A stretch of 64,000 nt of DNA from Pomacea canaliculata (Eukaryota; Mollusca; Gastropoda; Architaenioglossa; Ampullariidae): the NCBI RefSeq assembly GCF_003073045.1, contig NC_037602.1, positions 8,232,464-8,296,463 on the forward strand, in the 5' to 3' direction. Both the position numbers and the translations under genes were made by a program. Within the stretch, counting starts at the first letter, position 1. Each line of letters begins with the position of its first letter. The notes under the pieces are model-generated. The model had not been told where the DNA came from and did no database searches. It saw only the letters and a program-made list of their open reading frames with translations. Below are positions 1 through 64,000 of this stretch, piece after piece.

Positions 1-3000
1 GCTAAGGCCCATAAGCAGAAAATCCATGCTGAGAAAATGCCAGTGGTTCTTTGGCACTTGTGTACAAGAAATGGTAACTAGCAGCTTTAATCTTTTTCAA
101 CTTAGCCTATTTTAGTTTTCTGAGATCTTTCACTAGTTAGGGCTTCAAGGATGATCCATGAACCACTGGGTTTTTTTTTTAAACATGACAAAGCAGATTG
201 ATTATGCAAAAAAAAAAATGTAGATGGTGTGTTTTCAGCTTTTCACATTAATACATAGCAGATATTTAGCAATAAAGAAAAAAAGTGCCAATTGTAAAAT
301 AATAAAAGATTTCCTTGACTCACCTCTTTGTATGTGTAGGATGACTTATCCGCTGTGACAAAGCAAACTTTGAAGTTGGTGACAAATAAATTGCCAGACA
401 TGCCTTGTTTACGGTCAGAGTATGGTGCATACTTCAACACACTCTCAGCATGAGATATTATTTGCTCCCCTGGAAACAAAAGTGTTTCTATCAGATTCTC
501 AATCAAGGACAAAGCAGGTTTTATATGGTATTGTATTGATGTATTAATGTTAACATTTTCATACTGTTTGTCCACATTAAAAATGTTATCTTTTATGAAA
601 AAAAAGGAGACAGTGAGCAAAATTTAGAGTGGTTGTTGGGGGTTGGCGGACATAGATCAGCAAGCTGACAGCCAACCAGACAAATCTGACAGGTCATTAG
701 GAAACACTGTGCCACGTACCTGGAAGGAGATTGGGTTGCATTAAATTTTCAAAAAATGCGGTGGCATTCTTTTCTACTTCCTCCTACACAAAAAAAAGGT
801 AGTTTGGACATGAAAACAAAAACCATCAGCCACCCTTCTCCAACTAGTTAACGATCACACTCAAGCAAGATATCACATCCTTCCATGCAGCATTTTGTCA
901 TTTCAGAATTTTTACATTAAAACTAAAATAATTTTTTGAATTCCTCAGTTCTTACAGAGATCCATTCTCTCTGATCTCTATTTTCTACCTGAATGCTTAT
1001 CCCTCTCTAATTTACTCATGAATACACTTTTATGCAATTTACACATATGTCTAAATATACACAATTTACACACACACAAATGCACCCATACCAGTCTGTC
1101 CCATTGCATGCATAAATCAAGAGTGTTACAATTAATGTAAAAAAGTTTGAAAAAGTAAGTGATTTTGCAACAGGGGCCTAAAAACTTCAGTGAGTTTAGG
1201 CTGGAGGTCTCATCACACAAGACATTGTGTAATAAACTGGACATGAGTCATGCAACAAAAAGCAAAACAAAACAACAACAAAAAAAAAAAAACAAACAAA
1301 AATTGTCTGGGGGTCTGAAAAGTAATTTGGCATTGGAGATATGAAAATCTAAGAGTTTAGGCTGAAGGTATCATCACATAAGACATTGTGAAATAACCTG
1401 ACATAAAAGGTGATACTTCCCCATTACTTGTTCTAAAAAATTAGTGACATAATGAACAATAAAGGTCACAATAATTTTAACAAATAAATACTGCGCTGCA
1501 CTTTTTCTGGAATTAGTCATAAAGATATTCAATACTTTTATTAGGAGAGGGAAGGAAGTGGGAGGCTAAAATAGGTTTAAGTGGGAATTTGAAAATACCC
1601 TCATTTTATGGACAAGAAACTCTGACCCTCACCTACATTACACACTATTCAATCCATTTAAACACGAATCTAGCCAAAGACTTGATAAATCTCTCCAAAC
1701 CAATTTCTTCCTTTTATTATAAGTAGGGAAACAATCATAAGCCTAATGACAGACTTTCAGTTGTATTATTAAGTAAATATATAACTTATTTGCCCTGTCA
1801 ATGCTATCCATGTAAAGATTTCTGCAGAAACCTGGACTGAAAAGACTTCTATTTTCGTAGTAGGTATTTCCCTAGCATCAAGTAAGAAGACCATGCAAAA
1901 TCTCACAAGGAAACTGCCCATCAATGAGCCCTTACATTCCTTCTGCAAATGAATACACAAATTTAGAACATCCGGATTTCCTTACTCAGCTAAGTGTTTT
2001 TGAATTTAGGTAAGTGAAATATAATTGTAACAAGTTTTGTCATGTAAAATTTGTTTCACTATAACAGTAAGGTTCACTGTATGATCTTAAGTGACTGATA
2101 AAAACAGAAATAAAAAAGATCAAGATAAGAACAGATTAAAAAAATGCACATGCAGGCAAGAATGCCACACTGGAGGGTGGGGGTGTCACCCAGTAGTGTA
2201 GTGGTTAAAACACTTGCTTGTCACCACTGCATTGAGAGGGTCAGATCTCACCCTAGGACACTGTATGTAATTCCTGTTTACAGGCCCGGCCATCAAGGGT
2301 TTTCTCTGGGTACTCCAGTTTCCTCCCCTAATAGAGTGAAATCACCTCTAGGTGGAAGCACTTTCACACCAAAACAACCAATCAGCGTGCACACATGCAT
2401 ACATACCTCCCCCAACCACCAACACACAAAATGTAGTTCAAGAGCTTTTGACCCTGACACCTTTAATTTTACTGGTTCAGTAATGGTGACACAGGAAGGA
2501 GGTTCAAGCATAACGTTAACAAAGGAAACAGAATATGAAGAGAAAGAGCCTATATGTTGGTGTGTGCATACTATCATGACGGATCTATCTAAAGATACAA
2601 CAATGAGTTTTCAATGTCCTGATAGAACAAAGAGCACTTGTGAACAGATGAGCACATCAGCTTGAAGTGTTTTACGGAAGCCTTTAATGGTGCTCTTATC
2701 AGAGATGAATTCAAATGACACTAAAAATAAGAGCTGCCTTTACTGTCATGCTAGAGTTGCACTGTCTGCTTTAATGAAAGTCTATGGTGGGGCAGCTTTA
2801 GAAAACTAATTTTTTGCAGTGACCACTAATTCATTCCATCTTAACTTGATGGTCAATGTGAAAGATGAAGCTTTAGATAAATATGCAATATTTATTCAGC
2901 AAAACTGGTTTTGATGTTCTTCATAGCTTTGAAGTGTGCCATCTGCACACTTGTAAAGCTATAGATAAAATATTTTAGTTTTTTAGGAACGGATAAACAA

Positions 3001-6000
3001 TAAAAGTTTTTGCTTATAATGATATAAGAGAAAAAAATGATTTCTTTGACACTGCTTTAAATATAACCATAGTACAAGAGGAACAAATATCATGCAGAAA
3101 ATTGAAATTAAGAAGGTAAAGTATAAGCTGACAACTTTTCTCATGATTAAACAAATTATTTCAGGTATCAAATTTGCACTTAAGTGTAGGGTGTGGTGTA
3201 TGCACTTGTGTTTGTGTGTGTCCATCTGTATGTGTGTTTTGTGTGCACACGCTTTATGATTACAGTGTCTATCATAACTGATATTTTTGAGTGTGTACTC
3301 TGATTTGTACCTCCAAATTTTGTAACTAGTATGGTGTGTCAAAGTAACATGCTGTTTTGCTCAGCCCTCCCCTCTAATATCCAAAATACCACAACAGAAA
3401 AAAAAAGGAAGATCTATGTGTCTGGGATTCGGGGGTCAGGAATAATTTTTTTGAGCTTCTAGGTATACATGAGAAGAAAAATATCAACTGTTCACTCTCA
3501 ATACAATCAGTCACAATAACTTTGTCATTTCAACTGCATTGATAAATTATGTGTGAATACATAAAAACTGAATTTACGGTGAGCTGGGATGAGTTCATAA
3601 TTGAAAAGAACAAAGAAAGCTGCAGGAAGTAATTGGGGCGGGGGGCAGATATCAAAAGAGGTGCAAATTAAATTAATGTGACTAGAATAAGGAAGATGTT
3701 ATGACAATAGCATTATTAAACACTAACAAAACCAACACTAATGTGACCAAAAACTTGCTGTCTCCAAAGATGAAGCGAGAAGCCAGTCAAGCAGAGAAAA
3801 TTAAGATATTTGAGCATAAAAAGTATCAAAATAGGAAATAAATGAGTTTTTAAGTGAAACAAACTTTCAGTCAAGGCTTTTGCCATAGTGCGCTCTGTAG
3901 AACCTGAAAGTGTCTTGATTTAATATCCCAACAGATAATTATCCCTATGTAGCATTTTCAAAACCCCTTTTCGGCTTTCTTTGGTGTCACCTACCCACTA
4001 CTGGATTTTAATTTTTTATACCACTGCACATCAGTGAATAATTTTATTGGGGTATAAAGCAAATCTTTGTTGATTTAAAAACTGCTCTCAACTAATGACT
4101 CGAGTCTTCTGAAGGATTTGATTTCTTTTTCCTTTCTGTTAGCACATGTTTATATAGTGCACATAACTCTGAAAGAAAATGTTGACAGAAGGCTGGATGA
4201 TAAGCAGTGGGCATAGGGGTTGGGTAGGGGATCCAGACCATTACTGTATTGACCCATTAATGAATTCTCTGCACAAGTGTACTAGCTCTCATATGTTTGT
4301 GTGTGTCTGCCTGGATGCATGGGTACACACCAACGGATGTTAACATACATATGTGTTTAAATACTAATCTTAACAAAAAAAAAGTAAAATGTGATTCCAC
4401 CACATCTTGTCTCTCTGTTTTGCACTTTCCAAGTACATGCCACTGAATATATAGATAATTGGTTTCTAATTAACACTAGGTAATGATCAATTTTCAATTC
4501 TAAAAGAAAGTTAGGCACTAAAGATATTGGGATATCAAATGCTCATAAATGAAAGAAAATATACACTTTCACAAGCTTATAAACTGGTAAAGCAATGCAC
4601 GTATAGATAAAAATATTAAATACTTCTGAATAAATGATGGTAGAAAACATAAATACTTCTGAATGAATGATGGTAGAAAATATCTTTTGAGTGCACTCAT
4701 ACATATTTAAGGACATGAAAAAAACCACATAATCTGCTCAAATGTACCATTGGAAAAGTAAAAAAAAGATCAAACAAGTTAGGTCAGAAAGAGATAGATA
4801 CATAAAAAAAATAACATGGAGATTCTATGTGCACTAATTATAAATTAAATTTTCAGCAGCCAGCTATCATTATGAATGAATAGCAGGTCTCTTTGTATAT
4901 ATGCTTGTGAGTGCATGTGTGATTGTCATACATGAGTGTGTGTGTGAATGAAAGAGAGTGGCAGAAAGAAAGACAGGGAAACAGACAATAAAAGACAGTG
5001 TTTCAATCTTGGTGTATTTTAGTTCTGGCATTATGTGCTAGAGGTATTTCAGCTTGTATACAGTTTTTGCCTACTGTGACCAAACAGTAAGAAGTAGCCA
5101 TCTTGGTAGTTGGCATCAACTTGAAGAAGATATAGCAAGTCTATGATGAAATTGTGGCCTTGAAACCCCTCACCTTGATTTTAAATGATTTTAGGCAGTA
5201 ACACTTTCGACATCTAAAAGATCAACCCAAATCACATCAGCATTTTTGTCACATTGTTTGGGGAGATGAACTACCAAGATGGATTTTGATGTCCCAACCA
5301 CTGCAAACTGCCTTAAATTTACAGACCTTGGCATGCAAAACAGCCATGCAAGCACTGATTGAAATGAACACATATATCAAAAGCCATTGCACTTAGAGAT
5401 TTTCTTTACTGTCATTCCTGTTACTTGATATGTACTAAAGCAACATCCATATATATATATACACAGGCATGCAAATCCAAATAAGAGCTGTGAGTGACAT
5501 GTATAAGCCCATGAATTTATGCAACAATTAAAGACTTAAATTCACATGCAATCTCTCACACAGAGAGCTAATAGATTTCTAATCCCTTCTGAGATAAGGA
5601 ATGTGAAAATAGGGAGAGAAAACAGGCTGTTACATCAACATGCTTTACTAGCAGCCTATCACTAGTTTAATGCAGGGTTGATGAAAACTTCCAAGCTCAC
5701 CGTTGCAGTTTTAAAAAATAAGATGCACCCTGAACAGGAGAAAAAAAAGCCATTTTTATGAAAACCTTTAGAGTTGCCTCATGTATTTACCAACAGTGTG
5801 CTGACCTTTCTTGGTTTTCATAAACCCTGCAACTGCAAGGATGCTAGCTGCCAGTTTCTCCTAAAACTGTGCTCCTTTTTGCTCTTTTCATAGAGAGTAT
5901 AAGCAAACTAATGTGTGATAAAGGCCCAACAAATGAGAGTGACACAATTCTGGATGAAATCATCACTGTAATACTACAAGAAGCTTCCTTATACTAAAAG

Positions 6001-6990
6001 TTTTCATTGTATTAATGTCATATTATCATATGGCAGCTGCAAAATGAAAAAAATGCTTTCCCTACTCCAAAACACAAAAATACATAATTCAAGAGTATAA
6101 AAATAACAGAAGACTCGGATATGCGATGTTAAAGCTTAAAGTACATCCCTCACAGTAAAGTGCTGTATTAGTAAGCTGCTGCAAGAGTTTAGCATACAGT
6201 GAAAAAGAGCTACAACCATGACAGCATGGAGCATGATCACCCAGGATCTACTTACATCTGCTTACATGATATACTTACATCCTCATCATCCCCTTTTGTT
6301 TCTTCGTCTTCCTCATCTCCATCCTTAATTTCACTGATGTATGATTTAAATGTCTGAAAGTTTCAATGTTTGAAAAATGCAAACAATGGGATTTAGTACA
6401 GTAGGATATTTTTCCTGGTCACAAATTCTCGAAACGGAGAACCGCACGACCAGTTCTTCATGTGTTACCGCAGCTGTGGCAATGTCATAGTTCTGTTTAT
6501 ATAGTCACACACAATTGTGAAACTCTTATGAATTCCTCTTTAAGAACTAAATAAGTTATGAAATTTAATAATATTGCGTTGTTTAATTGCTTACTTGTTG
6601 AGACGTGAATATCTTCCAATTTTTAAAAGGATTCTATTAGTATTATGCTACTGTTTTTTCTTTTTGGTTTTATTGGATCATCTCACACAGGAATTTAACT
6701 GATGAAAGAAGCGTTGACATATATTTCGCATGACAGATTTAAAGCATAGAAAAAGATATAATGAAATATTTTGCAAGAGACAAAATGAAAATTTTGTAAA
6801 TATCACTTGCTACATAGAAAGGTTCCCAAGCTAACCATCGCAGTTGACACAAACAGGGAAAGGAGGTTGGTCACATCACGCAAGAGATACGGAAGACTAT
6901 GTTTCGTTTTATGCAACTTACCGCTTTTCCTTTCTCTTTCATTTCTACAACCTCGTGTTTATTGAGGTAGGAGATGAATCGCTTTGCCAT
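1..6990 (-). CDS. Myotubularin-related protein, MTMR10/11/12 group (5' part, continues off the left edge)
   Basis: Four coding exons join in frame: 6922-6990 (start codon 6988-6990), 6279-6353, 720-783 and 324-469, each with GT-AG borders. They encode an N-terminal tail with a TFKSY motif resembling the TFRSYL/SFVSY segment at the start of MTMR10/MTMR12. An acidic run follows, then a PH-GRAM domain start containing LLPGEQ, VLKY and a TNFKVCFVT strand. In the family this domain binds phosphoinositides, and MTMR10-12 are pseudophosphatases that partner active myotubularins; the phosphatase region lies outside the window, so activity cannot be judged. Wording around PGEQ and VLKY is slightly closer to MTMR12 than MTMR10. 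The intron 784-6278 is 5.5 kb and holds a SINE and small repeats. Confidence 0.82.
1185..1405. repeat. Imperfect direct repeat, about 60 bp, two copies
   Basis: About 1190-1245 and 1345-1400 share the order GAGTTTAGGCTG, AGGT-TCATCACA, AAGACATTGTG, AATAA-CTG, GACAT. They are separated by an A-rich stretch. The pair lies in the large MTMR-like intron. It may be a local duplication or two ends of a decayed element. Confidence 0.6.
2181..2372 (+). mobile_element. tRNA-derived SINE, copy 1
   Basis: The head reads like RNA polymerase III A-box sequence (TAGTGGTTAAAACACTTGC) followed by a B-box-like GGTCAGATCTC. Next comes a central block GGGTTTTCTCTGGGTACTCC and a tail with GGTGGAAGCACTTTCAC. The same parts recur in reverse at 22709-22917 and, without the head, at 34509-34641. 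The central block resembles the core of the MetaSINE group of animal SINEs; that family name is from memory and tentative. Confidence 0.7.
4618..4681. repeat. Two tandem units of about 32 bp
   Basis: AATACTTCTGAAT(A/G)AATGATGGTAGAAAA occurs twice back to back in the MTMR-like intron, with one or two differences. It is a recent local duplication with no coding meaning. Confidence 0.75.
5671..5831. mobile_element. Small inverted-repeat element (MITE-like), about 161 bp
   Basis: The ends are inverted copies: TGCAGGGTTGATGAAAAC at 5671-5688 and the reverse complement of TGCAGGGTTTATGAAAAC at 5814-5831, 17 of 18 bases matching. No clear target-site duplication is visible, so the superfamily is undetermined. 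Its inner segment CTTCCAAGCTCACCG (from 5689) has a diverged relative, TTCCCAAGCTAACCA, at about 6823. Confidence 0.55.
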
Positions 6991-8591
6991 GGTGACTCTA
7001 ACCGCGTTATAAATCCATCCGGCTCAAGTCTATGTCGTCTGTCTGTGTTTCCGCCTCCAAAGTTATGGGCAGGTAACCCAAAAGCGTCATCGTGAGTGGC
7101 CTCCCCTTTAGATGTATGTCTATGGTGACATTAACCGAAGCTCATGGAAATGGATAAAAGTTCGTACAGCTAGCGCGTGTTTCCGTGGTGTGTTGTAAGT
7201 TGTGCGCTCGATGGGAGATATTGATTTTGTCTGTCGAATTAAATCAAGTCCTTTACATCTCTCCCCCCCCCCCCTGTAAAAAATGCTATCGACCATCTGT
7301 TGTCTGTATACTTCGCATTTGCTTGTCATGGCTTCTGCTGAACGTGTTATTTGTAACCTAATCTGTCGTCGATAAATCTTATTTATAAACTTAAAAAAGA
7401 TCAAAACTGCAGCTTTTCCTGTAACCACCACTTATGCATTTTTTTGTTTGTTTACTCTTTAGATCAGCGATACCCACGCTTTAAAATAAAATTGGTTCTG
7501 CCATTGATCACGTTTGAACAGCTGAGCATAATATTACTGATTCACAACCGACTATTCTGTAGGGTATTTACAGTGCTTGCAGCATTAGTCGACGTATGAA
7601 AAGGGCTGAAGCAGTAGACCGATACTCAAATTAGTATGTCCCTGTAGACATCTATTGTTTGTAATTAGTAATTATTAGTCAAATTAGTTCTTTGATTACA
7701 TTTTTTAATGCCTGCAGGCTATTAATTTCAGGTCTGCATATCTTAGCAATTTTTCATTAAAGCTTGTTTCTTTTAATGAGTTTCCCTGTGTGATGTTAAC
7801 AGTTCTGTAGAAATGTTGCTTATTAAAATCCACGAAAATGGGGAGTGCTATAACACTAAATAACAGTCATTATTTAGTTTTAATACTGAGCATGGGATTA
7901 AAAAAATCAAATGGAAATTTCAGATGTCAGATCCTTAAGTGTACAAAAGGTGTACTTTATTTTTATCAAATTCTTTAGATGTGAAGATATATATAGATAG
8001 TGCCTTGCAAGCTTCAAATTAGAAAAAAAGAAGTCGAAATAAAGGTAATTTATGTAAATGGTTTAATCAACTTAAACAAAATTTTTTTGTAAAGCTCTAT
8101 ATCACTCAGCTGATAGTGTTCAATACGAAATTTCAAATAACTAGCTCAAATACTCAATTCGAAAAAAAGCAAGACAAGTGAAATATTATAATTTAAGATT
8201 TTTCCTTCATTAGAAATATCTGGGAATCTCAAGCGTTTGACTTTTGATGCCCATAAAAAACATCAAACTACAGTTTTGTATAATACTAATATGACCAAAT
8301 ATTAGGAATCTTAAGGTTAATGCACAATAAGCTGAAAACTGACTTCAAAGAAAAAAAAATGCCTGACAAATGTGTTTTCTTAAACTTATAAACCTGGTTT
8401 GGTTATCAGTAATTTGATTACTGGTATGGCGTACACTATTAACAAGAATTGTACATCACTGAAATAATACTGTTTGCAAAAAACTGGATAGACAAATCTT
8501 TTATGATAAATTAATAAACAACTGAATAATTTTACATGAACACAATAGAATATCAGAAAATGATTCACCAGCATGTTTTCTCTTGCTTTTA
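6991..8591. other. Intergenic region between the MTMR-like start and the FAS-like 3' end
   Basis: This holds the presumed promoter and 5' leader of the MTMR-like gene (just right of 6990), a C-run at about 7262, and AT-rich sequence. I see no further conserved reading frame on either strand. The stop of the FAS-like gene lies at the right border. Confidence 0.6.
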
Positions 8592-11500
8592 TTATTTTTT
8601 GCCTAAAATGGCATGGATGATGGATGCTAAAGACTGGACATATGGATCATGGAATATGGACTCATGATCTCCATTGACATAGCAGATCTTCACATTTCCA
8701 GTACACAGTGTGCTAAGTCCATAATCTGCAGGTAGGAGCATGCAACGAAGAGGGCATTTCTTAATGCGGATAAGGTGTGCATCTCCTGTGTGCCAAAAAA
8801 AGGAAGAAAAAAGAATAATTGCTAATATACTGTCTTTTTGGTACAATGTTGATTTCAAAGAGGTTTTAGGAATTGACTGTTCATGGTCAAGTGTAAACAG
8901 AATGATCATAACCATTCATCCCGCTAAAGTCCATCCAATTGATAGAAAATATAAAAATTGAAAATTATATTACTGGGATGAAACATCTTGGATTGTGTAC
9001 AAGTATCAAGTTTTTGAATGAAACAGACATTTTAATTTCTGCCATCAACATACCAACAAATCTGGACTCTTGAGCTTCTACTGCAATGTACTTGCTGGCC
9101 ATAAAGGCAGCTGTGAGGAAGTCGGCAGCTTTCTGTTGGTGTCGAAAGTCAACCGTTTTTTCTACTTCTTCACAAATGGCATCATCATGTGTTTTACAAT
9201 AATTGCTTGACTTTTGCCTCAGGCTCTGGGAACTGGATAAGATGGAGCTGGCAAAAACAATAGGATATGGGGTTTAAATATTTGATGCACTATAACAATA
9301 ATGCATGTAAAGCCGATAATCTCTCCTACTCCACCTCCCACCCACACACCTACAGGCTCCTTTCCCACATCTATGCACACAAAACCTCATCCTTCACATG
9401 CAACAAATCTATTCAATAATCAAAATATTCTTAAACTCACGTGTCCTTGGCTGTCATTTTGGTGAGCTTCACAGCCAGAGTTATTCTTTCTTTCAATGAA
9501 GGAGATCTCTCTAGCTCTGCCTGCACCAGAGTCCTCTGTAGCACATGGCCATATAAGTCCATAAAGTGAAGCAGAAAATGTGACTCCATAATCCTACGTC
9601 CTTCCTGGCCAGTGTTAGCAGGCATTCGACTTCTGATATACTCTATCTGCCCCTTGACATAGTCTGGTGATCCGTCCAACATAAGCAGAAGTTCCACCTG
9701 CAAAAACACTGGGTGTCTTTATAATATGCTATCAAAAGGCCAGATGACAAATATGCTTATTTCCTTTCACAAATAATGTTAATCATGAAGACAGATTGTA
9801 TTCAGGTCTTTACAAAAAAAAAAAAGTAGATACAGAGGTATCTTTTTATCAATGAGTATTATTATATTTTACATTTGATCTAGAATCCAAACTGGCTTTA
9901 GCCAGTCAAATATCACAAGGTGCCAATGCATGCAGCCAGTTCTGTTAAGCCCCTGAATGTGATTTTTTTTTTTTTAAAAAGTCAAGATTGAAAGCAATGC
10001 CTCACTCTTTTCCCCTCTTGTTGAAACTGTCGTGCCATCTCAAAGACCAAGAGACCTCCATACGAATACCCAGCAAGCTGATAGGGACCAAATCTGTCAT
10101 TACACTTGATTGCAGCACAGTAATGTCTGCATCAGATGTGCAGAGGATCAGCAAATAAATGGTTTTGTTCAGTGGTCACAAAAAAATTCTTGCATCCTTT
10201 AAGTTAAACATTAAAGGGTATGGCATCCTGCATTTTTTTAATGTGAAACTAATATAAACAAGCCTGCATTTTATGTAGTATAAAATACAGTTTGGTTTAT
10301 AGCATTGTTTCAATACAGTAAGATTTGCTTCCCCTTGTTAAGTTCACTTAACATTTAAGATTCTGTCAGAGATCTGTCAAGCTTGAAATAGCTGGTATAT
10401 TTAATGAGAAATTTGTTTTGACTATTACATATCCGCAGATGACACAGAAATTTCAATAATATTAGGCATATGGTCAAAATGAGAAAGAGTGATACAAGAG
10501 CACTCATGGCTAAGAGCTATAAAAGTCAGGGGCTCAAAGGCAGTATTGAGATATGTTCCATGAATACCTCAAATAAAAATCTGCCACCTGCAAATGCAAA
10601 GCAGATCCCAATAATATTGTATGAGGTAGGTACCTGGCAACATCTTCAACAGAAGAGGTAGGAGTATCTGGAGTCCTTTGAATACCAATGCAGCAGACAT
10701 TCAACTTAGAAGCCAGCAATCTGAAAATCTCAATGGATCCTGGAAAAAAAAGATGAACAGTTATGAATTAATTATGAATTCTCCAGACTACTGACATGGA
10801 CACAGGAATGCATAGCTGACATAAAGTCCTGGATACTCCAAAACATGCTATGACTGAATGATGATAAAACTGAACTACTACAAAGAAATTTCTGCATCAT
10901 CCTTCTCTCCCTCAGTCTCTTTCTATAAACAACTAAACTATTCCTTTCTCCACCTCTGTCCACAGCTTGGGCGTCATTCTCGATCAGAGTTGACTTTTCA
11001 TCAACAAATTTCTCATGTCTGCAGAATTGCTTACCTTGAACTTTGTAGGATCAGTACCATTCATCATTATCTCACCCGATGCAACAAATTCTAATCTGTG
11101 GCTTTGTGCTGTCAAAGATGGATTATTGTAATTCTCTTTTAAAGGGACAGCTGAGGAAAATGATTATTTAACGTGAACACTTTGAAAAGAGAAAGACAAA
11201 CCCTATGATACACAGAAGATAAGAAATAATATAGGAAAAGAGTCGACATAGAAAATGGAGCAGCTGGGATTTAGAATTACACCGTCTATTGGCAAAGACG
11301 GCCATAAAACTGTAGGAAGAACGTATAAAAAATAAGATATGGGTAAAAATACTTAGTACGTAAGGGGCAATTAAATTTAGCCGATTTGTAAGTTTACACA
11401 TTTTGAACACACTCTCCAGACCAGTAGCTAGAGGAGAAAAAGTGACCAAATGTATGTACCAGTAATAGGATGAACAAGATATAATGGCCGCTTAAACCGC

Positions 11501-11626
11501 CATGCAGCAGATGGCTTATTTAGCTGCTGCAGTTCGGCTGGTGTAGATGATGGGAAATCTTCGATGAGGAGTGAGTGTTGAGCAGAATGTGTAAGGGATG
11601 TGAAGGTTGGTTGTAGAATTTGAAAC
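8592..11626 (-). other. Thioesterase (TE) block, catalytic triad present
   Basis: Exons 11460-11626 through 8592-8785 encode a FAS-type TE of about 300 residues. It opens with RPLYLVHPITG (FAS RPLFLVHPIEG). The nucleophile elbow GYSYGG is encoded at 10054-10071, the acid lies in LMLDGSPDYV (FAS LFDGSPTYV) and the His in NGDHESIF (FAS GDHRTLL). Ser, Asp and His are therefore all kept. In FAS this domain releases palmitate from the carrier protein; here there is no functional carrier, so the natural substrate is unknown (free acyl-CoA or a partner's thioester are options). Conservation here contrasts with loss in every upstream domain. Confidence 0.85.
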
Positions 11627-14600
11627 CTGCAGAAAAGCATACTTACACACTTAATAAACATAAAATTTGTATAGCACATACACTCTTAAGGAGCATGCTC
11701 ATAGCACTTAAGAACAAGACATGGGCAATATATGAGGGACAGAAGAACAAACAACTTATGAACTATGGTAAGATAAACAACAGTGCTGATGAATAAAAAC
11801 CAATACAGGAGACAGTTCTATTGTTTTGCTGCACAGTAACTAAGAATTCTGTGACCATTTTATTCTAGTGACAGGAATTGTTAGGAGACGGTCATCAGAT
11901 GAAGAGTGGAGTTGTCTAGAGGGGCATAAGGAAAGTTCAGTTTAATTGTAGCCATTAAGACAAAAACTAAGGGACTAGTATATTTTATAACAAAATGTAG
12001 ACTGCTAAAAACAAAACCCTCTAAGATGTAAACACAATTGTTCATAAATTCCACTTCAAAAAAAGTCCTTATCAAAATAAAGCCATGGTCAATTTTAACC
12101 CTGCTGAAGAAATAAGAAAATCAGAGAAATTATGCTCAACACAAGCCAGTTAATGCTTTGAGTGAGCAACCTGTAATACTTCCAAAAAACACCATGTAAT
12201 CCTATGAGGGAAAACATTGTAATCCTGATTCAATATGTTTGATCAATGATCAGACAAATGTAATGTTTTAGCTATCATAGTAATTTCCTGTTAACATGAG
12301 TAGAGGTTGGTAATAAAAAAATACCTCAACTAAACGACAAAAAGAACAAATAGTAGGGGTAGCTTTAAATAGTTCCTTACTGTTTCTCAGCCTGAAGATT
12401 TTCAATAGGTGTTGTAGCACATGCCGGCAGAACACCACTGCTGTTCTCATCTGTTGTCCTCTGTTCCACATCCTGAGAATCCAGCAGGCGAAGTACACTG
12501 TTCCCAGACAGCATGGCACCCTGGTTGAGTGTATTGCTAGTTAAGTTTAGCTCTTTGTCATATCTGGCATTTTCACAGCTTGCCCCTTTTTCAGGAGGAA
12601 TAACTTCCTGATTCTGATAAATCTCTTGAACGGTATCAGATTTTAAGGTCTGACTTTTTTCTGGGTTTTCCTCAACCTGAATTTCATTATTAGGAGTGAT
12701 TGAAATTAAGGCATTAGGTTCAAAATAGTTTTGATAGATGTCTGAAGCTTTGTTTTTGTTGATCTCAAAAACACATTCCTGACTCTCCCTTTCTCCAGCA
12801 GCTGTCTGAAGACTTTCAGAACCACCACAGAGTCGATGTAGGCAAGACTGAGCAGATTGAGAACAAGCAGGTATTTCATCTGAAAAACTGTGTGGATGTG
12901 CAAGCAGCTGTCTGTCAAAATCAACATGTTCCACACTGCTTGATGTCTGTTGCCTGAAACTTGTCTTGCCACCTGGAGACTGCGCTTGCTGAGTACTTAC
13001 ATCAACTGCTGAATCCTGATACTGCATAGAACTCACCTCTTCATAAGATGACAGCCGTTGCTTGAATGGTGGACAATCATAGGTGATTGGTCCCAAACCT
13101 TCATCTGGTAGACTATATACCAGAGGAGAGTCCTTTTTAGAGTTAGAAACAAGATTAAAGGCATATCTGTGCTGGTTGGATGAAGAGATCTCCTCTGTTA
13201 GATGAAATTCAATACCTGAATCTCCACTTTGTGAGCTCTCATCCTCAATCTCCTGTCCTTGAAGATTCCCCAAAGGCAAGGGAATATTTCTGGGCAAGTC
13301 TAACATAACACTGTCTTCATGGTTATAAGAATCAAACTGAAAAGCAAAATCAAGATCTACATTATCATCTGTGTCAGAGGCCAACTGTTCTTGATGCTCA
13401 GCCTGAGATTCCTCATGCTCTTCTCTGCTGAGGCCAGAGTTGAAATGAAAACTCACAGGTGGAGACACCAGTGCATCTTCTGACTTCAGCAACTCAGGTA
13501 GAATGGGATTTGGCAAGTTTCTGTACTCCTTACAATTTTGTGAGTTGGTATCATCAGACCAGGACTGCTGAAGAAATACACCAGTGATCTGGCACATTGG
13601 TTTAGGAGTTGATGAGTTGCCAAGGTTATGCTGTGATGGCTGCCTTGCTAGAGAAAGGATTTCAACATTGTCCAATGTTTTCACCGATTCATGATTTTCC
13701 AGAAGACCCGAGTCAACATCCAGGCTGCAAGATATCTTATCTATGCTCTTACTTTTATGAAATAAACCTTCAGTAGGTTGGTTACTCTTATGTTTAACTT
13801 CCACCTTTCTTCTACCAAAGCCTAATGCATCATCACAGAACTGATACATGCTGGCAAAATCCGGACTCCAGGGCGATTTGGCACTTAGGTAGCTGATAGC
13901 ACCAGGTGATTGTTGCTGGTGAGACAAGCTGGATGAGAGTGCAGAGTTTCTGCTTGTGAAGGGATCCAGAGAGAATGCCGGTTTCCTTGGAGAGATGGAG
14001 TCTGGGGAGTTGAATAGCAATACACTTTCAGACATAGATATTTCCTGTGAAAAATATGTTTCGCCATGTTTTTCATGCCTGACCTGTTCTCTCCAACTTG
14101 ATTCTGTGCAGTGCAAGGACTGCGTGCTCTCCAGCTGCAAGCCAAGGAAAAAAAGTAAGAGGAATAAAGTAACTAAAAGAAATCAACCATGAACTTAAGG
14201 GTCTGACTTCTTTGGGCTACATTTCAAGCTGGACTATAGATCTCTGGAAAGGTTAAAGACAGTAGAAGAGGATATATTTCTATCTCCTCCATGCCATGCT
14301 CTACACATGTGAACTAGCAGCAGTCCAGCAGTCAGTTACAAGACTGCATATTCACTGAATTACATATGCAGGAATATAAGCAAAGAAAAGTCATGGTCAT
14401 TTTAATAAAAGCATGAGGATCACTTATACATTCTAGAAAATATGAACATGGGCATAACTATCCTAAAATAAAATTCCTCCATCTCTTTGCTATGCCTAAA
14501 AGCACTAACTAAAGACAAACCTGGACAAAACTACTGAAATAAAGGGGAGAAAAATCACTTACCATGCCATGAAGCCTCCCTGTTTCCTGGGTAATACAGG

Positions 14601-17600
14601 ACCCAGATAGACAGGAAGTGAACTCGGACAACTCATCATGACCAGATAGCCAGGCTGTTTTTCCTTGACTTCTTGAGTCAGGACATTCTATTGGCTTCTC
14701 CTGGTTGGTATCTAAACATCCTGAAGTATATTTAGTTTCTTCAATAGGTTCATTTGAAGCTGCCATATGGCATGTTGCTTCTGTAGCCAACTGCATGGGA
14801 TAGGTCATACAGTGTTTTGATATCCTTTGACCAGGAAGTTCTTCAAACCTATTCTGAGAAGTTATAGCTGTATCCAGCCCTGAACTGGTTTCAAAGTAGT
14901 TTTTCAACAATGGAGACGAATTCTCTGGAGTAGAAACAGAATGAGTTTGACCTTGTGGATGTTGATACCCTTGAAGACATGTATGCTCACTTACTGAAAA
15001 ACTGGATGGGGCAGAATCGAAGCCACACAATGGAATTCTGGTGTCTTGGAAAGACTGAGCAAAGCTGCTTTTCTTCTGGGTAGCAGAGGTCTGCACTTTG
15101 CATTTTGCTCCACTGTTCCGAAGGTCCACAGCCCCAAAGTTAGCGCCAGTTGCTGAACTGCACAAGTCAGTGCCAGTTGTTGAACTGCACAAGTCAGCGC
15201 CAGTTGCTGAACTGTACAAATCAGCTGTTGAATCAAGTACATATCCATCACAGTCTACATGATCAGCTAAAGAGGAATCCGTTTCTGCAGAGATCTGGCT
15301 GGACACTTCAACGGTGGTTGTTGTCCCTGCTGTAAGCTTCTGGATCGGTCCCATTTCTGCTGACAAATCTGTTAAACTTGCTGAAGTCACAAGTGGCAGT
15401 AAACCTGATTCTTCCAAAGCGTCTTCCAGCAGCTCCAGCAACTGCTGCCCCAGTTTTTGTGATACTGGATCACGCCACTCACAGAAAGTGGTGGAAGCTT
15501 CTTGTTCCTGAGATGATGAAGGCTCATTTGCTAAACTCTCGTTGTCTGGGAATGCTCTCTTTTCTTGAGATGACAGACTGTCCAATATTTCTTTACCTTC
15601 AATATTCTGAATGGCATCGAATGGCAACTGTAAGTATGTTTCACTGGGAATCAGGAAATCCATGCCCTGCTTGTAAACAGTTTTTCCTTCTGGCATCCTG
15701 TCATTTCTAAGCCCGAGTCCTGAAGCTTCTCCTAGACCTGGTGGGCAAGCACTTGTACAAGTTCTGTAGATGTTTGAAGAATTTTCTGCTACAGGCCTAG
15801 GGATTGGTATACTCTGCTTATCATTTGTCAGAAAATTCACTTGATGCTGAACTGCACTTTGATCATACATAAGAGTAGTGCAGTCATAAGGCATCTTTAG
15901 ATTAATATTGTCTACTGCTGCTAAGCTACTGCTGCTTTGGCTGTTCAGTTGAAGTTCCCTGCCTTTGTCACTCATCTGGCTACAAGATTTAAAACAACCA
16001 TCTTTCTCGAATGATTTCTCGCTGAATGAAGAAGTGTCTTGGTGACCATCTTTATCTGAATAGCCATCCTCCTCCAAGGATGAAAAATAGCGTACCTCTT
16101 GCATTTCAGAATCTGATGGATATCTCTCATTGTAGGCATTACACCCAGAAAGGGAAACAATTTGTCTCTCAGTATACATGTCTTTTTTTTCAGTGCCAAA
16201 GGCTGGTAAACCTGTCTGGATGTAACATTTGGTGTTGGCATCAGAAGCCTTTTCAGGAAACTTATTTGAAACTTCTGGTGCACGCTGCATGTCAGCTGAA
16301 CCCTGAACAAAGCAATTACTCAAAGAGTCCATATACAGCATTTGATCAGTTACTTTCTCCATTCCATGGGGCAAGTCAGGTGCTGTAGCACCAATTGTGT
16401 GAAAACTGGAATCTACCTGCTCATTAGAAAGTCTTAATGGGAGGTAATTTGCCTCATGCCATCCAGTAGTTGCCAGACAAATGTTAGGTTCTGAAATATT
16501 GATGGAAGTTGGAAAACTCTCGAAGTCACACAGATTTTCTCTGTCACTGCCAGCAGATGAAAACTGATTTGATTGCATTTCCCATTCAGGATTATGTGTA
16601 TTCCCAATTCTGTTTGGATAAGAAAACTTGTTTGAAATACTGGAAATCCTTTTCAGACCAAAGTTCTCTGCATCACAGTCATGGAATTTTGCCAGTTCCA
16701 CGAGCTTGTTCTGGTTGTCAGCGACAGTGTAGTTATCCTGAAAGGCCACAAACAAAGAAAACTTGTACTTCAACTCCATAATAAAGAGCTGACATTTCAA
16801 CTGCAGGGCTTCTGTTTATGCAAAAAATTGCATACAGTACGCATTAAAAGTTCGGAGGACCCCTTCAATTTTCGTCAATGGGGTCCTCTTCAAATTTGGG
16901 CGAAGAACAGGGACCCCTTAAAAATCTGAAGAAGGGGTCCCTGGGACCCCAAAGAATTTAGCCTTAGCAGAAGCCCTGAACTGACATTTGAGATATGAAA
17001 CATAGCTCACCTTCTCCAGGTCTGCTGCTCTTTTAAAATTTAAATTAGCAGTAGAACTGTCAGTGGAAATCTCCACAGCATCATATGATTCCTCAGATTG
17101 CTTAACTTTCAGCACCAAGGACAAAGAGATGCACTCATTGAAATAAGCAGAATGCTGTGACTCGAAGCCACAGCCGAGACAGTCTGACATCTCCAGAGAC
17201 AGTATCTACACATATGCAAGTAAAGATTATTTTATAAGATTTTAACCTGAAATGATGCAGTTTATTACAACAGATACACTAACCCAAGCCAATATTCACT
17301 CTAGGAAGAAAAGCCTGTATAAGCTTAGGAAAATGAATTTCTTAAACAGAAGACGAGTAGCTGCCAATTTTGTGAAGTAAACATAAACTGGACAGGACCA
17401 GTAAGGCAAAGACAACAATGGAAGTAAAGTCTGCCACCACTAACCAGATAACCCCACAACTTGCCATTCTCTAAATATTTCATTCATTTAGCAGCTCACC
17501 AGTTCACATGTGGCACTGTCTAACGATGAAAGGCAGTCTAGATGAAGAAATGCTTCATCTTTCAACTGGGACAGCCTGGCAATCGAGCCCCTGATGGCTT

Positions 17601-20600
17601 GCTGTGGGTCCACACAAACCAGAGTCTTGTTTTTGTTGAATGTCATGGAGACATGAGCTGAATTACGTGGCTGTCCACACTGGATCAAGCGGCTGGATGG
17701 CGGCAGCTGATCCATTGCCAATGTAATGTCTGAAGCATATACAAATTATAAAATTACACTTCTCAGTACATCTAAGTTCCTGGATTCCATGAGACATTAT
17801 CAAACCTTTTAATCTCTAAAATGAACAAAATATGTTTTGATGTAAATCAGTGACTACTACATATTCTATGGCAGGTTTTCAATATTGCATCACCTTACCT
17901 CCAGTAATCCACTTCACACAGGTACACCCCCTAATGCTGCCATGTTGGGGAAGCTGCTGACTCCAAAACACCTGAGAAATAATTGCAACACCTGGACAAA
18001 TCTTGTTAAACACTTCAGGAACTGCGGAACCTTGTGTAAGTGCAAAGACCTGGCACCTGAAGTCATTTGCTGCCATCAGCAAGGTCAATGACAGTGAATC
18101 TGGAAAGAAAGGACAACAAAAATTTAAAAGCGCAAGCACTCCAAAGCAAAGTTCGAGTTATGCATCTCTAATTGAAACAAGAGGCAGGGACATGCCCCAT
18201 GCACCATGCTCACCAAATGGTGGATACACTAGAATGGTGTGTGTGGTTTCCAAGTCCACCATGTCCATGATATACATTGCTATCACCCACAGCAGAAGGA
18301 AGTGTTGATGTATGGGCTTCCACCAGCCTGGCACGGAGACTTGCAACATTGTGTGTGGATCTGAAAGCATTGAAAAATATTATCACTGCACAAAGTATTG
18401 GAACACGAATATAAATGCAGCTACCATGCATATCAACACTACAAAATATATTTGAACAATTATAAACATTGCTTAAAGTATCAGTAAGTAAATGGTCACT
18501 ATACCTGAAAGTGAATAGCTATAGTCAGCAACAACACTGTTAAAAGTAGGTTGCAAGCTAGTGCAGCAAGTCATCACAATGAATCCATAAAATCTTCAGT
18601 TAACCTTCTGAACTGTTGAAATGCTAGTAAAATGAGACATATGTGATTTTTCGTTTACAGAGCTGTTCCTAAAAGAAATGCACAAATATTTTGCTGTATA
18701 CTTACATTCTTCTGACCAAAATCCTGCAACCTGTTGCTGGGTTTCTGCAATGACACCATGGAACAACAGGACAGTAATATCATTGCACACCCAGACTGTC
18801 TCTGTGTGATTCACAATAATCCTCTCAGTCTTCTCCAGCATTTCAGATGCTCCAAAACCTTTCAATTCTTCCACTTCATCAGCAGAAGATGTTTTCACCT
18901 CATCCAGATTAGCATGCCCTGATGAACCAATTTGTTCAAGGCAAGGATGTACTTCTTGGCAAGAGATGCTGTCTATCTGTTTCTGAGTTTCAATTTGTTC
19001 TTGTGATTGTTTGTCTTGACAAAACGCAACTGTTGGATTTTCAGGTGCAGAGCATGACTTGATCTTTTCAACCTCAACCTTGCAAACTTCTAGCTGGAAG
19101 AAGTCTTTCTGCTGTGGGCTGCTTTGCACATCAAAGTTGAAAGGATGAGTGGATGCAGTGAATCTACTACCAGGATGCTGGAAAGCCATGGAATCTTTTG
19201 TCACTGTCACATGGACCAATCCTGTCTTTTCATCAAAGACGCAATGGCGACGACTTTGTTCTTCAACAGGTGATACTTCAAATATTGAGGCTTCAGTACA
19301 CTTCCTGTCCCTCCTCGTCAGACCAAGTGGCAGGAGAGGAAAATAAAAGATTACCCCACCAGCCCTGAGCAAACCTGAAAAACCAGCAGGACATTGTACA
19401 TTGAGCCCCAAGACAATTATCCACAATGTGAAAGAGAAAACAAAAGCACTAAATTGTTGAAAACGAAAGTTTATAAACAATTTTTGTGTGTGTGGATATA
19501 TATAGTGCATGTCAGAAAATTGCAATGACCATATACTTCAACAAGGATCTCTTAATGTATTGAGATGTCAGCACAGTTCTCCCTTGTCCTCAAACATGGA
19601 TTCAAAAATGCATTTCTAGATTGGATTCAAATGAACTTAAAACTTTCTTCAATGTGTGTGTCTATGAACATTCACAAGTCTTGTAAAGCAGACAATCTGA
19701 GGTACCTGTGCATGCTTCAAAGGACACAGTCACAGAATTCTGATTGTGGTCAAGCAGCTGCGCATGATACTGGGGCAAGAAAAGGGCTTCCTCTGGCAAG
19801 GTGGTGACTAGTCTCTGACCCTTGTCAATTTGGTGATCTCCATTTTCTTTCCACGTATGAAGAATCTGCTGGAGATACAGCTGCCAGTCGTCCTCCCATT
19901 CGACTGTCCAGACAGACTGCTCATGGCCTGTAGTGATGTCTTGATTTACATCACTGCTCAAAAAATAAAAATTACATGACACTTTCTTTGTTGAAAATGC
20001 ATTTTATTCTTTATTTAATAAACCTCCATGCTGATAAAAAAAAAAATACTTGCAAACGTTCATAATCAGCTTTGGTATCTGAAACTAGATAAGATGTTTC
20101 ATGATTCATAATAATGCAATTGAAATAGCATGAGTGCATTGTCCTATTTCATAAATGAAACTTGCTTTTATGTTTGTGTGTTAACTTCTTTGCCATCTTT
20201 GTTAACTGTACCATCAACTTCTATACCTACCACCATGCATAGTGAAAATCTCCAATGGGCTGGTCTGGTGGTTCTCGGAGTTCCTCAAAACGGCCACCAA
20301 GTATTATACCATCTGTATAAGTAAAAATGAAAGCTAACCCCGCTTTTCCAACACTTTGGTAACTAGTATTCACCTGCAAGCTACCGATTCCAAAAACTAA
20401 TAAAATTGTAACAAGCTAAAAACGACTTAAACAGAATCTAATAAGGGCCTAAATAATGGTCTAAATTACAAATCCCTAAATCCCTCATAATATTCAGTTG
20501 ACACACTACTTATATAGTTTATCACTCAAATGATTACTTAGAAGACTTCTTTGATGTCCAAATACTGTATTAACAAGTAATGGGAACACTAGATAAAGAC

Positions 20601-23600
20601 TGATTTTCTTAGTTCTGACTAGATAATTAGTTGGCTTCTCAACGGCTACACACTACTGATCTGATCATTCTTATCTACTGGATAAATTGGAAAAAAGTTT
20701 AAAGTAATCTTTTTTTGAGGGGAAAAAAAATATGATGAAATGGTATATTCTACTGTTGCACACTGTTGTTTTTCTGCAAAAAGCATCTATTTACAGGGCT
20801 GGCTGCTTTGCCATGATATAGCCTTGTTTGCTGACAGCATAAAGTACCAATCCCCCAGCCACCTTCCTTGACAAATGCATGTATACAAAAATATTCCTAC
20901 ATCATTATATGACTTCAATTGGAAAATCAAATTCTTACAAACTTTTCCCGAGGAATAAAATACAAATAGCATGACTGCATCAATTCACCTTCATTGAAGA
21001 TGTTAAATGTTCTGCAACCAAGCTGTGCTTGCAAGAAGACTGATGTGCTACTGTCTATTAACATGATGTCTTGTTCTTCCACAATGCTGAAAAGCCGCAC
21101 TGCTGTAGGTTTGAATGAGCCCATGTTCTGCAACATGTTAAGCAGTTGAACAGCATTTCCTGACCCTGCTGTGGCAGGATATTTTACCTTTTACAGAAAC
21201 AAAACCTTACATGCATACCTAACAGTATGTCATAAGTAAAATTAAGGAAATGCATTATGCATAAGTTTTCCAGCATTTTCTAGATAGCGTTTAGCTCCAA
21301 GGTACTAATAAATGTGGAAGATTGCATGGTCTGCCTTCACCATCAGTTGTGTATCTTGTTCAGAACTATAAATTCATGCACATGAAAGTACCTGGTTTAT
21401 GTATGTTGCTTTAATAAGGTCTGGATGGTAGTATAGTAGTATTGGATTTTTGTTTTATCCATATTAACTTTAAGTTCCCATCTGTTACAAAATGTTTGTA
21501 GACAGCAGATTTTATGTTGAAGGTCAACAGGGGAATCAGCAACAATGGCAATGTCATCTGCATACATCAAAAGTAAGATCCCAAGTGGATCTGCCCCAAT
21601 GTCAATACCACGTGCACCACATAATGTTAAGTCTGGCCAAAGTTCAGACAGAAAGATAGAAAATAACTCAGGGCTTAACATACAACCATGTTTGACACCA
21701 GATATACAATCAAAATAGTCAGTTATTTGAGATCCAACCTTAATAGCAGCTTTCACACTTTTATACACCCCTTTTCAACAGAATATATAGCAATTAAGAT
21801 CTATCAGTACTGTGGAATGCTTTCGAAAAATCTATGAAAAAAGTGTCCACCTTCTTTTGTCAAATATTTCTGAAAAACCTGGTATTTTCATGATGTGAAC
21901 ACAGACGTGTCCTGTGTTTGCTAAGAAGCAACTGTTTACCACTAAATGGGATCACTCGTCACCAAACCAGCAATAAACCTGAGGGTGAACAGTGTGATAG
22001 TCATAGTGTATAAGACCTGTACCATTTTTTGCTAATATGCCCTAAATATACATTCCTACATAATAGATATACCCCACTCTTTTATCATAAATTCCCCTTC
22101 CCTTGTAAGGTTCATCTTTTGTGTAAGAACCTTAAGGGAAAAGTAGCTGTTAATGTTGCCCTCTACATAACAGAATGCCTGAAAATGAGGACACCATGAC
22201 AGTGTACATATAATCACTAAATATTGAATGCCATTATATTGCTTACTTTTAAGTTGAAATATCAAACATAACTGAAAAGTTGTTGATCTTGTACAGTCAC
22301 CCACTGTTGAAATGCATGTAACCAGCAGTATCTTATGGTGATATGGGCCATATGGCCTCCCAAAAACTGGATAAATATCATTATTACATGAAAGTACCTA
22401 ATGCATATCCCAGGTGATTCCACTTTCACTATGCAGCCTGAACACTACAAGTTTTCACAAGCTTCATTAAATGCTATCTTACTATTAAAAATTTCCCTTG
22501 GAAGTACTTACCTGCAGCCTTGTGGCAATTGCAAACCAAGAGTGGTAGAGGATACCTGCCACCAAACTGCTTTCACTTCCACCCTCATCAAGAGAGAATC
22601 GGTATGTGGTCATAAACTCATCCTTCTCTGAAAGGAGATGTGGAAAAATAAATGCCCATTAAAAGATGCCAAAATGATATATTTGTTTTAAGGATGGTTG
22701 TTTTATTTAACAAGAAAGTGCTTTCACCTTGTGGCAATTTCACACTATGGGGGGAGAGGAAGAAACCAATGTATCCGGATAAAACTCCCAACACCCAGCC
22801 CTGCTAACAGGTGTCACATACAGAGACTGTCCTGAGACAAGATCTGAACCCTGAGCCACTCGATCACTGATTTGGTGACAAGCAAGTGTTGTAACCACTA
22901 CCCTACTGGGCGCCCCCTTTTTTTCTTAATACTGCCTACTGCTTAATATAAGGCTTACTCTAATGCTAGTCACAGTTATATTAAAAAATACACACATGCA
23001 TTTGAATGTATTTTCATTACAAATTTACTTCAAGTAAATTAGGCTGTCACTTGACTTGTATGACTGGAGGTGTTAACACTTGGTATTGTGTATTTTTTTC
23101 CATCTATATCCTGTACACACCTTTACAGGTAAACTCCATCCACTGTGGTAGAGGCCAGGAAGTCCTGTGATCCCAGGTGGCCAAGGGAGATAATGGAGGG
23201 ACAGAGCAGTCTAAGGGATACTTGAGCTGGTGATGTATTGCTGACAAATCAAGTTTGCATCCTGCAAGAGTTGCACGGTCAATTTTTGAAAGACTCAGTT
23301 TGTTTTACAAATTCAAAACTATCTTGCATGATGCATTGTGGACAGTTGTCTCCCTTTTTTGAATAAACAAGAAGCTAGCAGGTCAGCAGAGTATCACCAT
23401 CAGTTTGACATCCAAATGCTTTATGGCATCTTTATTAACACCATTATCTTTATTAATATTTGAGAGGGGATGTGGATGGGGAACAGGTCAAAGAGTTCAA
23501 ATCAGTTGACCTAAATTATAATTTCTATTGTCAATGAAAGCTACAGCCAATGTGATAGCTTTGAGAATATACTAGAACTAAAAAGAGCACAAGGCATTAG

Positions 23601-26600
23601 TTGACAATTACCATTTCTTTCTGATGGTTTTTTTTTTTTTCGTTTTTACAGTGGTGGTTGAGGGTAGATGAATAGGCAAAAATTAATCTTGTTCAAGCTG
23701 CATACCTTACAAAGGAACAAGACCACCTTTATGATACTACTATGCTCAAGAATACCTGCTGTTTGGGAACATGGATGAATCAAGTGAAGAACTTGGCTAA
23801 TTTTTACTGGGTACACAGATGCAAATTATCTTTCGTCAAGAGGTGGACTTTGCTTTAACAAGGCTAATAAAATACGCACATAGCATTTCTTCCTGCATTA
23901 TCACTTTCTACATACAAATTAGGACTTAGATGTTTTGGCTAAATTAAAAAAATATTTCTAGTGACAATGAAATCCAACATTTTGAAGAATGTGGCAGCAA
24001 AACAGGTTCTTGTGGTGTTCAAACTTTTGCCACTTCAGTATCAGAAAACTGTAAATATTAGATAATGGACTTCCGTTCAAACCCACAGCAGTTTGTACCC
24101 AGTTATAAGGATCTAATTAGTAGCCAACTTACCAAGGATGTGAACCTTGCCCAGAACATTGAGTACATCCAGCAGTGAAGGGCTCCAATGAATGATGCGA
24201 GTTGTATCCAGCTGGATGAAACTCTTCTGAGCCTCTGAAAATATGGCACCTTCACATCCTGGTATATGAGCCATCACAACAAAGTCAGACTCTCTAAGCA
24301 ATTGCTTCATCAGCACTGGCTGGTCGAGAGGATGAAGGATAGAGTTGATAATGTACTCTGCATCACAGAGAAGATCGGCCACTGAGTTTGGATGGCTTCT
24401 GCTGAGAGGCAGAAGAGTCAAGTCTGACCTGAAGAAACAAACGTTTTTCAATCAAATATGGTGGTCAGTACAAAAGCTGCATTCCTTAACAACTATACCT
24501 AACCAAATAAGAGATTTAAAAGAGAAAAAAATCTTCATAAGAGCATTAAAATTAATAACCATTGATAAGAAGCACTCCAACCCCACCACCCTTTGAAAAT
24601 TCCCACAACTCCAAGCTCTCCCATTTAATCAGTAACTATTTAAGAACTAGCTAACATAAATTATGAAGCGTGCAAAGTAGATAAATTTAACTGTAAACTT
24701 CCAATTAATGTGGCACACAAGTACTAATAACTACAAATAATCATCAACCACCCTCAACCATCTGAATTTTCATTTTTAAAAAATGACGCTATCTTGAATT
24801 GCCCTTGTGGATAAATAAAGTTGTGATGCTAAAAGTTAACCAGTGATACTTTCAACAGACACTACACCTTCATACATTTATCTCCTTTATCTCCAGCCTG
24901 AGAATCAGTCACAGCTTTTGGTAAAAGCTTACCACTGCTTTGGGTGAGGTATGATGTGTCTCACTCTCTGAACTGCTAGGTCTTTAATCTTCAGCAACAG
25001 GTGAGGGTTAAAGAATGGAGAGTTGATGACTGGCTTGAACTGTCCTCCTATGTGAGTAAAGTAATTTCACAATAAGGCATCAAGTGTGATTAAGCTATAA
25101 ATGCATCAATGTATGGAAAAAATTGGTAAGCACTTAGTTTGCAATGTAAGTCTGTATTGAGAATGATGAAGTAGCATGTCACTTTATATGACTATACTAT
25201 TTTTTGGATACTACACAATAGTGGACTTTTAAAAGTGCTGTTCATATACAGTATTTACCTTTTAATGAAACTTGCTTTTCCACATTATCCACAAGGTGTG
25301 GAACGTGCCTTGGCACACCAATCACTGCCAGGAAATCTGTCAAAATGGCGAGGATGTAGATGTTTGGACCTAAGCGGTAAACCTCATCAACCTTTAAATG
25401 GACCAGAGCCACCAGGTATCTGCAACCTGAAATGGATATATTTGAAAGAAACCTTGCAACAGCTTTTTAACAGCTATTTAAAGAGCAGAGATGGGGCTTG
25501 AATGTTAAGTGAAATTGTAGGACATGGATTTCACATGAGACTTACATGGAAACCATGACAATATTATAGTAGTATGGAACACGGCACTCATACACATGCA
25601 CAGAGGGAAAGGAAACAGGTACATACATGGCGATGGGGGGGTAGCTACTGGCCGGGTGACAACCCAGTGACCAAAAGAGAGCGAGAGGGGGTCAACTAGT
25701 GACAGGTGGTGGTGCAGAATACAAGTCATTACTGCAACTGCCAAGAAAGATGTCATACTTCTCTCTAGATCATCTATCCAGCAGCCTGCAATTGAGCTCA
25801 GGGTGTATGCCACTTGTATACATTGTTTCTGCGTCAAACAACCATCATAGTAAGCTGCAGCCAAAACCCCCAGACCCCCTTCAGCCACTGCTGCCCATCT
25901 ACCACAGGCCTGTCTCATAATCTCTGCTAGTCCTGTGAACACAATATTTTTAAGAGTTTATGATGGGCATCAAGAAAGTTTGTGCCATTATTAATACAAA
26001 TTTTTTAAAAATGTGTAGCATCTGAAAGGTCGCCTATTCAACATTTCTCGACATGAGCTGCCCTCTTAATGCATGTTTTAAGGGGCTAAATTGTTTTCTC
26101 AAATACAGACACCTAAGCCATCAGTACAGAAAATTTCTTTACTCACAGAATCAATCAGCTCTTCTAAGGACTTGGTTTTTCAATCCAAAGATTCTTTAAT
26201 TTTGCCAAATAACCAAAAGTTACAAGCAGCTAAGTCAGGTGAACAGAGAAGACTGAAGAATTCAAATAAATGCCCCTTGCATATTCAAGAAAAATTATAG
26301 GATGCAATGCTGTTTATGTCAGCCAAAAGTGGACAAATATATCTCATAGATGCAAATGGTAGACTAAGTACTCATTTCATTCTACCAGGTTACTGATATT
26401 TTTGCTAGTCTTTAAAGCTAACATACAGAAATTTTCAAATGTGGGGCTTAATGTTTGCTTCCCATTGACCTTGTGCTGTTACATGATGGCTGCTACTTTA
26501 TCAAGCTCTCTCACCGATCTGAACAGCAGTGCCAGTGATGATATGGGTGTGAGTCATACTTCCTCCATTGTTGGTTTCTTTGTCCAGCTTCTTGTGGGGC

Positions 26601-29600
26601 ATAGCCATGCACTCCAGAATTGTGTGGTATGCTCCCATACTCAGTTCTTCAAAGATCTGGTCAACATGGGTATGATGCACAAAAAAAATTCTAATGCATA
26701 ATGGCCATCTTCTAAACCATTAAAAGGAAATTTGAACCTGATGGTCAACATCCAATCCCAGGATTTTTGTTAAAAAAAAAAAAAAACCGTAACAAGGAAA
26801 TGGGAGTGTTGGAGTTAAACAAAAGTTTCTAACACGCTCTATTAATAGCTTTATACAAATGGTCTTCACTTGCAAACACACTGGCAAATCAGCAAAATAC
26901 ACTAAAGCTTAACTAGCAACTCCTGCTTACTAAATAGTGACACACACCTTACAACAGTTGCCTCAGCGACACACACTGGTAATGGTGATACATGCCCCAT
27001 ATAGCTTCCATAACTGCTCTCATTCTCTTATCTCTCCACCACTTCTTGCTCTGACTGCGGCTACTTTTTCATCACTTACTATTCAAGGCTTATATACAAG
27101 TTCAAAGGTATCTAGTCAGAGCCAGAATTTACTCATCACGCAAACATTTACTCACACCAAACATTCCAGTTGACAAGGCTTATGGTATTCATTCATACTT
27201 GTACCTACTAGAAAAGTCTAGATGGACTGGGATAAAGCTATCCACTGACACCAGCCATGTCATAACGAGATCAAACACCCATTATAGCAGTGCTGGCTCC
27301 ACCCCACAAATGGCTTCATCCTTTAATTCATAACAAGCACACAAGCTAACCTTATCTGAAACTTTCATGGATTCTTCAAATGCTGGAATCTGCCAAAGCT
27401 CAGGATCAACAGACATTTCAACTGAAGAAAAATCACCCCAGAAGAAGACCAATGTCAGTGAAGGCTGAAAAACTTGACAAGGGAGCAATTTCTCACTTGC
27501 CAGTATCTCTGAAACAAAGCAGCAAGAAACCTTTAACCCTTTTGTTTACCTAAAGCATATACACAAATGTAGATGCAGTCCAAAATACTTTGTTGGGGAA
27601 GGAATTGTTTGACTAAAATGCAACTTGCCCATTTCTGGAGATATAATCATGTAGCCTCTTGTAGGCTGTAGTGTGTCTGAGGTAAGTACAGATTTTTCCA
27701 TCAGAAGCAGCATTTCAGGGTATAATCTGCTGGCATTCTCCACAGCTTTGCATATTCGATCCAGGCCCACACCACATCTTGCATATAATGGCAGAAGAAC
27801 AGTAGCAGGTGCTGCAGACCAAGAGATGCAAGATGACAGGCTGACTGAATATAATGTTCTAGAGAAAAAGGACAACTTGACAAAAAAAAAAAAAAAAAAA
27901 AAATAATAATCAAGTTCTAGAAATTCAAATTTTGTTTATGAGAGTGGTTTATTCTGACATTCGACCATTTTATGATTCCAAGGTTCAAAATGTCATGTCT
28001 CAAAAATGTACTTTTGATATTCATGTTTAAAACTCATGCTATGACATTATATGGTACATCATGGATGGAACTGAAAGGGAGATAAATAAAACAGGTAACC
28101 ATACGGGTAGTTTGTGGCCATTTGCATCTGAAGGGGACCAGCACCACACATCCACTTGTTCCGCCAAGTCCCCTGCTTATAACCACTGTGGCACCATCTG
28201 AAATTGAAACAAATTCACTGTCACTGAAAAATGTTCCTACAAGATGTCTAGCTTTTATGAGTCCCAGACAATGAAGCATGCATCAATAACACTACTCTGC
28301 ATGTTTTATCCTCATCCCAAGTTTTTTCCCCCTAATACTCGCTTGTTTTGGGTATTCTTACCCCTGAGGTTACTTAATATTGGTGATACAACTGACCAGT
28401 CTTAGATATATCATGAAAAATAACACCTGATCAGTTGCTATGTCCAATTTGAAACTTTGACACTTTCTGAAACAAAGACATCAGAAATCCAGACTACTTA
28501 ATGCATTGCTACTACTTCTATTGATGCAACATAATCTGTTGATCAACACGCTTAATGGTGGAAAAAGCATGTAAGTCTGAAAGTCTCATCACTAGGCTAG
28601 CTGACTCTTTTCTGGTAGTAATTTTTTCTGTTTTTGATCATGTTCAGTTTTATCACCTTTTCTGAGCACTATATATGGTCTACTAAATGTAACATCATGC
28701 TTTTATCAATATTTCAGAGACCAATTTTTGTGAGCACCTTTTATAGATGTATGACCATCTTTCACAGCTTCTGCAGGGGCATCACTTGCATGATAAGTCG
28801 TATCCAGCAGGTCAGTAATTCTGCTGGTAAAGCAGTGAGGGACCCAATCACAATGCATGGCAAACACACTGACAATGATTGAGACTAGCCCTGCAAACCA
28901 CAATAAATTAAACTTAACTGAAACAAAAAAGTAAGGTAAAGTAAAGAAAAAAATAAAATCTACTTTTAACATTTAATATCTTGGCCAAATTTAAAAAAAA
29001 TCATACCAATGATTAGGTATTTTACAGAAATAAGCAAAAGTGCAAGTTTAGAATACTTTCATCCAATTCATTTCGTGTTTTTCTAAGATACAGAAGGTAC
29101 ATTCATAGTCAAGTTACAAATGGCAAGATATTACATGAACTAGCTGGGGCATTAAAATGTGTACTTGCTTCCATCTACCTCATCTATGTATACATATATC
29201 TGAATGCATTTCATGTTTTCTACCTGCTGCACTTTGGCAGTGCCCAATGGCATTAGTGCTTGCAGCACAGATGACCTCTTTATCGATTTTCTTGCCTTTT
29301 AGTAGGGTCTTTACAAGTCTTTTCATCTGTTCTTCATCAACTGCCTGAAGATTTTCAAAGTTTATATTTAATATACATACAGCAGTTAACTATTTGTAGG
29401 TAAAAATAAAATTATTTGTTGTATGTTGCACTAAAAAAGGCCAATACCTATCATCAACAACTTCCCCCCAAAAACCCTACACTTGCTCAAAGGATACCCA
29501 TCACATACAACCCCTCTCACCTCATTCCCCTTGCCACACACAGTCCATCCTCGTGCTATCTCCCCTAAATAATTACACTAATGATCTTTAAATGTAGACC

Positions 29601-32600
29601 TGAACTCCAGGGCCACTTGATTCAATGTATAGAATGTCTTCAAGATCAACTCCTGAATTCCTGCATGTTTCCTTGATAAGCTTTACCATGGAGTTGCAAT
29701 CAATATGAGATGTGCCTGCACACATGTTCCATACCATAGGATTCTTAAACAATTGTTTAAAACAGTAAGATTTTAATTATACAGGCTAAGCCAAATCTGG
29801 TAAAATGTCAAACTTTAAGGATGGATAAGGGAAGTCAAACTTTTAAATTAATTTTTTAGATTAAGGACTATTAAATTTAATTTCATCTTTATTGTTATTT
29901 CACTTATTTCATCACTCTGCAGCATATTTTCTGAAAATTTAAAATGAGAACAAACCGCTTTCCCTGGAACCATCTGAGCTGATCCCAACTCCAAGAAGCA
30001 AAGAGTAGATTCTGTTGCAGCGCAGCATCTCCCTGACACATAACATGCATTTCTTAGCAACACAAAGAAATGTTAGGGAAATAATTCAATTAGACAAATG
30101 TAGCTGAAAATGTTAATCTTGGTCTTCTGTGCTGTAACACTTCTTGAAATGAAGTTTACCATTAGTGTAAACAAATTTAAGCTGATCCTTATGGCAATGA
30201 GCCCTTTGTAAATGTTTGTATCACCTGCAAAAAATTGTCACACTTTGTCATAATGTGATAATGTGATAGCACTAACATTTTCCTGCTAGCAAAAACCCTT
30301 CACTCACTCATCCACATCATTTATAAAGCACTATAATAGTTTGATATTTTCAATGCTTAGAAAAAAATTCAGGAAAAGTTTCAAGGTGGTCAGATCAAAG
30401 AAAATGTTCAAGTAAATATGAGCCTTCAGCTTAATGATAGTGCTTTTGTAATCAATAGTAACTGGTGTACTTTGAAATTGCATTCATAAATAAATTTCCT
30501 GTATTTTATTAAAGTCAAAAGTACCGTGTCAAGATGATAGCTGCAACACCATCTGACTGTGAACCACAAGAAAGTCCATCTGATCCCAAGCTCAAGTATT
30601 CCAGTCCCTGGGCCACCAGTGGATTAACAACAAGGTTCCCACCTGTACCCTCAACACCACTTGTTTAATTAATCTGCACAGGTTGTGAATTATATGAAAA
30701 TTTTCATAAAATACCAGTTTACGCTGACAACACCTGTGAAATTGAAGAACACATTCATAAATTTTTTGGGGATATCAGCAAGTTTCTGATATACATTCTC
30801 AAAATCTAATGATGAATATCACCTCTACATACAACACCTCTACAAGTGGATAGCGCTTTAAAATAGAGGAACATAATTGTCTTTCACTAACGGACAAATT
30901 TGCGGTCTCTCACTTTCGCTCAATCCAAGGTCTACTAGATACTATATATTGGCCAGTGTGCAGTGGTCTTTTAAGTAGAAAACTGGCTGACAAGCAGATT
31001 TATCACAGAAAAACAAAATACATAGTAGAAAATTATATTCAGTGAGGTCTTGAATCTAGGAACAAATGCACTTTATTTTGGACAAACAGTATGGAAATGC
31101 TTTTCAACTTCACATTTATTCACCTGCTACAATGGCATAATGAACTGCCCCTCTCTGCAAGTCACGTACTGCGATGTCAACAGCAACCAATGAGGAGTTG
31201 GTGTCTGCATCGACACCAACTGATGGGCCGTATGTTCCCAGTAGATGACTAATATGACTTGGCACATTGGAACTTCTAGCTTCTGTTAAACAGTTCAGTG
31301 CCATTGATTTGTAACTTTTTCTGAGGATAGTGCAAGCTATTTCTAGTTCAAAGCACATTTCAATTTTGCACAATTTGTGGGTCAAACCCTAGACAATTGT
31401 AAAAGACAAGGTTTAATAATAGAATTTTTACAGTGCAAATTCCTGTGTGGCTAGGAGGTCAATGTGCTGCACCTGAAAGACTACAAATAAACTGACACTT
31501 TAAGCAAGCAGATGACAAATTAAATATGAACTAAAGTGCATAAACATGTAGGCTTATAATCCTTAGTATACAAGTATGACTTCGCATATATTACATACAA
31601 AGCAAAACTATTTTTAAAACCAATCCTGTAACACAGAAGTTACTGACCCCAAAAGGTTTTGAACTGTTTGGATGTGAGGACAGAATCTAAATATGATGAC
31701 TGTGCAATGTAGAGTCCAGCTGGCTCAGAAGAACTTTGGAAAGTGGACAGAGGCAAGCCAGAGTCTAGGACAGCTTCATAAATGACCTCCAGAAGATGTC
31801 TAAGAATTGGGTTGCCAGAAAAAGTCTGTTAACAGAAGATCGAAATGTTGATGAGTCTGTGCCATTTCATTAATTTTATGCTGGACTAATGGGCTGATAA
31901 TCACTTACCTAGCAGATGCTTGAAAATTAATTTCTCAATAAGTTAAGGGAGAGAACGGGGTGAACGAGGGAGATGGGAGTAAAAACCAACAAAAACTGAG
32001 TTGAGAGAGCTGGAGACGAAACTTCAACCAGCTGTTTCCTACCACATAAAAGGGTACACATTGCATAAAATAAAAATTACATAAATGCTCATGAAGTGGC
32101 TTCCTTCCCCTCCAAGCCATCCACTTTTAGAATATGGTCAATAAATTCCTCAACTTTATCTGTTCTGAAGACTTCCAGCAATTTTAACTTTAGGTCTGAA
32201 AAATTCCTTTGATTTTATGGATAAGAAACACTGTATTTCTACTTTCATCCATTTTCTGGCTGGAAATCCTCACCTTTGTGTCAGAAAAATACCAAAAGTC
32301 AGCATCAAATCCATCCTCATTTTTAATCCGACCAACACTTTTAGGTAAGTAGGGCAAGCAAGTGTTGGGCCACCGTGCAGGGCTCTGTCCTGTAATCCCC
32401 GACTCTCCATAAACCTTCAGCTGCTCCCACAGTTCCTGAAATTTTAAAGGATGTAGCAATATGAAACCAAAAAAAAAAAAAAGCATACCATAAACAATGA
32501 CTGTTTCTTGTAATGTTAAAAATAATGTAAGGTTGTTACAAAATGGAAGTTTTTAAAAACTGACCATTGCAGCAGCCGAATTTTGGGGTTACTCAAAGAA

Positions 32601-32888
32601 CAGTCAGTGTCAGGCTGCCTGGGAGTGTACACATTGCAAAAGTGTTGACACACTGTGGTTAAACTATGGCTTTACCATTTACTTTATAAAGAGCTGTACA
32701 AGAGAACTTTTAATATTATTTATCAACCTGCTTAAGTCATAAAGCAGACATAACATATTTCTAACCTCCACATTGTTGGCATTTGGAAATCTGCCTGCTA
32801 TTCCCACAAGATACACTCCCCTGACAGTTCTTATTGATGCCCGAATTTCCTTTTGTCCAGGCTGCATGATACTTGCGGTTGATCCCAT
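8592..32888 (-). CDS. Fatty-acid-synthase-like protein with inactivated synthase domains and an intact thioesterase (about 3,250 aa)
   Basis: Start codon 32886-32888, in an exon whose 5' border (32901) looks like an acceptor, so a non-coding exon probably lies upstream. Coding exons: 32766-32888, 32274-32435, 31648-31825, 31124-31282, 30525-30642, 29956-30032, 29600-29715, 29224-29344, 28756-28890, 28105-28197, 27614-27811, 27351-27508, 26515-26656, 25723-25932, 25259-25381, 24933-25047, 24133-24428, 23121-23261, 22512-22627, 20989-21187, 20231-20312, 19706-19953, 18717-19374, 18505-18557, 18214-18360, 17899-18099, 17500-17729, 17011-17205, 14563-16737, 12381-14134, 11460-11626, 10634-10739, 10006-10126, 9441-9697, 9054-9247, 8592-8785. 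Phases agree and the total is divisible by three. Least certain borders: 31282, 27614, 25723 and 25381. By resemblance to animal FAS the order is KS, MAT, DH, short linker, ER, a long Ser/Gln-rich region, TE. KS, MAT, DH and ER lack key residues; KR and a normal ACP are not seen. Open frames across 36 exons argue against a pseudogene. It may act as a cytosolic hydrolase/scaffold (inference). Confidence 0.85.
10780..11130 (+). mobile_element. LINE reverse-transcriptase fragment (non-LTR)
   Basis: Reads on the plus strand inside an intron of the FAS-like gene. Pieces such as LNDDKTELL, LGVILD, TFHQQISHVCRIAYLELCRI match the downstream RT and thumb region of CR1/jockey-type LINEs. Several frame breaks are present, so it is a dead 5'-truncated remnant. 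A relative lies at 34795-35115. Confidence 0.7.
15143..15235 (-). repeat. 27-bp in-frame tandem repeat inside the disordered region
   Basis: Three 27-bp units (15143-15169, 15170-15196, 15197-15223) plus a partial fourth encode 9-residue repeats of the form DLCSSATGA, DLCSSTTGT, with Tyr for Cys in one. Because the unit is a multiple of three, copy-number change keeps the frame. It is consistent with a rapidly evolving unstructured segment. Confidence 0.8.
16804..16978. mobile_element. 175-bp MITE with terminal inverted repeats
   Basis: CAGGGCTTCTG at 16804-16814 is matched by its inverse CAGAAGCCCTG at 16968-16978. Inside are GGACCCCTT and GGGGTCC motifs able to pair. It makes up most of a 273-bp intron of the FAS-like gene. 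AACTG directly flanks both sides and may be a 5-bp target duplication, but the surrounding ACATTT sequence is also similar, so the superfamily is unclear. Confidence 0.65.
17500..19300 (-). other. Short linker and enoyl reductase (ER)-like block
   Basis: Residues about 1125-1535. The region that in animal FAS holds the inactive methyltransferase plus linker (well over 400 aa) is cut to under 200 residues here. ER landmarks follow: HGVIAETQQQVAGF (FAS FSGRDASGKRVMGL), a segment ending LQVSVP (EEAASVP), TILVYPPFDSLSLTLL and CQVFALTQGSA (CRVFTTVGSA). The NADPH-binding loop HSGSGGVGQAA is replaced by YPPFDSLSLTL, with no glycine left, so reductase activity is not expected. Exon 18505-18557 is only 53 bp and rests on phase and alignment. 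Confidence 0.72.
21397..21900 (-). mobile_element. LINE reverse-transcriptase fragment with YADD box
   Basis: On the minus strand the translation contains FIDFSKAFH (RT motif A), GVKHGCMLSPELFSIFLSEL (motif B region), MYADDIAIVADSP (catalytic motif) and WELKVNMDKTK. This order is typical of non-LTR retrotransposon RT. The 5' part carries stops and the rest is missing. It sits in the intron between exons 22512-22627 and 20989-21187 of the FAS-like gene, in the gene's orientation. Confidence 0.85.
22709..22917 (-). mobile_element. tRNA-derived SINE, copy 2 (most complete)
   Basis: Read on the minus strand it starts GGGCGCCCAGTAGGGTAGTG, has the A-box-like GTGGTTACAACACTTGC and the B-box-like GGTTCAGATC, then a central CCGGATACATTGGTTTC block and a tail with GGTGAAAGCACTTTC. 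The head is tRNA-like but includes SINE body, so it is not a working tRNA gene. It lies in an intron of the FAS-like gene. Confidence 0.75.
24133..27811 (-). other. Linker and malonyl/acetyltransferase (MAT)-like block
   Basis: Residues about 430-840. The KS-MAT linker ends in TRGYMIISPEM (FAS: FRGYAVLGGE). The MAT core follows: LVFFWGDFSS, then TAVQIGLAEIMRQACG, EGGLGVLAAAYYDGCLTQ, GGQFKPVINSPFF and DLTLLPLSRSHPNS. The nucleophile elbow GHSLGEV is EGGLGVL here, so Ser is Gly, and the catalytic His of GGMAFHSYF is missing in GGQFKPVINSPFF. Acyl transfer is not expected. The exon 26515-26656 sits beside a mariner fragment but is host coding sequence. Where exon 25723-25932 ends is uncertain; donors at 25733 or 25759 are alternatives. 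Confidence 0.75.
25965..26290 (-). mobile_element. Decayed mariner-like DNA transposon fragment
   Basis: On the minus strand, SPDLAACNFWLFGKIKESL matches the SPDLAPCDFFLF block around the last catalytic Asp of mariner-family transposases, followed by KSLEELIDSVSKEI. At least two in-frame stops and loss of the N-terminal part show it is dead. The sequence TGGCACAAACTTTCTTGATG near 25980 may be part of a terminal repeat. It lies in the intron between the 26515-26656 and 25723-25932 exons. Confidence 0.65.
28105..32888 (-). other. Ketoacyl synthase (KS)-like block of the FAS-like gene
   Basis: Residues about 25-425. Landmarks match FAS KS: VGIAGRFPNANN near the start, FDADFW, LLEVIYEAVLDSG, YGPSVGVDADTNSSL (31188-31211 covers DADTNSSL), GSDGLSCGSQSDGVAAI, YIESSGPG, STNAIGHCQSAAG and a GLGGTSGCVVLV end. 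In active enzymes the nucleophile lies in DTACSSSL; here the aligned Cys is Thr. The first catalytic His (AHGTGT) is replaced by Ser in SSGPG; the second His (GHPEPASG) is retained in GHCQSAAG; and the Lys of KSN is Thr. Condensing activity is not expected. Confidence 0.8.
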
Positions 32889-32901
32889 CTTGCCCCTGGC
32901 A

Positions 32902-34508
32902 CTGCAAAAGAATCAAGGGCAAGTTTTCAGAATGGAGAAGGAAGCAAGTGCAAAGAATGTCTGGGTTCTTTCAATGAACAGTTAATGTCCAAAGTTCTTT
33001 AACAAGGCTTAAAATTTAAAGTTTACTTGAGAATGCAACTTGGAAAAGCTAGAAAAATTATCTTTCAGCCGTCATAATAAGTCCTTGCTACCTATGATGA
33101 CAATCATTAAGGGAATAACACACACACAAGATAGACCAGTCTAACAAGGATTCAATGGGTCTCCTGATGACTGTTCAAAGCATTCCCCTTTATGTACTAG
33201 AGTGATGGAATGGATTTTAAAGATTTGGCATTATCATAGTCCAAAGACTTCCCACCTTCACACATTTGTGTAAACAAATTTTGCGATTGTAAAGAGAAAA
33301 AAGCTTGTCCCACATTTCATCTTTTCCAGTGCTTGCTACCCTTACATAACTGAATTAGACCAATGGTTTACAAGTAAGCTATAAATCAATTTCTGCATAA
33401 ACTTTATACAACACTTTTTCTCAAACTTTGTGCATTGTGGCGGATTTCCAGTCTGATACCTGGTTAGTTCTTGTTACCTGTTGCATAACAAATCGAGGGC
33501 TTTTTAGCCATTGCTACAAGAGAGTGAAAATAAGAACTTTTATTTTAGGTGCTTACTTTCAGTGCAGCAGTCGAGTCTGGAAGACAATGCTTAAAATTCC
33601 ATCCCACCGGTATATTTCATACAATAAATGAAAAAATCGGAAACTTTTGAAAACGAGATTTCACACCCACACACACCACTGCTCCCTACCCCCATAATCC
33701 CATCCTGGGTACAGATGCGTTATTCGTGTGACTAAAGTGGTATTTAGGTAGAGCTGAGAAAATTGAACAGATTGGGGTGAGGAAGGGGAGGGGGAGTTGT
33801 GTGCCTTTACTAAAGTTTTATGAATCGGATGATTGGGACTTTTCATTGGTTTTTTTTTATTTTTTTTTTTTAACATCGGTTAAAATGAGGCCCGACAGTG
33901 TAAGACTCTTGGCGTCTCATGCCACCCGAGTAACGAATTTGTTTACTTTGCTGACCATCACACACGGCACCCCCCCCCAAAAAAAAAAAAAAAACCACAA
34001 AAAACCAACACAACAGCAACAAAAAATTAACACCAACCTGTGATTTCCCTACAAATGTGATACAAGCCATATTATCTAACAGTCTGCAACACAAAATAAT
34101 CACCAACCCTGTTCCAAACTCTGGTGTCACTCGTGAAGAACCATCACGCAAACTTCAAGGTGTGTGCCAGTTGTTGCACCAGCTACTGGCGGTGGAAATT
34201 CCGGAAGTGACGACATCAAGCTGACGAGTGATCACTTGATTGTTCTCTGGACCAGAGCTTCGGGTTCAAATCTCGTCACGCTGGACGAGACCCGGTGGAG
34301 CGAGTAAAAGCGATGTTCTCTGTATGCACGAACAAGTCGTATAAGCAGGCGACACCGTCACAGATGTAGTCACATCTCACAAGCCGAGCGAGAAAAGTCG
34401 ACAAACACGCTCAACCATGCAATCATAAGGAGAGGCGGTTAATGTTCTCAATTAAAGGAGAGAAAGTCGTCTCAGGGTTCGAAAGTTAGCTTGGTTACTT
34501 CGGGAAAG
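32902..34508. other. Upstream region of the FAS-like gene
   Basis: No supported coding exon. The acceptor-like TTCTTTTGCAG just upstream (minus strand) of the first coding exon implies a 5' UTR exon somewhere here. The minus-strand frame 33870-34151 is open but matches nothing known to me. A-rich and C-rich runs occur near 33970. Confidence 0.45.
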
Positions 34509-34641
34509 TGCTTAGACCTAAAGATGATATCCCACTATAAGGGGAGAGGGAGGAAACCGGTGTACCCGGGGAAAAAACCCCGATGGCTGGCCCTGTGAAC
34601 AGGTGTCATTATACAGAGAGTGCCCCGAGACGAGATATGAC
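34509..34641 (-). mobile_element. SINE copy 3, head missing
   Basis: Shares with the copies at 2181 and 22709 the AAGTGCTT tail, the GGTACACCGG-type central block and the ACACCTGTTCACAGGGCCAGCC stretch (given in parts: ACACCTGTT, GGGCCAGCC). It ends before the tRNA-like head. Orientation is the same as copy 2. Confidence 0.65.
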
Positions 34642-34794
34642 AAATTCGCCTCCACATGCGCAAAGTTTTGAAACATCTTCGGCATACAGGATTGTATTTC
34701 TGATATTAGACTAGGGATGGACCACAACAAGTTAAAACTAAATGACAACCCCACCCCCCACCCCCCAAAAAAAAAAGCTTTTATTTTTTTTTTT

Positions 34795-35115
34795 TCACAG
34801 AAGAGAGCAAGAGTTTACCCTTCACTGCCTGTCTCTGTTCGAGTAGACGGTGCCGATGTTCTTTTTGTTACTTCAGCGTGTTACTTAGGTTACATAATGT
34901 CTGCTGACATGTCTCTTGATGAACATATGTTTCTCACATGATTACCATGAGCTTCGAAAGATCAGCCCCATTCGTCATACTCTGCCCATCTCAACCACGA
35001 ACATTCTCATCTGCTCATTTGCTCTGTCTAAACTAGACTACTGCAACTCTCTTGTCCACAGGACCTCATTGATAAGCTTCAAAAAGTCCACAGCTTTGTA
35101 TGTGCTGGTTCCTGC
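34795..35115 (+). mobile_element. LINE 3' reverse-transcriptase fragment
   Basis: Plus-strand pieces VRVDGADVLFVTSACYLGYI, MSADMSLDEH, YHELRKISPIRHTL and LSKLDYCNSL in slightly shifted frames match the C-terminal RT/thumb region of CR1/jockey-type LINEs. It is broken by at least one frameshift. It is the same broad family as the fragment at 10780-11130. Confidence 0.75.
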
Positions 35116-35269
35116 CCATCTGTGCGATGGTATGTGTGCGATGGTGTAGATGGCGCTGGCATGCGCGGATGTAATTAGCTTCTAGCATTTTGCATGTGGT
35201 CTGGTACAAATAAAGTTGCATTGCCTCGACCCATTTATTGATACAAGTCACCATCAATAGAGCTGATCA

Positions 35270-36110
35270 AACTCAATCACTCAAACAGAAAGAAGACCAC
35301 CAACTTCTGACAGATGATCAAAGTTGAGTCTTGTGCCCTCGATAATATTAACGTCCATTAAATGAGACTTAAAATCAGGCGGGAAATTTGGTCTTAATCA
35401 CGACATGGCCTTAACTAATAAGGAAAATGAATAACACGCTTTTACTTCCAGACAGCAAAACCCAGGAAGTTTTCAAGGGTTGAGTGGCTCTTGCGGCTCA
35501 GTGCTCTGATTTTAGTGAGTCTTTAAGGACTTTGTCATCGAAGTGGCTCACTGGACACTAGAGCTAATTCTGGAAACCAACAGGAGAAGCATGATAGTCA
35601 ATAAGAGAAGCACTGACAGTCTACAGAAGATTGATAGTCAATAGGAGAAGGGTTTGACAGTCTAAAGTCAGTACTAAGAGATCGCAGTCGATTTTGTGCA
35701 CTCCGAATCACTGAAGATAGTAAAATTTGTCAACAATTGCAATAAATTGACGGAAATGTCGGCTCATTGAGTGTGGGCGGCGCCTTTTTGGTCCGGTACG
35801 AACTAAGGGACTTCACTCCAGACAAACATTGTGAGTCGACGGTGAGTGTCTTGTTATATTGTCATATTACAGACACTAATATACTATAGATACTGGTTAA
35901 ACTTCATGGTAGAGCTGACAGCTACCGAGGAGCCTCTCAGGCTTAACTCCAGTGAATTCAGTGTTAGCTGGCATTAAGTGGAGTGATTTTAAAGTGATTG
36001 AACAAGACACTTCTGTTGCGCTGGAAGGTGAGGTGGACAAGAAGCAAGTTTCGTTTTGCCTACTAGGTATTCGTTCATGGCTTGAGTATTAATAGACTGG
36101 CGAGTCTAAA
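35270..36110 (+). promoter_or_regulatory. Upstream region and probable non-coding exon of claudin-like copy 1
   Basis: Elements recur in the same order upstream of copy 2 (about 40000-40680): CACTCAAACA, a CACCAACTT block, TTAAATGA, a GGGT(T/C)GAGT box, TCATCGAAG(T/C)GG and AAGTTTCGTTTTG followed by a donor-like AGGTATTCG. This indicates the duplication carried promoter and leader exon along. Exact transcription starts cannot be read. Confidence 0.5.
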
Positions 36111-36583
36111 ACTTGTATTTATATTACACGCAGGCATACACTCAACAAACACACACACATATCCTGAAACAGTTGAAACGGTTGAGCGCTTGCTCACTAT
36201 TCGCCGCGAAAGATTTTTATAAAAACGACGTAACGTCGATTGTTCTCGTTGATTCTCTAGTTGTTTGGGATTTTTTGTTGTTGTTGAGAAAACAAAGCAT
36301 GCCAGCTATTGTAACATTTACAGGGGTGGCTGAACAAATATGTCACACTCACCCAGTCACCTATCCGTCCTCACCATACACACACACTTGCGGACGCCTA
36401 CACGCACAACGAACTTGGGTGCACGCCGGTTCGATACTCGTTTGGCGCAGCGAACATTTCCTCAGCCAAACTGTCAGGAATGGATATCTGTCTCCATAGA
36501 GGGTTAAGCTGAACTTTTACAAGCGCGTGAAATTATAACCTTAATTATATTTTATTCGTTCTCTGACACAGGCAATACCAACA

Positions 36584-37113
36584 ATGTGTTGGACGGTGAG
36601 CTGTTGGGCCAAGATGGCCATGGTGACTTTGGTTTTCGGCGTGACACTGCACACTGTCGGCTGGACCTACATGAACTGGATGGCATATAAGACTTCCGGT
36701 TCCGTGCTGGAGAGAGTAGCGGGACTTTGGAATCAGAAGTCATGTAAGAACATATATCAACTTAAATATAAATCAGAACTTAAAAAAAAAAACAACAACA
36801 ACAACAGAAATTCATTGCTTTAAAATAAATGCGTGGATTGAAATTATTGAATTTTATCACCGAAGAGAAGTCAGCAATGTGTTCTAAAGCTGCATTCTTT
36901 ATCCCTATAGGTGTTGTGGATAATATTTCGGATAATGAAAGGTGTATTTTTCTGTCCGTTTGTGCAGGGAACAACATCATGGATATAGTGAGGATCATCG
37001 CGGCCACCTTCAACATATTCCTCCTGGTCATCTTCTTCTTGCCGATGAACTTGGAATGCCGAATGGCAATAGCCGCGTTTGTCCTCCTCTGCCTCGTGTT
37101 GCAAAGTGTCTGA
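36584..37113 (+). CDS. Claudin/PMP22-like membrane protein, copy 1, shortened (about 101 aa)
   Basis: Exon 36584-36743 starts MCWTVSCWAKMAMVTLVFGV (helix 1) and ends in the claudin-type loop signature AGLWNQKS. The donor GTAAGA follows, and exon 36968-37113 encodes one more helix (VRIIAATFNIFLLVIFFLP) and part of the third, ending LLCLVLQSV then stop. Copy 2 has a donor at that point and a further exon for helices 3 and 4; here the donor is not recognisable and no third exon is found before 40 kb. The loop's second Cys is also lost at the splice. A polyadenylation signal AATAAA lies at 37498-37503. It may encode a two-to-three-helix protein or be a dying duplicate. Confidence 0.6.
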
Positions 37114-38379
37114 TACTCGTATATATGCGTTTATATGATTGTCTTCATGTTGAAAAGTGTCTGACGCTCGTATATGTAAGTCTTTCATTGTGTGTGAATA
37201 TTTACATCAATTATCATGTTATCTCTTGTATATACACATCTGTACATAGCTATGGTATGATAATGTGTGTGAGAGAAAGAACAGAATGTAGAGGAACATC
37301 TTAGTCTGCTTTTGGTGATATTATAACATTCTTAGTTGTGTGTGTGTGTGTGCGTGCGTTTGCGAGCACACTGGAGGGCTCATGTCTACAAATAGACTTA
37401 TTTGCCAACTTCGCCGTTTTAACGAGTACTTTATGTTTACACGCAGCTTGTATTTCATGTTGTGTGTATACCCATCTGTACATAGATATGGTACGTTAAT
37501 AAACACGTGACAAGCATATTTGAATGATTTTATTTCTTTCTTACGTGTTCGAGTGCCGGTGTATTCTGTACTTTTTTCAATAGTCGAGAGGCGTGTGCAA
37601 CATGAATCACAGATATAACATCTTGCAGCTGCTTCCCTTAAAACACATCGTATCCACATTTCTCAATCCGTTAAAAATATAATTATGGTTTGTCCACTTA
37701 TGTCTTAATCCAGTACATCACCTGCATGATTCAAAACTGTAGTATATTGAAATGTTTACACTCCTGTCATACGGGACCATGATATCCTGTTATATGGGAC
37801 CATGCCACTCCTGTCTTATGGGACCATGTCACTCCTGTCATGATGAGGCACTCAGGGCGCACGGGTGGGTTCGCTCGATATCGTAGTCCCGTAGACTAGA
37901 CACTGCAGTAGTCAGTGTTGTTTACAGAAAAACAAGTATGACATGGACTTGCTCTGTGAATAGGCTCTATACAAACTGTGGCCGTGTTGATTAGTTTGAG
38001 AAGAAGAAAAAAAAAAAAGAAAAGAAAAGAGAGAAATATTTGAAACCGATGTTTTGAGCGTGAAGTCAACGATCATAAGTAAGAAACATGAAAGATAAGC
38101 CACTATTTTTTCTAGCGTCTTAAAGTGACCTTTCTATAAATACTTCTTATCCCCCTTTTTTCCTCTCCTTCTTTCCTTCACACAAAGACAAACGAACCGA
38201 TTATTTTTTTTTCTCTCTCTCTAACACACATGTACGCACACAAAAGTGTACTTTCTCACAAACTCTTTCACTCGCACATACTTGCACAGACTCCACATCA
38301 CTAGCACACATATGTGTGTGTGTGTGAGAGAGAGAAAATATACTCTCTCACATTTCTTATGCACACGTGCACACACACA

Positions 38380-38453
<74 letters not shown>

Positions 38454-40000
38454 TTTTATCAACGAAGGCGTGAACAGATATTCACTGAGAATAGGCAAGC
38501 ATATCGAGGTAAGTATCTGGCTGACGCAAATACCTCTGTAACTAGACTTCCACTAAGCTGTTCGCGTGCTAGTGAACATAATTTTTCGAATGATAAGAAA
38601 GAGACACGAGTTGATTTGTGAAACAAATATGATTAGGTATGATAACGGAAGAAGTGTCTTGGTGGCAGACACGAGAAGAGTGACAAAAAGTAAAATGGCG
38701 ACGGGAATAAAACATTACTGAGGTCGCCATCGGTGTCGGGATGTCAGCAATGAGCACAGGTGCTTCACTACCTGCTACTCTAGTCAGAGCCAAGATACTG
38801 AATATTTGTGTATGAGTCTGCGTTTTTATCGTTTTCTTTTTTTTTTCTCCAGGTGGACATGTATGGATAGTAACAAACGTAAGGTCTACAAATATGAATA
38901 AATATTTCTCTTCAAAAGTTGTGAACCTGTTTGGCAAGAATTAAGGCTTTGTACACAAAGAACCTGGTCACAAGTAGTGCCGTCAGAGGTTAACTGTTCA
39001 AAAAGTTTGTATGGCATGAATTAAAGATCAAAGGCCAGGTGAGGAAATTATGTATGATATGAATTCAGATCAAAAGTCATGCAGAGGTAAAGTGTGTTTA
39101 TGAATTTTGCAACATCTGAACAGTATATAGTATACACAGGTAGTTCTGTGATTGTGAACGGTCGTCAGGCCAGCACAACTAAGCATATAAACACACGCAC
39201 AGACACACTGACATACTACAAGCCCAGACGGAAAGGGAGATCTATAGAAAGTTCTACAAGCATACCTTGAACAAGTTTTCTTTTAAAAAGATCACTAAAC
39301 AAGGCAATCCAAATCATTCAGGTAGCTGACAGGTCTGTGAAGTAGTGCTCTAAGGAGACGGTAAACATAAAAATACTAAGCCAGCCATTGTGCCTCGTAA
39401 ACAAGTGTGGGAACTCGTTAATCTTTCTCTCTTTCTGTCGCTCTTGCTTGCTCCTTCTCTTGCTATCCTTTACTCTCCCTCTTTCTTTCTCTTTCTCCTA
39501 TGTCTTTTGTTTTCTTTTCATTTTCCCTCTTCTTCTCCTTCTTTCTCTCTTGCTCTCTCTCTCTTTTAACTTCATTTTCTCTCTTTCTCCTTCTCTCTCT
39601 GAGAGAGTGCGTGCGTGCGTGCATGTTTGTGTGTGTTTATATAAGTGTGCTACTTGTGTCTTTGCATGCATTTATTTCTGTCTACCTGCCAAGCATGTCA
39701 AAGCGACAGATTGATCTTTGCTTGAGCTTTTTCTCAGTGTGTTCATTTATATTATCGTCGTAACAAAAAGCTAAAACAGTTCACTTTTCAGCTCTACTCG
39801 TCTAACTTTAACTTTTTTTCAGTACCTGAGCCTGAAACCTCCAAAAAATCAGTGACAAGTTCCGCAAAGTACCGTAACCCCTCCCTTTACTTTCGCAAGC
39901 TGCACTAAGTGCCTGTCTACCTGTTTATCCTCTCTATGGAGACGAGAATGGCCTGGGGATATACACACTATTCAAAAGCGCTCATTGGAATGGAAACCAT
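37114..40000. other. Spacer between the claudin-like copies; simple and short repeats
   Basis: Includes copy 1's 3' UTR with locally duplicated segments (CATCTGTACATAG at about 37229 and 37471; GTGTCTGA(T/C)(A/G)CTCGTATAT at about 37106 and 37158). Also about four ACTCCTGTC-ATGGGACCATG-type units at 37757-37840, an AC microsatellite, and a pyrimidine-rich CT tract at 39420-39600. No coding exon is supported. Confidence 0.6.
38370..38448. repeat. (AC)n microsatellite
   Basis: An almost uninterrupted AC run of about 70 bp. It creates long open Thr-His or Val-Cys frames on both strands that are not genes. Confidence 0.97.
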
Positions 40001-40680
40001 CTGATCACTCAAACAAGCTGAAAGAGAAAGAAAGAGAGAGCACCAACTTGCGTACGATTCGCTTTGTACCATCCACACCCCACCCCACCCGTTAAATGAT
40101 CTTTAAATCACTGCGCCAGCTATGATATGGTCTTAAAAAATAGGCACCGCGGAACTAATATCGAACGTAAACAGGTCAAGTCAGTTTTTAAGGCAGCCAA
40201 GCCCACAGCTCTTTATTTAAGGGTCGAGTAGACCCGAGGGTACATTGCTGTAACGATAAGGAGCTAGTCGGACCATTGACAGTCATCGAAGCGGTTCATT
40301 GCGGTAGAGCACGAAGATATTACCACAGATTCTGGTCTTCCACCTTTGCTGCAAAGCACCACAGAGAACTGGTGAGAAAAAGGGTTAGGTAACCAAATCA
40401 GCGCAGAGATATCGGGAGTTACTACTACTATACCCTGACACTGAAGTGATCGACGGTTAATTTAACGGTTTTACGATCGTCCGTGAAGGCTGAGAGTGCT
40501 TGGAGGTGCTGATCAAGTTTAATTCAGGTGGTAGAGGTGTTGGTAGGAGGGAGTGACGGATAGTCCGGGACAAAAAGCTCGAAGAAACATTGACGGTAAA
40601 CAAGCGCTTGGAGCAGGTACAATCAAGAAGGAGTAAGTTTCGTTTTGTTTACCAGGTTTTGGTTTAAGGCTAAGATTGAA
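40000..40680 (+). promoter_or_regulatory. Upstream region and probable non-coding exon of claudin-like copy 2
   Basis: Parallel to 35270-36110: CACTCAAACA at about 40005, a GAGCACCAACTT block, TTAAATGATC, GGGTCGAGTAG, TCATCGAAGCGGTTCA and AAGTTTCGTTTTG near 40635 followed by a donor-like AGGTTTTGG. Matching order but moderate identity points to an old tandem duplication. Confidence 0.5.
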
Positions 40681-41242
40681 TGGTATAGTTTTGTTTGAAG
40701 TTGTTGGAATGATACAGAGAGAAATAACTTTATTTCTACTCCGAACACAAAACACACACACATATATTCACGCGCACCTAGTCCTAGGCTCAAAAGAAAG
40801 AAAACGTGCGAACGTTCACTGAAACTTACAGTTGGCCATTCACTCAGATATCAATAACATAAAAAAATGTTGAAACAAATGCTGTTCTCGTTTTCAGTAA
40901 ATAAAAAAAAAAATTGAACAGAAATGACACAAGAACCATATATGGAAATGTCAAATAAGTATTAGTTCTTTTTTGAGGATTCGATTATTTGTGATGATGT
41001 ACTTCATTCTTAATGGGATTTTAGTTGTGATCGCGCATTTTAGTTGCTTTTGACAAGCCCAAATTTCTATTCTGTTTGTCACGGAATAGATAATAAAAAT
41101 CTGTTTAAGTAAATCGAACAAAAAAATGAAATAAAAATAAAAATTAACAAACGATTGTAATTTATGGAAAAAGACGGACACTCCTACGTTAATAACATAA
41201 TTGTCGTTCTGTGAAGGACACACAAGGCTTACAACTGACCCA

Positions 41243-43277
41243 ATGTGTGGGACGGCGAGTGTCTGGGCCAAGTTGGCCCTCGGGTGTATGGTCCTCGGTA
41301 TGACACTGCACATTGCTGGCTGGGCCTCCATGTACTGGATGGTGTACGAGACTTCCGGTTCCGTGCTACAGACATTCATCGGGCTCTGGCGTCAGAAGAC
41401 GTGCCAAAATAATGTCTGCACAGAAGATGCAGTCGATAAATATGTGACAGGTGAGGAAGCAACTGAAAAAATTCCTATAAGTGAGCTTAATGGCTCTAGG
41501 AACAGTGAATGTAAGTGGTTCACTGTGCTCGTGGTACGTCAGAGCCCTACCTTGTATATGCTGAAATAAACTAGACACCTTTGTCTGCTAGGTGAAGGGT
41601 AAAGCCTCTTTCCACGGGACAGAGGCTTCGAACTAGCTATGAAGCGAGGGTAAGGCGTTGCCCTGGGGCAATATGGGTCATTCAAAGACAATCGTCTTGT
41701 TTCCGAAGTTATAAAGCGATGTCTGGACCTCGCAGATGTTCTTTTATCCCTGGAACCCTACGTGTAAAGCGGTGGCAAAGTTGTCTTAAGGTAAAGAAAT
41801 ATAAGAAGTGTCAGGAGGACCCGGACACCGCTTTAACCGAGACTCCTTTAGTTCTCCATTTTGCCCAGGGGTAAATGACTTACTGTCGCTTCAAAACTAC
41901 GACCCCAGGCTATGGCGGCCTTAATTCCTTTTATATACGTTTTACGCCTGATAGTTTCAACGTTACTACTACTTCCACTGATGATGATGATGATGTCGAT
42001 GAAGGCGCTTACATAAATAAAGTCGCACGAGCACACACTTTATCAGTAGCCATCAAATGCCTCTGACTAATTTATTCACTAGGTTTAAATTTGTCATGGA
42101 AGAAGAGTGAAACTATGTTTTTTTTTCCTGACTTTTATCCCTAAAAAAAAATTAAGAATGATGGAGGGGCAGTTGTCTCTGAATGTTTCTATCCTTGCAG
42201 CTGACTTCAACGCGGTGCGGGCGATGGAGACGATTACTTTCTGTGTGGCCGCCTTCACTGCCATCCTTATGACCATCTATGTCTTTGCCCCCAGCGCTCG
42301 CCGACAGTCAGTGGCCATTGTTCTTATGATCCTGTGCTTTATAGCAGGTACTTTATTTCATTTTTTCTTCATTTTGCTCGTTGGTTTTTTCGTTGTTTCG
42401 TTACGGGAAAGTCAAGTGTAACGGCAAGTTGGATTTACTTACAGATATTGACATTCTGGATTGCTTTCATTCAAAATTGTGTGTTATGCTCGAGGCATTT
42501 ACTTACCATTGTGTCTGAAAAATCTGAAAGTCGGTTGTAGGAAGAGGAACTCTTTTGTGAAGGAAAACAAAGGGACTCTCATTCATGACGAGAGGAGTTA
42601 TTTGACACGACGGTCTTCTCTATTTCACACTTCAACCAAGTCTTCTTCGATGCATTCGGGTTTGAAATTGTGTGGTACAATTCGCAGACCCACTATATCA
42701 GCATTTCGACTACTGCATTCACGAGACTGAAAACACGAACGTCTGCAAGTGGCAGATAATTTCGTTAAGTAACGATAACCCTTACTCAACAATAATGCAG
42801 TGGCTTCCCTTTCACTAATACCTGCGTTATAGACGCGATTGATTTGCAGTCCTAAATTTCAAGCCGGAGCGATTCAGAAACTCATACTGCTTTTTGTTTG
42901 AATTTTTAAAATCTTTTTTTCCTGTCTGTCTGCCTGTGAAGTGTAAACGTTTTTATTTTTTTAAACTCGAATTATGCATGTTGCCATTCTAAGCGTCAGA
43001 CTTGTTCGACTTGATTGCAGGTGCCACCTCTATCTGTGGGATGATTATATGGCTCGTCACCTTGCCTAGCCCTTTCATCGTCTCCTTTTCTATGGGGCTC
43101 ACAGTTCTCGGATTTCTGCTCATCCTCATCGCCGGAACACTGCTCATTCCTGATGTGTTCGAACCTATGGATTCCTACAACAGGTCAGGCCTCATCACAC
43201 CCTACACCCCCCCGGACCGCCGCACTGTGGTTACCCCTCTTTCCTATAAAGGCGGTGGTGCTGTTAACAGGTGGTAG
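41243..43277 (+). CDS. Claudin/PMP22-like four-helix membrane protein, copy 2 (203 aa)
   Basis: Exons 41243-41450, 42201-42347 and 43021-43277 join in frame (612 nt). The protein starts MCGTASVWAKLALGCMVLGM (helix 1); its first outer loop has W, FIGLWRQKTCQNNVC, the W-GLW-C-C pattern of claudins. Helices 2 (ITFCVAAFTAILMTIYVFAP), 3 (VAIVLMILCFIAGATS) and 4 (IVSFSMGLTVLGFLLILIAG) follow, and the cytoplasmic tail ends NRW. Claudin-family proteins sit in plasma membranes, often at septate or tight junctions; invertebrate members are very diverse, so a specific role is not assigned. A polyadenylation signal AATAAA lies at 43962-43967. The tail does not end in a canonical YV PDZ ligand. Confidence 0.8.
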
Positions 43278-45801
43278 ACGAATTCCTGTAAGTTCCCTTA
43301 CCAGCAGAGTCGAAATTTTCACAAAATCTTTTGAAATTTGTCCTCATAGAGGCTAGGGAGATAGTCATTCTCCTAAACTGATGCTAAGATAGATAAAGAA
43401 AGGAAATAGATGTCCAAATAAGTGAATATTTTACAGTGTATAGTGCGTATGTATTATCTTCTGCTCCCCTTCTGTTCCATATTCTTGGAGGTCATATACA
43501 GGACTATAGTTCTTGTCCTCTTTACATACAGTTTTTGTCCTCTTGAGGATGTGTGAAAAATTGATGGACCTATGCACTCTGTTGTTTTTTGTCCTAAATA
43601 GTTAAGAGTTTAATTTCCCTCAATCTACTTGGCTGTGATATTTATTCTGTGTAACATGTTTCTGTGTCTTTGCCTCTTATGCACTTCTCTCTCTATGTAT
43701 ATATGATGTATATAATTGTGTGTAGAGGGTGAAAGAAGTGGATGTACGTGTGCATGAGTTACTATCATGTTGTTCTTACGCTGTATTTGCTAACTCATTG
43801 TAAGAGTCAGTCTATGGTGGACCCAGATAAGTTCATGCTGCTAGACCAGGGGTCTCACACTGACCACTCGTTACAGGCAGCATAGGAGTGTATTTGGAAG
43901 TATTTTAAAATCTTTCTGCCATCCAGCGTGATCACATGTAATGGAAGAAAGATAGAAAACAAATAAAGCTGTGATAATTATTTTCTTTACATAGTAAAAG
44001 TTTGTAAAAACATAGCAGAGGTGTTTACGATTTATTCATGAAAACTTTTTGCATAATACTTTACTTGACTACTTGTAATCTTTTGTAAAAACATCTGATA
44101 TTCCGTCATTTTCAAATGCAGAAGAAAATTCGCATCTATTATATGATACCTTTGAAAATTAAGTTTCTGTTATAATGTCACCGGAAATTAGCATCTACTT
44201 ACATGTCACTGGTGGAGCTTTTTCGGTCAGTGCAGAGAAAAACATTCAGTTGAACCCTATCGTCAAAAGTAGAGCCCGAAATATTTTTAGGCAAAAAAAA
44301 AAAAAAAAAATTCCAGCCTCATATATTTATAATTCTTGCTTATACTTCTGTCTTATTAGTGTCATAATTGAATATCTTTTACCTGGTTTTATTGATGCAT
44401 CCTTTGTACATAAAATGTGTAATGAATCTATACAAATTATATTGAAATTATGTGACATTAGTGTGTGCGTGCGTATGTGCGTGCCCGTTTGTATACGAGT
44501 GTGTACATATGCGTGCCTGTTTCTGTAAGAAATTGCATGTGCACGTATTAGGGTAAAACACATTTTCACGAGAACTATAACATTGGCTGTGTGTGTGAAG
44601 AAGGGTAGGTGTCCGAAACTGTGTATTGCAATGCCTTCATATATTCTAATAAATTTATGCTACGAGCAAAGAACACAATGCTTCATCATTTCTTCGCTTT
44701 ATTCCTTCATGCTTCGTCATGCCTCGACGAAGCTGATAACTACATACATTGAATGAAGAAACAGTGTTTGTTCCGTGTCACAACTTCCACCCCACCTTAT
44801 TTCTTTATAAGCACCAAGTATTCTCATTCAAAGTATATTTTTATGTAGCGAAACAACGAGAGGAGAAAAGGAAATCAAAGAAATGTTTCGAAAGTCGCGA
44901 AATGTAAAGGTTTAAAGTGCAAAAATTATCACGTGAATAAACATGACACAGCAGCTGCGCATTTAGTCTTGATGTGATATGTAGGGATAAAATGTACTGG
45001 GGGATGATAATTGGCAAATGACAATACGTTCTATTCTACCAGTGCGAATGGCAAAATCAAAAACGACCGCGAACGGGAAAAATAGCATTACATACTATTG
45101 AATAGTAAAATAAAAAAAGTTCTTAGTCATATATTTCTGGTTAGGAATTATTGTCCTTTATAGACATCAGCTGTTGTTAAAAGCAAGCGTTTCACAAATT
45201 AGAACGACAGTCTAAACCAGATCGACCTGGGCAAAGGCCGGCCCGCGGGCAGGATCCGGCCCGCCTCCTGTCTCTGACCGGCCCGCCCGCCACTATATAC
45301 ACTATGTATACAGTATTGGGTAAAACTGAGTTAACTATATTAGTTCAAATACGCTTTTGCATACTCACACACATACAGAAAATTCTACCATTTTCGTCAC
45401 ATGTGTACATTAAGTAATGGGAGCAGTAATCAATAAACGTATTCCAAGACACCAGTGAAGTCCTTCTTGCACTCGTGTGTGCCTATGCCCTTGTGTAATC
45501 CACACAACCTACACCACTGACATTTATTTGTTATTCTTAGTCAATAAACTACATAATCGCACATCGCTTGCTGCCATGACGTGTCTTGCGCTGGAAGCTG
45601 TGGAGAGGCCGCTCGATGACCGAGTGAATCGCTGGGTGATGGAAAGTTTCACTTCTGGTTTCCGCGCGAAATACTGCGAGAATGAGTGGCAGACGTGTTA
45701 GCATCTCAGTAAACACTCTTAAACTCCGTCACCATCCTTGTCACATATTTATGCCCTTAAATATAAAGGTATTTCTGTGATAAAAATTCTTCAAAAGGCT
45801 G
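43278..45801. other. 3' region of claudin-like copy 2 and spacer
   Basis: AT-rich, with GT-rich stretches near 44460-44520. No further coding exon is supported. A GC-rich transposon-like end lies at 45218-45292. The Ubl-vWA gene ends at 45802 in the opposite direction. Confidence 0.55.
45218..45292. mobile_element. GC-rich transposon end, hAT-like, fragment
   Basis: The string GGCCGGCCCGCGGGC followed by GGATCCGGCCCGCC stands out from AT-rich surroundings. It resembles the GGCCCGCGGGCC-ATCCGGCCCGCC ends common in animal hAT elements. The partner end is not seen. The identification rests on memory of such ends. Confidence 0.4.
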
Positions 45802-48800
45802 TCAGACAATGTCAGTTACAAATGAAGAGTTGCAATAGTTGTCCAGGGCTAGGAAAGGAGGAACGGATATCTCACCTTCTATAGGAATCCATTTGTCGCG
45901 TGCTGCGTCATAATGGTAAACAGGGTTTGCTCTGGTTTCTAAGGAAGGATCCCACCACTCTGCTTGAACGTACCTCTGTAACAAAGCAGATCGAGTCATC
46001 TGTGAAGTAAGGCAGCAAAAAAGCCACTACTGAGATAAACATGACATACTGTGACTATAAGCTAAGGCTAAAAAGATAATCAAGCTCGTGGGTCTTTTCA
46101 CTGATGGAAACCAACAAATACGAGAGATACGCGATGCACAATACCAAATTTCCCTTCCCCCAAGGAAAAAACCCAGATACAAACAACTCTCTCTCTCGCG
46201 CACACACACACACACACTTGCAAAAGACAGTGCAAGAATACTAACCTGCTGATTGTTCAAGACGGAGGACTGAGCGTTGGAAGGCCGCTCCAGCTCTCGA
46301 AAAAGTTCCCGGCGTTCTGACGTCATTCTTCCGGCTTCTTCGACTTCCTGTACAAACGCCTGCAAGTTGTCGTTGTCTGCCTCCCGGTAGCATACTGAAT
46401 TATAACATGAAAAGACATCAGTTGTTCTGCTGGCCGCAGGCCTGACGAGAGGGGGGGACAGGGAGGTCTAGTGTACCCGGGCCCGCGGCTGTCAAGGGGG
46501 CCCGGCCTTGGTCAGTGGATTTTTTTTTCTTCTTCTCCTTTTCTTTTTCTTTTAAAGAAAGGTCTAAGGACAGAACACCCAAGCATTACACATACAGAAG
46601 TTGAGTTTGAGTGTAGATATTGAGATTAGAATTGTAAACATACATTATATACTGGGAAAATAATTTACGATTACAAGTACAAGGGGCCCGGAGAGGTCGT
46701 CTGTCCCGGGGCCCGGGCTGGTTCTCGGCGGCCCTGGCTGGCCGTACACTATGCATAACGATAGAGAGGGTCTATATCTCTAACGAAATGTCAAAAACTT
46801 TCATGTTTCTTAACCTGTGAATTCTTTGTCCCTTTTCACATTTCTTTTATTTGCAAAACAAAAGATTTCTCTTCCTCAGATAATAATGTTTTCTTGCACC
46901 CGCTATATGGCGACGTTAGATGGTCAAAATTAAAGAAATGTTGCATGATGGCGAAAGGGGTGGTTGCGAGAACTTATAGTAAAGGGAAACTTACCCGCCA
47001 AAAACATGTCAACGATGACGTCAAAATGTCTGAGTCTTAAGTACCGGCCTCCAGAAGCCTCGGCAAGTTCCTGATAAAATGGAACAGCCTCCCTCTGATC
47101 GAGGGCTTGTACACCATACACCTGTTCACATGTTTTAAATTATGTTTAAAATATACATTCTGAGGTGGTACGAATATGTTCTGAAACAAAAAATAATTAA
47201 AATCATGCAATTTACGAGAGCATAATATTTTCCACTTGCTCTGTTTTTTTTTTAAAATTTTCTTCGGTACACAACCATGCTCAAACCTTTTCCTGACCAC
47301 TCCAACCCGTTACTACTACCATTACTGTACAGCGTTAAAACAAATTAAGCAAGTGTTCGCAGCGCATGAAGTACCCCCATCTAATCAAAGACAAAAGTAA
47401 AATAATTAAGATAGGGAACAAAATGGAGACTAAAAAACAAACAAAAAATAAACATCAGACAACTAAACAATAAGTCAGGTGAGAGAGACAAAGAAGACAA
47501 TATTATATATATATAATAGGCAAACATAATTATATATTTATGCAGTCCTCCTAGTACTAACCTTTACCCCCATTCCAGACAGCAGAGCCAGTTCATCCCG
47601 CCAGAAGACCTGTTGGTCGGTGTGTCCTTTGGGATGAGGCAAGCAGTCACCGATGACCACCAATGCCTTGGCTGCTTCCTCTGACCAGTCCAAACTTTGC
47701 GTTTTGCGTAACACCCACTCGTAACACTGAACATTGGAAATGCCTCTCTTTAGTCGTCACTCACATTTTCTTCTCTTTTTGTATTTGCAGGCATTTTAAG
47801 TAATAAATAATTCACACAACGCATTTCCTTGTGAAGGGGCAAGCTATGAGAAACGAAAGGAACGGACGAAGGCACGAACGAACAAACGAACGAAGGAGTC
47901 CGACAGTCGACCATACTACGAAGAAAAAAAAAAATTACACCGCACGACACAGTTGCAGACCTGGACAAACTGTGTTGACGGAGAAGAGTAAATTGAGGGG
48001 TGAACAGACAATTTTTTGGGATTAAGCAAAATATTTTCGAAAGAGGTGGGGTTTGAGGCAGACTTAAAAGTTTTAAAAATTTATCATGAGCTGTTAGACT
48101 ACATCTGTCCTATAATGTATTCAGAAAACACTTTAGCCAAATACCTCGGGTGTATCCCCCCCGCTGGTACTGGGAGCGCCCATTACAAAGTTCACCAACG
48201 CCTGCGTGTCTGACGTCAGATCGATGCTCTTGATGACGTAAGTGCTCTGGTCACAATAGTCACCATGAGCTATGACGCCGATGCGAATCCTGGGAATGTC
48301 TTGTATGAGTCTCGTGCAGCACTCGCGAAGTTTGGATCGTACCTGGTACCAGGACAACCGAAAAATACTGCAGGTCATACCACAAGACTACAGTAAATGA
48401 ATGTATGATCGATCACAACACGCGCAGAAGCTCCTGTGGAGCAGCACACAAGAAAGTCGGAAACATTTTTATTTTCAGGTAAAGTTAAGATGAAATGTAT
48501 CAAAACAAACTGCACGATAACTTCAGAGAATCATTCATAATATTACACTGAAATAGTAGTGGCAAGCAAAACTTCAGGGCGTCTGTAGATGCACACAGTT
48601 AACACCAACCTCTTGCAGACAAGAGTACATGCTGCCAGTCGTGTCGAAGGAAAAAACGACTTCTACTGGACGACCACCAGCATGAAAACTGTCCTTGATA
48701 GCCTGCAACAGTCGTGACAATATTGTCCAATATTGTAAGAAATTTGTCTGTGGTAAGTCGGTGGTGGAGGGACAAGGGCTGAGATCAATGGCGGGAACAA

Positions 48801-50594
48801 AAACAGCATCCGAAATCCGCGTAGGAAAGACACACCAGACAAACTAAACAATATATTACTGATTCTTCAAGGAAATGACTTCATTGTTAAAGAAAACATA
48901 ACAAACTAAAATTAAAACAACAAAAATACTTAAATAATACAAGCAAGCAATTTCAAACCGATAAAATGGGATGAAAAATCTTAAAGGCAATTAAGTTAGT
49001 CAAATACAGTTGTTGACAAACATATTTCACAGATTATTCAATGAAATGATGACATATAACTTTGCAATAATTTAGACAAAGTATTACCTGTAAATCTGCA
49101 TTATCAACCTCCGATTCGTCCACTGTAGTCGCCCCATCGGGAGAACCTGCAACACGAGAAATCTGCGAACGTTTGTGTCGTAGCATCTTGAGTGTAAAGT
49201 TTCTAATCCTTTATGTTGTATACGCTCCACTAGTTTCGCCGAGCAGTTATAAAAAAAAACATGCTAGGCCAAAAGAACTTTTCCAAAAAAAATCAACATT
49301 TTCAAGTACCAAGTCCAGAGAACATACATTCATATTCACTACGGGTAGTTAATCTGTCTTGCTATGAGGATCGCACATTATTCAGAGCGATCTCAGATTT
49401 CAAGCTATTATTCCAAGTAAACTCAAACATGAGGCTTTGTAGATATTTCAATACTTTACCTTTCTTTTCTGCTTCCCTGAGTTGCACATCCAGCGCAGAT
49501 CCATCTGCAAGTCCTGCTTCCAGCAGCGTATGACCTCTGACCTCTCTTCCATCGTACTGCAAAATATGTCAGAATCAAGTAAAATGCTTGTATTTATTAA
49601 TCAGATACGATTTAGATAGCAGTAGTAGTGGTATTTACGTAAAGCTGGCCCCGAGGACAGTTGAGTTCTCATAACACCTCATTCCCCAACGGCCTGAAAA
49701 GGGTCGTAGGACAACCTTTCATTTTTCATTAAAGAGTATAGCCACCGGACAATAAGACTAGTCCAAATCAGATTGAACGAATAATTTGCCAATTTTAAAG
49801 TGAGAAGTTTGACTAAATAACGAAAGAAGGGGAGGGGAGGGGGGATAAAAATCAGTACTTTTAATGATATACGAGAGCTGTGTTCTTCAATCTCTTCTGC
49901 TATTGTGTTAATAACAGAGCTGACGGTTTCCAAATTGGTTGTGTTTATGGTCTTCTCTCCTAGGCCTTTTGGCAATGAAACCACCAACTTTATATCACGA
50001 GGCACCAGGATCTGAAAGGAAATAAACACATATGTTATCCAGCAAGAAACGAACATTAATCTTTTAACTGAAGGTAAAATGAAAATTCATTTAATGCATA
50101 CCCTTCTATAAGACAGATATAGAAGGATGTAGGGAAGGAAAATAAAGATTGAAAAAAAAAAGAACGAAAGAGAGTTTAAAGATTAGTGGAAAAAGAGAGT
50201 AGACATTCTCAAACTGGAAGAAAGATAATACATGCCTTTACCTTTATTAAAAACAGACTTTTCTCTATAATAGTAAGATCCTACTATGATGACATTTGTC
50301 TTCAGCTCAAGAGATTGAGTTAAACTTACCTTGAAGATAAACATTTAAGTAAGCGTAAACAAAACTTACCTCGGCCTTTAATATTGTTTCCGGACGAACT
50401 CCAAGGTATGACATCGAATGTTTCTCGTTGAGAATTTTTCCTTGGTATTTCAATTTTACTTGATTGACTTTGACTTTTTCTTCTTCTGCAATCTTTGCAC
50501 ACAGTTTCTCTATTGTATCGTGCGACATCATCAGATACTTGGCATTTCTGCCTGTTGGAATCTTCACGTAAACATCTATCTTATGGCACGACAT
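45802..50594 (-). CDS. Tandem ubiquitin-like and von Willebrand factor A domain protein (479 aa)
   Basis: Ten exons: 50370-50594 (start 50592-50594), 49859-50011, 49460-49556, 49088-49146, 48610-48702, 48145-48342, 47562-47726, 46995-47121, 46246-46394, 45802-45975; total 1,440 nt, all phases consistent. Residues 1-75 form a ubiquitin-like fold (VYVKIPTG, VKLKYQGKIL). Residues about 76-160 form a second (IKLVVSLPKG, ISLKYDGREV, ALDVQLRE). Neither ends in a processed di-glycine. A vWA domain follows from about 185: FSFDTTGSM (metal-site DxTxS), RIRIGVIAHGDY, TSGGDTPE and LVVIGDCLPHPKG, so the metal-ion adhesion site looks complete. The C-terminal part (VQAEWWDP) is unrecognised. vWA domains mediate metal-dependent protein binding; the function of this combination is unknown to me. 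Confidence 0.85.
46437..46736. mobile_element. 300-bp hAT-type MITE with 8-bp target-site duplication
   Basis: Flanked by perfect 8-bp copies GCTGGCCG at 46429-46436 and 46737-46744. The ends are imperfect inverted repeats, CAGGCCTGACGAGA and CAGGGCCGCCGAGA, 11 of 14 bases alike. GC-rich arms (CCCGGGCCCGCGG) enclose an AT-rich core, and there is no coding capacity. An 8-bp duplication with CAGG ends fits the hAT superfamily. It lies in the intron between exons 46995-47121 and 46246-46394 of the Ubl-vWA gene. Confidence 0.85.
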
Positions 50595-51530
50595 TGTTTT
50601 GTTTTGGAATGGTTCTTTCCCTCACCTGTCGTCTGCTTTTAACCAGGAAACCACCACTACTAAATATATCACTCAGTGATTTCTTAAAATAGTGGCCAAT
50701 CAAAAAGTTTTTTATTTTTAGTATATTCCTCGACGAACGCTACATAACTAATACAAAAAGTAATTAGAAAAATAAAAAGGGTAAAGATAAACAACTATAT
50801 TAGAAGTATATTTCCTGGTGTAGCGGTGTCATTTACACTTTGTCTCAGATTTTGCTGACAAATTTTAATAGATAAGGGAGAGAACTCTTAATACAAAAAC
50901 TGTTGTTGCATAACAGTGGTGTTATTCTAGAGTTTGCCTATCAGCTACTTCATCTGAGCAAACGATTACTTCAGTCAACTGTGTCCTGATATTTCTGATG
51001 TCCTTACAAGGTTGAGCGCAGAACCTATTTAATATTGTAATTCTTACTGTATAAAAACTGTACTCATAAGACGATGAGTATTCCGACAGAGGGAGAGAAG
51101 GGAGCACACAGAGAGATGGGAGCGGGGGCTTTAATTGTGGTGACTATAAACGGGCTTAAAATATTCATGAAAGGTAGCACTAAGGCAAACAGAATTTAGT
51201 AAGCGATCGTTTCCCGTTCCGCGATGAACTAAATGAGATTCATCAAGGAAGGAATATTGATGCACATAGTACATGTACTTAAAAACATATTGGCTATAAC
51301 GTATCCCGAAATTTAATCCACATTTTCCCCTTGAGTTTTTTTTAATGACTATATAGGTATGACAGAAAAAAGTCATACCTATTAAAACTAGAATGGTACA
51401 TCCTCATATTTTTTTGTGCTTTTCAGTTTGGGTGTTGATTTGTAAATAGGCATAAATATAATAACCAAATTAAATGCATTGAATGTCTTTGTTACTCTTG
51501 AATTTCTGAAGGAAAATTTTATTTTTTTAG
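50595..51530. promoter_or_regulatory. Shared head-to-head region of the Ubl-vWA gene and XPA
   Basis: The Ubl-vWA start codon and the first recognised XPA exon face away from each other across about 940 bp, so their promoters must lie here and may be shared. XPA's first coding exon is expected in this span but I could not place it. An 11-bp perfect hairpin occurs at 51353-51382. Confidence 0.5.
51353..51382. other. Perfect inverted repeat, 11-bp stem and 8-nt loop
   Basis: ATAGGTATGAC at 51353-51363 and GTCATACCTAT at 51372-51382 pair without mismatch around an A-rich loop, about 150 bp upstream of the first recognised XPA exon. It is not followed by a T-run in a way that suggests an RNA gene. 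Function is unknown; chance is possible in AT-rich DNA. Confidence 0.6.
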
Positions 51531-54500
51531 AAGTTGAAAATGTTCAAGACTCAAAAACAGTTTCATCAGCTGCTGAGGAAAAGAGAGAAGAGAAAATGAC
51601 AGATGCACAGAGAGCTCGTGTAGAACGCAACCGGCAGAAAGCTATTCTGCTTAAACAGGCACGACTTGCAAACCATCCTTACGGTCAAGACAAAGATAGG
51701 TTGGTGATTAAACAAAAAATTGATATAATATGCACTGTTTAATAATACTTTTTCATTAAATAATCCATCATAACATATTGAAATGGAAAATTTTCTTTTG
51801 CTATAAAGCAGTGTAACAATAAAAACAATAAAATTAAAAATAATCTGTGATGATGTGATGATGAAATGTAAAATAATATACAAGACAGCAAAAGAAAAAA
51901 GTGAGTTGGAAGTGGGGGAAACCCACTCAACCATTACAGAATACCATAATCAAAACCTGACATTCCGTTAGCCAGTCTTCAAAAAGTGTGATGGATCACA
52001 ACTAGGTTTTTAGCTATACGACTTTTGATTAATCCCTTATCCTTGGATCACCCGAAAATATATTTTGAAGAAGTTGCAATGTGTATCATGTGTGAAACTT
52101 AAGGCTGTGTTCTTTTTTTCATAGAAATTAAAACATATAGTCTAAAAGCTAGTAATGGATCAGAAAGTACAAAGGATTGTCTCAAATTTTTATTTTTTGC
52201 ATTATTTGTAATATTCATTATCTGTTTGTGCTTGCTGAAGAGGGAACTGTTATATTTAAGAGGCGTTAGTGTTGCCTAGTTCATGCGTATTGATATTCTA
52301 AGAAAAAAGTGCAAAATATAATTTTGTCACGTAAGCAACAGCATCTTTGATCTTAAGGGTCTTTATAATTATTCATCCGTAGTATCATTTTCTATGATAA
52401 AAGAGACATTAACTGGAGAAAATGTCATTTGAGCAGCCTGATCAGTACATGGTGATATAATATGTGAATACGTCTGCCATGTTTGTAGGCTTTAAGTTAT
52501 AGTCTAGCAGTCTTGTAACTTCTGTCATACAGGTGACATAGCATCTTCTTTCAGGCATAAAGTGAAAGCTCCACCCCGCACTATCGATACTGGAGCAGGA
52601 TTCTTTATAGAGGAGGATGAAGAAGACCAGATTCAAAGAGAAATCAAGCATCCTTTGGGTAAGTAAGTTGAAACTGATCAACACTCAAGATATTGTTACA
52701 TGATGTTTTATTTTTGCAAGATTTTCAGATCTGATGAAAAGTGTAGAATTTACAGAGTGATGTTAAAACATTTTAGTGACTCAGCAGCTGTGTCTGCTTT
52801 GTATGACTGACAGGATATGTTAAAACAAATCCCAAACAAACAGCATTGATTTTTTTTAAACAGATTTGTTTTTAGCAGTTGTAATCGTTAAAGGGTATTG
52901 TAGGTCTGGGTTTCTAAGCTGAAAAAGGAAGAAATTACATATTACCGTGGGTGCATTTACAGCATTGTTATGGCAAAATTTACACAGCCATCCATGGTTT
53001 CCAAGAACAACCTCATGGCGTTTTTATTATAAAATAAATAAATATCCTATTCAGGTTGAAGTAATGAGGCAGATTATTTTACTGATTTCCAGAAAAGTGT
53101 TTATACAGAAATTTTCAAATTTATGTTACTGATGTCCATTATTTCTAGGACCCATTATTCCACAGATCTCAGAGAGGCTGTTGTGTGAAGACTGTGGAAA
53201 GGAGTTCCTGGAGTCTTATCTTCACAATCATTTTGATGCTTTTGTATGTGACCTTTGCAGGTGAGCATCATCATCATCATTTAGAAATTAGTTGCGATAA
53301 AGAAAAGAAGTAACATTAGACTTTATGTGTTATTACCAGCAACAATAATTCATATTTGCTTGTCTTCAGTTGTATTAACCTTGTTAGCAGCTGCATCTAT
53401 CCAGTTCCCCAGAAATACTGACAGGCCAACATAGCTGGTCATCAGCTAGCACCAGTGACAGAAGATGAATTGTAGGAAATAAATTATGCCTTTAAGCTTA
53501 TATCATAGAACAGTTTCCTCTTTTAAAAATGTTCAGACCTTTTGAGGTAAACTAAATCAGAGTAAATTATAGGCAGAATATTTCCTAATACAAATGTTCA
53601 GGCCTTGCTGTGTACAGCAGCTTACCAGGGGAGGTAAGATGTGCAGCCAGCATAATTGTTGTCAATGTCATTTTTTATTTCCATGGGGCTATTTTTATAA
53701 TATGTTGTCCTGATATCATCAGTTGGTAGATATAAAGATGATAGAAAGTGTGAGGACAAGTAGGTCAGCTAATAAAGATATTCCAGAATAAGGTATAATG
53801 GGATCGTGGAAACAGGGCCCATCCTAAATATGCTGCTCATCTTATTTACTGGAACCTGTTACATTCACTTAGCTTGGTACAGCTGCATACACCATCAGCC
53901 CATAGTTAACTGTACAGTAACTTAAAATGTGTTAGTTAATCACCTAAGCGAAAAAAGAAAACTCCCAAGTGAAGAATTTTTTGGGCTGCAGGGAGAATAA
54001 GGAGAAGTATGAACTGATCACAAAGACAGATGCCAAAAACAAGTATTTACTGAAGGATGCCGACTTTGATGTTAGAGAGCCTCCACTTAAGTTCATTCTC
54101 AGGAAGAACCCTCACAATCCACGATGGGGAGAGATGAGGCTTTACCTTGAATTACAGGTAACAAGTAGATTTCTAATACAGTAAAGTGTTCTAATGTTCT
54201 GTGAAAAGATCATGTGTGACAGTCCGTTAGGAAGAATTGTTGCTCAAGAGGCTTTTTTGTGATGCGGACAGCAAGATTTTACAAGATCAAGACATATGAT
54301 GCTGACTTCTCTCTGCCTGGTAAATAATGATGGGAAGTGTTCTAAGAACAGAACTGTTGTCCTGACTACTGTTTAATTTGGTCAAGTATTCATCTAGGTC
54401 TAGGTACTGACTTTGTTGATATGCGGGTGCAGAGTTGAATTTTGACTGAAAATACTGTTATTGCTCTTACTTGCTATGATGCTCAAGGTTCAGGCACGTG

Positions 54501-54905
54501 CAGTTGAAGTGTGGGGAGATGAAGAGAAACTAGAGGAAGCAAGAGATCAGCGGACTGCTAATAAAGAAAAAGCCAAGCAAAAGAAATTCGACAAGAGGGT
54601 GAAAGGTAGAGATGAGACAGAAGTATCCTGTCATTTCTTTATTCATTATTGAATTAATGACATAAATATGTGAGTAATTTTTATGAATGGTACATCTTTG
54701 TCATCAGAAACAACAGTTTTCACTGAAATGTTTGCCTGTTTTTTCTTTATCAGCGCTCAGGATGGCTGTACGCAGCAGCTTATGGAGAAAAGAGATGACT
54801 GGCCATGAACATGTATATGGTGAAGAAACTTACAATGATGATGATGATGAATATTCAAAAACGTGCACAACCTGTGGTCATGTGATGACATATGAGAAGA
54901 TGTAA
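51531..54905 (+). CDS. XPA: XPA, DNA damage-recognition and repair scaffold protein
   Basis: Exons 51531-51699, 52556-52658, 53149-53260, 53992-54157, 54488-54605 and 54754-54905 (stop 54903-54905) join in frame. XPA organises nucleotide excision repair in the nucleus, contacting damaged DNA, RPA, TFIIH and ERCC1. Seen here: the basic N-terminal helix [20 protein letters not shown]; the zinc finger CEDC-x17-CDLC; the DNA-binding core with [19 protein letters not shown] and [14 protein letters not shown]; the [14 protein letters not shown] helix; and the highly conserved end [13 protein letters not shown]. The first exon listed follows a strong acceptor (TTTTATTTTTTTAG) in phase 1, so a short upstream exon is likely; otherwise translation could start at the ATG at 51597. 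AATAAA lies at 55095-55100. Confidence 0.93.
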
Positions 54906-56024
54906 CAAAGAATTGATGAGCATTTTGGTCCTTGGTGCCTACAGCAATATCTGGGAGAGAAGTCGCTGAATGTGCAGTAATGATGCTGAACTCATTAGGG
55001 CATTAGTGTTTGCTGCTAATCCGCAAAGAGACTTGCAGCTATTTGAAAATTCTGCTCAAGAACTTTCTATTGTACCTGGGAAGGAAATGTGTTCAATAAA
55101 TGTTTTATATACTGCAGAATTCATTTTTTATGACGTCATACATTTATACTTTATAGCTTTGACCTAAATCCAATTTATATATATTATAGAAGCCAGATTC
55201 CCATATCTGCAATCTTTTATTGCCCATGAAATTATTCCTTGTTAAAAAAATGTCAAGCAGTTTTGAAAATAAGATATAGTAGTAGCAACTATCTATAGTT
55301 TGTAAAATGATCATGTAAATCAAGTGAAAGGGTGGGTAACAGCATAGATAACACTGGGGTTTAGCTAGAACATGTCAAATATCCCAATAAATTCTTTATT
55401 CAACAGCTTCCTATGATACTTTGCATTCTCTTTTCATGGAAAGCTAGAGACCTTTGTTTTATGTGGAAGATCTGTGCTGATCCTCTCGTCTCATTGTAAT
55501 AACCACAGTGCAGATCTTCTCACCCTGCCATAGTCTTCCAAGGATGTACTCTCCTCATAATCCTTTGCATGACCATATACCAGTTGGATAAAAGAAGAGC
55601 AAGTTGTTTATCCCGACTACCCAGCACAACGGTGACAAAGTGATATAGTTGGGTAGATCCTGTGGAACTAGAGTTCATATACAAGTGTTTTGGGCATGTT
55701 CTTCTTTCTCTGCACATAACGTCTGTTTACAGTGCTGCTACCTTGCCATAAATATAGCCTCATTTCACTAAAGTGGAAGAAAAAAAGCTAAACTGCGACT
55801 AAAGGCAAGGAGAAGTTCTGTTTTGGGGGTGTGGTTTAATCACACAAGCAAAAGTGTGGAAAAAAGGCAATGCTGACGTGTGCATGCATGTACACACATG
55901 CATCCATACAAATTCAAATACATGAAAACTGGTAACATTTATTCATAGGTATTATGTGGAAAATACAATGCACATGATTCTGATTGCATTCAGTCTTGTA
56001 AAGTTGTAAGACGATGGTCCTCTT
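54906..56024. other. Tail-to-tail spacer: XPA 3' UTR and KRTCAP2 3' UTR
   Basis: XPA runs rightward and KRTCAP2 leftward into this 1.1 kb. The polyadenylation signal for XPA is at 55095-55100. The minus-strand frame 55520-55717 resembles no known protein. Nothing else is recognised. Confidence 0.6.
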
Positions 56025-59000
56025 TTACTTCTTCTTCTTGCTAGCTGCCGTAGAAGCTACAGTAACTGGAGGCGCATATTTTACCTGAGAAATTCTGTTG
56101 ATGTAGTACAGTGCCACAATGGAGAAGATGAAGCTGAAAGACACATGATAAGATTTTCATTCATGTGCTGATGTCCTAAAATGTCTAATTTATACCATTC
56201 GTGTCTTTTTATTTGATTTAAAAAAAAAAAGGTTATATTTCGAAGAGGCATGAATAGATGTAACAGATGATTAAGCCCCACTAAATAGCCTGAAAACTTA
56301 AGGAAATAAGTACAGCTATATGCCTTTCTTTGTTGTACTCCCTCATTTCTCTGGTTTATTGTCCTTACGTTTTTACAGTCTATGAGAAATGAATGGCAGA
56401 AAAATTCATGTGACTGCTGAGAAATAAATCTTTTTTTCGGTGGAAATTGTTTTTGCTGGAAGGAAAATGATGATTAACTAAATTCTTCGCTGCTAACACA
56501 ACTTTCTCAATAGTTACGTGCAAGAAAACAATTTTAAATTTAGCTGCAGAGAAACTTTGAAGACATTACATGGGCATCAGAAGTAAAGGAAATGTATTGA
56601 AAAACTGCAGTAAAACTGAAGACAAGCATTTTATACATACCATGTTGTAACACAAACCCTGTGTACCAGCCCTGATGCAAACATCGCAGCTAGCAGACAG
56701 CCGATAACTAAAACAAACAGATGGAGACCTGATAAGTATACAGTGTTCCCTCGCTACTTCGCGGTTCATCTATCGCGGTTCATCTATCGCGGATTCACTA
56801 CTTCGCGTTTTTTTTTTGAGTGAAGTATCAGATCGATATTTCCGCGCTGGGAATTATCGTTCTACAAAATACCATAGATATTTCAACAGGAAAAAGTCGA
56901 AAAATGTAGCTATATTAGTATTTCTATTAAAATACCATGGTTATTTTGTAGATAGAAAGAAAGAAATAATTGTGTAACAGAAATCCATTGCTATGCGTAA
57001 GCGACGAGCCATGATTGTTATCTCCCATCTCGCAGCCAGTTCGCATCAGTTTTTTGGGTTTCTCTGAGTAAAGTTATAATTTTTTTACACTAATTTGCAT
57101 TAATACCATGATTACTATATTACTTTACACTCACATGATATTGTTTTACGTGTATATATTATTATTGCATGTATGTCCCTACTTCGCGGAAATTCGTTTA
57201 TCGCGGCTGATCATAGCACCTATCCCCCGCGATAAACGAGGGAACACTGTAATGCTTTTTAGTTTTAAGCACTTTGCTTAGATTGAAGATATATTTGTTC
57301 AGTCTAAACTTGGCACATACGTGCCAAAATTTCACAAGTAGTAACATACAAATGAACCTTTTAAAAAAATCAAAACCAAAAAACTTTAGAATACAAAGAA
57401 CAATCTCAGGTTTTTATATTCTTTGCTAACTTTTCTTCCACTAATTTTTTTTGAGCCTATGATCACCTTTTTTTTTAAGTTCCTGTAATCTATATAAGTT
57501 TTTAAAGTAACTCAGACACAAACTACTTATTGTTAAGTTTTGGACACATTTTATATAAGAATACTCCATTCTATTCCTAGCAATGAACACTTACCTTCAG
57601 GAAACAATTTAGATTGGAATCCTTTGAAAAAAAGAACTTGCTCCAAGTTTGAAACAAACTGTTGCATGTCAAGGAGGGTTATGAAACACGTTACACATGA
57701 TTTAAAAAAAAAAATTTCTGATTTTAAAAGCACACCTACAAGCAGAATAAACTAATAATTTTAACAAAAGAACATGTCTGATGATTTTTTTAAAAAAACT
57801 GACTATTGTCGATGAAAATTATTGTCATATAAGTAATCCAACTCCTCAATTTAACAGTCACATTCACTATCCCTAGTTGTGATTATTTTGTAATCTTTGC
57901 ATCAATAGAAAGACAAGTCAAAGTAGAATTAGTAAAGTGCATTTTCCCATGAGGATGTAAGATCAATGCATTGTATATACAAGACTACTAGCAAACCGAC
58001 AGTCAACCATAAAAGAAACACATGCATCAACAAATGGATGATACCATGGCAAACATTAACTAAGAACTGAAAAGTGAGTGAAATAAAATGCTTCTTTGTG
58101 TAAGATTTTTTTTCTTTAAAAAGCTGGGTTTTGAAACCAGATTTAAAGATTTCAAATGTAGCCATGGTTCAAACAGGCAAAAATTGCAAACGGTGGAGCA
58201 TGAAGAGGAGAATGCGTGCCTACTGAAGTTCTCTTTTCTAATGTATGGCACAGAGGACAACACAAGCCGCCTTAGGAGTACAGTAATAAAGATATTAACA
58301 AAATTTGCATAATCATTATTTCATTGAAGCCTTTTAAATTTATGCTAGCATGGGCAGCAAATAAAATGTACTGGTTGTAAATACATACAAATACCCCTGA
58401 AGCACATGAGTGAGACTGCATCAGTGCATGCACAATCATGACCACACCACCTCTCCAAACCCCACTGACAGATTAGCAATATGTTTCAAGGATACAGTCA
58501 GCAGAAGAATAAATATTATTGACCCAAGAAAGCCACCAGCTATGGTCATGTATTCAGTGCCTGCTATCTGTTGCCGGAAGATTTGTTGAACAGCAAACAA
58601 GACAATGGCTAGTGTCAGTGACACCATACTGGAAGTAGCTGTAGCTAAAGCTGTAGACAAAGATTACAGTGTTTACCAAAGGTATAAATTAAAGTGAAGA
58701 GTGATCATAACTTAATTTATGAATAAAATAAATCTGTCTTTGGCGAGATTATCGTTCTTACACTATTTTCCCAACCCACCCACTTCGACATCCAAATGCA
58801 ATGCAGATAGCCCTCACAGCACATGCACAGACAAGTCACAAATGTGCTACTAGTCAATGAGAAAATGAACTTCTTAAAGGCAGTGTCATTATTACTAAGA
58901 CTGTAATAAGAACATTGAACTTCTTTGCAATTATACAACTTGTAGTATACCGTACTCATTTGATTCACCACTGTAATATTTTTTTATTTTGTCTGCAAAG

Positions 59001-59117
59001 AATTTTTCTACTTCTGGTGATTTTTAAAATGAATAAGTAAAGCAAATATACCAAAAAGAACCGTTAATAAAATATATCCCGGTATGTAAATAGCTCATAT
59101 CTGGCATTCGTACCCAT
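56025..59117 (-). CDS. KRTCAP2: KRTCAP2, oligosaccharyltransferase complex subunit (132 aa)
   Basis: Exons 59114-59117 (ATG plus one base), 58496-58650, 57595-57658, 56641-56707 and 56025-56133 total 399 nt with consistent phases. The protein starts MALATATSSMVSLTLAIVLF and carries IAGTEYMTIAGGFLGS, NLEQVLFFKGFQSKLFPE, MFASGLVHRVCVTTCFIFS and LYYINRIS, close to human KRTCAP2 (136 aa) over its whole length, with four probable membrane helices and a KKKK end that suits ER retention. In animals it is a small subunit of the STT3A-type oligosaccharyltransferase acting in co-translational N-glycosylation. The first coding exon contributes only four bases; it is supported by a GTACGA donor and by the match of start position to the family. 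A pogo/Tigger-like MITE sits in intron 3. Confidence 0.92.
56741..57249. mobile_element. 509-bp MITE with pogo/Tigger-like ends
   Basis: Ends CAGTGTTCCCTCG at 56741 and its inverse CGAGGGAACACTG at 57237-57249, flanked by TA on both sides (56739-56740, 57250-57251). Next to each end are TATCGCGG/CCGCGATA motifs. TA duplication and CAGTG-TCCCTCG ends fit the Tc1/mariner-pogo (Tigger) lineage. There is no transposase frame. It lies in a KRTCAP2 intron between exons 57595-57658 and 56641-56707. Confidence 0.85.
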
Positions 59118-62100
59118 TTTTAAAGTTTCGACGTGTAAGGAAATCAGCGTCGTCGCTCTGTGCCAGTCGGCTACACGTAGTTTCCGCTTTGGGTCACCGC
59201 GCATGCGCCCTAATAGAGGTCACGACCTATACCCTATCGAGTCTGGTTTTCGTACATACACTGTCGTCATTATGTCTTACTGTGACTTTTAGTATAACGT
59301 TAAATTAGTTATAAGCGTGATTATCTCTTTTTCTATAATTCTGCTCTCTCTCAATATAATTATGTCAGTTTAAAGCATGACTCCCAAAACATCGAAAGTC
59401 GAAACTTATGATCGCTTTTACGTAGAGGCCTCCCACCCAAGGTAAACGCACATGTAACCATGGGAAAAAATGAGAATATACCACCTGTTACTTATTCATT
59501 AGTAAAAACAATTCTGTTAGACAAGGCATGAACTCCCATCTTTCTACACATAATAAAAATTCCCCTTTGTTTTTGGGTAGTGCTTTTGCTTTGTAGTAAT
59601 TATATTCTTCTTGGTGTATATATATATAGTCGCCCCCAGTGGAGAATATTAAGGGGCCGCAACCACACCCCTCCATCGGACCCCGTTCTCCTCCCCTATA
59701 TACATGGTTTGATATATTTAATCAATTTGCATTTTATAATTAAAATGGAATTAAATATAGAGGTTATAGGTAAACATGTTTTTCGTCAAAGCGGTAAACA
59801 AATGTTAATTGCCAGGGAGCGAATAGTTCATTTTGTTTATTTTGCATGTACGTACGTACTCTGTGCCTGCAGTAAGTGTTTGTGGATATCACAAAGTTTG
59901 CTGTGACGTTTACATCTTGTTTAGAGGCATGTACCTGCTGGTAGGCCCCCCTCTGACAAAGAATTCGAAGCAAGTGAGTGCTCATGGCGGTTATTAAAAT
60001 GGATTAAACAGTGGCGGCTGATATACATGAAGGCCACCGCCGTTGTGTTGGGAGCTGCATTTAAGTTTGAGCGAAGACCGAGAGACAAAAACTGCATGGT
60101 TAATGGTCGTCTTGACCCGAACGACCCAAGTGCATACAGAAGACGCAATAGCGAGATCGTTTTAGAGATGTGCTCACGGAGCATATGCCAAGTTAGTTCC
60201 TGCTGGAATGACATGTTCTCAGTGAGTCGATGAAGGTGAAGGAAAGACGGAGTCCTTGTAGAGGTCAAGCAATCAATCAGTGGCTGGGGGAGGGGAGGGT
60301 TGGCGGTGGGGTGGGGGAAATGCAAAGTGTAATTAATGTAGTTACTATTGATAGCAGAGAGAGGACGAGAACAATAATGCAGTTATGGTATTGATAGGAG
60401 AAATAGGGCAAAGGCAGTAATGCGACTAGCGTTAAAGGCACCTGAGAGAACAGGTAAGGTGAGAGAATTTAAGATTAAGGGCTTTCATGTAGCTGCCGTG
60501 TACAGGTAGAGACGCAAGAACGACTAATAATGAACAGTTTCTATAGAGGAAAGTGGTAATGATTAGTATTTGAAGATGAAGTCAAACTGTCAACTCTCGT
60601 TTTTCAGTGCAGAGTACACAACAACTTTCGAACTCTTTTGTCATAAAACGTTTTTCCTGTTAAAAAAAAATCGATCCCAGGATTCCTTCAGTTTCTGCAG
60701 TTGAATTATTTCTACTGGTTACCCGGGGGACAAAAGTTAAAAAATACTTCTTTGTTCTTGTTCGACCAATGCTCTGTATGTGTGTGTTTGTTTTAAAAAC
60801 GCTTTTCATTGTGCTTACACAAGCAGACGACAGAAAGCCCAGGGGAGACATCAATATCGTGTTCACCCAAGCAAAAATAAGTTCTTTGGCTGAATCCAGG
60901 CACTTGCCACGTATTGGCTGCGACACAGACCAGTGGTATCGCACGTGGAAGGTAGACTGAAGGTCCTATACACAGGCTCTGATGTCGAAAGGATTGTAGT
61001 TCTGTAAGGCACAATTTTTCTGGATATTTTTTAAATATTAAATGAGTTGATGAAATCCTTGTTTATTTGTCCAAGTTCACTTCAGAACTACAGGCAGGTC
61101 TTTATCCAGGAGTGTAAATGACAAGAGAGAGAGAGAGAGAGACACGCAATTCTGATAAACTATTTACCTCCGAAATTGGAATCACGCTTTCCACTGCCGG
61201 AAAATAACACTTGAAAAAACAAATGGCCACGATCTGGTTTGGGTCGAAATGGTGAAGGCCGCACAAAGCCCTATAAACACATCGATCGACTAGGCCAGCG
61301 ATAAGGATGGAGTGCTGGAGCGTGTCGACAGATAATAACCAAACGTGACAGAATGGATTTTGTCTCGTAACTCGTATGTGTCAATTTAGTTTATTCTTGT
61401 GTTGTTGCTGCTGTTGTTATTGTCCCCTCATAATTTCTCTCTCTCTCTCTCACTCCGTGACATTTTGTCATCCGTTCTATCTCTTCTTCACTCTATTACA
61501 TTTTGTCTTTCTCATTTGGCCAGTCTCTCCATCTCTGTCATTGTCTTCCAATCTCATTCGGACTCTCCGGTGTCTTTGAGTCACCCCTGCTGCTCCCTAG
61601 GTTATTGCTTCCTTCTCAGTCTCATTATTGTAATAACAAGAACAGACGCCTTCAGGAATATGAAGCCCATGTACGGGTATGATCTCATCATCATGGGAGG
61701 TTGGCTGAAAACAAATCGTCGCTGATGTGAGCAGTCAATTACTATTTTATTTTCCTCACAAAAGGTGAGTGACGTCCCTTCATCTGGCTAGAGGGGATTA
61801 GCTCTCCGTCGCTTTTCATCTTTTCCCGTAAATCTGAGTGAAGTTCTGAGTGCAATATTGATCTTTGCATCTATAATGCAATTTCATATGTTCCTGGATT
61901 TAATTTTGTGTCTGTGCCACTTTTCTTATTTTCTACACCATGTTATTTCTACTGCCACGTCAGCGCCATCTTGCCATAACTTTCATTTTGTATCTGTATA
62001 TCAGCAGTGTCAGCTTCAAACTGATTCCTTTTCTACAACTGCCCCAGAAAGTTTTGATGGTGAGCTATCACAGCAAACTTTGTGCACTGCAAACAAAGGT

Positions 62101-62421
62101 CTGGTAGGCTAACATTGTGCATCTCTCTGAAACTAGTTTGTGACCGTTAGAGTGATGCTCTGACAAGAGTCTTTATTAGGGAACCATGTTTCTGTCTGCA
62201 AAAGTTAAGCCACGCCACCAAAGATTTCCAGCTGAGCTTCCATAAAAAAAAAAAAAAAAAAAAAAAATCGTACTAACTCTCAGTTAATTTTTTAAAATCA
62301 GAACTTTATTGACTTATGAAGATTTCATGCAATGGCAAGGCTGCAGATCACATATGTACTGATGCCGTTTTTGCGTGGACATGCAATAATCTTGTTTTTG
62401 AGATCGGCGTTGTTTTTTTTA

Positions 62422-62424
<3 letters not shown>

Positions 62425-62479
<55 letters not shown>

Positions 62480-62480
62480 G
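62425..62480. repeat. (ATT)n microsatellite
   Basis: About 18 TTA units in a row. Translation gives poly-Leu or poly-Asn runs that are not proteins. Confidence 0.95.
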
Positions 62481-62492
62481 TCTGTGCTTTTG

Positions 62493-62615
62493 TAGGTTTT
62501 TTAAAGCACTTTGAGCCTGCCTTTGATAGTGGTGTAAAGTGCTATATAAATCAGCTTTATGATGATGATGACGACGACGACGAAGACGATGATGATTATT
62601 ATTATTATTATTGAC
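62493..62615 (+). mobile_element. LINE/SINE 3'-tail-like repeat with GAT/GAC/ATT microsatellite
   Basis: AAAGCACTTTGAGCCTGCC followed by GTAAAGTGCTATATAAATCA and then (GATGAC)-type and ATT repeats. The pair GCACTTTGAGC and AGTGCTATATAAAT is the usual layout at the 3' ends of several animal non-LTR elements and SINEs. The rest of the element is absent. Family assignment is tentative. Confidence 0.45.
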
Positions 62616-64000
62616 CATTCGCTAGCACTCTCCGCCTGCAAGGACGCTTCAGTGAATGCGTGCAGCTGTACGATGCCAGAGTAACTGTAAAAACCATGGC
62701 AGCGACCAGACAAGATGGACACGGACGACACAGTAAGCACATTACAACATCAGACACGTATTGATTCACTAGACTACACGCGAACTCATTTCAGGTGGCG
62801 TTAACACACACTGGCCTCAGGCGCTTCGGATCAAATGATTACTGAATAATCATCCTTGCCGTTTAAAAGGTTAATACCTTAAGGCTGTTGAAGTGCTGTT
62901 GCCATGAGCAACAGGGATCTCAGTTTTGAAAAAAAAAATGCGCTATAAACTGCTTGGCTTGAGAAAACATAAATACTGCTGTCCGACCCCGGTTCATTAT
63001 TCTAAAGGCTGCCATAAACTAGTATATGGTGTATGTGGGGTAGGCAGGCGGAAAGAAGTTGTTGTTTATCCCTTAGGTCGCTGAAGATAATATTTTTGTA
63101 GGTATGGGGTGGGATTGGTGTTTTACGGTGAGCCAACAGCTAAGGCTTTATATTAAGGCAACTGGTTCTGTTTTTGTTTTTGAGTGCACACAAGTTTGTG
63201 GTAGAGAGATGGCATGAGTGCAGAACAATCCACAAGAGATGAAAGTGTAAAAACTGCAGAGAAAAAGATGGAAGAGAGGTGGCTGCAGAGACCGTTAGTC
63301 AAGAAAACAAGCTGGCGCAGGCATAAAAACAGTCCTAAATATATCTATATAACAGCTAAACAGTCAAAATCATCGAAAATGCACGACAGAGAAAAAGTGG
63401 GATGAGAACAAAGATGGAGAGCAGTCAGCCCGTTCATACGAGGGAAAGAAAGGGACATCGCCAGCCATCATTCTGACTTTTCACAAAACCGATGCGATAG
63501 ATGGATGGACGAAGAAAGAGGCGTGAAAGGTTCTGAGATAATGAAATGTGTGATGACATACAAAAAGTCTCAATCATTATAACCATTCAGGGACGCGTGT
63601 TGGTGAAAGCGAGTTGCTTCTTCCCGATCCCCCGAGACTGACGCTTCAGGCTTCACTGACCCCAGTCTGGCATTTCTCGGGTATCTGGTGTCAAAGGTCA
63701 GTCAGCAATGAGGGAGACAGCGAGTCGAACACAATCTCTCGATACAATTGCACGATTATCGCTGATGATCGTCGAGTCCGGCATCGAGTGCTGTTGCCAG
63801 GGTGATACCCTGTCTGATGAGATTGGGCAGCTGACGGATGGTGTCGCTTGTCAGGAACCTTAGTGGTTCACTGACAAACTCTTCCTTTGTCCTTCACTTT
63901 CACTTTGCATGAAACGGGGGAAATTTTCGCTCCCAGTCTGTTTTTTGTTGTTTGTTTTTTTTTTGTTTTTTGTTTTTTTTGAGCTGCGGGAACTTCCAGC

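What the first reader, a model, noticed from the sequence alone, without database searches (positions are those of the whole stretch)
8592..32888. A fatty-acid-synthase-like megaprotein in which the synthase domains are inactivated but the thioesterase is kept
Thirty-six in-phase exons give a protein of about 3,250 aa with FAS domain order. The KS Cys and one KS His, the MAT Ser and His, the DH His and Asp, and the ER NADPH loop are replaced; KR and a usable ACP are missing; the TE triad remains. Loss of several independent activities together with frame integrity suggests re-use of the FAS body as a scaffold carrying a hydrolase, rather than decay. I know of animal FAS-like polyketide synthases in molluscs, but those keep catalytic residues; I do not know a described family of this form.
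Basis: partly seen in the sequence, partly recalled or inferred. Interest (0 to 1): 0.92.

Follow-up and report, generated by a model that had tools for sequence, protein, structure and literature searches.

The report
Fatty-acid synthase turned into thioesterase
A gene that groups with those of snails and limpets and descends from fatty acid synthase appears to have lost its fat-building activities while keeping a well-preserved enzyme that cuts fatty chains loose, which would show how a large multi-enzyme can be recycled for another job.

Summary
The minus strand, 32888-8592, carries a 35-exon frame of 3,279 aa in the order KS-MAT-DH-ER-(long Ser/acid-rich linker)-TE. KS Cys and His1, MAT Ser/Arg/His, DH His/Asp and the ER NADPH loop are replaced; no KR or ACP is detected; the TE triad is intact. 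Four gastropod relatives (two Haliotis, Gigantopelta, Patella) share the truncated layout, dead MAT and ER, loss of the DH His, a TE triad, and a 74-78 aa TE segment that is 41-42 aa in three FASs. The window keeps 52 of 104 KS columns invariant in six other proteins but 37 of 41 TE columns; left-out controls keep 89-96% and 87-95%. A described but uncharacterised molluscan group, 'mo-clade 4' AFPKs (PMC10764717), fits; membership could not be tested directly. Best reading: a fatty-acid-synthase pseudoenzyme whose remaining activity is a thioesterase acting on substrates carried by other molecules. Expression, dN/dS, substrate and species remain untested.

The parts
28105..32888 (-). KS (ketosynthase) block, exons 1-10, aa 1-461; catalytic Cys replaced by Thr at 31202-31200, first catalytic His by Ser at 29617-29615, second His kept at 29242-29240
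   Evidence: exon model; Pfam ketoacyl-synt 3.8e-28 and C-terminal 3e-15; alignment with relatives and FAS; coordinates
24133..27811 (-). KS-MAT linker and dead MAT (acyltransferase), exons 11-17; nucleophile Ser->Gly at 25876-25874, His->Asn at 25009-25007, Arg->Leu
   Evidence: window MAT against the four relatives' profile 99.3%, against FAS alone 71.4%; residues; coordinates
23121..23261 (-). post-MAT SPLxxWDH segment, exon 18
   Evidence: tblastn of P0001 at 23217-23107, 56% identity, E 1.4e-8
19706..22627 (-). dead DH (dehydratase) block, exons 19-22; His->Leu at 22592-22590, Asp->Gln at 19871-19869
   Evidence: window against relatives' profile 99.7%, against FAS alone 91.6%
18706..19374 (-). 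exon 23, 669 nt: end of the DH block and an acidic stretch lying where FAS has psi-ME/psi-KR
   Evidence: model; no FAS match for this segment in relatives or window; disorder-like composition aa 1201-1350
17500..18360 (-). dead ER (enoylreductase) block, exons 24-26; NADPH glycine loop replaced (PPFDS, around 18223)
   Evidence: window ER against relatives' profile 97.0%; the window alone has no match to FAS here
12381..17205 (-). long Ser/acid-rich, probably disordered linker, exons 27-29 (195, 2175 and 1754 nt), about aa 1560-2934, where KR and ACP would be
   Evidence: open frame and composition; disorder-like index; no KR or ACP match
8592..11626 (-). thioesterase (TE), exons 30-35; Ser 10065-10063, Asp 9676-9674, His 8666-8664 intact; enlarged 77-aa segment between Asp and His
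   Evidence: Pfam Thioesterase 3.8e-22; solved FAS TE 1xkt E 1e-30
8588..8593 (-). possible AATAAA polyadenylation signal overlapping the stop codon
   Evidence: sequence and position; consensus recalled, not a test of function

Best explanation
The gene encodes an animal fatty-acid-synthase-like protein that no longer synthesises fatty acids. Shown: it keeps the KS-MAT-DH-ER frame, lacks residues needed for KS, MAT, DH and ER chemistry, has no detectable psi-ME/psi-KR, KR or ACP, and keeps a thioesterase with its Ser-Asp-His triad and an enlarged segment between Asp and His shared with four relatives. Shown: those relatives have the same build but a KS with intact residues. Inferred by parsimony: loss went in steps, first MAT, DH, ER, KR and ACP, later the KS in the window lineage. 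Inferred: the protein now works as a thioesterase. Since its own chain has no acyl carrier, it must hydrolyse thioesters brought by other molecules (acyl-CoA, or acyl-ACP of the animal's own FAS or an AFPK). The dead body probably keeps the dimer form and docking surfaces, and the roughly 1,370-aa linker tethers the TE and may be a site of regulation.
For: Splice model. Residue table. Pfam, solved-structure and profile matches for KS, MAT, DH, ER and TE, and none for KR or ACP. Selective retention: the window keeps 52 of 104 KS-invariant columns against left-out controls of 89-96%, but 37 of 41 TE-invariant columns against controls of 87-95%, Fisher p 3.5e-6 for KS against TE. Branch lengths: KS 2.68 for the window against 0.43 and 0.37 for Gigantopelta and Patella; TE 1.24 against 0.93 and 0.64. 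FAS-invariant columns kept by the four relatives: KS 56-62%, TE 66-74%, MAT 15-29%, DH 24-31%, ER 19-22%; by the window: 33, 65, 20, 31 and 14%. TE segment 74-78 aa in the five members and 41-42 aa in three FASs.
Against: No transcript, no dN/dS and no second sequence from the window lineage, so selection on the window protein is inferred from frame and residues. That the TE is active, and on what, is not shown. In columns invariant among three relatives alone, the window TE keeps 57 of 88 (65%), slightly below its controls (67-76%); the KS keeps 87 of 184 (47%; controls 78-81%). Exon curation was partly guided by my recall of the mammalian FAS sequence, and weaker junctions lie in the KS (exons 3-7), which could add to its apparent divergence. 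KS loss is uneven: exons 1-4 and 6 keep 36 of 49 invariant columns, exons 5 and 7-10 keep 16 of 55. The window alone does not match FAS in the ER, and only at 71% in the MAT; those assignments rest on the relatives. The linker has no detected counterpart in the relatives. Conservation of the dead domains between the two Haliotis (81-88%) is little above that of the inter-domain linker (78%), so it is weak evidence for a structural role.
Confidence: 0.66

Rival explanations
1. Ancestral KS-TE enzyme with its carrier in trans: the clade's job is a condensation or decarboxylation by the KS and release by the TE, on an acyl carrier or CoA supplied by others. The window gene has lost the KS half and does only the release. 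(Not exclusive of the best explanation; it concerns the relatives.)
For: KS Cys-His-His intact in 4 of 4 relatives, and the KS is their most conserved domain (56-59% between Haliotis, Gigantopelta and Patella).
Against: No MAT nucleophile and no ACP in any of the four; no known partner. For the window itself the KS is dead, so this explains the family rather than the window protein.
Confidence: 0.45
2. A gene in decay: a former member of this family that is losing function domain by domain and will become a pseudogene.
For: The window KS is strongly accelerated; MAT and ER are hardly recognisable in the window alone.
Against: Two giant exons open at log10 P of about -19.5 and -17.1; a stop-free, phase-matching chain of 35 exons exists, though found by selecting open exons; TE columns kept about as in FASs.
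Confidence: 0.08
3. Two neighbouring genes read as one: a dead FAS body, and a separate TE (or linker plus TE) gene.
For: The roughly 1,370-aa linker between ER and TE has no counterpart in the relatives; no transcript is at hand.
Against: Four relatives are held as single proteins with KS to TE; phases match through exons 26 to 30.
Confidence: 0.08
4. Heterodimer partner: the protein pairs through its KS with the canonical FAS or an AFPK, tunes that enzyme and brings an extra TE that changes chain length. (A special form of the best explanation.)
For: Animal FAS dimerises through its KS (recalled); part of the window KS keeps more invariant columns than the rest (36 of 49 against 16 of 55); no own ACP.
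Against: No interface residues were mapped; no interaction data.
Confidence: 0.2

Closest known systems
Molluscan mo-clade 4 AFPKs (animal FAS-like PKSs; PMC10764717, Nat Commun 2024;15:236; passages and the Discussion section read, not the whole text)
   Same: FAS-related molluscan proteins in which InterPro saw only KS-AT-TE; present in all mollusc classes surveyed there; a TE, unlike mo-clades 1-3; AFPK genes are intron-dense with larger exons in the psi-MT region, as exon 23 here.
   Different: The passages I read give no catalytic-residue audit and call the biochemistry unknown. The window member has a dead KS and a linker of about 1,370 aa. No mo-clade 4 sequence was available here, so identity with the clade is inferred from layout and range.
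FAS-like proteins of Haliotis cracherodii, H. rubra, Gigantopelta aegis and Patella vulgata (database entries P0001, P0121, P0122, P0123)
   Same: Same layout, MAT Ser->Gly, DH without its His, ER loop lost, no KR or ACP, TE triad, 74-78 aa TE segment.
   Different: KS Cys-His-His intact in 4 of 4; 1,844-1,976 aa; Patella keeps the DH Asp; the two Haliotis proteins carry a PLAT domain, not found in the window.
Animal cytosolic fatty acid synthase (Babylonia P0124, Aplysia P0126, Cynoglossus P0006)
   Same: Domain order KS-MAT-DH-ER-TE; TE triad; 31% TE identity between window and Aplysia FAS.
   Different: FAS keeps the KS, MAT, DH, ER, KR and ACP residues and has a 41-42 aa TE segment.
OLAH, mammalian thioesterase II (recalled, not searched)
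   Same: A FAS-type thioesterase acting in trans on FAS-bound chains.
   Different: A small free-standing protein, not fused to a FAS body.
Sacoglossan EcPKS1/EcPKS2, mo-clade 1 AFPKs (PMC7280274; passages read)
   Same: FAS-like molluscan proteins with altered domains; both lack a functional ER.
   Different: No TE; EcPKS1 is reported to make polyketides; the reverse of the window protein.

Membership tests
mo-clade 4 AFPK | Only KS, AT and TE recognisable by domain tools | tested here: inconclusive
   Pfam only, not InterPro. Window: KS and TE above cut-off, AT at E 0.097, below cut-off. Relatives scanned (3 of 4): KS and TE in 3 of 3; AT at E below 0.01 in 2 of 3 but above its cut-off in 1 of 3; P0001 also has PLAT.
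mo-clade 4 AFPK | KS outside canonical FAS but nearer FAS than PKS | tested here: met
   KS tree of 14 rows: window plus four relatives 100/98, next to five FASs (94/93), apart from one eukaryote and three bacterial PKS. The window branch is very long (2.68), so its place is less sure than the number suggests.
mo-clade 4 AFPK | Groups with the named mo-clade 4 sequences | not testable with these tools
gastropod KS-MAT-DH-ER-TE family (P0001, P0121, P0122, P0123) | MAT Ser->Gly, DH His and ER loop lost, no KR, no ACP, TE triad kept | tested here: met
   5 of 5 including the window for the residues; KR and ACP not detected.
gastropod KS-MAT-DH-ER-TE family (P0001, P0121, P0122, P0123) | TE segment between Asp and His of 74-78 aa | tested here: met
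   Window 77; relatives 77, 76, 78, 74; FASs 42, 41, 42.
gastropod KS-MAT-DH-ER-TE family (P0001, P0121, P0122, P0123) | KS Cys-His-His intact | tested here: not met
   Intact in 4 of 4 relatives, Thr-Ser-His in the window. Hence filed as a variant.
animal FAS | Active KS, MAT, DH, ER, KR and ACP | tested here: not met
   residues and domains
animal FAS | C-terminal TE with Ser-Asp-His | tested here: met
polyketide synthase (AFPK sense) | Makes a polyketide | not testable with these tools
   Absence of the KS Cys, MAT Ser and ACP makes it implausible for the window protein.

The most novel reading that the evidence does not exclude
Gastropods carry a family in which a fatty acid synthase was turned, step by step, into a non-synthetic protein: first MAT, DH, ER, KR and ACP were lost while KS and TE stayed; in the window lineage the KS went too, leaving a thioesterase with an enlarged substrate segment, carried on a dead FAS body and a long disordered linker, that edits acyl chains in trans, possibly on the animal's own FAS.
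Probability: 0.45. Interest if true: 0.78.

Novelty: new variant of a known kind. Interest (0 to 1): 0.64.

Why it matters
AFPKs are discussed in print as KS-containing enzymes of lipid and polyketide synthesis (PMC10764717). If this reading is right, one branch holds a member that does not synthesise at all: a pseudo-synthase with a working hydrolase. It gives a graded series (canonical FAS; Haliotis and Patella with KS and TE; window with TE only) for asking which parts of a megasynthase can be lost and in which order. It also turns 'unknown biochemistry' into a simple test: does the TE cut acyl-CoA or FAS-bound chains, and does the body bind FAS?

Tried and rejected
The first automatic gene model added many tiny false exons; it was replaced by a curated chain. 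Scripts failed and were corrected; one search set two exon ends one base off and gave a broken frame; the join had a stop at exon 18/19, gone with the stronger donor at 23121. A hidden ACP in exon 28 (about aa 2040-2090) was suspected by eye; no Pfam or profile support, so not claimed. A PLAT domain as in Haliotis: no room between exons 11 and 12 and no Pfam match. A second FAS-like gene in the window: no tblastn hit outside this gene at E 1e-3 with five queries. The protein search with the full window model was swamped by bacterial synthases (498 hits, 120 listed, only the 7,977 candidates sharing most words scored). The search with the window TE gave 13 hits, one of them a family member, P0001. 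The other three relatives came from the search with the C-terminal part of P0001 (25 hits). All three searches are word-limited, so absence of further relatives means little. dN/dS could not be done: I have no coding DNA of relatives. Literature for a described pseudo-FAS: (open-licence PMC only) gave no description of these residue losses; two papers listed (PMC12833800, PMC12267109) and one (PMC7190597) were seen as listings only.

Rows dropped before counts: one search used 3 relatives and 3 FASs (H. rubra, P0125, P0127, P0081 and bacteria left out); one search used 3 FASs, 4 relatives and the window. Which FAS residues are catalytic, the consensus splice and poly(A) signals and the disorder scale are recalled, not from a call.
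Full report
What is there. On the minus strand from 32888 to 8592 the window holds a gene of 35 coding exons. Exon candidates were scored by splice-site and codon statistics and chained by phase, with hand curation. The result is 9,840 nt and 3,279 aa without an internal stop. Because open, phase-matching exons were selected, the open frame as a whole is partly by construction. The exon 3/4 and 11/12 junctions are ambiguous, but each has two solutions that keep the frame. The two largest exons, 2175 and 1754 nt, carry no stop; at the stop frequency of the other two frames log10 P would be about -19.5 and -17.1. An AG acceptor lies just upstream of the ATG, so a non-coding 5' exon is likely.

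Independent support for the exons. Proteins fetched later (P0001, P0122, P0123, P0124, P0126) hit the raw window by tblastn on the minus strand at 10 of the 35 exons (3, 4, 14, 15, 18, 30, 31, 32, 33, 35) with 28-64% identity. No hit lies outside this gene at E 1e-3.

Domains. Pfam gives ketoacyl synthase (3.8e-28 and 3e-15) and thioesterase (3.8e-22); acyltransferase is only hinted at (0.097, below cut-off). The TE matches solved FAS thioesterases (1xkt, 1e-30). Profile comparison places the window MAT, DH, ER and TE on those of the relatives (99.3, 99.7, 97.0 and 100% probability), and those of the relatives on FAS (99.1, 98.5, 98.4 and 100%). The window alone against FAS gives TE 99.9, DH 91.6, MAT 71.4 and no ER match, so the MAT and ER assignments lean on the relatives. 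The stretch between ER and TE, and that between DH and ER, match nothing in FAS: psi-ME/psi-KR, KR and ACP are not detected.

Active sites. Aligned with the FASs of Babylonia, Aplysia and Cynoglossus, the window has KS Cys->Thr, His1->Ser, His2 kept; MAT Ser->Gly, Arg->Leu, His->Asn; DH His->Leu, Asp->Gln; the ER glycine loop replaced; nothing matching the KR Tyr or ACP Ser; TE Ser, Asp and His kept.

Relatives. A search with the C-terminal part of P0001 found 25 proteins. Four of them, P0001 included, share this layout: Haliotis cracherodii, H. rubra, Gigantopelta aegis and Patella vulgata, 1,844-1,976 aa (taxonomy of the last two). In 4 of 4 the MAT Ser is Gly, MAT Arg and His are lost, DH His is lost (the DH Asp is present in Patella only), the ER loop is lost, KR and ACP are not detected, and the TE triad is intact. 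In 4 of 4 the KS Cys-His-His is intact.

The TE of all five members has a segment of 74-78 aa between conserved marks where three FASs have 41-42 aa. This looks like a shared derived mark and may change the substrate pocket (inference).

Constraint. In columns invariant among three relatives and three FASs the window keeps 52 of 104 in the KS (each other row, left out in turn, keeps 89-96%) and 37 of 41 in the TE (87-95%) (Fisher p 3.5e-6). With the three relatives alone the figures are 87 of 184 in KS (controls 78-81%) and 57 of 88 in TE (controls 67-76%), so by that measure the TE is slightly below its controls too. In the KS tree (14 rows) the five form a clade at 100/98, with a window branch of 2.68 against 0.43 and 0.37 for Gigantopelta and Patella. 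In the TE tree (11 rows) they group at 87/99, with 1.24 against 0.93 and 0.64. The place of the window inside the clade is unresolved in both. In the four relatives, columns invariant in three FASs are kept at 56-62% in KS and 66-74% in TE but at 15-31% in MAT, DH and ER; in the window at 33% in KS, 65% in TE and 14-31% in the others.

H. cracherodii and H. rubra are 91% identical in KS, 81% in MAT, 87% in DH, 88% in ER, 85% in TE and 78% in the linker before the TE. The dead domains are thus held at about the level of the TE, but the linker is not far below, so this is only weak support for a structural use of the body.

How it most likely works. From the residues, no synthesis is expected and no carrier is present. 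Inferred: the TE is the remaining activity and must act in trans, on acyl-CoA or on chains carried by another synthase; the body keeps a FAS-like dimer and docking; the Ser/acid-rich linker (disorder-like composition) tethers and perhaps regulates the TE. A KS-TE function with a trans carrier is likely for the Haliotis-type relatives.

What is known. PMC10764717 describes molluscan AFPKs. [quoted passage not shown] The family found here fits that description and range, but I could not compare sequences. Searches of the open-licence library found no account of a catalytic audit or of a KS-dead member.

Verdict. The family is probably already on record as a sequence clade. New here, as far as my searches show, are the residue-by-residue account, the stepwise loss, the selective hold on the TE in a KS-dead member, and the enlarged TE segment. 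Species, expression, dN/dS and substrate are open.

Noticed in passing
window 21397-21774, minus strand: Reverse-transcriptase fragment (Pfam RVT_1, 2.7e-14) inside the intron between exons 19 and 20: a retroelement remnant.
   Followed up: partly
window 36545-36823 and 41201-41569, plus strand: Two related open frames (WAKxAxxxxxxGxTLHxxGWxxMxWMxYxTSGSVL), perhaps tandem copies of a small membrane protein gene; no Pfam match above cut-off.
   Followed up: partly
window 243-623, minus strand: An open frame that by eye resembles a myotubularin-related protein; no Pfam match.
   Followed up: partly
P0001 residues 483-591 (Haliotis cracherodii) and P0121 (H. rubra): A PLAT/LH2 domain (4.8e-21 in P0001; listed for P0121) between KS and MAT, not found in Gigantopelta, Patella or the window.
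   Followed up: partly
P0001, P0121, P0122, P0123, upstream of the TE: A conserved VGxP[KR][TS]PxTP motif some 35-40 aa before the TE, looking like a proline-directed phosphorylation site; not noticed in the window protein.
   Followed up: no
window 32888-28105 (KS exons): Loss in the window KS is uneven: exons 1-4 and 6 keep 36 of 49 invariant columns, exons 5 and 7-10 keep 16 of 55; the better kept part may hold the dimer contacts (not tested).
   Followed up: partly
window 38221-38481: A CA/TG dinucleotide repeat (seen as VCVC/HTHT frames).
   Followed up: no
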